This document shows positions 1 through 64,000 of a stretch of 64,000 nt of DNA, in pieces; position 1 is the stretch's first letter, and each line of letters opens with the position of its first letter. Below the pieces are notes generated by a model. That model was given only the letters and a program-made list of their open reading frames with translations, made no database searches and had not been told where the DNA came from. Origin of the DNA: Streptomyces sp. 11x1 (GTDB taxonomy: Bacteria; Actinomycetota; Actinomycetes; Streptomycetales; Streptomycetaceae). The translations under genes were made by a program, and so were the position numbers. The DNA is taken from assembly GCF_032598905.1 (NCBI RefSeq), contig NZ_CP122458.1, positions 682,001 to 746,000 of the forward strand. Reading direction: 5' to 3'.

Positions 1-390
1 CCCGGCGGCGGCGTGGTGTACCTCGTCGACGTCGACGCGACCGGTTTCCGGCTGCGGGGCGCGCCCGCCGCGTACGACGAGATGCACGAGCGCTACCGGG
101 AACTGCACCGGCGCCGGGGCAACGATCTCGCGGTCGGGACCCGGCTGGACGAACTCCTCGCCTCGGCGGGCCTCGACGTCATCGCCTACGAGGGCCACAT
201 CAATGTCATGACTCCCCCGCCCGGCATGCGCGGTCCCGCCTGGGCGGCACGTGACGCCCTGCTCTCCGAGGGTCTGGTCACTGCCGACGACATCGCCCGC
301 TGGGACGACGCGTTCGCCGACATCGGACAGGACCTGAGCGGCCTGCGGTTCTTCGGCAACACCTATGTCGCCGTCGGCCGCCGCACCTGA
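1..390 (+). CDS. SAM-dependent methyltransferase, C-terminal part (5' end outside window)
   Basis: The reading frame is open from base 1 and stops at 388-390, so only about 129 C-terminal residues are present. The visible part has a beta-strand (VVYLVDVDATGFRL), an acidic helical stretch and a closing strand LRFFGNTYVAVGRR. That ending is typical of class I SAM-dependent methyltransferases, where the last strands follow the Rossmann core. The SAM-binding glycine motif would lie upstream, so substrate and subfamily cannot be named. It converges on the cupin gene with only five bases between the stops. Family assignment is by overall look, not by a catalytic motif. Confidence 0.55.
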   Translation, partial: PGGGVVYLVDVDATGFRLRGAPAAYDEMHERYRELHRRRGNDLAVGTRLDELLASAGLDVIAYEGHINVMTPPPGMRGPAWAARDALLSEGLVTADDIARWDDAFADIGQDLSGLRFFGNTYVAVGRRT

Positions 391-395
391 GGGGG

Positions 396-830
396 TCACT
401 CGAAGGAGCAGCCCGGGTTCGGGGCGTCCTCGGAGAACGGGGAGCCGTGGGGCAGGACGTACAGGACGACCAGGACGAGCGGGGTGTCGCCCAGGTTGCG
501 GCCGATGTGGACGTAGCCGGGGCCGGCCGGTTCCTGGATGCGGTCCCCAGTGCGGTAGACGCCGTCGGTCTCGCAGGTGGAGTCGTAGTGGCTGAGGGTG
601 CCCTGCTTGACGACGCCATACAGCGGTCCGTCGTGGTAGTGCCAGCCGGTGGCCTGGCCGGGCGGGATCGTGACCTCCCGCAGGATGTAGTCGGTGCCGT
701 TCACGGTGGTCCGGCTGAGGACCCGGCCGCTGACTCCCGGTCCCGCCGGGGTGGCATGCGCGGTGCCGCCCCATACGAGGGCTGCGGCCGTCACAGCCCC
801 GGCGACGGCGGTACGGAACGTGCGGCGCAT
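396..830 (-). CDS. Secreted cupin-domain protein
   Basis: A 144-residue protein. Residues 1-26 form a signal peptide (MRRTFRTAVAGA, then a hydrophobic stretch ending GTAHA). A single cupin barrel follows, with the metal-binding motif GWHYHDG (His64 and His66) and a later His108 in PGYVHIGRN. Small secreted cupins of this kind often bind a metal, but no reaction can be assigned. The start at 830 was chosen because GGAGG lies 6-10 bases upstream and the signal peptide begins exactly there; the frame stays open further upstream without a ribosome site. Cys86 and Cys141 could form a disulfide outside the cell, which is inference. Confidence 0.75.
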   Translation of the reverse strand: MRRTFRTAVAGAVTAAALVWGGTAHATPAGPGVSGRVLSRTTVNGTDYILREVTIPPGQATGWHYHDGPLYGVVKQGTLSHYDSTCETDGVYRTGDRIQEPAGPGYVHIGRNLGDTPLVLVVLYVLPHGSPFSEDAPNPGCSFE

Positions 831-1105
831 GCGGGCCTCCTGCAAAGCGAGTGAGCACGGTGAGGGCAATGAAGACGGTGAAGACAGTGAGGACATGGTC
901 GTCGCCGTGAACATAGGCCGTTTCAGGGGCTGTTGGGCCTGCCTCCGGTGAATCCGCACACGTCCTGGCGAAAGTCGGCGCGTTCTCGTCGACGGGCGTC
1001 GGCCATGCGGGGTCGCCGGGTCGACTGACGCCGAGCGGTGAGCAACTCGCCGTCCGGCCGGGCGGACTCGGCCGAGCGGACACGGCCGGGCGGCGAGTGT
1101 GCGCG

Positions 1106-1669
1106 TCAGTCCACGATCACGTCGGGGAGCGCCTGCGGGGTCCGTCCGACGAGCAGGCCGCCGAAGTCGCCCTCGACCTCGGCCTTCTCCGCCGCGTTCG
1201 GATACGGGTTCTTGCACGCGGTGCCGGCGGTGGAGCCGGACATCAGGCTGGAGCACGGTCCCGGCTTGCGGTCGGGCAGGCCCAGGATGTGGCCGAGTTC
1301 GTGGGCGGAGATTCGGATCGTGTCGTAGCCCTGGTCGACGGCCTGGCGTCCGATGTAGACGGTGCCGTTGCCCAGGGTCGTGGGCAGGGCGCGCGGCCAG
1401 CCGTTGTCCGCGAGGACCCGGATGTTGGCGCGTTGGCCTGCCGCGGCCGGCCTCAGCTCGACGGCGTCGACGCTCTCGTTCCAGATCGCGGCGCCCCGGT
1501 CGACGGCGCTCCTGAACTCCGCGGAGCCACTCGCGTCGTAGGTGAGGACCCGGGCGGCCGAGGGGGCGGGGGCCGCGTCGGGGGCGGCGGCGACCGCTGG
1601 GCCGCCGACGAGGGACAGGGACACCAACAGGGCTGCTGTCAGGCCGCCGGTCAGCGTACGGACGTGCAT
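1106..1669 (-). CDS. snpA: Snapalysin, small neutral metalloprotease (peptidase family M7)
   Basis: A 187-residue secreted zinc protease. Residues 1-28 are a signal peptide (hydrophobic TAALLVSLSLVGG, cleavage near AVAAA). The mature region carries the M7 motif HELGHILGLPD, giving zinc ligands His123, His127 and Asp133 and catalytic Glu124. The LMSG turn and the cysteines at 139 and 152 fit snapalysin, a milk-hydrolysing enzyme known only from Streptomyces and near relatives. AAGGAGG lies just upstream of the ATG. In several Streptomyces snpA is driven by a divergent LysR gene, snpR; none is next to this copy, so control is unknown. Confidence 0.92.
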   Translation of the reverse strand: MHVRTLTGGLTAALLVSLSLVGGPAVAAAPDAAPAPSAARVLTYDASGSAEFRSAVDRGAAIWNESVDAVELRPAAAGQRANIRVLADNGWPRALPTTLGNGTVYIGRQAVDQGYDTIRISAHELGHILGLPDRKPGPCSSLMSGSTAGTACKNPYPNAAEKAEVEGDFGGLLVGRTPQALPDVIVD

Positions 1670-1894
1670 GATCGACCTCCTTGTGGGGGAAGGTTAGTCG
1701 TGCTCATGACACTATCGGAGCTGCCCGCCCGGGGTGGCGATGAATCCGTCAATCCGCCCGCCCACGCGTGGAGTTGTCGCGCGGCATGACAGCCGGACGG
1801 GAGAGGGCGGGCGGTGCACCGGGGTCACCCGGTCCGTGAGAGCCTTGCTCCGATCATGGATGGATCGATCGGTGTCGAGGCCGGAGGACGGGAC

Positions 1895-2539
1895 ATGGCC
1901 ATCAACCGGCCGGGGCTGGGCGAGGATCTGCCGTCAGCGGAGGTGCTGTGGGCGCGGTGGGCCCTGATCGCCGTGCTGGAGGCGACCACCGCGGACGAGG
2001 AAGCGGGGATCCACCGCTCGGGGACCTGGGTGGACGACGAGGGACTCCATCTGGACGACGGCGGCTGCACGTGGTGGGGCCTCGAGCCGCGCGGTGAGGG
2101 CCGGTACGTGCTCTACGGCGAGGACGAGTCGAGCGGGGTCAAGTGGCACGAGCCGCCGGTCGACATGTTCGTCGGCGCACCGGGCTGGCTCCCCCGCGAG
2201 CACCTGCGGGATCTGCTGTCGGGTAATCAACTGGGCTGTGTCTACTGGTTCGAGAACGGCGGCTGGGCCCGCGCCCCCTATCCGGCGAGTCTCGGCGACG
2301 ACGGGCTCGACTGCGGCATGAGCCGCTTCGTCGACCGGAAGGACGTGCTCAGGACGATCGCCGACGAGGACCACGGCACCATGCCCACGCAGGACGCCGA
2401 GACACTGTTGGAGCACGCCGAGAACTACCGGCTGACGCCGGACCTGCTGATGTCGCTCGTCGACGAACCCGACTGGCGCGAGCTGGACCGGCCCGCGATG
2501 ACCAGAGCCCTGCGTCTGGCGGGACTGGACCGGACGTAG
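1895..2539 (+). CDS. Hypothetical acidic protein
   Basis: A 214-residue protein that I do not recognise. It is rich in Asp, Glu and Trp, with repeated aromatic-acidic patches (GTWVDDEGLHLDDGG, GCVYWFENGGW), no signal peptide and no membrane segment. This suggests a soluble cytoplasmic beta-rich protein. The ATG at 1895 is preferred over in-frame upstream starts because GGAGGA sits seven bases before it. The stop is two bases before the next start, so the two genes are probably co-transcribed and translationally linked. No enzyme motif is visible. Confidence 0.7.
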   Translation: MAINRPGLGEDLPSAEVLWARWALIAVLEATTADEEAGIHRSGTWVDDEGLHLDDGGCTWWGLEPRGEGRYVLYGEDESSGVKWHEPPVDMFVGAPGWLPREHLRDLLSGNQLGCVYWFENGGWARAPYPASLGDDGLDCGMSRFVDRKDVLRTIADEDHGTMPTQDAETLLEHAENYRLTPDLLMSLVDEPDWRELDRPAMTRALRLAGLDRT

Positions 2540-2541
2540 AC

Positions 2542-3636
2542 ATGTCCCGTGAAGCCCGGTTGGCCACGCACGCCGCCGTCGCCGCGTCGCTGGCGCGGTG
2601 CGGCGACCGCGAACTGCGGGAGCTGGTCGACGCCGCCACCCCGCTGGGCTCCGGCATCGGCGGAACGTCGGTACTGCTGGATGTCGACGCGACACCGGTC
2701 TTCGTCAAGCAGGTGCGCCTGACCGATCTGGAACGGCGCCCGGAGCACGCCCGGTCCACGGCGAACCTCTTCGGGCTGCCGGTCCACTGCCAGTACGGTG
2801 TCGGCAGCGTCGGCGGACCGGGGTTCGGGGCCTGGCGCGAGCTGGCCGTACACGCCATGACGACGAACTGGGTGATCGCGGGAGATCACGAGGGCTTCCC
2901 CCTGATGCATCACTGGCGCGTCCTCCCCGACGCCGGTCGCCCGCTCCCCGAGGAACTGGCGGACGTGGAACGGGCCGTGGCCTACTGGGGAGGCGGTCCG
3001 GGCATACGCCGCCGGATCGACGAACTGCGGCACTCCTCGGCGAGCCTCACGTTGTTCCTGGAGTACATCCCGCACAACCTGCACGACTGGCTGGGCGTTC
3101 GGATCGGGGCCGGCGACGGGGCGGCCGAGCGGGCCTGCGCCATGGTGGAGGGGGAGCTGGAAGCGGGCGTGTCGTTCATGAACGACCACGGGCTCCTGCA
3201 CTTCGACGCGCACTTCCAGAACATCCTCACCGACGGCCGACGGCTCTACTTCGCCGACTACGGTCTCTCCCTCGCGTCGAGCTTCGAACTCACCCGGGCC
3301 GAGGCGGACTTCTACGACGCGCACCGCACCTACGACCGCCACTACACCGTCACCCATCTGGTGAACTGGCTGGTCGTCGCCCTGTACGGGTGCGCCCCGG
3401 AGGAGCGTCAGGAGTTCGTGCGCGCCTGCGCCCGGGGCGAGTTCCCGGCGGGCATGCCTCCGGCGATCGCGGCGGTCCTCCGTCGTCACGCGCCGGTCGC
3501 CGTGGTGATGGGCGACTTCCACCACCGCTTCCGCCACCAGAGCAGGACCACCCCGTATCCGCTGGAGGAACTGAGCCGAACCCCGCACGGCGACGCGCGG
3601 GGCCCGAGGTCGGGTGGGCGGGTCAGGGGCAGCTGA
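2542..3636 (+). CDS. Protein kinase-like / phosphotransferase-fold protein
   Basis: A 364-residue protein with traces of a kinase fold. PVFVKQVRL has a lysine (Lys56) on what would be the N-lobe strand. Around residues 218-245 there is LLHFDAHFQNIL followed by YFADYGLS, which match the HxD...N catalytic loop and the D-[YF]-G metal-binding loop of the kinase and aminoglycoside-phosphotransferase superfamily. The hinge-like FLEYIPHNL lies in the right place between them. The substrate (protein, antibiotic or small molecule) cannot be told. It follows the acidic protein by two bases and probably forms a two-gene operon with it; that partner may be its substrate or regulator, which is speculation. 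Confidence 0.65.
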   Translation: MSREARLATHAAVAASLARCGDRELRELVDAATPLGSGIGGTSVLLDVDATPVFVKQVRLTDLERRPEHARSTANLFGLPVHCQYGVGSVGGPGFGAWRELAVHAMTTNWVIAGDHEGFPLMHHWRVLPDAGRPLPEELADVERAVAYWGGGPGIRRRIDELRHSSASLTLFLEYIPHNLHDWLGVRIGAGDGAAERACAMVEGELEAGVSFMNDHGLLHFDAHFQNILTDGRRLYFADYGLSLASSFELTRAEADFYDAHRTYDRHYTVTHLVNWLVVALYGCAPEERQEFVRACARGEFPAGMPPAIAAVLRRHAPVAVVMGDFHHRFRHQSRTTPYPLEELSRTPHGDARGPRSGGRVRGS

Positions 3637-3682
3637 GGCGGGTGTCGCCCGCGTCCGTGGTGCGGGAGTGTAAATCTAACGG

Positions 3683-3710
3683 CCCTGTCTCACATTCGGT
3701 GGTGACGGAG
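3683..3710 (+). repeat. IS left terminal inverted repeat
   Basis: 28 bp, identical to the reverse complement of 5274-5301. It lies 25 bases upstream of the transposase start. Confidence 0.9.
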
Positions 3711-3735
3711 AGTCGTAAGGGTCGTTGACATTCGC

Positions 3736-5266
3736 GTGAAGGATGTCAACGAGCTTGTGCAGACGGTGTTCTCGGGTCTTTCCCCGCTGGTCGTCGAGGA
3801 TGTGGTCGATGAAGGTGAGCGGATCGTGGTGCGGGCACGGACTCCGCGGGACACTGCGGTCTGCCCGGTGTGCGAGGCCCCGTCGGAACGCGTGCACGGC
3901 TATCACTGGCGGACAGTCGCGGACGTGCCGGTCGATGAGCGACGGGTGGTGGTCCGTGTGCGGGTGCGGCGTCTGGTGTGTCCCACGCGCGGCTGCCGCC
4001 ACACCTTCCGCGAACAGATGCCCGGCGTCCTGGACCGGTACCAGCGACGCACCGCTCGTCCGACCAGGCAGGTGAAGGCCGTGGTCAAGGAGTTAGCGGG
4101 CCGGGGCACGTCTGCTGGCGATATTGGCGGTGAGCCTGTCGCGTCACACGGCCCTGCGCACCCTGCTGCGGATCTCGCTGCCCACCGGGCGGGTGCCCCG
4201 TGTGATCGGCGTCGACGACTTCGCCCTGCGCCGGCGGCACCGCTACGCCACCGTGACCACCGATGCCGAGACTCATGAACGGATCGACGTGCTGCCCGGC
4301 CGCACGGCCGACACCCTGGAGGCGTGGCTGCGCGAGCATCCGGGCATTGAGATCGTGTGCCGTGACGGCTCAGCGACCTATGCTGAGGCGATCCGGCGCG
4401 CCCTGCCTGACGCGGTGCAGGTCGCGGACCGGTGGCATGTGTGGCACAACCTGTGCGAAGCCGCTCTGAGCGAGGTCAAGGCGCACAGCACCTGTTGGGC
4501 CACCGTGCTGGACGCGCCCATCCACGACGGGCCCCGCGCCCAGACGACCCTGGAACGCTGGCACCAGGTCCACGGGCTGCTCGACCAGGGCATCGGCTTG
4601 CTCGAGTGCGCCCGCCGTCTCCAGCTCGCCCTGAACACCGTCAAACGCTACGCGCGAGCCGACCGGCCCGAGCGCATGCTCCGCGTCCCCAAGTACCGCG
4701 CCAGCCTCGTCGACCCCTACCGCGAGCACCTGCGCAAACGCCGAGCCGATGACCCCGGCGTCCCCGTCAACCACCTCTTCGAAGAGATCAAAGCCCTCGG
4801 CTTCACGGGCTGCCTGAACATCCTGCACAAGTACATCAACCAGGGCCGCGCGGACGCCGACCGCAGCCATATCTCCCCGCGCAGGTTCGCCCGGATGCCG
4901 CTGACCAGGCCCGACAACCTCAAGGCCGAGCAACACGAGCTCCTGGCCAAGCTCACCACCGCCTGCCGCGAGATGACCCAACTGGCCGCCGGTATCAGGG
5001 ACTTCGCCCCGCTCCATACGCCACACGCCGACAACGCCGACTCGCTCACGCGCTGGATCGCCCAAGTCCGAGCAGCCGACCTGCCCCATCTACATGCCTT
5101 CACCCGCGGCCTGGACCGGGACGTCGACGCCGTGATCGCCGGACTCACGCTTCCATACAGCAACGGCCCCACCGAGGGCGTCAACACCAAGACCAAGCGG
5201 ATCGCACGCCAGATGCACGGACGAGCAGGCTTCACCCTGCTTCGCCACCGCATCCTCCTCGGATAG
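3736..5266 (+). pseudogene. ISL3-family transposase, broken by one frameshift
   Basis: The N-terminal frame (3736 to about 4105) has the ISL3 zinc-finger and HTH region: CPVCEAPSERVHGYHWR, then CPTRGCRHTF. The catalytic part continues in the next frame from about 4100 to 5266: VIGVDDFALRRRHRYATV (first Asp), CRDGSATYAEAIRRALPDA (second Asp) and SNGPTEGVNTKTKRIARQ (final Glu). The joint reads GCGGGCCGGGGCACG. Relatives usually read Arg-Ala-Gly-Ala-Arg here, so loss of one five-base GGGCC unit would explain the shift. That is inference; a two-base loss or one-base gain fits as well. A rare TTA leucine codon occurs at 4093-4095. The element is probably unable to move unless ribosomes slip. Confidence 0.8.
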
Positions 5267-5273
5267 CGGCACG

Positions 5274-5301
5274 CTCCGTCACCACCGAATGTGAGACAGG
5301 G
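5274..5301 (-). repeat. IS right terminal inverted repeat
   Basis: 28 bp, the perfect inverse of 3683-3710. It starts seven bases after the transposase stop. Confidence 0.9.
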
Positions 5302-5439
5302 TCGGTGAGCGCACCGGTCAGGCCGACTGTGGACCTGACGGTGAAGATGCGGCCGCGACCGCACACCGTGTGCGGCCGGCGACGCGGCCCACCGTGTGCG
5401 GCCGGCGACGCGGGCCGCCGGCCGCGCGTCGGCGCGGAA

Positions 5440-5757
5440 GACACCGGGTGCGGGGGCATCACCATCCCGGCGGGCGAACGTGTGGCCGTCATGTACGCCT
5501 CCCCCAACCGTGACGAACGCCAGTGGGTCGATCCCGAGCGATTCGTCGTCACCCGGAAGCCTGCCGATCACCTGCTTCGGTGTGGCATCCACTCTTGCGT
5601 CGGCCAGAACCTGGCCAGCTGGGGCGCACGCCCTTCTCACGGCGCTCCCGGCCAAGGTGCGCCGGTTCGAGATCGGCGAGCCCGAGTTCCTCGTGAACAG
5701 CCCCCTGCATGGACTGAGCAGGCTTCCCTGCCGGATCGTCACCCGAGCCTGCCCCTT
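5440..5757 (+). pseudogene. Cytochrome P450 C-terminal fragment, frameshifted
   Basis: One frame encodes TIPAGERVAVMYASPNRDER, then DPERF, then GIHSCVGQNLA. These are the pre-heme beta region and the heme-binding cysteine loop of a bacterial P450. The loop itself is damaged: the usual FGxG is replaced by LLRC. After about 5620 the homology moves to another frame (HALLTALPAKVRRFEIGEPE, then the end RLPCRIVT). The rest of the gene, including the I-helix and ExxR, is missing, and no matching N-terminal half exists left of the IS. This is a remnant, perhaps cut off by the IS or a linked deletion. Confidence 0.75.
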
Positions 5758-5852
5758 GGGCCCTCCCTGTGTGAGTTGGGTGTCCCAGGGGGCCCGCCGA
5801 TGCCGATCACCCGGTCTCGACCTGCGAGAACTCAAGTTGTTCGAGTGACTCC

Positions 5853-5876
5853 ATCGATTAATTAAGTCGGTATGGT
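5853..5876 (+). promoter_or_regulatory. AT-rich promoter/operator of the TetR gene
   Basis: An unusually AT-rich patch, with TTAATTAA inside CGATTAATTAAGTCG, lies 7-30 bases before the TetR start. The 15-mer is almost palindromic, which is what an autoregulatory TetR operator would look like. It does not resemble the operators at 11533 or 13151. Confidence 0.45.
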
Positions 5877-5882
5877 AGGTGC

Positions 5883-6533
5883 ATGGCTCATGTCTCAGCG
5901 GCCGAGCGCCGTCCTCAGTTGATCAAAGCGGCCATCGAACTCATGGCGAGGGAGGGAGTCGCTGCCGGCAGTACCCGTGCGATCGCCGCCGAGCTCGGTG
6001 TCGCACAGGCCACGGTGCACTACACGTTCGGCACGAAGGAGGATCTCTACCGGGCCGTCATCCAGCACCTGACCCAGGAGATGGTGAGCCAGGTGCGGCA
6101 GGCCGCACCTGACGACGCCGGCTTCGAGGAAACCATGGGGGTGCTCGCCTCCGCCCTGTGGCGCACGGTACGTCACCAGTCGAGCAGCTATCAGCTGCTC
6201 ACCGAACTGACCATGTTCGCGCTCCGGTCGCCCCATCTCCGCGAGGCACTCGAAACGCACAATCTCGGCGTCCTCAGCGTGACGTCGGAGCTGGTGACGG
6301 ACGCGGCCGAGCGTGCGGGCCGGCAGCTCGCACAGCCGGCGAGTACGGTCGCGCGGTTCTTCCTCGCCGGATTCGACGGACTCGTGCTGCAGCACCTGAC
6401 ACACCCCGACGACGAGGCGGAACTCTCCTGCCTGCAGGCCTTGATCTCCTCGACGCTGGCCCTCGCCGCCGGTCGTCTGGAGCTGGTCGCCGTACCTCAT
6501 GACCTGATCGAAGGAGATCTGTCGCGCACTTGA
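5883..6533 (+). CDS. TetR-family transcriptional regulator
   Basis: A 216-residue protein. The N-terminal HTH spans about residues 12-55, with the TetR pattern STRAIAAELGVAQATVHYTFGTKEDLYRAVI; helix 3 is at about 40-50. The rest is the all-helical ligand and dimer domain, whose ligand cannot be predicted. ATG at 5883 is the natural start; GGTAGG is a modest ribosome site just before it. It converges on the MFS exporter gene, an arrangement often seen when a TetR repressor controls an efflux pump. It may also act on the P450 genes further right, but its own promoter lacks their operator. Confidence 0.88.
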   Translation: MAHVSAAERRPQLIKAAIELMAREGVAAGSTRAIAAELGVAQATVHYTFGTKEDLYRAVIQHLTQEMVSQVRQAAPDDAGFEETMGVLASALWRTVRHQSSSYQLLTELTMFALRSPHLREALETHNLGVLSVTSELVTDAAERAGRQLAQPASTVARFFLAGFDGLVLQHLTHPDDEAELSCLQALISSTLALAAGRLELVAVPHDLIEGDLSRT

Positions 6534-6901
6534 CCCGGCCCGGCAGAGTCGCTGGGCCGCGCTCGGGGTGCCATGACGGGTGCTGGGGCTGTGCTCGGCG
6601 GCCGCCCTGCCCGGCGCGGGCCGCGCAGGTGTGGCGGGGCCTGCGGTGAGGCCCGTGGACGATCGGAGCTCTGCGGCGCGGTGTGCGAAGCGCGGCGGCG
6701 GAACCTGGCGACGCTCGTGCGGAGGCGGGACGATGTCCGTCACCAGAACGGCGTCCGCCGTACGGCCGGGAACGCCCGAGCGGTTCGGCAGGGGCAGTCG
6801 GGACGCCGTGCGTTCGCACCGCGGTCCCACACTGCGCCCGCCGAGCCGCTGCCGGGGGTCGCACGAGGGGTGAGTCACTGGAGGGGGTCATCGAGCACAC
6901 A
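6534..6901. other. Intergenic region, no gene seen
   Basis: 368 bases between the convergent TetR and MFS genes. Frames here are open only because of the high GC content. No protein motif, strong hairpin or ribosome site was found. Confidence 0.5.
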
Positions 6902-8095
6902 TCACCGGACCGGCGCCACGTCGTGCTTCCGTACGGTCGGCACGCTCTCGCTCGCCGAGACCGTCATCCTCAGAATGGGCAGTGACGCCACGAAGGTGCC
7001 CACTCCCAGCAGGATGCCGAGCGCCGTGACTCCCGCGGTGTCCAGGAGTGTTCCCACGAGGAGTGGCCCGAAGCCGACTCCCATCGCACTGGCCCCGCTG
7101 AGCGAGGCCACCAGCCGTCCGGTGGAATCGAGGGCCGCCGCGGCACCGAGTGTCTGTACGAGCACGGCGAGCTGAGCAGCCTGCCAGACGACGGCCATGG
7201 CGGTGAACAGCAGGGGCGAGTGGGTGAGGACCAGGAGCGCCATGCACACGGCCTGGACGACGACGAATCCGGCCAACGACCGCATGCGCCCGAGCCGCCC
7301 GGCGACGTAGGGACCCGCGACGGCACCGGCCAGCGCCACCACACTGGAGACCGCGAGGACGATCGAGAGGTTCGAGGGCGACATGCCGGTGTTCTCGTGT
7401 CCGAGAACGGCGGCGTAGGACCATGCCCCCTGGGTCACCGCCCACAACAGCGCCACCCCGGTGAGCAGAACCGCGGACGGCCTGGAGGCCGTCTTGGCCT
7501 TCTCCCCTTGGACCACTCCTGCTCGCGAGGTCGGTGAGGCGTCGGGCAGTCGTCCCACCGACGGCCAGCCCATGAGGCAGGCCGCCACCATCACCAGGAA
7601 GCCGAACCCCTCGCTCAGGCTGTGGTTCGCGGCGGGCACGGCCATGAGCAGCAGGGCCGAGGCGCAGACCGTTCCGACGACGGTGACGGTGGATGCCTTG
7701 TCGGGGTCGTCGGTCGAGGCGAGGGCGGCCGTCGCCATGGCGTAGACCAGGCCCAGTCCGACTCCGATGACCAGATTGGACAGGACGAGGGTCACCGAGC
7801 CGGAGGAGAAGGCGGCTCCCAGGAAGCCGGCCACCGCCACCACGAGACCGAGGCGGGCCGACCTCACCCGGCCCGGCCGGGTGGCCCGCCCCGACATGGT
7901 CAAGGTCATCACCGCGGTCGCCAGCAACTGTGAGGCGGCGACGAGGCCGGACTCGAAGTCGGACATCCTGAATCGTGCTGCCATGTCCTCCACGAAGACG
8001 GGCATCACATTCGAGCCGGCATTGCCCAGCGTCACCCCTGCCACCAGGGCTACCAGCAGACCGAACGTCAGGGACGAACCTTCGCGCTTCGTCAT
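6902..8095 (-). CDS. MFS transporter
   Basis: A 397-residue membrane protein with about 12 hydrophobic segments, starting with LTFGLLVALVAGVTLGNAGSN (TM1) and MSDFESGLVAASQLLATAV (TM2). An MFS loop 2-3 signature appears in degenerate form (SGRATRPGRVRSARLGL). The two six-helix halves are joined by a polar linker around residues 185-205. There is no signal peptide. Small-molecule efflux is the likely role, but the substrate is unknown. It lies between a TetR regulator and a CYP102 gene, so it may export the same toxic lipid or xenobiotic that the P450 oxidises, which is inference. Confidence 0.82.
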   Translation of the reverse strand: MTKREGSSLTFGLLVALVAGVTLGNAGSNVMPVFVEDMAARFRMSDFESGLVAASQLLATAVMTLTMSGRATRPGRVRSARLGLVVAVAGFLGAAFSSGSVTLVLSNLVIGVGLGLVYAMATAALASTDDPDKASTVTVVGTVCASALLLMAVPAANHSLSEGFGFLVMVAACLMGWPSVGRLPDASPTSRAGVVQGEKAKTASRPSAVLLTGVALLWAVTQGAWSYAAVLGHENTGMSPSNLSIVLAVSSVVALAGAVAGPYVAGRLGRMRSLAGFVVVQAVCMALLVLTHSPLLFTAMAVVWQAAQLAVLVQTLGAAAALDSTGRLVASLSGASAMGVGFGPLLVGTLLDTAGVTALGILLGVGTFVASLPILRMTVSASESVPTVRKHDVAPVR

Positions 8096-8198
8096 CTGCC
8101 ACTCCGATCCGGGTTCTTTCGCGGAGGCTGGACTCGTTCTCCGAAACGCACAGGCTCAACAGTCATGGGGACCTCTCAGACACAGGGAGGAAAGGGAT

Positions 8199-8234
8199 CC
8201 GTGTGGGTCATGGACGGGACCATGACCCACACGG
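8199..8234 (-). terminator. Hairpin downstream of the CYP102 gene
   Basis: A perfect 15-bp stem (CCGTGTGGGTCATGG paired with CCATGACCCACACGG) and a six-base loop, 18 bases after the CYP102 stop. There is no U-run, as is normal in Streptomyces. Confidence 0.8.
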
Positions 8235-8252
8235 CAGGAGACGGAGAGGGCG

Positions 8253-11200
8253 TCAGCCGGTCCAGACGTCCTCGTTGTAGTAGCCGGACTCCGCCAGGGC
8301 ATCGAGCCATGCGGTGGCTTCCTCGTGTGAGGAGCCCGTCCTGTCGCGGTTGATGGTCATGAAGGCCTCGCGGACGGCGGGAGCCATGCGCCGTCCGTCG
8401 CCGCATACGTAGACGCGGCCTCCCACTTCGACGGCGTCCCAGACCTCCTCCGCGTCGTGCAGGATGCGGTCCTGGACGAAGCGCCGACCGTCCTCGGGGG
8501 CGTGCGTGAAGGCGCGGCGGAGCCGTACGGCACCGGCGCGTTCGGCGTCCTCCAGCTCGTCGCGGTGCAGGAAGTCGACATCGGGGTGGTCGCAGCCGAA
8601 GTAGCACAGGGCGGTGCCGGTGCTGATCTTTCGGTGGGCCCGGTCGAGGACGGCACCGCGGAAGGGTGCGAGACCGGTTCCGGCGCTGATCAGGATGACC
8701 GGGTCGGCGGAGTCCTGGGGAAGCCGGAAGGCGTCGTTGCAGGGCAGGACTCGGGCCTGGACGACGTCACCGGCGTCGACCGTCTGCACGTAGTGGGAGG
8801 CGATGCCGTGGAAGGTCCCCTCGCCGCCGCGGTGGGGCTGGGCCAGCAGGGAGACCATGAGGTCGACCTCGCCCGGGGTGGCCTCGGCGGAGGAGGAGAT
8901 CGAGTAGGGCCGGGGACGCTGGACCGGGAGGAGTTCCAGGAAGCGTTCGAAGGGCAGTTCACACGCCGCGTACCGCTCGACGAGGTCCAGGACGCTACGG
9001 CCGGTGATCCCCTCCTGGAAGGTCTCCGGGTCCGCGCCGGCGAGTTCGGCCAGGGGCCGCTTCTCGGGCGGGCACGCGGTGTGTTCGGCCAGGACGGCGA
9101 CCTGCTCCTGGGTGGCGGGGTCCTGGAGCTCGACGAAGTCGGTGAGCAGACGGCGCAGGGTCAGGGGGCGGTCGACCGGGAGGGCGTTGCGGCTGCGCCG
9201 ACGGGCCCGGAGGCTGACGGTGCGGTCGAGGTCGAGTGCGAAGCGGTCGGCGACGCGCTGGACGAGGGAGACGGGGTTGCGGGGCAGAACGGCGAGGTGA
9301 TCGCCGGTGCGGTACGTGACCCCGTCGGGAAGACGGAGCTTCAGGAAGCGCTTGGAGCGGCCCAGTGGGTTGTCCATGTCGACGAGTTCGTAGGCGTCGA
9401 GCACCTCCATGGGCTGTACGCCGTGGCGGGCGGCCAGCTCCCCGGTGACGGAGTCCGTCGTCTCCTGGAGCTCGTACAGCCCCTGGTCACTGTCGGCCCC
9501 CTCGGCTGCCGGCCGCTGTGCCGCATCGGAGCCGCCGGAGGTGCCGTACTCGGCGAGCAGTGTCGTCCACAGCGCGCCGGTGAAGCGGTCGACGGCACCG
9601 CCGAAGTCCCCGGCGGCGTCCGCGGCGGCCCGCTCCATCAGGCGGGTGGCGCCGGCCGCGGCCAGGCGCTCGTCGATCAGGGTGGGGATGCGCTGGTAGG
9701 TGGCCGCCCAGTTGCGGTCACCCACACCGAGCACCGTGTAGGACAGACCCTCCAGGGATCCCGGCTCCAGCTCCTCCAGCCAGGAGACGAACCGGTCCGC
9801 GTCGTCGGTGGGCCGGCCGTTGTAGGAAGCGGCCACGATCACCACCGGGCCTTCCTGGTCGGCCAGTCGGCCCACGGCATCGTTCAGCGGGGCGGCGGAG
9901 GCGGCGAAGCCGTACTCCTCAGCCTCACCGGCGAGATCCCGTGCGATTCCCACGCACGTGCCCAGGTTCGAACCGTGCAGCACCCGCAGTCCGGTGCCCG
10001 GCACCCTCGCCGCGTCGGCACGAGGCCCGCTCTGCTCGACGGGCCCGGCCACGGCCGCCGGTATACGACGGTCGCCGGTGCCGCGCCGCACGAGCCGGAG
10101 GGCGAAGTCCGTCGGCTTGATCGTCAGTCCCTGGTTGACCTTCAGCTCGTAGTCGGTGTGGTCGATGAGGCGGTAGCGGTGCACCAGCATGGCCAGGACC
10201 AGAGTCGCCTCGTGCAGCGCGAACTGGCGTCCGATACAAGCCCTTTCACCGTTGCCGAACGGCTTGAACAGGTGCACCGGCCGCGCGGCCTCCCGCTCGG
10301 GGGCGAAGCGCTCGGGGTCGAACAGCTCGACGTTGTCACCCCATGCGGGGTCCCGGTGCAGGGCGGGGGTGGTGACCATCACCATGTCGCCCTTGCGGAC
10401 GGCGTACTTGCCGCCGATGACCGTGTCCTCGAGGGGCTCCACCGCGTACGCGGGAGCGGTCGGCCACAGCCGGAGGGTCTCGTTGAGGATCTGGCGGACG
10501 TAGGCGAACTTGCCGATGTCGGCGTACTCGGGGTCGATTTCGTCGGTGTCCCCCCACAGGGCGTCCACCTCGGCCTGGGCCCGCGCCAGCACCTCCGGGT
10601 GCTTCGTCAGGTAGTACAGGGCGAAGGACAGCAGTCCGCTCGTCGTCTCGTGCCCCGCGATCAGGAAGGTGATCGCCTGGTACCGGATATTGGTGTCGTC
10701 GAGGGGCTCACCCGTCTTCGGGTCAGGGGTGTGCAGCATCCGCCCGAGCAGATCGGTCGTGGATGTGTCACCCGACGCCTTGCGCTGGGCGATCACTTCG
10801 TCGACCAGGCTGTTCATCAGGGCGACGTCATTGTCGAGCTGATCCGTCTGCTTCCAGCGGAAGATCTCGGTGCCCGGAATCGACTCGCCCTTGACCTGGA
10901 TGTACTTCAGCGATCGTGTCATCGCCTCGACGAAGGGGTGCAGTTCGTCACTGCGGAACGACTCGAAGTCGTAGCCGAACCCGCAGAGCCCGATCGTGTC
11001 GAACGTCATCCGTGTCGTGTCGTCGGAGACGTCGACGGCGGTTTCGCCTGCCGCCCGGTCCCACTTGTCGATCAGATGGCGGGCGACCTTGAGCATCGTG
11101 CCGTGGTAGTCACGCATCCCGCCGAGCGAGAACGCCGGCATCAGGATGTCATGGGCCTTGCGCCAGTTCGGTTCCTGGGTGTACGCCGTGATCAGACCGT

Positions 11201-11474
11201 CGCGGCCGAGCACCCGAGCACTCTCCAGCTCCTGATGGACGGCCTTCTGGAACCGGGTCTCGTCGGCCAGTTCGGTGACCAGGTCCAGGCCGTGGGCCAT
11301 GATGATCTCGTTCCCGAAGGCCTTGAGCTTGAACAACGGCCCGAAGTCCTTCGCCTCCTTCATCAGGTACAGGAGGCCGTCGAACCCGGAGGGTATGTCG
11401 AGCGCGTGCCCGACCAGGGGAAGTGAGGGACGCTCAGGGATCGGTTCGGTCATGGGCGCGGACTGGTTGGTCAT
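8253..11474 (-). CDS. Self-sufficient cytochrome P450:NADPH-P450 reductase (CYP102, P450BM3 type)
   Basis: A 1073-residue natural fusion (P450BM3 is 1049). The heme domain is residues 1 to about 475: I-helix AGHETTS (273-279), ETLR (332-335) and heme loop FGNGERACIG with Cys413. The FMN flavodoxin domain spans about 510-655 (VLHGSNLGT). The FAD/NADPH domain covers about 690-1073 (RPRPYSISSS, ISAGTGLAPFRG, closing YNEDVWTG). CYP102 enzymes hydroxylate fatty acids near the omega end with NADPH and O2. At the position of BM3 Phe87, which gates the substrate, this protein has Ile95 (DGLITAYT), so regioselectivity may differ. The start at 11474 has AAAGG seven bases upstream; an upstream in-frame GTG/ATG would only add a basic leader. 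Confidence 0.93.
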   Translation of the reverse strand: MTNQSAPMTEPIPERPSLPLVGHALDIPSGFDGLLYLMKEAKDFGPLFKLKAFGNEIIMAHGLDLVTELADETRFQKAVHQELESARVLGRDGLITAYTQEPNWRKAHDILMPAFSLGGMRDYHGTMLKVARHLIDKWDRAAGETAVDVSDDTTRMTFDTIGLCGFGYDFESFRSDELHPFVEAMTRSLKYIQVKGESIPGTEIFRWKQTDQLDNDVALMNSLVDEVIAQRKASGDTSTTDLLGRMLHTPDPKTGEPLDDTNIRYQAITFLIAGHETTSGLLSFALYYLTKHPEVLARAQAEVDALWGDTDEIDPEYADIGKFAYVRQILNETLRLWPTAPAYAVEPLEDTVIGGKYAVRKGDMVMVTTPALHRDPAWGDNVELFDPERFAPEREAARPVHLFKPFGNGERACIGRQFALHEATLVLAMLVHRYRLIDHTDYELKVNQGLTIKPTDFALRLVRRGTGDRRIPAAVAGPVEQSGPRADAARVPGTGLRVLHGSNLGTCVGIARDLAGEAEEYGFAASAAPLNDAVGRLADQEGPVVIVAASYNGRPTDDADRFVSWLEELEPGSLEGLSYTVLGVGDRNWAATYQRIPTLIDERLAAAGATRLMERAAADAAGDFGGAVDRFTGALWTTLLAEYGTSGGSDAAQRPAAEGADSDQGLYELQETTDSVTGELAARHGVQPMEVLDAYELVDMDNPLGRSKRFLKLRLPDGVTYRTGDHLAVLPRNPVSLVQRVADRFALDLDRTVSLRARRRSRNALPVDRPLTLRRLLTDFVELQDPATQEQVAVLAEHTACPPEKRPLAELAGADPETFQEGITGRSVLDLVERYAACELPFERFLELLPVQRPRPYSISSSAEATPGEVDLMVSLLAQPHRGGEGTFHGIASHYVQTVDAGDVVQARVLPCNDAFRLPQDSADPVILISAGTGLAPFRGAVLDRAHRKISTGTALCYFGCDHPDVDFLHRDELEDAERAGAVRLRRAFTHAPEDGRRFVQDRILHDAEEVWDAVEVGGRVYVCGDGRRMAPAVREAFMTINRDRTGSSHEEATAWLDALAESGYYNEDVWTG

Positions 11475-11532
11475 GTCATACCTTTCTGTTCCCATGGGGA
11501 GCGGTGCGGTGGTCCACCGCTCCGCATTCATG

Positions 11533-11553
11533 TCACTCGATGACGTCGGGCGA
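11533..11553 (-). promoter_or_regulatory. Operator candidate of the CYP102 gene
   Basis: TCACTCGATGACGTCGGGCG plus one A matches 16 of 21 bases of the perfect palindrome at 13151-13171 upstream of the alcohol dehydrogenase. It lies about 60 bases before the CYP102 start, a promoter position. Confidence 0.55.
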
Positions 11554-11564
11554 CTTTCTCAACA

Positions 11565-11650
11565 GACGTGTTCAACAGACGTGTTCAATGGACGTGTTCA
11601 ATGGACGTGTTCAATGGACGTGCTCGATAGACGTGTTCGATAGACGTGTC
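11565..11650. repeat. Tandem array of 13-bp units in the CYP102 promoter region
   Basis: Six full copies and one partial copy of GACGTGTTCAAYR with slight drift (three exact GACGTGTTCAATG, then GACGTGCTCGATA and GACGTGTTCGATA). Units start at 11565, 11578, 11591, 11604, 11617, 11630 and 11643. No gene is in the 300 bases around it. Such an array could be a multi-site binding platform for a regulator of the CYP102 promoter or a slippage product. Confidence 0.9.
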
Positions 11651-11772
11651 GATGAATAGGGTTCGGCCGAAGGGGCCCCGCGAGCAGCGATCCGAAGACG
11701 GAGGGAGGCAGGCCTCGGCGACGGCCGCTCACCATCGGCCGAGGCCTGCCGGACAGGGGAGGTCTCAGAGGG

Positions 11773-12834
11773 TCAGGGGACCAGGACCAGCCGGATGGGG
11801 TCTCCCACCTTCTTCTCCAGTCGGGCGACGGCATCCGCCGCGTCGGCCAGGGGGACGTGGTCGGTGATGGACGGAGCCAGGTCGAGGCGGCCGGTGGAGG
11901 CCAGTCGGACGAGGGCATCGACGTCCTCGGGCCGCGAGCCGTAGTGCCCCCGGACCTGCTGGCCGAAGTAGCAGAACCCGATGCTGTCCTGCACCGTCAG
12001 CGGTGCGGGCGTGAGCCCCGCGAGCACCATGACACCGCCGGGGCCGAGGACGGTGGCAGCCTGCTCACGCACCGCGGGGTGCCCCGCGAAGTCGAAGGCG
12101 ACCTCGATCCCCTGGCCTCCGGTGGCCTCCGCCACGGCCTCGGCGAATCCCGGGTCGGAAGGGTCGAGGGCGACATCTGCCCCGAAGGACAGGGCGCGTT
12201 CGCGAGCGGCGGGCAGCGGGTCCACGGCGACGATCGGCGTCCCGCCGGCCAGCCGGGCGATGCGGATGCCGTGCGCCCCCAGCCCACCCGCACCCCAGAT
12301 GCCCACGGACTGCGCAGGGCGGACCGCTCCCACGCCCACGATGGCGGCATAGGGCGTGGAGACGGCGTCCGGAATGATCGCCGCCTGGTCGAAGGGCAGG
12401 CTGTCGGGGATGGGGACGAGGGTGTCCTCGCGTGCCACCGCGTACTGCGCCCAGCCGCCGTGGTAGTCCACGCCCCGGGTGCTGGGCTGTGCGCACGACC
12501 GGCCCCGTGCACAGGAGCCGCACACCCCGCACGACTGGCCGGCCTGCAGCGCGACCCGCGTCCCGGGAACCCACTCTCCCCGGAGGCCCGGGCCGAGGGA
12601 GTGGATGACGCCGGCGACCTCGTGCCCGAGGGTGACCGCCCCGGCACGCACCACTTCCTCGACGGGGAAGTCGCTCTTGAGGCTGCCGTCGATCAGGTGC
12701 ACGTCGGACAGGCACACTCCGGCGGCCTTGACCTCGATCAGCACCTCCCCCGGGCCGGGAACCGGAACGGGAACCTCTTCCACGGCGAAGGACTTGCTGT
12801 CCAGCCGAAGACGCCCGGCAAGCATGGTGCTCAT
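11773..12834 (-). CDS. Zinc-dependent alcohol dehydrogenase (MDR family)
   Basis: A 353-residue medium-chain dehydrogenase. Catalytic zinc ligands are Cys41 and His71 with Glu72 (GVCLSDVHL, LGHEVAG). The structural zinc lobe has Cys102, 105, 108 and 114 (CGVCGSCARGRSC). The nucleotide fold is GIWGAGGLGAHG with an acid (VAVD) after the second strand, favouring NAD(H). It oxidises an alcohol to an aldehyde or ketone. Next to CYP102 and sharing its operator type, it could oxidise hydroxylated fatty acids, which is inference from context. Start 12834 has GAGGT seven bases upstream. The gene lies 298 bases upstream of the CYP102 start, on the same strand. Confidence 0.88.
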   Translation of the reverse strand: MSTMLAGRLRLDSKSFAVEEVPVPVPGPGEVLIEVKAAGVCLSDVHLIDGSLKSDFPVEEVVRAGAVTLGHEVAGVIHSLGPGLRGEWVPGTRVALQAGQSCGVCGSCARGRSCAQPSTRGVDYHGGWAQYAVAREDTLVPIPDSLPFDQAAIIPDAVSTPYAAIVGVGAVRPAQSVGIWGAGGLGAHGIRIARLAGGTPIVAVDPLPAARERALSFGADVALDPSDPGFAEAVAEATGGQGIEVAFDFAGHPAVREQAATVLGPGGVMVLAGLTPAPLTVQDSIGFCYFGQQVRGHYGSRPEDVDALVRLASTGRLDLAPSITDHVPLADAADAVARLEKKVGDPIRLVLVP

Positions 12835-13150
12835 TGATCTACCTCGGTTCTGTGAACGAGTGAACGGAACAAACCTGCGGAGGCGGCAGGAGAGCCGACC
12901 CGATGGCCCGTCGGTCCGGCACCGGAGAACGGTGATCGGCCACCGGGGAGCGGGTCACGGCGCCGCGGCCGACTCCGGAGTCCCGAAGGACGGCCGAGTG
13001 ACGACGCCTCGGCAAGACGGCTCCCGCAGGGGCCCTCGAGAGCCCCGCTCCGGTGTCGCGCATAGCCCTCCCTACGTATCGCCGCGCCCACATGCCGCCT
13101 TGTTTCGCCTGCTGCACAGGGGCTCGAGAACCAAGATACACAGAACTTAG

Positions 13151-13171
13151 TCGCTCGACAATGTCGAGCGA
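13151..13171. promoter_or_regulatory. Perfect 21-bp palindromic operator
   Basis: TCGCTCGACA, a central A, then TGTCGAGCGA: ten-base arms, perfectly symmetric, as bound by TetR-like dimers. It lies 317 bases before the alcohol dehydrogenase start. Confidence 0.75.
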
Positions 13172-13179
13172 TTTAACCT

Positions 13180-13194
13180 AACGACAAGGTCGTT
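13180..13194. promoter_or_regulatory. Second palindromic operator
   Basis: AACGAC AAG GTCGTT, arms of six, eight bases from the first palindrome. It shares the core CGACAANGTCG with it, suggesting two dimers bind side by side. Confidence 0.6.
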
Positions 13195-13744
13195 CGATCG
13201 AGGCGGTGAGCCAGCGACGACCAGGCGCCCGTGGTTGACGGCACAGTGAGCACCGCTCCGGGCTGCGGTCATACCGAGCGCCATGTCTGCGCTATGCATA
13301 GGGCGTTGGCACCCCATGGACCGACGACGGCTGGTCCGGCAGGTACGACGTTCCGGGGATCGACTCTTCCGGAACGGCGCCCGCCCGGCGTGAGGGCCGC
13401 GAGGCTGGAAGCATGGAGCGCCTCTGGCGACGGAGGTAACGACAGCATCGACAGCTGAGGTATCGAGGGCCCGGCGACTGATGTCGCGTCAGGTTGTGGA
13501 CGTTCGTGAACTCGGATGCGGCGGGCCGTTGTTCTTGTCGTGCAAGACGATGTGCAGCTCGACGCCTGGTCCGCGGAACTGGTACTCGTGCGGGTCGGCC
13601 ACCAGTCGGTCGGGGGGATCTGCGGCGGAGGATGAAGCCTGCGTGCACGGCCTGGTCGGTCCGGTGAGTCGGAAGAACAGCTGGCAGCGGAGACGCGGCT
13701 GGGGTGCCGAACTGCGCCGCGCCGCGCCGCGCTTCTGGGCCTGG

Positions 13745-14100
13745 ACGACTGCGCCGTGGACGGGTCGCATGTCCGGGTCCTGAAAGGGGGATGTCGTCGG
13801 CCCCTCGCCCGTCGACCGTGCCCGTCCCGGCTCCAAACGCCATCTGGCCGTCGACCGCCACGGCACACCGCTCGCAGTCACGCCCACCGGTGGGAACTGA
13901 CGTCACCCAGTTGCTGCCCCTGCTGGACGCCGTCCCAGCGATTCGGTGCCTGATCAAGGCGACCACGTGTTGCAACGACCCCCTGGAATCCGCCGTATGC
14001 CGGCCGGGGCTACGACTTACGACGCGCCGATCTACACCAAGGCCTGCTTGAACTGACCTGCAGCCTCATCTGCCTTCGCCGCCTTGGAAGTTCATTCTGA
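13745..14100 (+). pseudogene. IS5-family transposase remnant
   Basis: Pieces of one transposase are spread over several frames. In order they are AVDGSHVRVLKGG, GPSPVDRARPGSKRHLAVD, HGTPLAVTPTGGN, DVTQLLPLLDAVPAIR and, after a gap, YDLRRADLHQGLLELTCS then LICLRRL ending at 14100. The order and spacing match the catalytic region of Streptomyces IS5-group transposases, but the stretch between the second Asp and the final Glu is deleted. No terminal repeats were found. It is an inactive remnant. Confidence 0.75.
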
Positions 14101-14479
14101 AAGATCAGCACGCTCTTCGGCAGCAGCAGCTTGGCTTCCTTGCCGGCTCTCCTCTGTGAGCACCCACAGGTGGTGTCCCAACTCCAGTCTCGTCTCCACC
14201 CGAGCCAGGCCCGTCCCCTCCTCCACTATCTGCCCCTCGTGGTGGCGGGTGAGGGTGCAGAGTCGGAAATCGCCGGGGACATAGTGCCCGACGACCGCCG
14301 TTCGCTCGCCCTGCGCGACCTGCGGGTAGTGCTGGAGGATCGGGGCATCGGGGTTGTCGATCGGCGTCAAGGACCAGCAGGGCCGGGAGCCGCCGTTCCA
14401 CGAACAAGCGGGCCGCCGTCACCGCGTCGTCGTCCGCCGAGACCGCCGGATACGGCTCAGCCAGGTCACGTGCTCGCAT
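14092..14479 (-). pseudogene. CBS-domain protein, frameshifted and truncated
   Basis: From ATG 14479 (GAGGAGAGG upstream) the frame reads MRARDLAEPYPAVSADDDAV, then TAARLFVERRLPALLVLDAD, the first half of a CBS nucleotide-binding domain. After about 14370 that frame loses sense. A second frame down to 14092 reads TLTRHHEGQIVEEGTGLARV followed by ETRLELGHHLWVL, a beta-rich segment like the end of a TrkA-C or ion-transport regulatory domain. Either two gene pieces are joined or one gene has lost its middle. Confidence 0.5.
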
Positions 14480-14547
14480 GCGCCCTCTCCTCTCCTCGGC
14501 CGACACGAAGGGGAGCGGAGTAGCGGGTGGCGCTGCCTCGCGACTGC

Positions 14548-14593
14548 TTCAAGCAGTTTGAAGCACCGTTTTCAAGCAGTTTGAAGCACCGTT
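14548..14593. repeat. Two perfect 23-bp tandem copies, each with an inverted repeat
   Basis: The unit TTCAAGCAGTTTGAAGCACC plus GTT occurs at 14548-14570 and 14571-14593. Each contains TTCAA-GCAGT-TTGAA, a 15-bp dyad. It lies about 180-225 bases upstream of the NB-ARC/TPR gene and could be its operator. Confidence 0.85.
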
Positions 14594-14772
14594 TCAGCCG
14601 CTTCCACCCCGCGACGACTCGCGTAGCGGCCTGACGAACTCCCGCTCGGCATCCGACAGTTCATGGCGGTGTGTCACGACACCATGGCCCACCAAACAAG
14701 ATCATTCGAAGACACTGCCTGGTCCAGGGTCGACCTGTGCCACGCTGTAATCCGGGACGAACGGGGGCAGGC

Positions 14773-16908
14773 ATGGCGAGGGACGCGTCCGACCCGGAGC
14801 GGAAAATCACCAGTAACGACCTGTCGGGGACCGTCCACGGGCCGGTTGTCCAAGCCGGCACGGTCGAAGGCGGCGTACACACGCACATCCACGAGTCGGG
14901 CCTGCCGCTGGCATCCGACGTCCACGCGTTCACTCCGGTGGCGAACCCACCACGGCCTCCCTCCGGTCGGCTGTGGGGCCGCGACGCCGATCTGGACGAA
15001 GTCGTCCGGCTGCTTGAGGCGCGCCCGGACGACGGCTTCGGCGTGGCGCTCGTCGGTATGCCTGGTGTGGGCAAGACCGAACTCGCCCTACACGCCGCCC
15101 GCGCGCTGCGAGAGCAGTATCCGATCACCTGGTGGGTCAGCGCGCAGGACGGTGTGGCCGTGACCCGGGGCCTCGCAGCCCTGGCCCATCATCTGCTGCC
15201 AGGACACCGGCACTGGCACACACCGGCGGATGCGGCCGCCTGGGCCATGGACTGGCTGCATCACCACGACGGCTGGCTGCTCGTCCTCGACGGTGTCGAG
15301 ACGCCGAGTGACGTGACCGTCCTGCTGGCCCGGATCGATCGCGGGCCGGTGGTCGTGACCACGCGGTGGCACGTGGACTGGACGGAGTGCAGGCTGGCCG
15401 CAACGACCGTCGAGCCCCTGCCCACCCCCGTCGGGGCAGCATGGCTCTCCGGGCACACGGGCCTGGACGCCGACGACAGCGCCCACCGGCTGGCGGCAGA
15501 CCTGGGAGGGCTCCCGCTCGCTCTCCAACAAGCCTCGGCCTACCTGCGCGCACAGGGGCTGTCCTACGAAAGCTATCAGCGGCTGCTCGACGCCGAGCCT
15601 GGCGAACTCCTCGACTCACCAGCATGGACGGACGTGTACCGCCGTAACACGGCGCGAAGCCTTCGCCTGAGTGTCGACGCCGTTGCTGCGCTACGGCCGA
15701 GCGCCGTCCGCCTCCTCAAGACGGCCTGCTGCTACGCGCCCGAGACCATACCGCTCGGCTTGCTGACGTCCGAACCTCTGACGTCGATACGCCAACGCTC
15801 CGACATCGAACTCCTGCGCTCCTATTCGTTGATCACGGCGGACTGCGGAAGCGTGAGCATCCACCAACTCCTGCGACGGCTGCTCCGGTCGGGCATGACG
15901 GTGGACAGCGGGGAAGCGGCCGTGGCCTGCGAGCTGCTCAGGTCCGCCCTCCCCGAGGATCCGTTCTCGACGGTCGCCGACTGGCCGCACTGGTTCCGCC
16001 TGATCTCGCACACCGAGGCCCTGGACGCCTTCGTCGACTCGATCGGTGGTGTGCCGGAGCAAGCGGTCGCCGACCTCGCGGGAGCACTGCACGGAGTGGG
16101 GACCTTCATGCTGGCCCAGGGGTGGACCGGCCAGGCCCGTGAGTCTCTGACGCGTGCCGCCGAACGGCGGACGACGGCACTGGGAGAAGGGCACGCCGAC
16201 ACCCTCGCCTCCCGCCATCGTCTGGGAGAGGCGCTCCGGGCTCTCGGCAGCCTCGAGGAGGCGCTCGCCGTCCACTCCGCCACGCTGGACGCCCGATCGA
16301 GGCTGCACGGCGCGCAGCACCGGCTCACCCTGCAGACACGGGAGGCGCTGGCCATCACCTACAAGGCCATGGGGCGCACCGACGAAGGCATCGTCCAGCA
16401 CGAGGCCATCCTGCGTGATCGCGCCACGGCCCTCGGCAACGATCACACCGACGTGCTGTGGTCGATGCACAACCTCGCACTCACCTACAAGCATGCGGGC
16501 CGGCTCGACGAGGCGCTGGATCTGCACCAACGGGTCCTCGAACGCCGCACGGCCGTGCTGGGGCCGGACCACCCAGACACCTTGCGGTGCCTGCACAACA
16601 TCGCCAACACCCACCACGATGCGCGACGCTACGAGGAAGCCATCGCTGCCCAGGAGCAGAGCGTCGCGGACCGCATACGTGTCCTGGGGCCGGAGCACCG
16701 TGACACTCTCCGGTCCCAGTCCAATCTGGCCGACTCGTATCTCGCCGCGGGCCGGGTGTCCGAAGCCGTCGCACTGCACGAGCGCACGCTCGCCCAGCGG
16801 GAGCGGGCGCTCGGACCGGAAGAACCGGACACCCGCCGGTCGCGTGAGCGACTCGAAGCCGCACGGGAACAGCAGCACCGTGCGCCGGGTCCCGACGGCT
16901 CCCCCTGA
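14773..16908 (+). CDS. STAND NTPase: NB-ARC domain with C-terminal tetratricopeptide repeats
   Basis: A 711-residue, NLR-like protein. Residues 14-36 carry a short glycine-rich motif, NDLSGTVHGPVVQAGTVEGG, common at the N-terminus of actinobacterial STAND proteins. The NTPase follows: Walker A GMPGVGKT (95-102), Walker B LLVLDG (169-174), sensor VVVTTRW and the GLPLAL motif (247-252). Residues about 470-690 hold at least five 42-residue Kinesin-light-chain-type TPRs (LGPDHPDTLRCLHNIANTHH). STAND proteins are switches for signalling or anti-phage defence; the TPRs would sense the trigger. No separate effector domain is visible. Start 14773 has GGGGGCAGG upstream; an upstream in-frame ATG at 14671 lacks one. 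Confidence 0.85.
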   Translation: MARDASDPERKITSNDLSGTVHGPVVQAGTVEGGVHTHIHESGLPLASDVHAFTPVANPPRPPSGRLWGRDADLDEVVRLLEARPDDGFGVALVGMPGVGKTELALHAARALREQYPITWWVSAQDGVAVTRGLAALAHHLLPGHRHWHTPADAAAWAMDWLHHHDGWLLVLDGVETPSDVTVLLARIDRGPVVVTTRWHVDWTECRLAATTVEPLPTPVGAAWLSGHTGLDADDSAHRLAADLGGLPLALQQASAYLRAQGLSYESYQRLLDAEPGELLDSPAWTDVYRRNTARSLRLSVDAVAALRPSAVRLLKTACCYAPETIPLGLLTSEPLTSIRQRSDIELLRSYSLITADCGSVSIHQLLRRLLRSGMTVDSGEAAVACELLRSALPEDPFSTVADWPHWFRLISHTEALDAFVDSIGGVPEQAVADLAGALHGVGTFMLAQGWTGQARESLTRAAERRTTALGEGHADTLASRHRLGEALRALGSLEEALAVHSATLDARSRLHGAQHRLTLQTREALAITYKAMGRTDEGIVQHEAILRDRATALGNDHTDVLWSMHNLALTYKHAGRLDEALDLHQRVLERRTAVLGPDHPDTLRCLHNIANTHHDARRYEEAIAAQEQSVADRIRVLGPEHRDTLRSQSNLADSYLAAGRVSEAVALHERTLAQRERALGPEEPDTRRSRERLEAAREQQHRAPGPDGSP

Positions 16909-16918
16909 ACGGTGTGGA

Positions 16919-16968
16919 CCCGGCATACTTCCGCGGTCGCCGGATGGTGTCCGCAGAAGTATGCCGGG
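16919..16968 (+). terminator. Long hairpin after the NB-ARC/TPR gene
   Basis: A 13-bp perfect outer stem CCCGGCATACTTC with GAAGTATGCCGGG, then one mismatch and four more pairs (GCGG/CCGC) around a 14-base loop. It begins ten bases after the stop. Confidence 0.75.
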
Positions 16969-17013
16969 CCGGCGCACACCCGTCGGCACTGAGGTCGCCT
17001 TACGAGCTGGTGC

Positions 17014-17153
17014 GTGATAGCGAGTGAGGCCGCTCTGGCAGACCACAAACGCTGGCAGCAACTGATGCGCTTCACCCACCGCCGCGACCGCCTGCCCGAC
17101 ACCTACCGCGCGCCATCGCCGGCCTCGTCTCCGACCGCACGATCAGCATCTGA
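17014..17153 (+). pseudogene. Short frameshifted fragment, possibly from a transposase
   Basis: One frame gives ALADHKRWQQLMRFTHRRDR then LPDTYRA, and the next frame continues IAGLVSDRTISI to a stop at 17153. The joined peptide looks like the tail of a larger protein, perhaps a transposase, but I could not place the family. Apart from this and the hairpin, 16909-17322 holds nothing I can support. Confidence 0.25.
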
Positions 17154-17322
17154 GAGCAGGCGACGACCAGGCCAAACACGTCCCACCCGCTATCACGCAC
17201 CAACTCGTTGGACGTCATTTCACGAGGGTCACGCCGACACCGCAGTGTGAGTCGAACACAGCTGCGAGTAGCATGAGTTGACGGTTCGGTGGGGGCGTGC
17301 CCGGACCCTTATGATCTTCGGC

Positions 17323-17610
17323 ATGACTGTGCAGAACGTTGACAGAACCCTCTCCCGTAAACAGCGGCTCCAGGAGAAGCAGCGCCGCCAGCTGTCGGTC
17401 GTCGACACCGTGGACAAGGCGGAGGGCAAGGTCCGCAAGGCGGAGGCCGAACTCGCCGTGGCCGTCACCGAGGCGGTGCAGGTGTTCGGGGACGAGCAGT
17501 CGGCGTCCGACGCGCTCGACATGTCGGTCGAGGCGATCCGGCGTTTTCTGCACATGGCCCGCAGCGAGGCGGACGACGCCGACACCCCGGCCGAGGCCGC
17601 CAAATCCTGA
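17323..17610 (+). CDS. Small charged coiled-coil protein
   Basis: A 95-residue protein, highly charged and almost entirely helical. Residues 8-60 form heptad-like repeats (RKQRLQEKQRRQLSVVDTVD, then KAEGKVRKAEAELAVAVTEA), so a coiled coil is likely. The C-terminal half (QVFGDEQSASDALDMSVEAI) resembles a small HTH, as in replication or partition adaptor proteins, but this is weak. ATG 17323 gives a natural MTVQNVDRTL start without a clear ribosome site; ATG 17311 is an alternative. The function is unknown. Confidence 0.6.
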   Translation: MTVQNVDRTLSRKQRLQEKQRRQLSVVDTVDKAEGKVRKAEAELAVAVTEAVQVFGDEQSASDALDMSVEAIRRFLHMARSEADDADTPAEAAKS

Positions 17611-17623
17611 GCCCGCGTCGCCG

Positions 17624-20600
17624 TCAGGGCCTGCGCGGGCGCACCCTGACGTCGGTGCCGTTCACCCGGACGGTGACCCTGCCCCGGCTCCGCGCCCGGT
17701 CGGCCACGATCTCGTAGGACGTGACCTTGCCGTCGCGCCACTCGCAGCCGACCTCGTAACCGCCCCGGGCGCGCAGACCGGTGAAGGACCCCTCGGCCTT
17801 CCACGCGTCCGGCAGGGCGGGCAGCAGGTGAATGCTTCCGTCGTGGCTCTGCAGGAGCATCTCCGCGACGGCCCCCGAGATGCCGAAGTTGCCGTCCATC
17901 TGGAACGGCGGGTGGTTGCAGAACAGGTTGGGCAGCGTGTTGTAGCTCAGCAGGCCGCGCAGCATGATCCCGGCGCGGTGCCCGTCGCCGAGGCGGGCGA
18001 AGAGGGCCGCGCGCCACGGCCAGGTCCATGAGCGGCGGCTGTCGCCCGACACGGTCGCGGCCGTGAACGGGACCCCGTCCTTCTCTCCGCAGCGCGCCTT
18101 GAGGGAGACGAGTGCCGCGGCCGCGAAGGCGGGCGTGCTCGGGGTGATCTGGCGGCCCGGGTAGACCGCGAAGAGGTGAGAGGTGTGGCGGTGGATGTCG
18201 GTGGGGCTGTCGATGTCCTCCTGCCACTCCTGCAACTGCCCCCATCCGCCGACCTTGTTGGGCGCCAGACGGGCCTGCATGTCCGCGACCTCGGCCCGGT
18301 ACTCGGGGTCCGCGTCGAGGACCGCCTCGCAGTCCAGGTAGTTCTGGAACAGGTCCCAGATGATCTGCTGGTCGTACATGACGCCGTCCTCGCGGGGCCC
18401 GTGCTCCGGGGACCAGCCGTTCGGCGCGACGAGGAGTCCGTCCGCGCGCTCCTTGAGGTGGTCCTCCCAGAACTCGCAGATCTCCTTGATCATCGGATGT
18501 GCGAGAGTACGGAGGTAGGTGAGGTCCTGGGTGAACGCCCAGTGTTCGTAGAGGTGTTGGGCGTACCAGGCACTCGCGACGGTGTTCCACTCCCAGGCGT
18601 TGCCACCGAAGACGCTCTGGCTGGTGCGGGCGGTCCAGCCCCGGGTGTCGGCACCGAAGGCGTTGCGGGTGGCCACCCGGCTGGGCACGGCCACCTGCTC
18701 GATGAACCCGACGAGCGCCTCGTGGCACTCCGGCAGGTTCGTCGTCTCCGCTCCCCAGTAGTTCATCTGGACATTGATGTTGGTGTGGTAGTCGGCGGCC
18801 CACGCCGGCTGGTTGCTGTCGTTCCACAGGCCCTGGAGGTTGGCGGGCAGGCCCTTCGGGCGGGAGGAACTGATCAGCAGGTAGCGGCCGTAGTCGAACA
18901 TCGTCTGTTCGAGGCTCGGGTCCTCCTCGCCCGCGGCGTAGCGCGCCAGCCTGGCGTCGGTCGGCAGGGCCAGGACGGCCTCCTCGGAGGTGCCCCAGTC
19001 GACCGAGACGCGCTTCATGAGGGCGCGGGTGTCGGTGGTGTGCCGCTTGCGCAGTGCGGCGTAGGAACGGGCGGCGGCCTTGTCGAGCGCCCGGTCGACG
19101 GCTGCCTGTGGATCAGCTCCGCGCCACCCGGCAGCGGCGTCGAGCCGGTAGTCGGTGCGGGCGTCAAGGAGCAGGGTCAGCGTCGTGCAACCGCTGAACC
19201 GGAGGACCGACCCGTCGGCGCTGAAGTCTCCGTCGGTGTGCACGGCCCGGACGGTGCACGCGTGCTTGAGGCCGTTGCCCATGACGCCCTTGAAGGCGAT
19301 CCGGCGGGCGCCGGCGTCCACGGTCGTCGGGGTCTGCTCCTGACCGGAGGTCAGCGAGAGCGCTCCGGAGAGTCCCTCGGGCGCCTCCGTCGTGTAGCGG
19401 AAGACCAAGACGTCGGCGGCGCGGCCGGCGAAGGCCTCCCGGACGACGCGCCGCCCCGGTGCGCCGAAGCCGGTGACGTGGACGCCGTCGACGAGGTCGA
19501 GGGCGCGCCGGTAGTCGACGACCGTGCGCCGGGTGCGGGTGTCGAAGTCCTCGCCCGCAAGGGCGATCTCGGCGATCCGGCAGGCGCCGGCGGATGCGTC
19601 GGGGGTCAGGGTGAGCCGGTAGACGCGGTAGGCCGTGGTGTTGGTGAACCGGTAGGTGCGCGTCTCGCCCCGGTCGGCGAACGGCCCGCCGGGCCGCCGC
19701 GTGTCGAGGGTGGCCCAGGTGCTCCCGTCCTTCGACGCCTCCAGCGTCCAGTGCCGCGGGTCCTCCTGGGGGCGGTCCGGGGCCGCCATGAGGGTGTACG
19801 AGGTGACGACGACCGCGCGGGGCAGGTCGGCCTGCCAGACCAGCGCGGGTGAGCTACCCGCGACCCGCCAGACCGTGGCCGGGTCGCCGTCCACGGAACG
19901 TGAGATGTCCGCGGACCGGGCGCCGGAGCCGGACCCGTGGGAGGACCCCTCGGTCTCCCCGCTCGGGGACGACAGGTACACCGCCCCGGACGCGCCGAGG
20001 TCGACACCGGTCAGGCCGATCTCGCCGACCTGGAAGTGGCTGACGCCGGCCTTGGGGACGAAGTCGAACCGGTAGAAGCGGTAGGCCACCGGGTTCGCGC
20101 AGGTGAACCACTTCGTCTGGAAGCGGCTCTCGAAGGGCGCCGCGAGTGTGCGGCTGTCCAGCACGGTCCAGGCGTCGCCGTCAGCGGAACCGGAGAGCGT
20201 CCACTCCTGCGGGTCGCGCTGCGGTACGTCGTGGGCACTCGTCAGCCGGTACGAGGGCACCTCCACGGGGGCGGGGAGCTCGACCTGCCACAGCACCTTC
20301 GCCCCGGGACTCTCGACGCACCACTTGGTGGCCGTCTCGCCGTCGTACGTCTTGTCGACGCCCTCGGACGGGGAGCTTCTGTACGGTCCGCCCGGAGCCG
20401 TGACCTCGGCCCGGGGCGCGCCGGCGAAGGTGATCACTAGGTCGCCGAAGTCCCGGTACGAGCCGAAGCCGTTCATGCCGGTGTCGAAGTCGCTGTCCGG
20501 TCTGCCGGCGAGGGCGTTGTCGTAGTCGTTCACCCCGCCCCACAGGCTCTGTTCGTTGAACTGGACGCGCTCCTCGTGGGGGTCGGCGAAGAGCATGGCG

Positions 20601-20872
20601 CCGAGCCGGCCGTTGCCGATCGGCAGGGCCTGCGCCTCCCAGTTCACGGCGGGGACGGTGTAGCTCAGGGCGTCCCGGGCGAGAGCCGGTCGGCGGACGG
20701 ACTGCGTGTCGCGTGTCACGGTGGCGGGCTGTGCCGTGGCGGTGGTGCCCGTCAGTCCGGTGGCCAGAGGTGCGAACGCGAGGGCACCGCCGAACTTGAG
20801 AAGGCTTCGTCGCTGCGGTGGGGATGCATCGATCACGGTGAGATCTCCCGGCCCATTCATCGGCTCTTTCAT
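17624..20872 (-). CDS. GH95 alpha-L-fucosidase with inserted lectin-like (F5/8C) domains, Tat-exported
   Basis: A 1082-residue secreted glycosidase. A twin-arginine signal ([19 protein letters not shown]) ends near residue 48. The N-terminal beta-sandwich begins with [13 protein letters not shown] and FNEQSLW and is interrupted after FGDLVITF (about 150) by roughly 290 residues with two discoidin-like units ([36 protein letters not shown]). The sandwich resumes at [10 protein letters not shown] (about 450). The (alpha/alpha)6 barrel has the GH95 signatures [20 protein letters not shown] (about 681-700), which holds the two catalytic asparagines, NGWSPEHGP with the acid Glu, and [15 protein letters not shown]95 enzymes remove alpha-1,2-linked fucose or galactose by inversion. 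It acts outside the cell. Confidence 0.88.
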
Positions 20873-21056
20873 GGAAGCTTCGGCGCCGCATCGACCTCGG
20901 TCGGGGCTCGATCATCGTTGCCGGAACATACATCGGATGTCTAGGGGTATGCGCCAACACCAGGGAGAGGGCAGCGGCACAATGACGCCATGTCACGCCA
21001 GATGGGCCCAACTGCCCGCCGTCATCGGATCCTTGGGCGTGCCAGGAGAGGACCAC

Positions 21057-21908
21057 GTGAGCGAGGATCAGGCCGCCGACGTCGCGCGTGAGCGCCGGGA
21101 CACCCCAGGCACCCCGGACACCCCAGGAACCCCGGACACCACGACGGCGCACAACGCCCGCGTCTGGAACTACTGGCAGGGCGGCACGGACCACTACGAG
21201 GTCGACCGGCAGGTCGGGGATCACGTCGCCGGGATGATCCCTGTCATCCGGGACATCGCCTTCGCCGACCGGCGGTTCCTGGTCCGCGCGGTGCGTCGGC
21301 TGACCCAGGAGCACGGGATACGCCAGTTCCTGGACGTCGGCACCGGACTGCCCGCGCTGGAGAACACCCACGAGATCGCGCAGCGAGTCGCCCCCTCGTC
21401 GAGGATCGTGTACGTCGACAACGACCCGCTGGTTCTCGCCCACGCCCGCACCCGGCTGACCAGCACCGAGGAAGGTGCCGCGGTCTACATCGACGCCGAC
21501 GCCCATGACCCCGACACGATTTTGCGCATCGCCGGGGAGACACTCGACTTCGGCGAGCCCGTCGCGCTGATGCTGCTCGGCATCCTCAACTTCGTCCTCG
21601 ACGACGCCGAGGCCCGCGCCATCGCCCGGCGGCTCCTCGAACCACTCGCCCCCGGCAGCTTCCTCGCGCTGACGCACCCCACGACCGAGCCCGAACTCGA
21701 CGGCGACCTGCAGCTGGAGGCCATGGAGTTCTGGAACGCCCACGCCGAGCCACCGGTCACCGCCCGCGGCAGCGCGGAGATCGCCCGGTACTTCGACGCT
21801 CTCACCCTGCTGGAGCCGGGCCTCGTCCCCTGTTCGCTGTGGCGCCCCGACCCTGGTGACGAGCCCACGGTGGTACCGCAGTTGGGTGCGGTGGCGCGCA
21901 AGCCGTGA
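21057..21908 (+). CDS. DUF574-family SAM-dependent methyltransferase
   Basis: A 283-residue protein of the actinobacterial methyltransferase family known as DUF574 or Methyltransf_19. It has the hallmark NARVWNYWQGGTDHYEVDR, the SAM loop FLDVGTGLPALENTHE, VYVDNDPLVLAHAR (acid binding the ribose) and MLLGILNFVLDD. Family members are abundant in Streptomyces and mostly of unknown substrate. GTG 21057 was chosen because GGAGAGG lies 7-13 bases before it; earlier in-frame starts would extend into the GH95 promoter region. Residues about 18-31 are a TPGTPD repeat. It is divergent from the GH95 gene, with 184 bases between them. Confidence 0.85.
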   Translation: MSEDQAADVARERRDTPGTPDTPGTPDTTTAHNARVWNYWQGGTDHYEVDRQVGDHVAGMIPVIRDIAFADRRFLVRAVRRLTQEHGIRQFLDVGTGLPALENTHEIAQRVAPSSRIVYVDNDPLVLAHARTRLTSTEEGAAVYIDADAHDPDTILRIAGETLDFGEPVALMLLGILNFVLDDAEARAIARRLLEPLAPGSFLALTHPTTEPELDGDLQLEAMEFWNAHAEPPVTARGSAEIARYFDALTLLEPGLVPCSLWRPDPGDEPTVVPQLGAVARKP

Positions 21909-21994
21909 CCCCCGCCGCCCGAGGTGTCAGGGCCGGGCGAGCCGACCAGGACGCCAGGGGCGAGTTCGACGACGTGGACGTTCATCCAGCCCGC

Positions 21995-22852
21995 TCATGT
22001 GCCGACTTCTGCCCTGACGCCGGCTCGCAGGTCGAGGCGGTGCTCGCCCGCGTACACGTTCATGGAGCCGCCGCGGAGGAAGCCGACGAGCGTCAGCCCG
22101 GTTTCCGTGGCGAGGTCCACCGCGAGGGAGGACGGCGCGGAGACGGACGCCAACATGGGGATGCCCGCCATGACGGCCTTCTGGGCGAGTTCGAAGGACG
22201 CCCGACCGGAAACCAGCAGGATGCTCCCGGACAGCGGCAGTCGACCGTACCGGAGGGCGCGGCCGACCAGCTTGTCGACGGCGTTGTGCCGGCCGACGTC
22301 CTCCCGCAGGTCAAGCAGCTCGCCGTCGAACGAGAACAGCCCGGCGGCGTGCAGACCGCCGGTCCGGTCGAACACCCGTTGCGCGGCCCGCAGTCGGTCG
22401 GGCAGGAGGGCCAGCAGTTCGGGGGTGACGCGGACCGGCGGCGTGTCGGTGAGGGGCCAGGCCGCGATGGTCCGTACGGCGTCGAGACTGGCCTTGCCGC
22501 ACAGGCCGCACGAGGACGTGGTGTACACGTTGCGTTCCAGCGTGATGTCGGGCAGCAGCACGCCGGGGGCGAGCCGGACGTCGACGACGTTGTAGCTGTT
22601 CCGGCCGTCCTGGGTGGCGCCCGCGCAGTACACGATGTTCGCCACGTCCGAGGCCCGGCTCACCACGCCCTCACTCACCAGGAATCCGGCGGCGAGGGCG
22701 AAGTCGTCGCCAGGTGTGCGCATGGTGATGGCCAGAGGTCTGCCGTTCAGGCGGATCTCCATCGGCTCCTCGGCGACCAGGGTGTCGGGGCGGGTGCTCG
22801 GTACCCCGTCCCGGATCCGCAGCACGCGCCGCCGTTCGGTGACCCGTCCCAT
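21995..22852 (-). CDS. fdhD: FdhD, sulfurtransferase for formate dehydrogenase
   Basis: A 285-residue protein. FdhD takes sulfur from a cysteine desulfurase and passes it to the molybdenum cofactor of formate dehydrogenases, which is needed for their activity. The conserved loop SSCGLCGKASLD holds the sulfur-carrying Cys115 and Cys118, and the family motifs DDFALAAGFLVSEG, REDVGRHNAVDKLVG and LVSGRASFELAQKA are all present. ATG 22852 has GGGAG eight bases upstream. It follows sdaA on the same strand after 50 bases, so it probably ends the operon reductase-glyA-sdaA-fdhD. The likely client is the molybdoenzyme at 55.8 kb, which links this operon to formate from demethylation. Confidence 0.93.
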   Translation of the reverse strand: MGRVTERRRVLRIRDGVPSTRPDTLVAEEPMEIRLNGRPLAITMRTPGDDFALAAGFLVSEGVVSRASDVANIVYCAGATQDGRNSYNVVDVRLAPGVLLPDITLERNVYTTSSCGLCGKASLDAVRTIAAWPLTDTPPVRVTPELLALLPDRLRAAQRVFDRTGGLHAAGLFSFDGELLDLREDVGRHNAVDKLVGRALRYGRLPLSGSILLVSGRASFELAQKAVMAGIPMLASVSAPSSLAVDLATETGLTLVGFLRGGSMNVYAGEHRLDLRAGVRAEVGT

Positions 22853-22902
22853 GGTCTCACTCCCAGTTCTGCCGTCGGGCCGCGGCCGCTGCGCCGCCGC
22901 GC

Positions 22903-24285
22903 TCAGCACTCGATGACGTTGACGGCGAGGCCGCCGCGGGCGGTCTCCTTGTACTTGACCTTCATGTCGGCGCCGGTCTCCTTCATGGTCTTGATGACCT
23001 TGTCGAGGGAAACGTGATGACGTCCGTCGCCGCGCATCGCCATACGGGCGGCGGTGACGGCCTTCACCGCCGCCATGCCGTTGCGTTCGATGCAGGGGAT
23101 CTGGACGAGGCCGCCGACGGGGTCGCAGGTGAGGCCGAGGTTGTGTTCCATGCCGATCTCGGCGGCGTTCTCGACCTGTTCGGGGCTGCCGCCGAGGACT
23201 TCGGCGAGTCCTCCGGCCGCCATGGAGCAGGCGGAGCCGACCTCGCCCTGGCAGCCGACCTCGGCGCCGGAGATGGAGGCGTTCTCCTTGAAGAGGAGGC
23301 CGATGGCGCCGGCGGCGAGCAGGAAGCGGACGATGCCGTCGTCGTCGGCGCCTGGCACGAACTCCAGGAAGTAGTGGAGGACAGCGGGGATGATGCCGGC
23401 CGCGCCGTTCGTCGGCGCGGTGACGACCCGGCCGCCGGCGGCGTTCTCCTCGTTCACGGCCATCGCGTAGAGCGTGATCCACTCCATGGCGCGGGCCAGC
23501 GGGTCGCCCTCGCTGCGCAGGGCGCGCGCGGCCGCGGCGGCCCTGCGGCGCACCTTCAGACCGCCGGGGAGGATGCCCTCGCGGCCCAGGCCGCGTGCGA
23601 TGCAGGCCTCCATGACCTGCCAGATCTCCAGCAGGCCCGCGCGGATCTCCTCCTCGGTGCGCCAGGCCTTCTCGTTCTCCAGCATCAGCGCGGAGATCGA
23701 CAGGCCCGTCTCCCGGGTGAGCCGGAGCAGTTCGTCGCCGGTGCTGAACGGGTGGGGCAGCACGGTGTCGTCGAGTTTGATCCGGTCCGCGCCCGCGGCT
23801 TCCTCGTCGACCACGAAGCCACCGCCGACGGAGTAGTACGTCTTCTCCAGCAGGGGTGCGCCGTCGGCATCGTACGCGAAGAGGATCATGCCGTTGGCGT
23901 GGTACGGCAGTGACCGCCGACGGTGCAGGACCAGGTCCGCCGAGGTGTCGAAGCCGATCTCGTGCGCGGGGCCGATCTCGGCGCCGAGGAGACGCAGGCG
24001 CCCGGTGGCGCGGATCCGTTCGACGTCCAGGTCGGCCCCGGCGACGTCGACCGTGTGCGGCTCGTTGCCCTCCAGGCCGAGCAGCACCGCCTTGGGGGTG
24101 CCGTGGCCGTGGCCGGTGGCCCCGAGAGAACCGAACAACTCCGCCCGCACGGCGGCGGTCTGGGCCAGCGCTCCATCCTGCTTCAGCCGCCTGACGAACA
24201 TCCCGGCGGCGCGCATCGGGCCCACGGTGTGCGAGCTGGACGGGCCGATGCCTATGGAGAACAGGTCGAAGACGCTGATTGCCAC
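22903..24285 (-). CDS. sdaA: L-serine ammonia-lyase (single-chain, iron-sulfur)
   Basis: A 460-residue enzyme converting L-serine to pyruvate and ammonia. The beta domain is N-terminal ([17 protein letters not shown]) and the alpha domain C-terminal. The cysteines for the oxygen-sensitive [4Fe-4S] cluster lie in [16 protein letters not shown] and [31 protein letters not shown] is the family substrate-loop signature. The ATG follows a GGAG site in a 68-base gap after glyA that also contains a hairpin. In this operon it takes serine made by GlyA from glycine, sending the betaine carbon to pyruvate. Confidence 0.95.
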
Positions 24286-24307
24286 GCCACGCTCCGTGGG
24301 TTGGAGG

Positions 24308-24335
24308 GGGCGTGCCGATCGGTGCCGGCACGCCC
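24308..24335 (-). terminator. Intercistronic hairpin between glyA and sdaA
   Basis: Stem GGGCGTGCCG / CGGCACGCCC with an eight-base loop, 18 bases after the glyA stop. It could be an attenuator or a 3' stabilising hairpin that lowers sdaA relative to glyA. Confidence 0.55.
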
Positions 24336-24353
24336 GCTGCGGGAGGTTGTCTC

Positions 24354-25613
24354 TTACGGGCCGGGGTAGAGCGGGTGCTTGTCGGCGAGTGCCTTGACCC
24401 GGGTCTTGAGCGCCTCGGCGTCGTAGGCCGGCTTGAGCGCCTCGGCGATGACGTCGGCGACCTCGGTGAAGTCCTCGGCGGTGAAGCCGCGGGTGGCCAG
24501 CGCGGGCGTGCCGATGCGCAGGCCGGAGGTGACCATCGGCGGACGCGGGTCGTTGGGGACCGCGTTGCGGTTGACGGTGATGCCGACCTCGTGGAGGCGG
24601 TCCTCGGCCTGCTGCCCGTCCAGCTCGGAATGGCGCAGGTCGACCAGGATCAGATGCACGTCGGTGCCGCCGGAGAGCACGTCGACACCGGCCTCACGGG
24701 CGTCCGGGGCCGTCAGCCGCTCCGCCAGGATCCGCGCGCCCTCGACCGTGCGCCGCTGGCGCTCCTTGAACTCCTCCGACGCGGCGACCTTGAAGGACAC
24801 CGCCTTCGCCGCGATGACGTGCTCCAGCGGGCCGCCCTGGAAACCGGGGAACACCGAGGAGTTCAGCTTCTTCGCGAACTCCTTCTTCGCCAGGATGATG
24901 CCGCCGCGCGGCCCGCCGAGCGTCTTGTGGGTCGTGGAGGTGACCACGTCGGCGTAGGGCACCGGGTTGGGGTGCAGCCCGGCCGCGACCAGACCCGCGA
25001 AGTGCGCCATGTCCACCCACAGACGGGCGCCGACCCCGTCGGCGATCCGGCGGAACTCCGCGAAGTCCAGCTGACGCGGGTACGCCGACCAGCCCGCGAT
25101 GATCACCTTGGGCCGGTGCTCCTTGGCCAGGCGCTCCAGCTCCGCCATGTCGACCAGGCCGGTCGCGGTGTCCACGTGGTAGGCGACGACCTCGAACTGC
25201 TTGCCCGAGAAGTTCAGCCGCATGCCGTGGGTGAGGTGGCCGCCGTGCGCCAGGTCCAGCCCGAGGATGGTGTCGCCGGGCTGGGCGAGGGCGAACAGCG
25301 CGGCCTGGTTGGCGGAGGCGCCCGAGTGCGGCTGCACGTTGGCGTACTCGGCGCCGAACAGCTCCTTCACCCGGTCGATGGCGATCTGCTCGGCGACGTC
25401 GACATGCTCACAGCCGCCGTAGTAGCGGCGGCCCGGGTAGCCCTCGGCGTACTTGTTGGTCAGGACCGACCCCTGCGCCTCCATGACCGCCACCGGAGCG
25501 AAGTTCTCCGAGGCGATCATCTCCAGGGTGGACTGCTGACGGTGCAGCTCGGCGTCGACGGCGGCCGCGACCTCGGGGTCGAGGTCGTGCAGGGATTGGT
25601 TGAACGAGGTCAT
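24354..25613 (-). CDS. glyA: Serine hydroxymethyltransferase
   Basis: A 419-residue PLP enzyme that interconverts glycine plus 5,10-methylene-THF with serine plus THF. The PLP lysine lies in [22 protein letters not shown], the tetrahydrofolate-side residues in [15 protein letters not shown] and VDMAHFAGL are standard. The length matches the family. It sits between the reductase (64 bases upstream) and sdaA. This is likely a pathway-specific copy: it would consume glycine from sarcosine and methylene-THF from DMGO and SoxBDAG, turning two products into serine. A housekeeping glyA elsewhere in the genome would be expected. Confidence 0.96.
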
Positions 25614-25677
25614 CGGCGGTCTCCTGTGCGGTTTCCGGAGGGAGGAGGCGAGGGCGGGACGCTCACGAGCGGGGCGC

Positions 25678-26859
25678 TCAGGACACGGCGGCCGAGGCGA
25701 CGGGGACGAGGGTGCGACGGAGCCGGTTGAAGAACTTCGGCTGGTTCAGGGAGAGCACGGCCACCGGATCGCCCTGGTGGCGGTAGACGGCGGTGAAGGT
25801 ACGGCTGCCCAGATCGCCTTCGACGACCTCGGGGACGGCGCCCGGGGCCACGTACCCGGCGAGCTGGATGCGCGTGCGGTACTGGTCGGACCAGAAGTAG
25901 GGGGCGGTGAGCGGGGCGGGCGCGGACACGCCGGTCAGCAGGGTGCGGGCGGCGGTCCTCGCCTGCTCGGTGGCGCTGCTCCAGTGCTCGACACGGGCGT
26001 GCCGTCCGGTGAACGGGTGGGGGCAGCGGGCCACATCGCCGACGGCGACGACACGGGGGACGGTGGTCGCGCAGCCGGTGTCGCACACCACGCCGTCGTC
26101 CACCAGCACCCCGGAGCCGGCGAGCCAGTCGGTGTTGGGCCGGACGCCCACGCCGACCACCACGATGTCGGCGGGCAGCACCCGTCCGTCGACCAGCCGG
26201 ACACCGGTGACCCGGTCCTCGCCGAGGAGTTCGGCCACGCCGGTGCCGCACAGCAGGTCGACGCCGTGGTCGGTGTGCAGGGAGGAGCAGACCAGGCCCA
26301 TCTCGCGGCCGAGTTGCCGCTCCAGCGGTACCTCGGCCGCCTCGACGACGGTGACGTGCAACCCCAGCCGGTGGGCGGTGGAGGCCACCTCGGCGCCGAT
26401 GAACCCGGCGCCGATGACGACCAGCCGGGGCAGGCCGTTCAGCAGCTCCGAGCGCAGGGCCAGGGCGTCGTCCAGGGTGCGCAGGGTGTGGACGCCGGCC
26501 AGCCCGTCGGAGCCGGGGAGGGTGCGCGGGCTCGCGCCGGTGGCGACGACCACCCCGTGGGTGCGCACCTGACGACCTCCGGTCAGTGTGACGGTGCGGG
26601 CGGGCGGGTCGAGGCGCACCGCCCGTTCCCCGAGCAGCCAGTGCACGTCCAGGTCGTCGTACTCGTCGGGGTCGCCGAGGGCGAGCGCGTCGGCGTCGAG
26701 TTCGCCCTTGAGGAAGTCCTTGGACAGCGGCGGACGGTCGTAGGGAGCGTGGCGCTCCTCCCCCACGACGACGATCTCGCCGTCGTAGCCCTCTGCGCGC
26801 AGCGCGCGGACCGTGCTCAGGCCCGCCAGCGACGCTCCGACGACGGTGATGCTCCTCAT
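25678..26859 (-). CDS. FAD-dependent NAD(P)H-ferredoxin reductase, copy 1
   Basis: A 393-residue flavoprotein of the rhodocoxin/putidaredoxin reductase type. The FAD fold is [15 protein letters not shown], the pyridine-nucleotide fold [14 protein letters not shown], with Glu after strand 2 (TVVEAA) pointing to NADH. The second FAD contact is AVGDVA. A C-terminal reductase domain ([16 protein letters not shown]) follows. It passes electrons from NADH to a ferredoxin that feeds the Rieske oxygenase. No ferredoxin gene accompanies this copy. It is unlike GbcB of Pseudomonas, which is a ferredoxin-fused flavoprotein. It is about 60 % like copy 2 by eye. It probably starts the operon with glyA, sdaA and fdhD. 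Confidence 0.88.
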
Positions 26860-26890
26860 ACGGGCTCCAGACGAGGGAATGTCTCACATC

Positions 26891-26920
26891 GCACAACGAC
26901 GCGCGTTATGCGCAACATGG
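26891..26920 (-). promoter_or_regulatory. Island operator site 1 (before reductase 1)
   Basis: CGCACAACGA and GCGTTATGCGCAACATG form an inverted half-site pair (GTTG/CAAC type) 32-61 bases upstream of the reductase start. Confidence 0.6.
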
Positions 26921-26960
26921 TTTCGGTGGATTTCCGAGGTGTCAAGGGGCCGGGGCGGGG

Positions 26961-28094
26961 TCAGTACGCGGGGCCCATGTCGAGCTTGCTCTGCAGCCAG
27001 GTGTGGAACTCGCCTATGTGGTGCTCGCTGGGCACCAGCACACCGCCCTTGGCGTAGGCCTTCGAGCTCATCGCCGGCTGGGTCCGCTCACAGGCGTCGA
27101 AGTCCTGCTGGTTCACCCGGTGGAAGAGCTCCACCGAGCGCTCCACGTCCTTGCCGCTCTCCACGACGTGCGGCAGGTACAGCCAGTCGCATTCGACGAT
27201 CGTGCGGTCGGCCGCCATCGGGTACATCCGGTGGAAGATCACGTGGTCGGGCACGAGGTTGATGAACACCTGGGGCTTGACGGTGATCGCGTAGTAGCGG
27301 CGGTCCTGGTCCTCGGCCACCCCCGGGATGCGGTCCAGCCCCTCGGAACCGTCGACGGTGAACCCCTGGACCTCCGCACCGAACTCCGCGCCGTGGCCCA
27401 CGTAGTACTGGGCCGCATACCCGTCCGCGAACTCCGGCAGCACCTCGGTCAGTTCGGGATGGATCGTGGCGCAGTGATAGCACTCCATGAAGTTCTCGAT
27501 GATCAGCTTCCAGTTCGCCTTCACGTCGTACGTGATCCGGCGCCCCACGGACAGGTTGCCGATGTCGTACCGCTCGATCGACTCCAGGTCGCCGAGCCGC
27601 TCGACGACCGCGCCCAGCACCTCCGCCTCGAAGGACGGCGGCTCGTCGGCCAGGCACACCCACACATAGCCGAGCCACTCCCGCACCTGGACGTTGACCA
27701 AGCCGTACTCGGTGCGGTCGATGTCCGGCATCGAGGTCAGGTTGGGCGCCGCGATCAGCTTGCCGTCCAGACCGTACGTCCAGGCGTGGTACGGACACTG
27801 GAAGGCCCGCTTGACCTCGCCCGACTCCTCGGTGCAGAGCCTGGCCCCGCGGTGCCGGCAGATGTTGAGGAAGGCCTTGATCGAGCCGTCCCGGGAGCGG
27901 GAGACGAGGACGCTCTCGCGGCCGACCTGGTAGGTGCGGAAGGCGCCGGGCTTGGCCAGTTCGGAGGCGCGGGCCACACAGAACCACATGGCCTCGAAGA
28001 CCAGCTCCTGCTCCTGGGCGAAGACTCCGGGGTCCGTGTAGTACTCGCCGGACAGCGTGGGGATCAGGCTGGGCGGCAGATTCGTGAGGGTCAT
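26961..28094 (-). CDS. gbcA: Rieske non-heme iron oxygenase, glycine betaine monooxygenase-like, copy 1
   Basis: 377 residues. The Rieske domain has CRHRG (Cys79, His81) and CPYH (Cys100, His103) for the [2Fe-2S] cluster. The catalytic domain has NFMECYHCATIHPEL, giving iron ligands His207 and His212, with Asp331 as a likely third. GbcA-type enzymes remove one methyl from glycine betaine, giving dimethylglycine and formaldehyde. The assignment rests on family resemblance plus context: BetA/BetB upstream in the pathway, DMGO downstream. It follows the MBL gene by 39 bases in the mscR1-mbl-gbcA operon, so the enzyme that makes formaldehyde is expressed with the one that removes it. Bases 27295-27584 are identical to copy 2. 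Confidence 0.88.
   Translation of the reverse strand: MTLTNLPPSLIPTLSGEYYTDPGVFAQEQELVFEAMWFCVARASELAKPGAFRTYQVGRESVLVSRSRDGSIKAFLNICRHRGARLCTEESGEVKRAFQCPYHAWTYGLDGKLIAAPNLTSMPDIDRTEYGLVNVQVREWLGYVWVCLADEPPSFEAEVLGAVVERLGDLESIERYDIGNLSVGRRITYDVKANWKLIIENFMECYHCATIHPELTEVLPEFADGYAAQYYVGHGAEFGAEVQGFTVDGSEGLDRIPGVAEDQDRRYYAITVKPQVFINLVPDHVIFHRMYPMAADRTIVECDWLYLPHVVESGKDVERSVELFHRVNQQDFDACERTQPAMSSKAYAKGGVLVPSEHHIGEFHTWLQSKLDMGPAY
27295..27584 (-). repeat. 290-bp tract identical to 51303-51592 (gbcA copies)
   Basis: No mismatch in 290 bases, including silent positions, while flanks differ. A second tract, 27757-27862, equals 51765-51870. Both copies are in the same orientation. Confidence 0.9.
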
Positions 28095-28133
28095 CGAGTC
28101 ACCTTCGGAAATTCGGGAAGCGGGGCGGGCGGT

Positions 28134-28766
28134 TCAGTGGCCGCGGGTGATCCACTCGTCGAGGTGGGGCGCCTCGGCCCCGATCGTGGTGGTGTCGCCG
28201 TGACCGGTGTGGACGGTGGTGTCGGCGGGGAGCGCCAGCAGCCGATCCCGGATGGAGACGATGATGGTGCCGAAGTCCGAGAAGGAGCGCCCGGTCGCGC
28301 CGGGGCCGCCCTGGAAGAGCGTGTCGCCGGAGAACAGGGCGTTCAGCGCGGGCGCGTGGAGGCAGACCGCGCCGGGCGAGTGGCCGGGGGTGTGCAGCAC
28401 CGTCAGCTCGACGCCGGCGACGCCCAGGGTCTCGCCCGCGGCCAGTTCACGGAACTCGGGCGCTCCCTCGCCGTGCGCCATCTTCCACAGGACGGTGTCG
28501 GCGGGGTGGAGCAGGATGGGCGCGTCGTGCCGGGCGGCCAGGGCCGGGGCGGCGTTGACATGGTCGTTGTGGGCGTGGGTGCACACGATGGCGACCAGGC
28601 GGCGGTCGCCGACGGCGGCGGAGATGACGTCCGCGTCGTGGGCGGCGTCGACGACGAGCACCTCCTCGTCGTCGCCGATCAGCCAGACGTTGTTGTCGAC
28701 CTCCCAGGTGCCGCCGTCCAGTGCGAAGGTGCCGGAGGTGACGAGGCGCTCGACGCGGGCGGTCAC
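28134..28766 (-). CDS. Metallo-beta-lactamase-fold hydrolase coupled to mscR
   Basis: A 210-residue glyoxalase II-like hydrolase. The binuclear metal motif is CTHAHNDHV (His64, His66, Asp68, His69), followed by [19 protein letters not shown] and the closing [11 protein letters not shown]. The GTG start overlaps the mscR1 stop in a GTGA, so translation is coupled. In Mycobacterium tuberculosis the mscR gene (Rv2259) is likewise followed by an MBL gene, Rv2260. The probable role is hydrolysis of S-formylmycothiol, made by MscR from formaldehyde, to formate and mycothiol; this is inference from pairing and thioesterase-like family. The second mscR at 58.5 kb has no such partner. Confidence 0.85.
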
Positions 28767-29848
28767 AGGACCACCACCGAACGCAGGACGTCGCCGTGGT
28801 GCATCTTGGCGAACGCGGCCTCGACGTCGTCCAGGCCGATGGTCTCGGTGACGAACTCGCCGAGGTCGAAGCGGCCCTGGAGGTAGAGGTCGATCAGGGC
28901 GGGGAAGTCGCGGTCGGGCAGGCAGTCGCCGTACCAGGAGGACTTCAGGGCGCCGCCGCGGCCGAAGACGTCGAGGAGGGGCAGTTCGAGCTTCAGCTCG
29001 GGCGTGGGGACCCCCACCAGGACGGCGGTGCCGGCCAGGTCGCGGGCGTAGAAGGCCTGCTTGAAGGTCTCGGGGCGGCCCACCGCGTCCACGACCACAT
29101 CGGCGCCGAAGCCGCCGGTGAGCTCCCGGATCGCCTCGACGGCGTCGGTCCTGGAGGAGTCGACGGTGTCGGTGGCACCGAACCGCTCGGCCCACTTCAG
29201 CTTCCGCTCGTCGACGTCGACGGCGATGATGCGGCCCGCTCCGGCGACCTTGGCGCCCGCGATCGCGGCCATGCCCACCCCGCCGCAGCCGATCACGGCG
29301 ATGGAGTCACCGCGTCCCACGCCACCGGTGTTGACCGCGGCGCCGAATCCGGCCATCACCCCGCAGCCGAGGAGTCCGGCGGCGGCCGGGGAGGCCATGG
29401 AGTCCACCTTGGTGCACTGTCCGGCGGCGACCAGGGTCTTCTCGGCGAAGGCGCCGATGCCGAGGGCCGGGGAGAGCGGGGTGCCGTCGGCCAGGGTCAT
29501 CGGCTGGGTGGCGTTGTGCGTGGCGAAGCAGTACCAGGGCCTGCCCCTGCGACAGGCGCGGCAGGTGCCGCAGACGGCACGCCAGTTGAGGATGACGAAG
29601 TCGCCGGGGGCGACGTCGGTGACGCCCTCGCCGACCGACTCCACCACGCCCGCCGCCTCGTGGCCGAGCAGGAACGGGTACTCGTCGTTGATCCCGCCCT
29701 CCCGGTAGTGCAGGTCGGTGTGGCAGACACCACAGGCCTGCACCCGCACCAGCGCCTCACCGGGGCCGGGGTCCGGCACCAGCACGGTCTCCACCGAGAC
29801 CGGGGCGCCCTTCTTGCGGGCGACGACGGCGCGTACCTCGTGTGTCAC
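28763..29848 (-). CDS. mscR: S-(hydroxymethyl)mycothiol dehydrogenase / S-nitrosomycothiol reductase, copy 1
   Basis: A 361-residue zinc dehydrogenase, the usual MscR length. Catalytic zinc residues are Cys42 ([15 protein letters not shown]) and His63-Glu64 (LLGHEAAG). The structural zinc cysteines are 93, 96, 99 and 107 ([15 protein letters not shown]). The NAD fold is [12 protein letters not shown] with VDVDE. It oxidises the spontaneous adduct of formaldehyde and mycothiol with NAD to S-formylmycothiol, and can also reduce S-nitrosomycothiol. Formaldehyde comes from the GbcA reaction encoded two genes downstream. It is the first gene of its operon, divergent from iclR1, with an operator cluster between. 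Confidence 0.93.
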
Positions 29849-29953
29849 GGTCGATCTCCTCGTCGAGGAAGGGAGGGGAGGGAGGGGGTGGGGGGAGGCA
29901 CTTCACCGGGTCCGGTCGGAGACCGTGGCCGGACCTTCGATCGTCGCGTTTCA

Positions 29954-29985
29954 TATAGTGCAACTATCTTCGCTATGAGCAACGA
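29954..29985 (-). promoter_or_regulatory. Island operator site 2 (before mscR1)
   Basis: TATAGTGCAACTA and CGCTATGAGCAACGA: two GCAAC half-sites 20 bases apart in direct order, about 106-137 bases upstream of mscR1. Confidence 0.6.
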
Positions 29986-30161
29986 CGACCAAACTGTCTC
30001 CTTGGGGACACCCCCTGTCAAGAGGTTGGTCGCGCCGACTTGTCCGCCCCCCTCGCCGCCTCCCCCTTCCCTGACCGGGAGGGTCCGTGCGAGCATGCGG
30101 GCGACTGGTTCCGGCCAAGGTCGCCGCACTCGGCGAACCCCTCGGAACCGCCGGGGCGACT

Positions 30162-30175
30162 GCGTATAGTTGCAC
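30162..30175 (+). promoter_or_regulatory. Island operator site 3 and leaderless promoter of iclR1
   Basis: GCGTATAGTTGCAC is identical to 50152-50165 before iclR2. TATAGT is a good -10 hexamer ending seven bases before the ATG, and no ribosome site exists, so the mRNA is probably leaderless and the site overlaps the promoter. Confidence 0.65.
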
Positions 30176-30176
30176 C

Positions 30177-30974
30177 ATGAGCAACTACGCTGCAGAGGGC
30201 GCAACAACGGCTCCCGCGGTGAACGGCGTGCAGTCCGTCGACCGTGCCGTCAGCGTCCTGGAGATCCTCGCCCAGCGCGGCGAGGCCGGGGTCAGCGAGG
30301 TCGCCGCCGAGATCGATGTCCACAAGTCGACCGCGTTCCGTCTCCTCGGGGCGCTGGAGGCACGCGGACTGGTCGAGCAGACGGCCGAGCGGGGCAAGTA
30401 CCGGCTGGGCTTCGGCATCGTGCGGCTCGCCGGCGCCGTCACGGGCCGGCTCGACATCACCCAGCAGGGCCGGCAGGTCTGCGAGCGGCTCAGCGAGGAG
30501 ATCGGCGAGACCGTCAACATCGCCGTGCTCCAGGAGCACTACGCGGTCAACCTCCACCAGGTACGCGGCCCGGGGGCGGTCGGCACCCACAACTGGGTCG
30601 GCCAGCTCACCCCCGTGCACGCCACGTCCAGCGGCAAGATCCTGCTGGCCCACCTCCCGGAGCGGGAGCGGGCCGAGGTGCTGGAGGCGTCCGGACTGCG
30701 CAAGCTGACGCCGCACACGCTGACGGCCAGGCCGAAGCTGGAGGAGGCGCTCACCGAGGCGCGCGAGCGCGGGTACGCGGTGACGCTGGAGGAGCTGGAG
30801 ATCGGACTGCACGCCATGGCGGCGCCGATCCGCTCCCGCGAGGGCGAGGTCGTCGCCGCGCTCAGCGCGTCCGGCCCGGCCTATCGCTTCACCGAGGAAC
30901 GCATCCGCGACCTCGTGCCCGTGCTGACGCGGGGCGCGGACGAGATCAGCCGCAGGATGGGCTATCTGGGCTGA
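30177..30974 (+). CDS. IclR-family regulator, copy 1
   Basis: 265 residues. The winged HTH is at about 22-80: SVLEILAQRGEAGVSEVAAE, then KSTAFRLLGALEARGLVEQ. A GAF-like effector domain follows (TVNIAVLQEHYAVNLHQVRG; SSGKILLAHLP; LHAMAAPIRSREGEVVAALS). IclR proteins bind promoter palindromes as dimers of dimers and respond to small catabolic substrates. This one and copy 2 at 50.2 kb are nearly the same protein, differing mainly at the N-terminus and in scattered positions. ATG 30177 is chosen over the upstream in-frame start because a -10 box lies directly before it. It ends in a 13-base convergent overlap with folP. Choline, betaine or sarcosine as ligand is inference. Confidence 0.92.
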   Translation: MSNYAAEGATTAPAVNGVQSVDRAVSVLEILAQRGEAGVSEVAAEIDVHKSTAFRLLGALEARGLVEQTAERGKYRLGFGIVRLAGAVTGRLDITQQGRQVCERLSEEIGETVNIAVLQEHYAVNLHQVRGPGAVGTHNWVGQLTPVHATSSGKILLAHLPERERAEVLEASGLRKLTPHTLTARPKLEEALTEARERGYAVTLEELEIGLHAMAAPIRSREGEVVAALSASGPAYRFTEERIRDLVPVLTRGADEISRRMGYLG

Positions 30975-31906
30975 CCGCCCACGAGGGACGGCGCCCCCAG
31001 AGGGGCGCGCGCCGCCTCGGTGCCCCAACGGGCCGTCACCCGTACGGCGTCCAGCGTCGAGGCGACATCATGCACCCGCAGACACCAGGCACCCTGTGCG
31101 GCGGCGAGCACGGACACGGCGGTGGTCGCGGCGTCACGCTCCCGCGCCGGGCGCGGTTCCCCCGTCGCCGGGTCCGCCAACAGCCGCCCCAGGAACGCCT
31201 TGCGGGACGCGCCCACCAGGACGGGACGGCCCAGCGCGCGGACCTCCCCGAACCGTCCCAGCAGCTCCCAGTTGTGCTCGGCCCGCTTGGCGAAGCCCAA
31301 TCCGGGGTCGACGATGAGCGAACCGGCCGGCACGCCCGCCTCCAGAGCCGCGTCGATCCTCAGCCGCAGTTCGTGGAGCACGTCGCCGACCACGTCGCGG
31401 TAGACGGCGTTCGCCTGCATCCCGGCGGAGTGCCCACGCCAGTGCATCAGCACGTACGGCACCCCCGCCCGGGCCATCAGGGGCAGCATCGCGGGATCGG
31501 CGAGACCCCCCGACACGTCGTTGACCAGCCGGGCGCCCGCGTCCAGCGCCCGGGCGGCGACCTCGGCCCGCATGGTGTCGACACTGACGACGGCGCCCGC
31601 CGCCGCGAGGCCCCGGACGATGGGCAGCACCCGCCGCAACTCCTCCTCGACCGGTGGACGCACCGCGCCGGGCCGGGTCGACTCCCCTCCCACGTCCACG
31701 ATGTCCGCGCCCTGCTCCAGCAGGGCGCGGCCGTGGGCCAGGGCCGCCTCGGCGGCGAACGCGAGCCCGCCGTCGGAGAACGAGTCGGGCGTGACGTTCA
31801 CGACGCCCATGACCAGCGTCCGTCCGGGCTTCGGCAGCCCGTACGGGTGCAGCTCGGGCGTGCCCGGGTGCGCGGGCGTGCCGGGGGCGCGGGCCGCGAC
31901 GGTCAC
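30962..31906 (-). CDS. folP: Dihydropteroate synthase
   Basis: A 314-residue TIM-barrel enzyme joining p-aminobenzoate to dihydropterin pyrophosphate, the sulfonamide target. Motifs: MGVVNVTPDSFSDGG (diphosphate loop), VDVGGESTRPGA (pABA loop), DVSGG, and the late LVGASRKAFLG. GTG 31906 with GAAGG upstream is the only in-frame start in the likely region; it gives a tail of about 35 residues before the barrel, longer than usual. It follows soxG by 71 bases and closes the dmgO-folD-sox operon. A folate-synthesis gene here probably supplies extra THF to DMGO and SoxA. A housekeeping folP is expected elsewhere, so this may be a second copy. Confidence 0.9.
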   Translation of the reverse strand: MTVAARAPGTPAHPGTPELHPYGLPKPGRTLVMGVVNVTPDSFSDGGLAFAAEAALAHGRALLEQGADIVDVGGESTRPGAVRPPVEEELRRVLPIVRGLAAAGAVVSVDTMRAEVAARALDAGARLVNDVSGGLADPAMLPLMARAGVPYVLMHWRGHSAGMQANAVYRDVVGDVLHELRLRIDAALEAGVPAGSLIVDPGLGFAKRAEHNWELLGRFGEVRALGRPVLVGASRKAFLGRLLADPATGEPRPARERDAATTAVSVLAAAQGAWCLRVHDVASTLDAVRVTARWGTEAARAPLGAPSLVGGQPR

Positions 31907-31977
31907 CGGCCGCCGGCCTTCGACGGTCCGGCCTGCGATCGTCCGGCTCTCGACGCGCTGACAGGGACTCGCATGAC

Positions 31978-32580
31978 TCAGACGTACTCCGTCGCCGCGT
32001 CGAGCAGCCAGTCCGCCAGATAGCCGGCGAACGACGAACGGACCAGGACCCAGAAACCGTCGCCGGGCTCCTCCCGCGCGACCAGGACGACCTGGGCGCG
32101 GGCCAGGGTGGTCTGGGCGCAGCGGCCGGGCCCGAAGGCCCTCGGGTGCAGGTCCAGCGCGCAGCCGTGGGCCAGCAGGTCGCGGGCGGCGGCGCCCGCG
32201 ACGAGGACCGTGGTGCGCTGCGCGGAGACGTCGGTGACGGAGACGTGCTCCTCTCCTGCGGCCTCCCGGATCCGGCTCTCCAGCTCGCGCGCGCCGCCCG
32301 GCGGTCCCACGAGCAGCCACTCGTCGGGGCCGAGCCACAGCGCGGTCAACTCCCCCGCGCGGGCGACGGTGTCGGGCTCCAGCGGCAGCGGAAGGCCCAG
32401 CGCGAGGCCGACGGCGTCCGCCGCGGCCCCCTTGGCGTCGAGACGTACGTCGAGCTGGGTCAGGAAGGGCAGTTCGGCGAACCTGAGCGTGCCCCCGGAG
32501 GTGCGGGTGGCGGCGGCCAGCCGGTCGGCGGCCCCCGACAGGGGGCTGCGGAGCCGGGAGGTCAGGGCGGTGTCAGCCAT
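31978..32580 (-). CDS. soxG: Sarcosine oxidase, gamma subunit
   Basis: A 200-residue subunit of the heterotetrameric sarcosine oxidase. It has the GcvT-like small fold with LWLGPDEWLLVGP, VTDVSAQRTTVLVAG, the CALDLHPRAFGPGRCAQT segment and SSFAGYLADWLLDAATEY. The gamma subunit helps hold the beta-alpha pair together and has no known active site. Its ATG overlaps the end of soxDA by eight bases, so the subunits are translated together. The order here is soxB, soxD-soxA, soxG, as in other actinobacteria apart from the fusion. Confidence 0.92.
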   Translation of the reverse strand: MADTALTSRLRSPLSGAADRLAAATRTSGGTLRFAELPFLTQLDVRLDAKGAAADAVGLALGLPLPLEPDTVARAGELTALWLGPDEWLLVGPPGGARELESRIREAAGEEHVSVTDVSAQRTTVLVAGAAARDLLAHGCALDLHPRAFGPGRCAQTTLARAQVVLVAREEPGDGFWVLVRSSFAGYLADWLLDAATEYV

Positions 32581-35500
32581 CGCGGCGGGCTCCCTCGGGG
32601 TCGTAGAGGACGGGGCTGGCGACGGTCACGGGAACCAGGCGGTCGCCCACGGGGGCGTACAGCCGCTCGCCGATGCGGTCCCGGCCGCCCTTGACCAGGG
32701 CGAGCGCGAAGGTCCGGCCGAGGGCGGCGCTGCGGTAGCTGGAGGTGACATGGCCGAGCATCGGGACGGGCGGGGCCGGCAGCACGCTGTCGGCGACCAG
32801 GTGGGTGCCCTCGGGCAGGAGGTCGCCCGGGTCCTCGGGGAGGAGTCCGACCAGGTGCTTGCGGTCGGGCCGGACGGTGTCGGGGCGGGTGTAGGACCTC
32901 TTGCCGACGAAGTCCGGCTTCTTCTTCGAGACCACCCAGCTCATACCGAGGTCCTGCGGGGTCACGGTGCCGTCGGTGTCCTGGCCGATGATGGGGTAGC
33001 CCTTCTCGGCGCGCAGGACGTGCATGGTCTCGGTGCCGTAGGGGGTGATGCCGTACGGGGCGCCGGCCTCGTACAGCGCCTCCCAGAGGGTGAGGGCCTC
33101 CCACGGCGAGACGTTGATCTCGTAGGCGAGTTCACCGGAGAAGCTGATCCGGCAGACCCGGGCCTCGATGCCCGCGACGGTCGTCTCGCGCCAGGCCATG
33201 AACGGGAAATCCTCGTTGCCGACGGCCAGTTGCGGTGCGAGCGAAGCGATCACCTCGCGGGACTTCGGGCCGACCAGGGCGACCGTCGCCCACTGTTCGG
33301 TCACGGAGGTGCAGTGGACCTTGAGATCGGGCCACTCCGTCTGGAGCCACTCCTCCATCCAGTCGAGGACGGTGGCGGCGTTGCCGGTCGTCGTGGTGAC
33401 CAGGAAGCGGTCCTGGGCCACGCGGATGACCGTGCCGTCGTCGAAGACCATGCCGTCGGGGCGGCACATGACGCCGTAGCGGATCATGCCGACCTTCAGG
33501 GTGCTCATCATGTTGGTGTAGAGCAGGTCGAGGAAGACACCGGCGTCCGGGCCCTGCACGTCGATCTTGCCGAGGGTGGAGGCGTCCATGAAACCCACGC
33601 CCTCACGGGTGGCGGCGCACTCGCGCAGCACGGCGGTCTCCATGTCCTCGCCGTCCTGGGGGTAGTACCAGGGGCGCTTCCACTGGCCGACGTTCTCGAA
33701 CAGCGCGCCGTGCCCGACGTGCCACTCGTGCAGGGCGGTCGTCCGGACCGGGTCGCTGAGCACGCCCCGGTCGCGGCCCGCGAGGGCGGCGAAGGAGACC
33801 GGGGTGTACGGCGGGCGGAAGGTGGTGGTGCCGAGGGCCGAGACGTCCACGCCGAGCAGTTCGGCGACGGCGCCGCTGGCCAGCACGCCGGAGGTCTTGC
33901 CCTGGTCGTTGGCGGTGCCGGCCGTGGTGTACCGCTTGGTGTGCTCCACCGAGCGGAGGCCTGCGCCGGTCGCGCGGGCCAGGTCGGCCACCGTGACGTC
34001 GCGCTGGAGGTCGACGAACTTGGGGGCGTCCGACTCGCCCGGGACGACATACACGTGCATCGGCGGCGTCGGGGCGGGCCGGGTGGTCACCGCCGGGAGG
34101 CGGGGCGCCTCGGCCGTGTACCCCTCGGCCTCGATCGCGCGGGCACCGGCGGCGGCGCCCTGGGCGAGGACGTCGGCCGGGTCGAGGAGACCGCTCGCGC
34201 TGCCGACGACCTCGACCGTCTGGCGGCCGGTGTCGGGCACGAAGGAGCCCAGCGTCTCGTCGTGGCGGAGCTTGCCGCCCGACTGGCTGAACAGGTGCGC
34301 CACCGGGTTCCAGCCGCCGGAGACCAGCAGCAGGTCGGCGGCGAACTCCCGCTGTCCGGTGGACTCGCCGTACGGGGCGACGGTCACGGCCGTGAGGCGG
34401 GGCTCGCCCTCGGTGCCGGTGACGGCGTGTCCGGCCAGGACCTCGATGCCGGCGGCCGTGGCGCGCTCGGCCCACTCCCCCGGTTCGGGGCGGGTGTCGA
34501 CGATCGCCGTGACGGCCAGGCCCGCCGAGGCGAGGTCCAGGGCCGCCTCGTAGGCGCTGTCGTTGGTGGTGAGGACGACCGCGCGGCGGCCGGGCAGGGC
34601 GCCGTGCCGGTTGACGTGGGTGCGGGCCGAGGAGACCAGCATCACGCCGGGGCGGTCGTTGTCCGCGAAGGCCAGGGAGCGTTCGTGGGCGCCGGTCGCG
34701 AGGACGACGCGGCGGGCGCGGATGCGCCAGACGCGTTCCCGGGAGACGTGTCCGGGGGCGGCGCCGCCGAGGTGGTTGGTGCGGCGCTCGACGGCGAGGA
34801 GGTGGTTGTCGTCGTAGTAGCCGAAGACGGTGGTGCGGCGCAGGACGCGGACCTCGGGGGAGGCGTCGAGCAGTGCGGCGGTCTCGCCGACCCAGTCGAG
34901 GTGTTCGGCGGTGCCGAGGAGGCTGCCGCCGGGTTCCGGCTGGTCGTCGGCGAGGATGACACGGGCGCCGCTGTTCGCCGCCGCGGCGGCCGCCGCGAGG
35001 CCGGCCGGGCCCGCGCCGACGACCAGCAGGTCGCAGTGCGTGTGTACGGCGTCGTAGCGGGCCGGGTCGGGTTCGGTGGCGAGGCGGCCCTGGCCGGGGA
35101 GGCTGGTGGCGACCAGGCCGTCGTAGAGCTCGACGGTGGTCGCGGGCAGCATCGGCTCGGGGAAGGGTTCCTCGATCTGGATGACCGCGTTGGGTTCCTC
35201 GACGCCGGCGGAGAAGATGCCGCGGGGGCGGCCGAGTTTGATGCTGGTGCCGGCCTGGATGACGCCGTTGGCGAGGAGGGCGGAGGCGAGGGTGTCGCCC
35301 CGGTGGCCCTGGTACTCGGTGCCGTCGAAGGTGAAGGTGAGGGTCGTGTCGCGGTCGATTCGGCCACGGGTGGGGTGGCGGAAGGGTTGGGTTGTCTCGC
35401 CCCCGCCGCCCCTTCCCTTCCCGTCCCTGGGGGCTGCGCCCCCAGACCCCCCTTCGGCCTGAACGGCCTCGTCCTCAAACGCCGGACGGGCTGAGTGTGC

Positions 35501-35866
35501 CGGGCTCGGCTCAGAAGTGACCGGAAGCGGCTCCGGCTCGGATGCCGGACGGGCTGGAGGTACCGAACTCGGCCGGGAGGTGCCTCCCTCCCGGGTCTCC
35601 GGGCGTTCCTCGCCCGGGCGGTACACCGACAGGATCTCGTTCGTCGAGGTGTCGCGGACCGCGTTGAACCAGCGGCGGCAGCCCGCCGCGTGGCTCCAGC
35701 GCTCGGCGAAGGGGCCCTTGGTGTTGTCGCGGAAGAAGAGGTAGCGGGCCCACTCCTCGTCGGTGAGGGCCGAGGGGGTCTCGGGGTAGGCCACGTGGGC
35801 CTGGCCTCCGTAGTGGAACTCGGCCTCGTCGCGGGGCCCGCACCACGGGCAGGTGATGAGCAGCAT
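32573..35866 (-). CDS. soxA: Sarcosine oxidase delta-alpha fusion (SoxD-SoxA)
   Basis: 1097 residues in one frame. Residues 1 to about 92 are SoxD: zinc ligands Cys6, Cys9 (TCPWCGPRDEAEFHYGG), His59 and Cys63 fall exactly where the free subunit has them. Residues about 93-159 are a low-complexity Pro/Glu/Gly linker. From about 160 comes SoxA: TFTFDGTEYQGHRGDTLASA (plug domain), VVGAGPAGLAAAAAAA (NAD-binding), ATGAHERSLAF, and a C-terminal GcvT-type folate domain with MDASTLGKIDVQGPDA and SFSGELAYEINV. The enzyme converts sarcosine plus THF and O2 to glycine, methylene-THF and H2O2. No ATG, GTG, TTG or CTG occurs in frame in the linker, so SoxA cannot start on its own there. Confidence 0.9.
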   Translation of the reverse strand: MLLITCPWCGPRDEAEFHYGGQAHVAYPETPSALTDEEWARYLFFRDNTKGPFAERWSHAAGCRRWFNAVRDTSTNEILSVYRPGEERPETREGGTSRPSSVPPARPASEPEPLPVTSEPSPAHSARPAFEDEAVQAEGGSGGAAPRDGKGRGGGGETTQPFRHPTRGRIDRDTTLTFTFDGTEYQGHRGDTLASALLANGVIQAGTSIKLGRPRGIFSAGVEEPNAVIQIEEPFPEPMLPATTVELYDGLVATSLPGQGRLATEPDPARYDAVHTHCDLLVVGAGPAGLAAAAAAANSGARVILADDQPEPGGSLLGTAEHLDWVGETAALLDASPEVRVLRRTTVFGYYDDNHLLAVERRTNHLGGAAPGHVSRERVWRIRARRVVLATGAHERSLAFADNDRPGVMLVSSARTHVNRHGALPGRRAVVLTTNDSAYEAALDLASAGLAVTAIVDTRPEPGEWAERATAAGIEVLAGHAVTGTEGEPRLTAVTVAPYGESTGQREFAADLLLVSGGWNPVAHLFSQSGGKLRHDETLGSFVPDTGRQTVEVVGSASGLLDPADVLAQGAAAGARAIEAEGYTAEAPRLPAVTTRPAPTPPMHVYVVPGESDAPKFVDLQRDVTVADLARATGAGLRSVEHTKRYTTAGTANDQGKTSGVLASGAVAELLGVDVSALGTTTFRPPYTPVSFAALAGRDRGVLSDPVRTTALHEWHVGHGALFENVGQWKRPWYYPQDGEDMETAVLRECAATREGVGFMDASTLGKIDVQGPDAGVFLDLLYTNMMSTLKVGMIRYGVMCRPDGMVFDDGTVIRVAQDRFLVTTTTGNAATVLDWMEEWLQTEWPDLKVHCTSVTEQWATVALVGPKSREVIASLAPQLAVGNEDFPFMAWRETTVAGIEARVCRISFSGELAYEINVSPWEALTLWEALYEAGAPYGITPYGTETMHVLRAEKGYPIIGQDTDGTVTPQDLGMSWVVSKKKPDFVGKRSYTRPDTVRPDRKHLVGLLPEDPGDLLPEGTHLVADSVLPAPPVPMLGHVTSSYRSAALGRTFALALVKGGRDRIGERLYAPVGDRLVPVTVASPVLYDPEGARRDG
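35421..35520. repeat. Streptomyces-type intergenic repeat located inside the soxD-soxA frame
   Basis: Contains the hairpin CTGGGGGC-TGC-GCCCCCAG (35427-35445) next to GGCCTGAACGGCCTCGTCCT and CAAACGCCGGACGGGCTGAG, sequence normally found between genes as a terminator-like repeat. Here it is read through and encodes linker residues about 118-148. A second CCGGACGGGCTGGAGG copy follows at 35545-35560. Confidence 0.8.
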
Positions 35867-35878
35867 GTGTGGGGCTCC

Positions 35879-37111
35879 CTAGTGGGCCACCGCGGCCGCG
35901 CCGTGCTCGTCGACGAGCGCGCCGGTGGTGAAACGGTCGAGCGAGAAGGGGGCGTTGAGGGCGTGCGGGGTGTCGTGGGCGATGGTGTGGGCGTAGACCC
36001 AGCCGACGCCCGGGGTGGCCTTGAACCCGCCGGTTCCCCAGCCGCAGTTGAGGTAGAGGTTGTCGACGGGGCTGAGCCCGATGATCGGCGAGGCGTCGGG
36101 GCTGACGTCGACGATGCCGCCCCAGGTGCGCAGCACGTGGGCGCGGGCGAAGACCGGGAAGAGCTCCAGGGCCGCGGCCATCTGCTCCTCGATGATGTGG
36201 AAGGCACCGCGCTGGGTGTACGAGTTGTACGCGTCGATGCCCGCGCCCATCACCAGCTCGCCCTTGTGTGCCTGGCTGACGTAGACATGGACGGCGTTGG
36301 ACATCACGACCGTGGGGTGCACCGGCTCCAGGAGTTCGGAGACCAGGGCCTGCAACGGGTGGCTCTGGACCGGGAGTTGGATACCGGCCATGGCGGCGAG
36401 GACCGAGGTGTGGCCCGCCGAGCAGAGCGCGACCTTGCCGGCCGCGATGCGGCCCCGGGTCGTCTGCACACCGACGACCCGGTTGTCGACGACGTCCAGG
36501 CCGGTGACCTCGCAGTTCTGGATGATGTCGATACCGGCCGCGTCGGCGGAGCGGGCCAGGCCCCAGGCCACGTGGTCGTGCTTGGCGATGCCCGCGCGCG
36601 GCTGGTAGGTGGCGCCGAGGACGGGGTAGCGCACGTCCTGCGAGATGTTGACGATCGGGCAGACGTCCTTGACGCCGTCGGCGTCGAGCCACTGCGCGTC
36701 GACGCCGTTGAGGCGGTTGGCCTCCACCCGGCGCACGCTGTCACGGACGTCCTGGAGGCTGTGCGCGAGGTTCAGCACACCGCGCTGGGAGAAGAGGATC
36801 GGGTAGTCGAGCTCCTCCTCCAGTCCCTCCCAGAGCTTGAGGGCGTGCTCGTAGATGCCGGCGCTCTCGTCCCACAGGTAGTTGGAGCGGATGATCGTGG
36901 TGTTGCGGGCCATGTTGCCGCCGCCGAGCCAGCCCTTCTCCAGCACCGCGACATCGGTGATGCCGTGGTTCCTCGCCAGATAGTGGGCGGTGGCCAGACC
37001 GTGTCCGCCGCCGCCGACGATGACCACGTCGTACGACTTCTTCGGCTCGGGGTCACGCCACAGCCAGTCGGGGTGCTCGGGGAGGTCGGCGCCTGGGGTA
37101 CGGGGGCTCAT
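35879..37111 (-). CDS. soxB: Sarcosine oxidase, beta subunit
   Basis: A 410-residue subunit carrying the sarcosine active site. The FAD fold is [20 protein letters not shown], followed by [20 protein letters not shown], the region where covalent FMN and non-covalent FAD contacts are made in known SoxB. The C-terminus has [20 protein letters not shown] and [16 protein letters not shown]. Electrons from sarcosine pass through FAD and FMN to O2, and the methylene product reaches THF bound on the alpha subunit. ATG 37111 has GGAGACG upstream (positions 37119-37125). The stop is 12 bases before soxDA. Confidence 0.95.
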
Positions 37112-37169
37112 CGGACGTCTCCGTCTTCCGAAAGGTGCGGATACTGCGGGTACGGGGGGACGTGGGCGT

Positions 37170-38030
37170 TCATACGGCGGTGGCGTTCCTCTCGGCGGCC
37201 TCGACGACGTTGGCCAGCAACATCGCGCGGGTCATGGGGCCCACCCCGCCGGGCATCGGCGCGATCCAGCCGGCGACCTGGGCGGCGTCCGGGTGGATGT
37301 CGCCGACCAGGCCCTGGTCGGTGCGGGTGATGCCGACGTCCAGGACGGCCGCGCCGGGGCGCAGCATGTCCTTGGTGATCAGCCCGGGTGAACCGGCCGC
37401 CGCGATGACGATGTCGGCCTCGCGGGTGTGCCAGGCCAGACCCTTGGTGCCGGTGTGGCACAGGGTGACGGTGGCGTTCTCGGAGCGGCGGGTGAGCAGC
37501 AGGCCGATGGGACGGCCGACCGTGATGCCCCGGCCGACCACGCAGACGCGGGCGCCGGCGAGCGGGACGTCGTGGCGGCGCAGGAGTTCGACGATGCCAC
37601 GCGGGGTGCAGGGCAGCGGGGCGTCGACGCCGAGGGTGAGCCGGCCCAGGTTGACCGGGTGCAGGCCGTCGGCGTCCTTGGCCGGGTCCATGCGTTCCAG
37701 CACGGCGTTCGCGTCGAGGTGGCGCGGCAGCGGGAGCTGGACGATGTAGCCGGTGCAGGCCGGGTCGGCGTTCAGCTCGTCGATGACGTCCTCGACCTGC
37801 TCCTGGGAGGCGTCGGCGGGCAGGTCGCGGCGGAGGGAGGCGATGCCGACCTGTGCGCAGTCACGGTGCTTGCCGGCGACGTAGGCGTGGCTGCCGGGGT
37901 CCTCGCCGACTAGGACGGTGCCGAGGCCCGGCGGACGGCCGCCGATGGCGGTCAACTTGGCCGCGCGCTCCGTGAGTTCGCGGCGGATGTCGGCGGCGGT
38001 CGCCTTGCCGTCGAGCAGCTGTGCGTTCAC
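37170..38030 (-). CDS. folD: Methylene-THF dehydrogenase / methenyl-THF cyclohydrolase
   Basis: A 286-residue bifunctional enzyme that oxidises 5,10-methylene-THF with NADP to methenyl-THF and hydrolyses it to 10-formyl-THF. Motifs: [16 protein letters not shown] with the catalytic lysine, [28 protein letters not shown] (NADP) and [18 protein letters not shown] 38030 fits the family start ([12 protein letters not shown]) and has GGAAGGA nine bases upstream. It lies between dmgO (37 bases) and soxB (58 bases), both of which make methylene-THF, so it drains their product. Downstream, purU would free formate from the 10-formyl-THF. Confidence 0.95.
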
Positions 38031-38067
38031 CGGCGGTGTTCCTTCCCTCTGCGGTCGTGGCCGGGTG

Positions 38068-40583
<2,516 letters not shown>

Positions 40584-40662
40584 AATGTGCCTTCCGCACA
40601 GGTGGGTGTCAAGGGTCCCGGGACCGCGGAAAACAGGGGGCGGAAAGGGCCCGGACACGGCG

Positions 40663-40709
40663 ATGCCCGGTGGGCGGCACGCATTCCGCGCGTGCCGCCC
40701 ACCGGGCAT
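40663..40709 (-). terminator. Terminator of the betaine transport operon
   Basis: A perfect 20-bp stem starting ATGCCCGGTGGGCGGCACGC with a seven-base loop, 34 bases after the binding-protein stop. Confidence 0.88.
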
Positions 40710-40743
40710 GGTCCGACCGGATTCCCGCGTCCGGTCCGCGCCC

Positions 40744-41721
40744 CTACTTGAGCCAGGCGTCCACCTTGACGCGGTTGTCCTCGACCCACTTCTTCGCCGC
40801 GGCCTCGGGGGTCATCTTGTCCACCGCGATGTACTTGGCCACGATGTTCTGGTCGTCGTTGGTCCAGCTGAAGTTCTTCACCAGGCCATAGGCCGGGCTG
40901 CCCGACTCGGCGAACTTCTTGCTGACGATCTTGTCCAGTGTGTAGACGGGGTAGTCGCAGTCGACCTTCTCGGCGTCGGCGTCACAACCCGCCTTGTAGT
41001 CGGGCAGCTTGACCTTCACCAGCGGCACCTCGGACATGAACCACTGGGGCTCGTAGAAGTAGCCGATCACCCATTCCTTGTTCTTCTCCGCCTTGCGGAA
41101 GGTCTGGATGAGGGCGGTCTCGCTGCCCGCGTACACGACCTTGTAGTCCAGGTTCAGGTTCTTGACCAGGGCCTCGTCGTTGGTGACGAAGGACGGGTCG
41201 CCGTCGAGGAGCTGGCCCTTGCCGCCGGACTCGGACGTCTTGAACTTGGCCGCGTACTTGTTGAGGTTCTCCCAGTTCGTGATGTCCGGGTGCGCCTTGG
41301 CCAGCCACGGCGGCACGTACCAGCCGATCAGGCCTTCGTTGCCGGTCGCGCCGGCGTCCACGGCGGTCTTCTGGTCGGTGATGTACTTCTTCTTGAGGTC
41401 GTCGTGGCCCCAGTTCTCGACGACCGCGTCCACCTCACCGGTCCCGAAGCCCTGCCAGGCGATCTCCTCCTTCAGGTCCTTCTTGGTGACCTTGCAGCCG
41501 AGGTCGGTCTCCGCCACGTAGGCGATGACCGCCGCATTGGCCTCATAGCCCACCCACGGGTTGACCGCGAGGTTGAAGGTGCCGCACTTGGCGGAGCTGC
41601 CGGAGCCGCCCGCCTCCGAGGATTCGTCACCGACCTTCGCACCGCCGCAGGCGGTGAGGGTGAGGCCGAGGACCGCGACACCGGCCGCGCCGGCTCTCCA
41701 TCGTCTTGCTTGCCTTGCCAT
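40744..41721 (-). CDS. proX: Glycine betaine-type ABC transporter substrate-binding lipoprotein
   Basis: A 325-residue lipoprotein of the OpuAC/ProX family. The signal peptide ends in the lipobox LTAC, with Cys25 as the lipid-modified residue, then a Gly/Ser linker. The binding domain starts FNLAVNPWVGYEANAAVIAY; the tryptophans in WVGYE, WGHDD and WYVPPWL are suited to form an aromatic cage for a quaternary ammonium. It delivers betaine or choline to the permease from the outer membrane face. It is the last gene of betB-ATPase-permease-lipoprotein, 12 bases after the permease, and is followed by a strong terminator. Confidence 0.92.
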   Translation of the reverse strand: MARQARRWRAGAAGVAVLGLTLTACGGAKVGDESSEAGGSGSSAKCGTFNLAVNPWVGYEANAAVIAYVAETDLGCKVTKKDLKEEIAWQGFGTGEVDAVVENWGHDDLKKKYITDQKTAVDAGATGNEGLIGWYVPPWLAKAHPDITNWENLNKYAAKFKTSESGGKGQLLDGDPSFVTNDEALVKNLNLDYKVVYAGSETALIQTFRKAEKNKEWVIGYFYEPQWFMSEVPLVKVKLPDYKAGCDADAEKVDCDYPVYTLDKIVSKKFAESGSPAYGLVKNFSWTNDDQNIVAKYIAVDKMTPEAAAKKWVEDNRVKVDAWLK

Positions 41722-41733
41722 GGTCAGTGCTCC

Positions 41734-46327
<4,594 letters not shown>

Positions 46328-46350
46328 GCGCCGAGCCTTCCGACTGAAAT

Positions 46351-46368
46351 TCGTTGCGCATCGTGCAC
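46351..46368 (-). promoter_or_regulatory. Island operator site 5 (before betB)
   Basis: TCGTTGCGCATCGTGCAC, 24-41 bases upstream of the betB start. Confidence 0.6.
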
Positions 46369-46494
46369 CCGATTGCTTGTGATGGAACACCCTGGTCGCT
46401 GGTCAGACGGACGTCAAGATGTTGACCGGTGACGATTTGGCCATGCGGCTACTTACCCACCCACCCTTGACCGCAAGCCACGGCGACCCGACCA

Positions 46495-46530
46495 TGTTGC
46501 GTATCGCTCACCATGTTGTGCAATACGCAC
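46495..46530 (+). promoter_or_regulatory. Island operator site 6 (before purU)
   Basis: TGTTGCGTATCGCTCAC and ATGTTGTGCAATACGCAC: two related copies 18 bases apart, ending 14 bases before the purU start. Confidence 0.65.
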
Positions 46531-46544
46531 CGACGGAGGCCACC

Positions 46545-47426
46545 GTGTCCATGAGGTTCCCCCGACCGCAACCTGGCCGTGAGTTCGTCCTGACCCTTTC
46601 CTGCCCCGACAGTGCCGGGCTGGTCCATGCCGTGAGCGGCTATCTCGTCAGGAACTCCGGAAACATCCTGGAAAGCCAGCAGTTCGACGACCGACTTCAG
46701 GGCCGCTTCTTCATGCGGGTCCACTTCGACGTCTCCGACCCGAACGTCGACCTGGAGGGCCTGCGGTACCGCTTCGGTCCCGTCGCCCAGGCCTACGGCA
46801 TCTCCTGGTCCCTCAGCGACGCCTCCACGCCGACCCGGACCCTGATCATGGTGTCCAAGTTCGGGCACTGCCTGAACGACCTGCTCTTCCGCCAACGGGC
46901 GGGCGCGCTCAACATCGAGATCCCCGCGATCGTCTCCAACCACCGGGAGTTCGAGAAGCTCGCGGAGACGTACGACATCCCCTTCCACCACGTGCCGGTG
47001 ACCCGGGACACCAAGCCCGAGGCGGAGGCACGGCTCCTCGAACTCGTCCGTGACCTGGACATCGACCTGGTCGTCCTGGCCCGCTACATGCAGATCCTCT
47101 CCGACGACCTCTGCAAGGAGCTGGAGGGCCGAGCCATCAACATCCACCACTCCTTCCTCCCCAGCTTCAAGGGCGCGCGCCCCTACGACCAGGCCTACGA
47201 CCGCGGTGTGAAGCTCGTCGGCGCGACGGCGCACTATGTGACGTCGGACCTGGACGAGGGCCAGATCATCGAGCAGGACGTGGTCCGGGTGGACCACTCG
47301 CTGGACCCCGGTGCGCTGGTCACGGTCGGGCGGGACGTGGAGGCCCAGGTGCTCGCGCACGCGGTGAAGTGGCACAGCGAGAGCCGGGTGATGGTCGAGG
47401 GCAACCGCACGGTCGTCTTCCGCTGA
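46545..47426 (+). CDS. purU: Formyltetrahydrofolate deformylase
   Basis: 293 residues. An N-terminal ACT domain (FVLTLSCPDSAGLVHAVSGY) precedes a formyltransferase-fold domain with SKFGHCLNDLLFRQRAG, the catalytic asparagine-histidine loop INIHHSFLPSFKGARPY and the aspartate region GATAHYVTSDLDEGQIIEQD. It hydrolyses 10-formyl-THF to formate and THF. Here, divergent from betB and under the island operator, it would regenerate THF for DMGO and SoxA when methyl carbon is in excess, the formate going to FDH. GTG 46545 has GGAGG five bases before it; ATG 46551 is the alternative, with the same site 11 bases away. Confidence 0.93.
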   Translation: MSMRFPRPQPGREFVLTLSCPDSAGLVHAVSGYLVRNSGNILESQQFDDRLQGRFFMRVHFDVSDPNVDLEGLRYRFGPVAQAYGISWSLSDASTPTRTLIMVSKFGHCLNDLLFRQRAGALNIEIPAIVSNHREFEKLAETYDIPFHHVPVTRDTKPEAEARLLELVRDLDIDLVVLARYMQILSDDLCKELEGRAINIHHSFLPSFKGARPYDQAYDRGVKLVGATAHYVTSDLDEGQIIEQDVVRVDHSLDPGALVTVGRDVEAQVLAHAVKWHSESRVMVEGNRTVVFR

Positions 47427-47445
47427 GCGGTCCGCCTCCGTATAC

Positions 47446-47480
47446 GAACGCCGGACGGGTTGAGAGCCCGTCCGGCGTTC
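47446..47480. terminator. Bidirectional terminator between purU and metF
   Basis: Perfect 14-bp stem GAACGCCGGACGGG / CCCGTCCGGCGTTC with loop TTGAGAG. The core CGCCGGACGGG is the same repeat that lies inside the soxD-soxA frame. Confidence 0.85.
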
Positions 47481-47506
47481 GGCGTTCCGCCCTCGGTGGT
47501 GCGCGC

Positions 47507-48343
47507 TCAGGCGTCCAGCCGGTCGAGCAGGGACCGCCGCCACTTCTCCGTCTCCGCGATCTGGTTGAAGGTGAACAGGTGCAGGCCCGCCACCCCGGAG
47601 GCGTGGTCGGTGAGGGCGTTCTCCGCGCGCGTGAGCAGCTTCTCGGGCGAGTAGCCGCCGGGCGCGGCGAAGCGCACGAACCACGACGCGTGCTGGGCGA
47701 GGAAGCGGGTGGACTCCCCCACACCGATCTTCGTCGCCATCGCCATCAGCTTCGCGCGCTGCACGGGCCCGGCGACACCCACATGGACCGGCAGGGTCAC
47801 CTCCCGGCGCCGTACGCGGACGAGCCAGTCGGCGAGCACCCGCGGGTCGAAGCAGAGGTTGCTCACGATGTACGTGGCGTGCTCGCGCTTGTCCCACATC
47901 GCCTGGACGGTGATGTCGTCGTGGATGAGCGGATGGCTCTCGGGGTAGCCGGTGACGCCGACATGGCTGAACGGCCCGCCCAGCTCGCTCAGCCGGCGCA
48001 GCACCGGCAGCGCCCCGTCGTAGGGCCCGGCCGGCGGGTCCGCGTCGCCCGCCGGGACGAACACGTCGTCCACGCCCGCCTCGCGCAGCCGGCCCGCGAC
48101 CTCCTTCAGGTGCAGGTCGTCCCGCAGGAGCCGGGCGGGGACGTGCGGGACGACCCGGTAGCCGTGCGCGGCGAGCCGGCCCGCGAGGTCGAGGGTGGGT
48201 TCCAGGCCCTTGACCGGCGAGGCCGTCACGGTGACGACGACGTCGCGCGGGACATGGGCGAGGACCTTCTCCTCGGTGGCCTTCGCGGGCAGCACCTCGT
48301 AGCGCACCGTCTTCAGCAGGGTGCGCAGCCCCCCGGCGCCCAA
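47507..48343 (-). CDS. metF: Methylenetetrahydrofolate reductase-like protein
   Basis: A 278-residue TIM-barrel protein of the MTHFR family: RYEVLPAKATEEKVLAHVPR, DDVFVPAGDADPP, GVTGYPESHP, SNLCFDPRVLADWLVRVR and LHLFTFNQIAETEKW. MTHFR reduces 5,10-methylene-THF to 5-methyl-THF using FAD, linking betaine methyl carbon to methionine. It is somewhat short and its FAD motifs are diverged, so an F420- or methylene-THF-linked variant cannot be excluded. It starts at TTG 48343 (GGAG upstream), three bases after and in the same frame as the betA TAG stop, so it is tightly coupled to betA. Confidence 0.8.
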   Translation of the reverse strand: MGAGGLRTLLKTVRYEVLPAKATEEKVLAHVPRDVVVTVTASPVKGLEPTLDLAGRLAAHGYRVVPHVPARLLRDDLHLKEVAGRLREAGVDDVFVPAGDADPPAGPYDGALPVLRRLSELGGPFSHVGVTGYPESHPLIHDDITVQAMWDKREHATYIVSNLCFDPRVLADWLVRVRRREVTLPVHVGVAGPVQRAKLMAMATKIGVGESTRFLAQHASWFVRFAAPGGYSPEKLLTRAENALTDHASGVAGLHLFTFNQIAETEKWRRSLLDRLDA

Positions 48344-48346
48344 CGT

Positions 48347-50017
48347 CTACTCCGCCTGCTTGTGGGCGTCGCGGTGGCGGTAGTACGCGGCCTTCGAGGG
48401 CGCCAGCGGCTCCTTGCCGAGGATCAGGTCGGCGGCCTTCTCGGCGATCATCATCACCGGTGCGTAGATGTTGCCGTTGGTGACGTAGGGCATGACGGAG
48501 GCGTCCACCACGCGCAGACCCTCCACGCCGTGCACACGCATGCTGGTGGGGTCCACGACGGACATCTCGTCGGTGCCCATCTTGCAGGTGCAGGACGGGT
48601 GCAGGGCTGTCTCGCCGTCCTTGGCGACCCAGGCGAGGATCTCCTCGTCCGACTCGACGGACGGTCCGGGCGAGACCTCCCCGTCGTTGTAGGGGGCGAG
48701 CGCGGGCTGGTTGAGGAGCTTGCGGGCCACGCGGATCGCCTCGACCCACTCGCGGCGGTCCTGCTCGGTGGAGAGGTAGTTGAAGCGCAGCGCGGGGTGC
48801 TGTCGCGGATCCTTGCTCTTGATCTTCACCGAGCCGATGGCGTCCGAGTACATGGGCCCGACGTGCACCTGGTAGCCGTGACCGCCCGCCGGCACCGAGC
48901 CGTCGTAACGGACCGCGATCGGCAGGAAGTGGAACATCAGGTTGGGGTAGTCGACGTCCTCGTTGCTGCGGGCGAATCCGCCGGCCTCGAAGTGGTTGGT
49001 GGCGGCCGGGCCCTTGCGGAAGAGCCACTGGAGCCCGATGAAGGGCGCACGCCACTTCGCCAGGTACGGCTGCATGGAGACGGGCTGCTTGCAGGCGTAC
49101 TGGATGTAGACCTCCAGGTGGTCCTGCATGTTCTCGCCGACGCCCGGGAGATCGTGTACGACGTCGATGCCCAGCGCCCGCAGTTCCTCCGCGTTGCCCA
49201 CGCCGGAGAGCTGGAGCAGCTGCGGGGAGTTGATCGCGCCGCCGCAGAGGATGACCTCCTTGGCGCGGACCTGCTTCGGGGCGCCCTTGCCGCGCTGGTA
49301 CTCGACGCCGACGGCCTTCTTGCCCTCGAAGAGGACACGGGTGACGAGGGCGCGGGTGGTGACGGTCAGGTTGGGGCGCTTGCGGACGGGCTTCAGATAG
49401 GCCTTGGAGGCCGAGAGCCGGCGGCCGCGGTGGACATTCCGGTCGAACTTGGCGAAACCTTCCTGCCGGTAGCCGTTGACGTCGTCGGTGGGGGCGTAGC
49501 CCGCCTCCTCGGTCGCCTTGAGGAAGGCACCGAAGAGCGGGTTGTCCGCCGGGCCGCGCTCCAGGACGAGAGGGCCGTCGTGACCGCGGAACTCGTCGTC
49601 CGGGTCGGCCGCGAGACAGTTCTCCATGCGCCGGAAGTACGGCAGACAGTGCGCGTAGTCCCAGGCCTCCATGCCCGGGTCGGCCGCCCAGCGCTCGTAG
49701 TCCATGGGGTTGCCGCGCTGGAAGATCATGCCGTTGATGCTGCTGGAGCCGCCCAGCACCTTGCCGCGCGCGTGGTAGACGCGCCGGCCGCCCATGTGGG
49801 GCTCGGGCTCGGACTCGTACTTCCAGTCGTAGAAGCGGCTGCCGATCGGGTAGGTCAGCGCCGCGGGCATGTGGATGAAGACGTCCCACGGGAAGTCCGT
49901 CCGGCCCGCTTCCAGGACCAGGACTCGGTTCGCCGGGTCGGCGGACAGCCTGTTCGCCAGTGCACTGCCCGCGGAACCACCACCGACGATGACGAAGTCG
50001 TACTGCACAGGAGCCAT
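48347..50017 (-). CDS. betA: Choline dehydrogenase (GMC oxidoreductase)
   Basis: A 556-residue flavoprotein. FAD fold [23 protein letters not shown] signature 1 [20 protein letters not shown]; signature 2 [17 protein letters not shown]-terminal HPSCTCKMG with the active histidine, and [20 protein letters not shown]. It oxidises choline to betaine aldehyde, passing electrons to the respiratory chain or O2. Length and motifs fit BetA rather than a general alcohol oxidase, supported by betB and transporters nearby. ATG 50017 is the natural start ([10 protein letters not shown]), with GAGGC upstream; the 13 residues before it are not needed. It forms an operon with metF and is divergent from iclR2. 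Confidence 0.93.
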
Positions 50018-50068
50018 GGTGCCTCGTCTCGCTCGCGCCGTAGATATGCGAGGCATGCTAGACCGGTA

Positions 50069-50102
50069 GCGCGATACGCACCAGGTTGCGAACCGCGCAA
50101 CC
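50069..50102 (-). promoter_or_regulatory. Island operator site 7 (before betA)
   Basis: GCGCGATACGCACC and GGTTGCGAACCGCGCAACC. The second is an inverted pair, GGTTGCG/CGCAACC, 67-85 bases upstream of betA. Confidence 0.7.
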
Positions 50103-50151
50103 TCTGGAACTTCGTTTCGCGCCGGTTACTTGCAGGTGTGTTGTTTACTGC

Positions 50152-50165
50152 GCGTATAGTTGCAC
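50152..50165 (+). promoter_or_regulatory. Island operator site 8 and leaderless promoter of iclR2
   Basis: GCGTATAGTTGCAC, the same 14 bases as before iclR1 and at the same distance from the start. TATAGT serves as -10; no ribosome site. Confidence 0.65.
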
Positions 50166-50166
50166 T

Positions 50167-50970
50167 GTGAGCAACTACAGCCTTGACACGGAAACGTCGA
50201 ATTCACACGCCGGCGCAGGTGGTGTGCAGTCGGTGGACCGCGCCATCAGCGTCCTGGAGATCCTCGCCCAGCGCGGCGAAGCAGGCGTCAGCGAGGTGGC
50301 GGCGGAGATCGAGGTGCACAAGTCCACCGCCTTCCGCCTTCTCGGCGCCCTGGAGGCACGCGGCCTGGTGGAACAGGCAGGCGAACGCGGCAAGTACCGG
50401 CTCGGCTTCGGCATCGTGCGGCTGGCCGGCGCGGTCACGGGTCGTATCGACATCACCCAGCAGGGCCGTCCCGTCTGCGAACGGCTGGCCGAGGAGATCG
50501 GCGAGACGGTCAACATCGCCGTGATGCAGGAGCATTACGCGATCAACCTGTACCAGGTGCGCGGACCGGGAGCCATCACCGCACACAACTGGGTGGGCCA
50601 GCTGACCCCCCTGCACGCCACGTCGAGCGGCAAGATCCTGCTGGCCCACCTGCCGGCGAAGGAACGCGCCACGCTGCTCTCGGACTCGGGCCTGAAGAAG
50701 GTCACCCCGCACACGATCACCGCGAAGACGAAGCTGGAGAAGAACCTCGCCGCGGCACGGGAGCGGGGCTACGCCTTCACCCTGGAGGAGTTGGAGATCG
50801 GTCTGCACGCCATGGCCGCACCGGTTCGCAACCGGGACGGCGAGGTCATCGCCGCCCTCAGCGCCTCCGGCCCCTCCTACCGATTCACCGAGGAGCGTCT
50901 GCACGAGCTGTCCTCGGTGCTGCTCGACGGCGCCGCCGAGATCAGCCACCGGATGGGGTTCCTGGGCTGA
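50167..50970 (+). CDS. IclR-family regulator, copy 2
   Basis: 267 residues, closely paralogous to the regulator at 30.2 kb. The HTH is ISVLEILAQRGEAGVSEVAA, then KSTAFRLLGALEARGLVEQA; the effector domain has TVNIAVMQEHYAINLYQVRG and SSGKILLAHLPAKERATLL. Recognition helices of the two copies are the same (VHKSTAFRLLGALE), so they should bind the same DNA, perhaps as mixed oligomers. Effector pockets differ by a few residues (VLQEHYAVNLHQ against VMQEHYAINLYQ). GTG 50167 aligns with the copy 1 ATG. It ends one base before the convergent gbcA copy 2 stop. Together they are the best candidates to control the island. Confidence 0.92.
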   Translation: MSNYSLDTETSNSHAGAGGVQSVDRAISVLEILAQRGEAGVSEVAAEIEVHKSTAFRLLGALEARGLVEQAGERGKYRLGFGIVRLAGAVTGRIDITQQGRPVCERLAEEIGETVNIAVMQEHYAINLYQVRGPGAITAHNWVGQLTPLHATSSGKILLAHLPAKERATLLSDSGLKKVTPHTITAKTKLEKNLAAARERGYAFTLEELEIGLHAMAAPVRNRDGEVIAALSASGPSYRFTEERLHELSSVLLDGAAEISHRMGFLG

Positions 50971-50971
50971 T

Positions 50972-52102
50972 TCACCCCTGAGAAGTCCCGAGGCGCTCGT
51001 TCACCCAGTCGTGGAACGCCCCGATGTGGTGCTCGCTGGGCACCAGCACACCGCCCTTGGCGTACAACCGCGAGCTCATGCCGGGCTGGGTCCGCTCACA
51101 TGCCTCGAAGTCCTGGAGGTTGACCCGGTCGAAGAGTTCCACGGACCGGCTGACGTCCTTGCCGCTCTCGACGACGTGCGGCAGGTACAGCCAGTCGCAC
51201 TCGACGATCGTGCGGTCGGCCGCCATCGGGTACATCCGGTGAAAGATCACGTGGTCGGGCACGAGGTTGATGAACACCTGCGGCCGGACGGTGATCGCGT
51301 AATAGCGGCGGTCCTGGTCCTCGGCCACCCCCGGGATGCGGTCCAGCCCCTCGGAACCGTCGACGGTGAACCCCTGGACCTCCGCACCGAACTCCGCGCC
51401 GTGGCCCACGTAGTACTGGGCCGCATACCCGTCCGCGAACTCCGGCAGCACCTCGGTCAGTTCGGGATGGATCGTGGCGCAGTGATAGCACTCCATGAAG
51501 TTCTCGATGATCAGCTTCCAGTTCGCCTTCACGTCGTACGTGATCCGGCGCCCCACGGACAGGTTGCCGATGTCGTACCGCTCGATCGACTCGACGTCGC
51601 CGAGCCGCTCGACGACCTCACCGATGACGTCCTCCTCGAAGGACGGCGGGTTCTCCGCGAGACAGATCCAGACATAACCGAGCCATTCGCGCACGGCGAC
51701 GCTCACCAGGCCGTACTCGGTACGGCCCACGTCGGGCATCTTGGTGAGATTGGGCGCCGCGACGAGCTTGCCGTCCAGACCGTACGTCCAGGCGTGGTAC
51801 GGACACTGGAAGGCCCGCTTGACCTCGCCCGACTCCTCGGTGCAGAGCCTGGCCCCGCGGTGCCGGCAGACGTTGAAGTACGCGCGGATCGAGTTGTCCC
51901 GGGCCCGGGTGACGAGGATGCTCTCGCGGCCCACGTCGACGGTGCGGAAGGCGCCGGGCTTCGCCAGCTCGGAGGCGCGGGCCACACAGAACCACATGGT
52001 CTCGAATATGTGCTCCTGCTCCTGGGCGAAGACCACCGGATCGGTGTAGGAGGAGCCGGGGAGAGTGGCGATCAGGCTGTCGGGCAGACCGGTCGAGGTC
52101 AC
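50972..52102 (-). CDS. gbcA: Rieske non-heme iron oxygenase, glycine betaine monooxygenase-like, copy 2
   Basis: 376 residues with the same cluster and iron ligands as copy 1: Cys79, His81, Cys100, His103, then NFMECYHCATIHPEL. The catalytic core differs from copy 1 by very few residues, while the N-terminus, residues 130-170 and the last 50 residues differ more. Both copies therefore probably act on the same or very similar betaines. GTG 52102 has GAGGAG eight bases upstream. The gene seems to be transcribed alone from operator site 9. The upstream reductase and ferredoxin genes have their own site 10. Confidence 0.88.
   Translation of the reverse strand: MTSTGLPDSLIATLPGSSYTDPVVFAQEQEHIFETMWFCVARASELAKPGAFRTVDVGRESILVTRARDNSIRAYFNVCRHRGARLCTEESGEVKRAFQCPYHAWTYGLDGKLVAAPNLTKMPDVGRTEYGLVSVAVREWLGYVWICLAENPPSFEEDVIGEVVERLGDVESIERYDIGNLSVGRRITYDVKANWKLIIENFMECYHCATIHPELTEVLPEFADGYAAQYYVGHGAEFGAEVQGFTVDGSEGLDRIPGVAEDQDRRYYAITVRPQVFINLVPDHVIFHRMYPMAADRTIVECDWLYLPHVVESGKDVSRSVELFDRVNLQDFEACERTQPGMSSRLYAKGGVLVPSEHHIGAFHDWVNERLGTSQG
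51303..51592 (-). repeat. 290-bp tract identical to 27295-27584
   Basis: The second member of the identical pair; together with 51765-51870 (106 bp) it marks recent sequence exchange between the gbcA copies, which are 24,008 bases apart in direct orientation. Confidence 0.9.
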
Positions 52103-52168
52103 GGGGCACTCCTCGGGGAACGTCGCGGAGGGGTGAGGCGGACGCCGGGAGGAACGCCTCCGGTCGGC

Positions 52169-52207
52169 GTTGTGCATGGAGCAACGCTGCGCGCTGTGGG
52201 CAACCGC
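52169..52207 (-). promoter_or_regulatory. Island operator site 9 (before gbcA copy 2)
   Basis: GTTGTGCATGGAGCAACG and GCGCTGTGGGCAACCGC. The first is an inverted GTTG/CAAC pair. Confidence 0.6.
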
Positions 52208-52232
52208 AGCATGGGGTGACGCCGGGGCGGTG

Positions 52233-53396
52233 TCAAGACGTGGTGGCGGCCAGCTCCTTGCGCACCCGCATGAACAGCCGCGGCTGGTTCATCCCGAGCA
52301 CGGCGACGGGCCGGCCTGCGCGCCGATAGACGGCGAGGACGTCGCGGCCCTCGGCCGAGCCCGCCTCGACGGTGACACTGTCGGCCTCGGCCGCGTGGCC
52401 GGCGAACTGGATACGGACGCCGTACTGGTCCGACCAGAAGTACGGCGGCCTGGGCACGCCGGGCTCAACGGCGCCCCCCGCCAGCAGGGTGGCGACGGCG
52501 GCCTCCGGCCGCTCGCGCGCGCCGGTCCAGTGCTCCACGCGGCGATGGTGGCCCGCGCGGGGGTCGTACCAGTTGGCGCAGTCGCCGACCGCGACCACAC
52601 CGGCGAGGCTGGTCCGGCCGTCGGCGCCGCACTTCACGCCATTGTCCAGCGCGATACCGGAACCGGCCAGCCACTCGACGCACGGCCGGGCCCCGACGCC
52701 GACGACGACGATGTCGGCGGGAATGCTGCGGCCGTCCTCCAGCAGGACGGCGTCGACCCGGTGCTCGCCGCTCAGGCCCTTGACCCCTACGCCGCACAAC
52801 AGGCGTACGCCGTGGTCGGCGTGGAGGCCGGAGACGACGGCGCCCATGGTGTCGCCGAGCGGTCCGGCCAGCGGGGTCGAGGCCGCCTCGACGACGGTCA
52901 CCTCCAGGCCGAGGGTGTACGCGGTGGAGGCGACCTCGGCGCCGATGAAGCCGCCGCCGATCACCACCAGGCGTCCGCCGCGGGCCAGTTCGTCCCGCAG
53001 GGCGCGGGCGTCGTCCAGGGTGCGCAGGGTGTGCACTCCGGCGAGGCCCTCCGAGCCGGGCAGGGCCCGCGCGACGGCGCCGGTGGCGATGACGAAGCCG
53101 TCGGCGCGCACCTCATGCCCGTCGGTGAGGCGGACGGTGCGCGCGGTGTGGTCGAGTCCGGTGGCGCGGGTGCCGAGCAGCCACTCGGCCGCCAGGTCCT
53201 CGCCGTCCGTCTCCAGGGCGAGTTCGGCCTCGCCCAGGGTGCCGGCCAGGAACTCCTTGGAGAGCGGGGGCCGGTCGTAGGGGCGGTGCAGTTCGTCGCC
53301 GATGACGACCAGGCGCCCGTCGAAGCCCTGCTTGCGCAGGGAGCGAGCCGCCGACAGGCCGGCGAGGGAGGCGCCGACCACGGCGACGGTTCTCAC
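52233..53396 (-). CDS. FAD-dependent NAD(P)H-ferredoxin reductase, copy 2
   Basis: A 387-residue paralogue of the protein at 25.7 kb, with [19 protein letters not shown] (FAD), [14 protein letters not shown] followed by TVVEAA (NADH), VGDCANW and the C-terminal YFWSDQYGVRIQFAG. The GTG start overlaps the stop of the Rieske ferredoxin gene as GTGA, so ferredoxin and reductase are made together. This makes a reductase-ferredoxin-oxygenase chain of the toluene dioxygenase layout: NADH to FAD, to the Rieske ferredoxin, to the GbcA Rieske centre. It probably serves both oxygenase copies, since only this module has a ferredoxin. Confidence 0.9.
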   Translation of the reverse strand: MRTVAVVGASLAGLSAARSLRKQGFDGRLVVIGDELHRPYDRPPLSKEFLAGTLGEAELALETDGEDLAAEWLLGTRATGLDHTARTVRLTDGHEVRADGFVIATGAVARALPGSEGLAGVHTLRTLDDARALRDELARGGRLVVIGGGFIGAEVASTAYTLGLEVTVVEAASTPLAGPLGDTMGAVVSGLHADHGVRLLCGVGVKGLSGEHRVDAVLLEDGRSIPADIVVVGVGARPCVEWLAGSGIALDNGVKCGADGRTSLAGVVAVGDCANWYDPRAGHHRRVEHWTGARERPEAAVATLLAGGAVEPGVPRPPYFWSDQYGVRIQFAGHAAEADSVTVEAGSAEGRDVLAVYRRAGRPVAVLGMNQPRLFMRVRKELAATTS

Positions 53397-53755
53397 GCGG
53401 GACCTCCGGCGAGCCTGGCGGAGATGCAGGGCGGCAGGTTCGGGGCGTCCGTGGAGAGCCGGACGTAGATCATGCCGTCCTCGACGACGACCTCGTGCGT
53501 CCGCACCGGCAGCTTGGCCGGCGGGGAGTCGACCGCGCCGGTGCGCAGGTCGAACTTGGAGGCATGCAGCGGGCACTCCACCTCGCAGCCCTCCAGCCAG
53601 CCGTCGGCGAGCGAGGCGTCCTGGTGGGTGCAGGTGTCGTCGATGGCGAAGACCTCGCCGTCGTCGGTGTGGAACACCGAGACCGGCGGGTCGATGTCGA
53701 GCCGGAAGGCCTCACCTCGCGGGAGATCCGCGAGACGGCACGCGGGAATCATCAT
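53393..53755 (-). CDS. Rieske-type [2Fe-2S] ferredoxin
   Basis: A 120-residue soluble Rieske protein. The cluster ligands are Cys42 and His44 in DTCTHQDASL and Cys61 and His64 in ECPLHASKFDL. The rest (HTDDGEVFAIDD, RLSTDAPNLPP) is the usual small beta fold of ferredoxins from three-component oxygenases and of NirD. There is no signal peptide or membrane anchor, so it is a cytoplasmic electron carrier. ATG 53755 (or 53752, MMIP start) has GAGGTG just upstream. It is first in the ferredoxin-reductase 2 pair and is preceded by operator site 10. It is the only ferredoxin gene seen in the island. Confidence 0.9.
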   Translation of the reverse strand: MMIPACRLADLPRGEAFRLDIDPPVSVFHTDDGEVFAIDDTCTHQDASLADGWLEGCEVECPLHASKFDLRTGAVDSPPAKLPVRTHEVVVEDGMIYVRLSTDAPNLPPCISARLAGGPA

Positions 53756-53767
53756 GACACCTCGGGT

Positions 53768-53803
53768 GCATATAGCGAAACGGATTGCGGTAAGCGCAAC
53801 ATC
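53768..53803 (-). promoter_or_regulatory. Island operator site 10 (before the ferredoxin gene)
   Basis: GCATATAGCGAAAC and TTGCGGTAAGCGCAACATC; the second is an inverted TTGCG/CGCAA pair. Confidence 0.65.
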
Positions 53804-53907
53804 AGTCTGGGGTCGCCCCGAACCCTTGTCAAGGCATCCTGAGGGCACCTCTGAGTCACTTCTCACGTTGCGACATCCACAACTCGCCTCACATAGAACA
53901 ACGCGAG

Positions 53908-53954
53908 CCCGGCGGGGTCGTGGCCGCGCGGGGCGGTGCCACGACCCCGCCGGG
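53908..53954 (-). terminator. Terminator of the BCCT gene
   Basis: Perfect 16-bp stem CCCGGCGGGGTCGTGG / CCACGACCCCGCCGGG with a 15-base loop, 18 bases after the stop. Confidence 0.85.
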
Positions 53955-53972
53955 CGGGCGGGTACGCCGGTC

Positions 53973-55727
53973 TCAGACGGCGGTGGTGGACTGCGCGGGC
54001 TCCTCGGTCCGCTGGGGCGGTACGGGCTCCGTGCCGTCCGCGGACGTAGCGGGGCCGATACGGAGTTCGAAGTCCCCGTCGTACTTCTCGTGGCCGGCGA
54101 TGACGGCCGTCTCGACGGCCTCCTTGCCCATGCGTCCGCGGATGATGAGCGGATCGTGGCGCAGATCCCGGTTGAGCGCGACGCACAGCCCGATCATCAC
54201 GAGGGTGAAGGGTGCCGCCGCGAGGATGGTGAGGTTCTGCAGCCCGGTGAGCGCGTCGCCCTTGCCGCCGCCGATGAGCAGCATGACGGCGGCGACCGCT
54301 CCGGTCAGCACGCCCCAGAACACCACGACGCCACGGGACGGTTCGAGGCAGCCCCGCTGCGAGAGCGTGCCCATCACGATGGAGGCGGCGTCGGCCCCGG
54401 AGACGAAGAAGATGCCGACGAGGATCATGACGACGATGCTCGTCACCGTGGCGATCGGGTACTGCTGGAGCACGTCGAAGAGCTGCCCCTGGGCGGTCGC
54501 GGCGTCGTTCAGCCGACCGGAGTCCTGCAGGTGCATCGCCGAGCCGCCGAAGACCGCGAACCAGAGCAGGCTGACGCTGCTGGGGACCAGGATGACTCCG
54601 CCGACGAACTGCCGGATGGTGCGGCCGCGGCTGATGCGGGCGATGAACATACCGACGAAGGGCGTCCAGGAGATCCACCACGCCCAGTAGAAGACCGTCC
54701 AGCCGGCCAGCCAGTCGGCGACGCCCTCGCCGCTGGAGGCCTCGGTACGGCCCGCCATCTGGGCCAGGTCGCCGAAGAAGGCACCGACGGAGGTGGGCAG
54801 CAGGTCGAGGATGAAGATGGTCGGGCCGACCAGGAAGACGAAGAGGGCGAGCCCCACCGCCAGCACCATGTTGGTGTTGGACAGCCACTGGATGCCCTTC
54901 TCGATCCCGGACACCGCCGAGGCGACGAACGCCACGGTCAGCACCGCGATCACGACGACCAGCACTCCGGTACCGGCCGAACCCAGCCAGCCCAGCCCGG
55001 TGAATCCGCTGCCGATCTGGAGGGCGCCGAGCCCCAGGGACGCCGCCGAGCCGAAGAGGGTGGCGAAGATGGCGAGGGTGTCGATGGCCCGGCCGGGCCA
55101 TCCGTTCACCCGCTTCTCACCGAGCAACGGCGTGAACACCGCGCTGATCAGCTGGCGACGACCGCGCCGGAAGGTGCTGTAGGCGATGGCGAGACCCACG
55201 ACCGCGTACATCGCCCACGGGTGGAGCGTCCAGTGGAAAAGGGTGGTGGCCATGGCGGTCTCCATGGCCTGGTTGGCGTCGGCCGGGTCGGTGCCCGGCG
55301 GCGGCGTGATGAAGTGGGAGAGCGGCTCGCTCACGCCGTAGAACATCAGGCCGATGCCCATGCCCGCGCTGAACATCATGGCGATCCACGACACCGTGCG
55401 GAACTCCGGCTCCTCCCCCTCCTTTCCGAGGGTGATCCGCCCGTAGCGGCTCATCGCCAGCCAGAGGGCGAAGACCACGAAGCCCGAGGCGGCGAGGACG
55501 AAGGCCCAGCCGCCGTTGCGGATCGTGCCGTCCAGCAGCTTCCCGGACACACTCTGCAAGGTGTCGGTCGCCGTGGCTCCCCACACGACGAAGGCCAGGG
55601 TGAGGGCAGCGGCGACACCGAAGACGACGGGGTCGGTCCGGGGGCGGGCGGTGGCCGCACCGCCTCCCGGCAGATCCTCCCCGATGGAAAGACCTGGGCT
55701 CCCGTTCCGTTCGCGGGTTGTGCTCAT
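53973..55727 (-). CDS. BCCT-family betaine/choline/carnitine transporter
   Basis: A 584-residue carrier with about 12 membrane helices. The BCCT glycine stretch is GMGIGLMFYGVSEPLSHF (TM3, sodium and betaine site), and the family tryptophan signature is WTVFYWAWWISWTPFVGMFI (TM8), with the tryptophans that form the substrate cage. The C-terminal cytoplasmic tail is about 50 residues, which in BetP-type members senses osmotic stress. It imports betaine or choline with Na+ or H+. It lies 88 bases downstream of the molybdoenzyme gene on the same strand. No island operator is visible in that gap, so it is probably co-transcribed with it. Confidence 0.93.
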   Translation of the reverse strand: MSTTRERNGSPGLSIGEDLPGGGAATARPRTDPVVFGVAAALTLAFVVWGATATDTLQSVSGKLLDGTIRNGGWAFVLAASGFVVFALWLAMSRYGRITLGKEGEEPEFRTVSWIAMMFSAGMGIGLMFYGVSEPLSHFITPPPGTDPADANQAMETAMATTLFHWTLHPWAMYAVVGLAIAYSTFRRGRRQLISAVFTPLLGEKRVNGWPGRAIDTLAIFATLFGSAASLGLGALQIGSGFTGLGWLGSAGTGVLVVVIAVLTVAFVASAVSGIEKGIQWLSNTNMVLAVGLALFVFLVGPTIFILDLLPTSVGAFFGDLAQMAGRTEASSGEGVADWLAGWTVFYWAWWISWTPFVGMFIARISRGRTIRQFVGGVILVPSSVSLLWFAVFGGSAMHLQDSGRLNDAATAQGQLFDVLQQYPIATVTSIVVMILVGIFFVSGADAASIVMGTLSQRGCLEPSRGVVVFWGVLTGAVAAVMLLIGGGKGDALTGLQNLTILAAAPFTLVMIGLCVALNRDLRHDPLIIRGRMGKEAVETAVIAGHEKYDGDFELRIGPATSADGTEPVPPQRTEEPAQSTTAV

Positions 55728-55815
55728 CAGCTCGTCCTTTCCACAGACGGCAGGGGACGTTCTCTGTCGCGGACGACGGCTGCGCGACCGAGCAGGCAGG
55801 GAAACGCGGGGCGCT

Positions 55816-58125
55816 TCACAGAAGAGCCGAGGTGGCGACCGGCTCCAGACGGACGACGATCGACTTCGACGTGGGGGTGTTGCTGATCGCCGCCGTGGAG
55901 TCCAGGGGGACCAGGACGTTGGTCTCGGGGAAATAGGCGGCGCAGCAGTCGCGGGGCGTCGGGTAGGGCACCACGCGGAAGCCCGACGCCCTGCGTTCCA
56001 CGCCGTCGTCGTACTCGCTGACGATGTCGACGAGGTCCCCGTCGGCCAGGCCGCGGTCGGCCAGGTCGTCGGGATTGACGAAGAGGACCCGGCGGCCCTG
56101 GTGGATGCCGCGATAGCGGTCGTCCAGGCCGTAGACGGTGGTGTTGTACTGGTCGTGGGAGCGGAGCGTCTGCAGCAGCAGCCGGCCCGGTGGCACGTGG
56201 GGGCTCTCCAGCGCGTTGGCGGTGAAGTTGGCCAGACCCGTGGCGGTGGTGAACCGGCGTTCGTCGCGGGGCGGGTGGGGCAGGGCGAAGCCGCCCGGCC
56301 GTCGCACCCGGTGGTTGAAGTCCTGGAAGCCGGGGATCACGCGGGCGATGCGGTCGCGAACGGTGTCGTAGTCCGCCTCGAAGTCCTCCCAGGGGATGTG
56401 CGCGCCCGCTTCCCCGAGCGCGGCCCGTGCCATCCGGCAGATGATCGCGACCTCGCTCAGCAGGTGTTCGGAGGCGGGGGTGAGTCGCCCTCGGGAGAGG
56501 TGCACCATGCCCATGGAGTCCTCGACCGTGACGAGCTGGGGCCCGCCGGGCCGCAGGTCGGCCTCGGTCCGGCCGAGGCACGGGAGGATGAGCGCCTGGT
56601 CGCCGGCGATGACGTGCGAGCGGTTGAGCTTGGTGGAGATCTGCACGGTGAGGCGGCAGTTGCGCAGGGCCCGCTCGGTCTGGTCGGTGTCGGGCGCGGC
56701 GGCGACGAAGTTGCCGCCGAGGGCGACGAAGACGCGTACGTCGCCGTCGCGCATGGCGCGGATACTCTCGACCGCGTCGTGGCCGTGGCGCCTCGGGGGC
56801 GTGAAAGCGAACTCGGCGCCGAGCGCGTCGAGGAACGCGTCGTCCGGTTTCTCGTAGATGCCCATGGTGCGGTCGCCCTGCACGTTGGAGTGGCCGCGCA
56901 CCGGGCAGAGACCGGCCCCGGGGCGGCCGATGTTGCCGCGCAGCAGGAGGAAGTTGACCACGTCCCGGATGGTAGGGACCGAGTGCTTGTGCTGGGTGAG
57001 GCCCATCGCCCAGCAGACGACGATCTTCTCGGCGGCCAGCACCTCGCCGAAGGCGGCCCGGATCTCCTCCTCGGGCAGACCGGTGGCGGAGAGGATCTCG
57101 TCCCACGGCGCCTTGCGGGCGTGCTCGGCGAACTCCTGGAAGCCGTGCGTGTGACGTTCGATGAAGGAGGTGTCGAGGCAGGTGCCGGGGGCCTCGTCCT
57201 CCGTCTCCAGCAGCATCCGGTTGAAGGCCTGGAACAGCGCCTGGTCCCCGCCCAGCCTGATCTGCAGGAACAGGTCGGCCAGGCGGGTGCCGCCACCGAG
57301 GACGCCGGACGGCTTCTGGGGGTTCTTGAACCGCAGCAGCCCCGCCTCGGGCAGGGGGTTGACCGCGATGATCCGGGCGCCCCGGCGCTTGGCGGTCTCC
57401 AGCGAGGAGAGCATCCGGGGGTGGTTGGTGCCGGGGTTCTGGCCGACCACCAGGATGAGGTCCGCGTCGTGGAGGTCCTCCAGGGTGACGCTGCCCTTGC
57501 CGATCCCGATGGTCTCCGTCAGGGCCGAACCGCTGGATTCGTGGCACATGTTGGAGCAGTCGGGCAGGTTGTTGGTGCCGAGCATCCGGACGAAGAGCTG
57601 GTAGAGGAACGCGGCCTCGTTGGCGGCCCGGCCGGAGGTGTAGAAGGCGGCCTGCTCGGGCCGGTCGAGCGCGGCGAGTTCACGGGCGATCACGGCGAAC
57701 GCGTCGTCCCAGGAGATCGGCCGGTAGCGGTCGTCGCCGGCCGCGCGGTACATGGGGTGGGTCAGCCGGCCCTGCTGTCCGAGCCAGTGGTCGCTGCCGG
57801 GGAGCAGGTCCTCCAGCGTGTGCTCGGCGAAGAAGTCCGGCGTGACCCGGCGGACGGTGGCCTCCTCGGCCACGGCCTTGGCCCCGTTCTCGCAGAACTC
57901 CGCCCGGTGGCGGTGCTCCGGCTCGGGCCAGGCGCACCCCGGACAGTCGAAGCCCTCCTTCTGGTTGACCCGGAGGAGGGTGAGCAGGCCCCGGCGGGCG
58001 CCCATCTGCTCGCCGGCGTGCCGGAGGGAGGAGGTGACCGCGGGGATGCCGGCGGCGTACTCCTTCGGGGGGCCGACCCGCAGCCGGGCGTCGCCGGGGT
58101 CCTCGACAGGTGCGTTGCGAGTCAT
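55816..58125 (-). CDS. FdhF/YdeP-family molybdopterin oxidoreductase (formate dehydrogenase-like)
   Basis: 769 residues, the usual length of this family. An N-terminal segment has EGFDCPGCAWPEPEHR (Cys61, Cys64) and Cys78, a possible metal or cluster site. The Mo-bis-MGD core shows SWDDAFAVIARELAALDRPE, GSALTETIGIGKGSVTLEDL, LVVGQNPGTNHPRMLSSLE, CWAMGLTQHKHSVPTIRDVV and GNIGRPGAGLCPVRGHSNVQ. The C-terminal MGD barrel starts LQTLRSHDQYNTTVYGLDDR. True formate oxidation is not certain for this family (YdeP is linked to acid resistance), but context with purU, mscR and fdhD supports formate to CO2. ATG 58125 is preferred; GTG 58137 is possible. Confidence 0.85.
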   Translation of the reverse strand: MTRNAPVEDPGDARLRVGPPKEYAAGIPAVTSSLRHAGEQMGARRGLLTLLRVNQKEGFDCPGCAWPEPEHRHRAEFCENGAKAVAEEATVRRVTPDFFAEHTLEDLLPGSDHWLGQQGRLTHPMYRAAGDDRYRPISWDDAFAVIARELAALDRPEQAAFYTSGRAANEAAFLYQLFVRMLGTNNLPDCSNMCHESSGSALTETIGIGKGSVTLEDLHDADLILVVGQNPGTNHPRMLSSLETAKRRGARIIAVNPLPEAGLLRFKNPQKPSGVLGGGTRLADLFLQIRLGGDQALFQAFNRMLLETEDEAPGTCLDTSFIERHTHGFQEFAEHARKAPWDEILSATGLPEEEIRAAFGEVLAAEKIVVCWAMGLTQHKHSVPTIRDVVNFLLLRGNIGRPGAGLCPVRGHSNVQGDRTMGIYEKPDDAFLDALGAEFAFTPPRRHGHDAVESIRAMRDGDVRVFVALGGNFVAAAPDTDQTERALRNCRLTVQISTKLNRSHVIAGDQALILPCLGRTEADLRPGGPQLVTVEDSMGMVHLSRGRLTPASEHLLSEVAIICRMARAALGEAGAHIPWEDFEADYDTVRDRIARVIPGFQDFNHRVRRPGGFALPHPPRDERRFTTATGLANFTANALESPHVPPGRLLLQTLRSHDQYNTTVYGLDDRYRGIHQGRRVLFVNPDDLADRGLADGDLVDIVSEYDDGVERRASGFRVVPYPTPRDCCAAYFPETNVLVPLDSTAAISNTPTSKSIVVRLEPVATSALL

Positions 58126-58218
58126 CTGAAGCGCCACACTCCGGGATGTAGGGGAATCGGAGCCGTTCCGTGTCGCCGGGCCTCTCGGCCCGGCGGGCGG
58201 GCCGCCGCCGGACATCGG

Positions 58219-58256
58219 GGTTGCGAACTGCACAACAGTGCCGCGATACGCAACGA
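58219..58256 (-). promoter_or_regulatory. Island operator site 11 (before the molybdoenzyme)
   Basis: GGTTGCGAACTGCACAAC and GCGATACGCAACGA, 94-131 bases upstream of the start. Confidence 0.65.
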
Positions 58257-58463
58257 GAACAAGAAAGCGTGACGCGTGATCCCTGTCAAGACCGGCGCGG
58301 CACCGGATCGACACGCGGCGCCACGGCCGGACGCGCCGCCGGCCGACCGCGGCTCGGGTCCCGGGACACGGCGACGAGCCGTGGTCGGGCGTCCGACCGC
58401 GGCTCGTCCGTCGCGCTCCGCGGCTACGCCGACGTGGCCGCGGTCCGCTCTGTCACCCGCCCG

Positions 58464-59549
58464 TCAGAGGACCACCACCGAGCGCAGGACGTCGCCGCCG
58501 TGCATCCGCTCGAAGGCCTTCTCGACCTCGCCGAGCGCGATGGTCTCCGTGACGAAGGTGTCCAGGTCCAGGCGCTTCTGCAGATAGAGGTCGATGAGCA
58601 TGGGGAAGTCGCGGTCGGGCAGGCAGTCGCCGTACCAGGAGGACTTCAGGGCTCCGCCACGGCCGAAGACGTCCAGGAGGGGCAGTTCGAGCTTCATCTC
58701 CGGAGTCGGCACGCCGACGAGAACGACCGTGCCGGCCAGGTCACGGGCGTAGAAGGCCTGCTTGTAGGTCTCCGGGCGGCCGACCGCCTCGATGACGACG
58801 TCGGCGCCGAAACCACCGGTCAGCTCGCGGATCGCCTCGACGGCGTCGGTCTCGCGGGAGTTGACGGCGTGGGTGGCGCCCAGCTTCCTGGCGGTTTCCA
58901 GCTTGTGGTCGTCGATGTCCACCGCGATGATCTTCGCGGCGCCCGCCAGCTCGGATCCGAGGACCGCCGCGGCGCCGACGCCGCCGCAGCCGATGACGGC
59001 GACCGTGTCGCCCCGGCCGACGTTCCCGGTGTTGATCGCGGCCCCGATGCCCGCCATCACCCCGCAGCCCAGCAGTCCGGCCACCGCCGGCGACGCGGCC
59101 CGGTCGACCTTGGTGCACTGGCCCGCGGCGACGAGCGTCTTCTCCGCGAAGGCGCCGATGCCCAGCGCCGGGGAGAGCTCGGTGCCGTCGAGCAGGGTCA
59201 TCTTCTGCGTCGCGTTGTGGGTGGCGAAGCAGTACCAGGGTCGACCGCGCCGACAGGCCCGGCAACTGCCGCACACCGCACGCCAGTTGAGGATGACGAA
59301 ATCACCGGGTGCGACATCCGTGACCCCCTCCCCCACCGACTCCACCACACCGGCCGCCTCATGGCCGAGCAGGAAGGGGAAGTCGTCGTTGATCCCGCCC
59401 TCGCGGTAGTGCAGATCGGTGTGGCAGACCCCGCAGGCCTCGACCTTCACCAGCGCCTCACCCGGCCCGGGGTCCGGCACGACGATCGTTTCCAGGCTGA
59501 CGGGGGCACCCTTGCCCCGCGCGACGACAGCACGGACCTGGTGAGCCAT
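58464..59549 (-). CDS. mscR: S-(hydroxymethyl)mycothiol dehydrogenase / S-nitrosomycothiol reductase, copy 2
   Basis: 361 residues, a close paralogue of the enzyme at 28.8 kb, with the same zinc residues: Cys42 ([15 protein letters not shown]), His63-Glu64, and cysteines 93, 96, 99 and 107 ([15 protein letters not shown]). NAD fold [15 protein letters not shown] with VDIDD. The two copies differ mostly in the central NAD domain, and the ends are nearly the same. ATG 59549 has GAGGAG upstream. There is no MBL hydrolase after this copy, so formate release would depend on copy 1's partner. It has its own operator, site 12. Confidence 0.92.
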
Positions 59550-59591
59550 GGCCACTCCTCGGCTGGTACGAGACCTGCGTCTGATGTTTCT

Positions 59592-59623
59592 CATCGCGAT
59601 ACGTATAGCGCGTACCGCAACAC
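59592..59623 (-). promoter_or_regulatory. Island operator site 12 (before mscR copy 2)
   Basis: CATCGCGATACGTATAGCGC and GCGTACCGCAACAC, 43-74 bases upstream of the start. The rightmost site found. Confidence 0.6.
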
Positions 59624-59684
59624 AGCATCGTGGAGTGCCGACCGGGGGTCAAGAAGTTCCACGGTCGTCCGCGCCGCGCGGGAG

Positions 59685-62081
59685 CTACGCGCCCCGCTCC
59701 TCGTCGGTGAGTGCCTGCTCGGCCCAGATGGTCTTGCCCGTGCGGGTGTGGCGGCTGCCCCAGCGCTGGGTGAGCTGTGCGACGAGCAGGAGGCCCCGGC
59801 CGCCCTCGTCGAAGGCACGGGCCCGGCGCATGTGCGGAGCGGTGGCGCTGGAGTCGGAGACCTCGCAGATGAGGGTGGCCTCGCGGATCAACCGCAGCTG
59901 GATCGGTGACCCCCCGTAGCGGATGGCGTTGGTGACCAGTTCGCTGACGACGAGTTCGGTGACGAAGGTGAGTTCCTCCAGCCTCCAGGCGGCGAGCTGG
60001 TCGCAGGCCAGTTTGCGGGCCCGCCCCACGGAAGCGGGATCGGCGGGAACGTCCCAGACGGCGACCCGGTCGGCGTCCAGGGCCCGGGTCCGGGCCAGCA
60101 GCAGGGCCACGTCGTCGACGGGGCGGTCCGTCAGCAGGCTCCCCAGGACTGCGTCGCAGGTCTCCTCCAGCGGACGGCCCGTGCCACAGAGTGCCTGGCG
60201 CAGCCGGTCGAGCCCCTCGTCCAGATCGCGGCCCGCCGCCTGGACCAGGCCGTCGGTGTACAGGGCGAACACGCTGCCCTCGGGGACGTCGAACTCCGCG
60301 GTCTCGAAGGGCAGCCCGCCCACGCCCAGCGGCGGCCCGATCGGCAGGTCGAGGAAGGCGGCCTCGCCGTCCGGGGCGATCAGGGCCGGCGGCGGGTGGC
60401 CCGCCCGGGCCATGGAGCAGCGGCGCGCGACGGGGTCGTACACGGCGTACAGGCAGGTGGCCCCGATCTCGCCCGGGCTCTCCGTGTCCGCCTCCTCGGC
60501 CTCGTCCGCCGTCCGCTCCGAGTCCAGCCGCAGCACGATGTCGTCGAGCTGGGTGAGCAGCTCGTCGGGGGCGAGGTCGACGTCGGCCAGGGTGCGTACG
60601 GCCGTCCGGAGCCGGCCCATGGTGGCGGACGCCTGGACGCCGTGGCCGACGACATCGCCCACGACCAGCCCCACCCGGGCTCCGGACAGCGGGATGACGT
60701 CGAACCAGTCGCCCCCGATGCCGGCGCGGGTACTGGCCGGCTGGTAACGGGAGGCGACCTCGACGGCGGCCTGCCGGGGCGCGCGGTGCGGCAGGAGGCT
60801 GCGTTGCAGTTCGAGGGCGATGGCGCGCTCTCGGGTGTAGCGGCGCGCGTTGTCGACACAGACAGCGGCGTGGGCGGCGAGCTCCTCGGCCAGCAGCAGG
60901 TCGTCCTCGCCGAAGGGCTCGGCCGTGCGATGCCGGGAGAGGATCGACAGGCCGAGGGTGAGGCCGCGGGCGCGCAGGGGCACGGCCATCATCGAGTGGA
61001 TGCCGTGGACCTCGATGCTGCGGGCCCGCTCCGGTGAGCCCCCCGCCCAGCGCAGCCTGGTGACGTCGTCGGCCTCGTACAGCAGGGCGCGCCCGGTGGC
61101 CAGCGCGCGGCCCGACGGCGACTCCTCGTCGTAGGTGTGCCGGGTGCCGACCGGGACGACGGCCTCGGGGCAGCCCTCCAGCACGGACCGGTGGGCGGCG
61201 CGGCGGAAGACCAGCCGGTCCGCGTCGGGCGAGGGGGTGGCCTCCTCACCGGCGAGCACGGAGTCCAGCAGGTCCACGATGACGAAGTCGGCCAGATGGT
61301 CCGTGCACACCTCGGCGAGTTCCTCGGCGGTTCGGGACACGTCGAGGGTGGAGCCGATCCGGTTGCTGGACTCGTTGAGCATGCTCAGTCGTCGGCGGGC
61401 CAGGAACTGCTCCGTGCTGTCGATCGCCGCCAGGCACATGCCCCTTACTTCGCCGGAGGCGTCCTTCAACGGGCTGAGGGAGACCAGCCACGCGTGTTCG
61501 TGTGCCTCACCCGGTGCGCGCAGCCATGCCTCGTACGGCATCGGCTCACCCGTTCGCAGCACCCGCCGCACCACGTCGTCGAGGCCTTCGAAGCCCGGCA
61601 GCCGGCGCTGCCCGTCGACGGACACCCCCACCCGCCGGCCGAGCAGGTCCTGCTGCGGCCTGCCCATCACCCGCTCCATGGCCGAGTTCGCCGTCACCGC
61701 GAGCCCGTCCTGGTCGAAGAGCGCGATCGGGACGGGGAGCTGGTCCAGGGCCCACCGGCGCAGCCGGGCGGCGGGCTCCGGCACCGTGGCCGTCAGGAAC
61801 CACTGCGTCCGGCCCGCGGAGTCCAGCAGGGGATGCGCCTGAAGCTCCAGCTCCACGTCGTGACCGTCCCGGTGCCGTGCGTGCACGGGGCCGCGCCAGT
61901 CGGCCGGTTCGCTGAGACGGCTGCGCGCCGCCGCGGGCAGCGCCCGGGCCAGCAGGTCGGCCGCGCGGCGGCCGAGCACCTCGCCGTGCTCGTAGCCGAG
62001 CACCCGTCGCGCGCCGGCACTCCACGCGATCACCAGCCCCCTGGCGTCGACCGCGGCCGTGGCGACACCGTGCTCGCCCAT
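59685..62081 (-). CDS. PAS-PAS-GAF-PP2C (SpoIIE) phosphatase with C-terminal HATPase
   Basis: A 798-residue soluble regulator. Two PAS domains come first (VDARGLVIAWSAGARRVLGY; LDQLPVPIALFDQDGLAVTA), then a GAF domain at about 280-430. The SpoIIE-type PP2C domain follows, with the Asp loops GGDWFDVIPL and VGDVVGHGVQASA. Last is an anti-sigma-type HATPase (VTELVVSELVTNAIRYGGSP; FDEGGRGLLLVAQL). Such proteins are common in Streptomyces: the phosphatase acts on phosphorylated anti-anti-sigma factors and the HATPase can act as kinase or anti-sigma factor. ATG 62081 is chosen for AGAAGGA upstream. No sigma or anti-sigma partner lies nearby. Confidence 0.9.
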   Translation of the reverse strand: MGEHGVATAAVDARGLVIAWSAGARRVLGYEHGEVLGRRAADLLARALPAAARSRLSEPADWRGPVHARHRDGHDVELELQAHPLLDSAGRTQWFLTATVPEPAARLRRWALDQLPVPIALFDQDGLAVTANSAMERVMGRPQQDLLGRRVGVSVDGQRRLPGFEGLDDVVRRVLRTGEPMPYEAWLRAPGEAHEHAWLVSLSPLKDASGEVRGMCLAAIDSTEQFLARRRLSMLNESSNRIGSTLDVSRTAEELAEVCTDHLADFVIVDLLDSVLAGEEATPSPDADRLVFRRAAHRSVLEGCPEAVVPVGTRHTYDEESPSGRALATGRALLYEADDVTRLRWAGGSPERARSIEVHGIHSMMAVPLRARGLTLGLSILSRHRTAEPFGEDDLLLAEELAAHAAVCVDNARRYTRERAIALELQRSLLPHRAPRQAAVEVASRYQPASTRAGIGGDWFDVIPLSGARVGLVVGDVVGHGVQASATMGRLRTAVRTLADVDLAPDELLTQLDDIVLRLDSERTADEAEEADTESPGEIGATCLYAVYDPVARRCSMARAGHPPPALIAPDGEAAFLDLPIGPPLGVGGLPFETAEFDVPEGSVFALYTDGLVQAAGRDLDEGLDRLRQALCGTGRPLEETCDAVLGSLLTDRPVDDVALLLARTRALDADRVAVWDVPADPASVGRARKLACDQLAAWRLEELTFVTELVVSELVTNAIRYGGSPIQLRLIREATLICEVSDSSATAPHMRRARAFDEGGRGLLLVAQLTQRWGSRHTRTGKTIWAEQALTDEERGA

Positions 62082-62727
62082 CGTTCCTTCTCTCCGTACG
62101 ACCGGAGCCGTGGTCCCTAGGCTCACAGATCGACTGCGGGGCACTCTTCCAAGCTTCATTGTGCGCCGGACGCGCCAGGCGTGGCGCGCGACCACCCGGA
62201 GCACCCGCGCTCCTACCCTGCCACGTCCCGTGCCTCCCGGATGCCCGCTTGCGACGTCGTCCGGCGGCCGCGCTCGCCTCGTGTCTCGCCGAGGAGGGTG
62301 GTGGAGCCGGGTACTCGAGACATGGCGGCTCCGACCGCTGGACGACGACGAACAATCTGTTGGTCGAATTCACCGCAGGCGTGCGGCAGTCGAGGCGCAA
62401 GGCCGGGAATCCGCCGTACCGGGGACTGGCGGACCAGGCGCACTGCTCGATCTCGACCCTCTCCTCCGCCGTGTCCGGACGGCGGCTGCCCACACTGGCG
62501 GTGACACCGGCCTGCTGCCGTGCCGGTGCCGGGGACACCGAGGAGTGGCGGGAGCACCGGCGGGAGGCGCCCGAGCTGCTGGGCGAGGTGGCCCCCCGGG
62601 GGCCGAACGGCGGCAGTACTTCCGCACTGGGCGTACCGTCCGCTCTGCGGGGATCGAGGGGATCGACGCGACCGGGCGCCCGAGTGCCGTCCGCTCGGCG
62701 GGCCCGGCGGAGAGTGGGGACACCTTG
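62082..62727. other. Divergent intergenic region with gene debris
   Basis: About 650 bases. Apart from the XRE fragment described separately, no promoter element, hairpin or gene can be supported. Confidence 0.5.
62350..62595 (+). pseudogene. XRE-type HTH fragment
   Basis: The frame reads LVEFTAGVRQSRRKAGNPPY, then RGLADQAHCSISTLSSAVSG, then RRLPTLAVTPACCRAGAGDT followed by EEWREH. This is the N-terminal DNA-binding domain (FTAGLRQLRxxAGxPPYRELA-like) found on large actinobacterial WD40, TPR or NB-ARC regulators. No good start codon or ribosome site precedes it and the frame runs into unrelated sequence after about 62595, so only this domain remains. It points to a lost regulator gene. Confidence 0.55.
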
Positions 62728-63651
62728 GTGGAGTCGAAGGGCTGCGCGGCGGAGGCTCGGGGGCGGCGCCGCGGCCTGTTCGTCGGGTTGTGCACCTTGG
62801 ACGTCGTGCAGCTCGTCGACCGGGTGCCGGGGGCGAACGAGAAACTGACGGCACGCGAGCAGTTGGTGGCGGCGGGCGGTCCCGCGGCGAACGCGGCGGT
62901 CGCGTTCGCCCATCTGGGCGGTTCGGCCACCCTGCTCACGGCGATCGGCCGCCATGCGCTGGGGGCTGCCGTCACCGCGGACCTGGCCCGGCTGGGCGTG
63001 ACCGTGGTGGACCTGGCGGCCGACTCGGTCGAGCCGCCCGCCGTGTCGTCCGTGCTGGTGACCGCGTCGAGCGGCGACCGGGCCGTCGTCTCGACCAATG
63101 CGACGGGACACCGGGTCGACCCGCCGGACGACCTCGCCGCGCTGGTGGCGGCCTGCGACATCGTGGAGTTCGACGGCCACCACATGGGACTGGCCTTGGC
63201 CGCCGCCCGGGAGGCGCGGGCCGCCGGCCGTCGGACCGTGCTGGACGGCGGCAGCTGGAAGGCCGGGACGGAGCGGCTGTTGCCGTCGATCGACGTGGCC
63301 GTCTGCTCGGAGGACTTCCGCCCGCCCGGCACGGACACGCCGAGGAGCACGCCCGTCGACATCCTGCGGTTCCTGCGGGACCACGGGGTCTCCCGGTCGG
63401 CGGTCAGCCGGGGCGGGCGGTCCCTGATGTGGGCGGGCCCCGACGGCGGGGGCACCGTGGCCGTCCCCGCGGTACGGGTGGCGGACACGCTGGGCGCGGG
63501 TGACGTCCTGCACGGGGCCCTCGTCCACGGCCTCGCGGGGCACACCGTGTTGACGTCGGACGCTTTCGTCGAGGCCCTGCGCGAAGCGACGGCGGTGGCC
63601 TCGCGGGCGTGCGCGTCGTTCGGGACACGGGCGTGGCTGCGCGAGGGGTGA
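62728..63651 (+). CDS. PfkB-family carbohydrate kinase
   Basis: A 307-residue ribokinase-fold protein. Motif 1 is QLVAAGGPAANAAVAFAHLG, the PfkB N-terminal glycine signature; motif 2 is VADTLGAGDVLHGALVHGLA, with the catalytic Asp of GAGD. The core FVGLCTLDVVQLVDRVPGAN starts the fold, and LDGGSWKAGTERLLPSIDVA lies before the active site. The substrate is a sugar or nucleoside that cannot be fixed from sequence. GTG 62728 is the chosen start, with GGAG and a GGGG stretch 4-19 bases upstream; the exact start is uncertain. The gene stands alone between debris and a convergent partial gene. Confidence 0.85.
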   Translation: MESKGCAAEARGRRRGLFVGLCTLDVVQLVDRVPGANEKLTAREQLVAAGGPAANAAVAFAHLGGSATLLTAIGRHALGAAVTADLARLGVTVVDLAADSVEPPAVSSVLVTASSGDRAVVSTNATGHRVDPPDDLAALVAACDIVEFDGHHMGLALAAAREARAAGRRTVLDGGSWKAGTERLLPSIDVAVCSEDFRPPGTDTPRSTPVDILRFLRDHGVSRSAVSRGGRSLMWAGPDGGGTVAVPAVRVADTLGAGDVLHGALVHGLAGHTVLTSDAFVEALREATAVASRACASFGTRAWLREG

Positions 63652-63813
63652 GCCGACGGCCGTGCCGGCGGTCGGCGCGCCGGCCGTCAGCCCCGACCTC
63701 CCGCTCACCCGCGTCGGTCGACGCACCCGGTGAGGCCCGGACCCATGTTCCGAACCCGGCGGCCGGCCGCAACGCGGGCGCGAAGCCTACGCCCGCGGGA
63801 GGTACGAGGCCGG

Positions 63814-64000
63814 TCAGGAGGCCACGGTGGACGGGAGGGGGTGGACGGCCTGGGGAGCGGGGGCCGTCTCACGGACGACGGGAGGAGCGGGGGTCGTCTC
63901 ACGGACGACGGGGGAAGCGGGGGTCGTCTCACGGGCCGCCAGGCAGTCTTCGAGGAACGCGAGTGCGCGCAGATGGTAGGCGCGGGCGGCCCGTCCGAGG
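63814..64000 (-). CDS. C-terminus of an unidentified protein with 10-residue repeats (5' end outside window)
   Basis: The frame enters from the right edge and stops at 63814-63816, giving 61 residues. It begins with a helix (GRAARAYHLRALAFLEDCLA), followed by a low-complexity tail with the unit RETTPAxPVV twice and a partial third, then PLPSTVAS. Codon use has the strong third-position GC of real genes here. The family is unknown; the tail looks like a flexible extension. Confidence 0.55.
   Translation of the reverse strand, partial: LGRAARAYHLRALAFLEDCLAARETTPASPVVRETTPAPPVVRETAPAPQAVHPLPSTVAS
63863..63935. repeat. 30-bp tandem repeat inside the partial gene
   Basis: Unit GYCGTCTCACGGACGACGGG plus ten more bases at 63863-63892 and 63893-63922, and the start of a third at 63923. 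The length keeps the reading frame. Confidence 0.85.

Follow-up and report, generated by a model that had tools for sequence, protein, structure and literature searches.

Most operons of the choline/betaine breakdown island of Streptomyces sp. 11x1 are preceded by a common 36-bp operator, which carries four half-sites in the form of two 17-bp inverted repeats. Very probably an autoregulated repressor of the IclR family acts on this operator to control the pathway from choline and glycine betaine to glycine and serine. The recognition unit is the 17-bp inverted repeat GTTGC-N7-GCAAC, mostly paired at a 19-bp period. The sites identified in the window, the whole stretch of 64,000 nucleotides that was analysed, are given with the analyses that detected them.

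26881..26916, minus strand, tandem operator before reductase 1 (EM, PWM, tandem scan)
29948..29983, minus strand, tandem operator before mscR1, the strongest site (EM, PWM, tandem scan)
30150-30166, plus strand, weak extra iclR1 17-mer, upstream
30169..30185, plus strand, 17-bp operator covering the iclR1 start codon (repeat scan, PWM, tandem scan)
30189-30205, plus strand, weaker iclR1 partner 17-mer, 20 bp downstream
40546..40581, minus strand, tandem operator before dmgO (EM, PWM, tandem scan)
from 40584, minus strand, weak third dmgO 17-mer, upstream of the pair
46353..46388, minus strand, tandem operator before betB (EM, PWM, tandem scan)
46496..46531, plus strand, tandem operator before purU (EM, PWM, tandem scan)
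50066..50101, minus strand, tandem operator before betA (first EM run, PWM, tandem scan)
50140..50175, plus strand, tandem operator covering the iclR2 start codon (EM, PWM, tandem scan)
52169..52204, minus strand, tandem operator before gbcA2 (EM, PWM, tandem scan)
53765..53800, minus strand, tandem operator before the Rieske ferredoxin gene (EM, PWM, tandem scan)
53867..53902, minus strand, second ferredoxin tandem operator, upstream (tandem and genome scans)
58220..58254, minus strand, tandem operator (18-bp period) before an FdhF/YdeP-type molybdoenzyme gene, its start provisional (tandem scan)
59586..59621, minus strand, tandem operator before mscR2 (EM, PWM, tandem scan)

The iclR1 gene has a single strong 17-mer only. 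A third copy at 40565 in the tandem scan was counted together with dmgO. Several relatives also carry a second ferredoxin tandem site, about 100 bp away.

The first-pass annotation had described the motif as a half-site, RTRCGCAAC, in 12 promoter regions. In that form it is not enriched, with 52 occurrences at up to 1 mismatch against 42.7 +/- 6.9 expected, and 11 of 100 shuffles reach 52. For GTTGC-N7-GCAAC, at up to 2 mismatches, there are 41 matches in the window against 27.6 expected, a count that none of 100 shuffles reaches. A form of the palindrome whose spacer is 5 bases long was rejected, having 2 matches with 3.5 expected. The places named were correct: the five sequences quoted lie at, or within 1 base of, the positions given for them, all 12 promoter regions contain the 17-bp repeat operator, and one extra site, at 53867, was missing from that list. 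The idea of a common IclR operator is retained, with good though indirect support, and with the tandem pair of 17-bp inverted repeats as its unit.

De novo motif discovery (EM), suggested earlier as a check, was run on fixed regions from -200 to +20 of the 12 starts, with equal numbers of EM starts and one site per region assumed. It yielded 335 bits, above the 20 shuffles (mean 150, maximum 167 bits) and above 12 other upstream regions from the window (179 bits). The operator was chosen in 10 of the 12 regions; for the betA region the neighbouring iclR2 operator was picked instead, and the molybdoenzyme site was missed. An earlier run, for which the regions were cut after the sites were known and the real data were given more starts (60 vs 25), gave 338 bits, and none of its 12 shuffled sets exceeded 150. 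When each site was scored by a leave-one-out PWM with the spacing fixed, 10 of the 12 ranked above all 62,571 background positions; the exceptions are the iclR1 site (beaten by 1 background position) and the molybdoenzyme site (beaten by 7). Of the 13 places, 11 have a centre-to-centre spacing of 19 bp; it is 20 at iclR1 and 18 at the molybdoenzyme gene, whose site therefore escapes any method that fixes the frame at 36 bp. When spacings of 18-20 were allowed, using a PWM built from 11 of the sites, the tandem scan of the window found 13 places scoring at least 20, all inside 26.9-59.6 kb, the next best place scoring 12.3. The first-pass annotation had likewise not seen the site before genes outside 26-60 kb. 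No Rfam family matches anywhere in the window.

A genome-wide scan had been named beforehand as a refuting test, and the motif came through it. Across the genome of 10.67 Mb, matches to the 36-bp pattern at up to 3 mismatches fall at 12 places in the island and at 11 elsewhere, the latter about the chance level (about 10 expected), and the reversed-pattern control gave 9 strand matches. Scoring of 23 loci outside the island for the operator produced one value of 22.4 (L116, genome position 5278281). This locus is made of two GTTTCACGTGAAAC sequences, which we take to be parS, and for this reason it was dropped as an operator; the other 22 score at most 15.4.

Two genes in the island encode IclR-family regulators, both with PF09339 and PF01614 above cutoff.

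30177..30974, plus strand, iclR1, IclR-family regulator of 265 aa (Pfam PF09339 and PF01614)
50167..50970, plus strand, iclR2, IclR-family regulator of 267 aa (Pfam; AlphaFold model and Foldseek)

The AlphaFold model of IclR2 matches IclR structures in Foldseek (best E 1.2e-24, TMq 0.62). The two proteins had been called nearly identical, which overstates an overall identity of only 78%; 56 of 60 positions are identical in the HTH and 148 of 189 in the effector domain, and the proteins fall into two supported ortholog clades. Their best curated model is BhcR NF045644.1, at 193.6 and 200.1 bits against an equivalog cutoff of 350, followed by the PcaR/PcaU/PobR model TIGR02431.1, at 164.4 and 159.4 against 284.75. 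They probably bind the operator, as first proposed; the sites at their own genes, the IclR-like architecture and the co-occurrence described below support them as candidates.

The island is a choline/betaine catabolic one, with BetA, BetB, GbcA-like, SoxBDAG and choline transporter genes. Matches to betA, soxA, soxB, soxD, choW and choV (the last to a proV subfamily) are above the curated cutoffs, and those to BADH (588.8 vs 668.6), soxG (126.6 vs 143.95) and GbcA (222 and 227 vs 670) are below them. The proposed regulon would comprise uptake, BetA/BetB, betaine monooxygenase, dimethylglycine and sarcosine demethylation, formaldehyde and formate oxidation, and the folate C1 enzymes.

The operators stand in a regular position relative to promoter elements, which are as follows.

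26917..26945, minus strand, reductase 1 promoter TTGACA, 17 bp, AACCAT
29993..30021, minus strand, mscR1 promoter TTGACA, 17 bp, GACAGT
30165..30170, plus strand, iclR1 -10 element TATAGT, 6 nt before ATG (leaderless promoter inferred)
40584..40612, minus strand, dmgO promoter TTGACA, 17 bp, CACATT
46389..46417, minus strand, betB promoter TTGACG, 17 bp, CAGGGT
46467..46495, plus strand, purU promoter TTGACC, 17 bp, GACCAT
50155..50160, plus strand, iclR2 -10 element TATAGT, 6 nt before GTG (leaderless promoter inferred)
52208..52236, minus strand, gbcA2 promoter TTGACA, 17 bp, CATGCT
53804..53832, minus strand, ferredoxin promoter TTGACA, 17 bp, CAGACT
58261..58289, minus strand, molybdoenzyme promoter TTGACA, 17 bp, TTTCTT (weak -10)
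59624..59652, minus strand, mscR2 promoter TTGACC, 17 bp, GATGCT

For nine of the 13 operators in the window, a TTGACN promoter lies immediately upstream, at 29-38 nt (0.23 expected), and in relatives a TTGACA-like hexamer precedes 320 of 424 distinct operators by 28-42 nt. There is no TTGACN upstream of the betA operator, where a TAGCAT conserved in relatives sits downstream, and no recognisable TTGACN promoter upstream of the second ferredoxin operator. At iclR2, TANNNT-N6-start is found in 78 of 78 orthologs examined. From their sequences, the iclR1 and iclR2 messages look leaderless, and in both genes the start codon lies inside the operator.

This arrangement suggests how repression may work. 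At most operons the operator sits immediately after the -10 box and so covers the probable site of transcription start; in the two iclR genes it covers the -10 box and the start codon of the probably leaderless message. The repeat centres, 19 bp apart, are separated by about two helical turns, a distance that would allow a single tetramer, or a cooperating pair of dimers, to bind on one face of the helix, and the repressor is probably tetrameric. Bound IclR would block initiation, and a compound of the pathway would release it.

The same genes have the operator in front of them in other Streptomyces, and also in further actinobacterial families that carry a homologous iclR gene. IclR2 orthologs occur, for example, in S. 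canus (L081), S. antibioticus (L027) and S. lincolnensis (L096). Across 80 loci around IclR2 orthologs there are 521 positions of at least 22 bits and none in one Markov copy. These relatives are not independent, and some loci and genomes are possibly of the same strain. Among the leader genes, the operator is found before purU in 61 of 61 cases, betA in 72/73, iclR2 in 86/89, the ferredoxin gene in 85/89, mscR2 in 64/68, betB in 70/77, mscR1 in 11/14, dmgO in 47/55 and gbcA2 in 50/79. Coverage in relatives is poor for fdhA (4/11), red1 (2/4) and iclR1 (1/5, by the tandem criterion). Operon-internal genes have it at 4 of 460 starts, and in 20 regions examined 43 of 43 tandem sites are outside recognised regulon genes. 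In the six best-sampled genes, at loci having the site, the half-site columns are conserved at 0.87-0.94, against 0.64-0.78 for the flanks.

Inheritance of the operator and the regulator was compared in 100 genomes, including that of strain 11x1, with the pattern taken at 2 mismatches and gbcA as the pathway marker. The pattern is present in 25 of the 26 genomes having both gbcA and an IclR homolog, and absent from G058, the sole genome of this survey with gbcA and no such IclR. Six genomes have an IclR homolog and no gbcA, and five of them (G002, G003, G017, G021 and G027) are missing the pattern. A further 28 gbcA-bearing genomes all have the IclR homolog, and 25 have the pattern. IclR2 is the constant partner of the operators; IclR1 is absent from some genomes that keep them, for example G040 and G022. 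In a more distant IclR clade (G002, G021 and G055) a GTTTC variant adjoins the clade's own iclR gene, and the recognition helix has an Ala-to-Val change. The Ala/Val difference was considered as a recognition code; G077 has Val yet GTTGC-type sites, and so no code is claimed.

Tandem IclR operators, in which the centres of two palindromes are 18-22 nt apart, have been described by Suvorova and Gelfand (2021, PMC8222616). The operator described here is of this known kind: its copies fall within that spacing, and its sites overlap gene starts or lie a short way before them. It resembles group 1 of that paper (consensus GKTYCRYW3-4RYGRAMC), subgroup GTT-11-AAC, in being a 17-bp inverted repeat of odd length with GTT...AAC ends. 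Length, symmetry and most positions agree with this consensus; however, position 4 is mostly G (GTTGC) rather than Y (GTTYC), and its mirror mostly C rather than R. The words choline, betaine and sarcosine are absent from the main text of PMC8222616, and a search of the open-access literature by title or abstract start found no IclR regulator of betaine catabolism and no such regulon.

Among individual regulators, BhcR of Paracoccus denitrificans is the best curated match, far below the equivalog cutoff, and its pathway is a different one, the beta-hydroxyaspartate cycle of glyoxylate (PMC11323563). GylR of Streptomyces is likewise an autoregulated IclR-family repressor with a palindromic operator, but that operator is 18 bp long and of other sequence, and the pathway is that of glycerol (PMC9732521). 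The TtgV structure paper, cited in PMC8222616, names cooperative DNA binding of tetrameric regulators in its title. TtgV, an efflux-pump regulator (PDB 2xro), has the IclR-family fold matched by the IclR2 model. In the Proteobacteria, choline/betaine catabolism is regulated by BetI, of the TetR family, and GbdR, of the AraC family, which do the same metabolic job as the proposed IclR and belong to unrelated protein families. Neither of these, nor any regulator family other than IclR, was identified among the annotated island genes. BetI is treated in PMC12442346.

It is hardly credible that the motif arises by chance or merely reflects the composition of high-GC promoters. The half-site as first described is not enriched and unrelated upstream regions of the window score slightly above shuffles (179 vs at most 167 bits), but all tandem tests speak against it, including the shuffle, Markov and operon-internal controls. 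That the sites are bound by some regulator whose gene lies outside the island, the iclR genes being merely co-regulated targets, is very improbable. Regulator genes can themselves be regulon members; however, wherever the IclR gene occurs in other families or in rearranged loci the operators accompany it, and the single pathway locus examined from a genome lacking IclR has none. They also occur as the GTTTC variant beside the distant clade's own gene and have an IclR-like architecture (PMC8222616), and no other regulator family was identified among the annotated island genes. It is unlikely, if less so, that the site is real and IclR-bound with IclR acting as an activator or dual regulator like PobR and PcaU. 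Both are called activators in a reference title of PMC8222616, and their model is the second-best curated match, below cutoff, but most operators are just downstream of the -10, over the likely start, and not upstream of the -35.

An extension of the repressor explanation, not a replacement for it, is that the paralogs divide the work, with IclR2 giving basal repression and IclR1 acting on the same operators in response to a second metabolite or in mixed tetramers. This is a tentative proposal. The HTH is nearly conserved and the effector domain has diverged, there are two supported clades, and G040 and G022 keep operators with an IclR2-type gene only; the divergence may, however, be drift.

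If the repressor explanation holds more widely, it is possible, though doubtful, that a single IclR subfamily is the repressor of choline-to-serine genes throughout the Actinomycetia that demethylate betaine, acting at a strict operator of four half-sites that covers the transcription start. The operators would be shared, in some Streptomyces, by two paralogs that read DNA with the same helix but have diverged in the effector domain, so that two metabolites would be integrated on one site. To our knowledge, the known regulators of betaine demethylation are from Proteobacteria, and the actinobacteria now gain a candidate master regulator and operator for this process. The proposed regulon extends from uptake and demethylation to the disposal of formaldehyde and formate and to folate enzymes, and therefore predicts which genes belong together, among them an MTHFR-like orphan. 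The island would also be a compact test case for duplicated repressors that use one operator set.

The choline and betaine catabolic island spans approximately 22.9 to 59.6 kb of the window, which has a GC content of 70.6% and lies in a Streptomyces genome of 10.67 Mb.

Genes and features of the island
IclR genes, two: iclR1, 30177-30974, and iclR2, 50167-50970
GbcA-like Rieske oxygenases, two, scoring below the equivalog cutoff
mscR, two, both above the cutoff
Ferredoxin reductases, two
Rieske ferredoxin
Dimethylglycine-oxidase-like protein
soxB/DA/G
Serine ammonia-lyase
SHMT
folD
purU
betA
betB
Choline/betaine ABC transporter
BCCT transporter
FdhF/YdeP-type molybdoenzyme
41734-43752, transporter permease of 672 aa, a single chain with two permease domains
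47507-48343, reverse strand, protein of 278 aa that lies downstream of betA and matches methylenetetrahydrofolate reductase below threshold (22.7 bits, cutoff 24); it may be a C1 enzyme belonging to the regulon
25678-30974 and 50167-59594, duplicate iclR/gbcA/reductase/mscR set, with operators in both copies

The first-pass annotation described a common operator before these operons and was right in substance, although the half-site it gave, RTRCGCAAC, shows no enrichment by itself. The unit is GTTGC-N7-GCAAC, first suggested by inspecting promoters by eye and often followed by a second copy 19 bp on. Expectation maximization (EM) with one site per region gave it 338 bits, against 150 or fewer in 12 shuffled sets, in a run where regions were trimmed with the sites already seen and start numbers were unequal. 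With fixed regions (-200 to +20) the motif GTTGCGCAtagCGCanntcGTTGCgCnATGaGCAAC was recovered at 335 bits; 20 shuffles had a mean of 150 and a maximum of 167, and 12 upstream regions taken from elsewhere in the window gave 179. The operator was picked in 10 of the 12 regions. For betA the overlapping iclR2 site was picked instead, and at the molybdoenzyme this run did not recover the operator.

On leave-one-out scoring, 10 of 12 sites outscore every one of the 62,571 background positions. The other two are iclR1, which has a single strong 17-mer only (1 background position higher), and the molybdoenzyme, with an 18-bp period (7 higher). Thirteen places score at least 20 at spacing 18-20 and the next best 12.3, using a position weight matrix (PWM) built from 11 of those same sites. 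The thirteenth is an extra operator above the ferredoxin (53867-53902), approximately 100 bp from the ferredoxin operator, suggesting looping or a second promoter. Such paired operators recur in several relatives.

The first-pass annotation had also seen no such site before genes outside 26-60 kb, and the genome scan supports restriction to the island. A 36-bp pattern derived from the genome's own and relatives' sites, allowing 3 or fewer mismatches, matches 12 places in the island (the molybdoenzyme site not among them) and 11 elsewhere, where about 10 are expected from base composition and the reversed pattern gives 9 strand hits. Exact GTTGC-N7-GCAAC sites number 12 genome-wide, 4 of them within the island's 33 kb. 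Among the 23 loci scored outside the island, 22 stay at or below 15.4. The other (L116, genome position 5278281), at 22.4, was rejected as a false positive of the scan; it consists of two parS-like GTTTCACGTGAAAC sequences 19 bp apart, which we take to be parS.

In 80 relatives' loci (1.49 Mb), 521 positions reach 22 bits or more with the window PWM, against none in one first-order Markov copy. Tandem sites scoring at least 16 number 117 in 37 regions, against 1.0 per Markov copy. In a further 20 regions, 43 of 43 tandem sites lie outside recognised regulon genes and 19 regions have at least one; none was found in the region of locus L211 (genome G243), where the IclR gene is on a different contig. 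For the six best-sampled genes, in site-bearing loci only, half-site columns are 0.87-0.94 conserved against 0.64-0.78 in the flanks; at betB and iclR2 the site used in this comparison is often the divergent neighbour's.

Operon leaders: relatives with an operator before the gene
purU, 61/61
betA, 72/73
iclR2, 86/89
fdx (Rieske ferredoxin), 85/89
mscR2, 64/68
betB, 70/77
mscR1, 11/14
dmgO (dimethylglycine-oxidase-like), 47/55
betT, 9/12
gbcA2, 50/79
red1 (reductase 1), 2/4
fdhA, 4/11
iclR1, 1/5 (tandem criterion)

Genes lying inside operons in the window have the operator in 4 of 460 cases (eleven genes 0/391, unk278 3/65, sdaA 1/4). Gene order varies between genomes and the operator remains with the same genes. 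The predicted regulon is conserved across actinobacterial families.

The operator also accompanies the regulator gene. gbcA is present in 27 of 100 genomes, own included. All but one of the 27 also encode an IclR homolog (E up to 1e-60), and 25 of those 26 genomes match the pattern at 2 mismatches; the remaining one, G032, has two good tandem sites by PWM. Genome G058 (locus L178), with gbcA and dmgO homologs, lacks an IclR homolog at 1e-60, and the 20 kb searched there contain no operator; it is a putative natural regulator-loss case. Among 73 gbcA-less genomes, tallied by hand, 19 have a pattern hit and 11 a reversed-control hit. Across the class, 32 of 246 genomes have gbcA. In the 28 of these 32 that were newly surveyed the IclR homolog is always present (28/28, E up to 1e-50) and the pattern is found in 25; the pattern-negative G172, G295 and G297 have tandem sites by PWM. 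Counter to this association, six genomes have the IclR homolog without gbcA, and five of them lack the pattern at 2 mismatches: G003 and G017 have one weaker PWM site each, adjoining the IclR gene, G027 has none by PWM, and G002 and G021 have a GTTTC-type site. A more distant IclR clade (L182, L183 and L194 in G002, G021 and G055; 45-50% identity to IclR2) has GTTTC-type operators with 18-bp spacing adjoining its own IclR gene, and each of the three loci has a distantly related gbcA-like gene (29-30%) at a distance of 2-4 kb.

The two IclR proteins, candidate binders, had been called nearly identical, which overstates their 78% identity (56/60 residues in the HTH, 148/189 in the effector domain). 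In a 35-row tree they fall into two supported ortholog clades, each containing the window, G007, G013 and G049; the duplication is therefore older than the split of these species. G040 and G022 have the IclR2-type gene only. The closest named IclR2 orthologs are from S. caniscabiei and S. scabiei. The AlphaFold model of IclR2 (pLDDT 83.6, pTM 0.66) loosely matches IclR-family structures at full length (TMq ~0.6, domains turned), and the effector domain, taken by itself, matches its counterpart in the E. coli glyoxylate regulator at TMt 0.93. Neither protein reaches the curated BhcR and PcaR cutoffs.

TTGAC[ACG] begins 29-38 nt upstream in 9 of 13 window operators, where 0.23 such -35 matches are expected over 11 offsets; it was not found there for iclR1, iclR2, betA and the second ferredoxin site. 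The spacer to the downstream hexamer is 17 bp at all nine, with a fit to nAnnnT in eight. Among relatives' distinct operators, 320 of 424 are preceded at 28-42 nt by a TTGACA-like hexamer, with nAnnnT at spacer 17 in 59% of these promoters and at 18 in 25%. Because of this register, the operator usually starts directly after the -10 box, over the likely start site. Such a position would suit a repressor, and it is from position that we infer repression. At iclR2, all 78 orthologs with (A/G)TG-AGC-AA starts, from 80 loci, have a TANNNT of the TATAGT type exactly 6 nt ahead of the start codon, from which we infer a leaderless promoter within the operator.

PMC8222616 gives GKTYCRYW3-4RYGRAMC as the consensus of group 1 IclR operators. 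It describes tandem sites with a spacing of 18-22 nt in 94 orthologous groups and reads them as tetramer sites. The island operator is of the same kind as those described there, with G at its position 4. No paper on this regulon was found in searches of an open-access library. The sequence evidence gives good support to a predicted new regulon with a known kind of operator, and both regulon and operator, as proposed, are directly testable.
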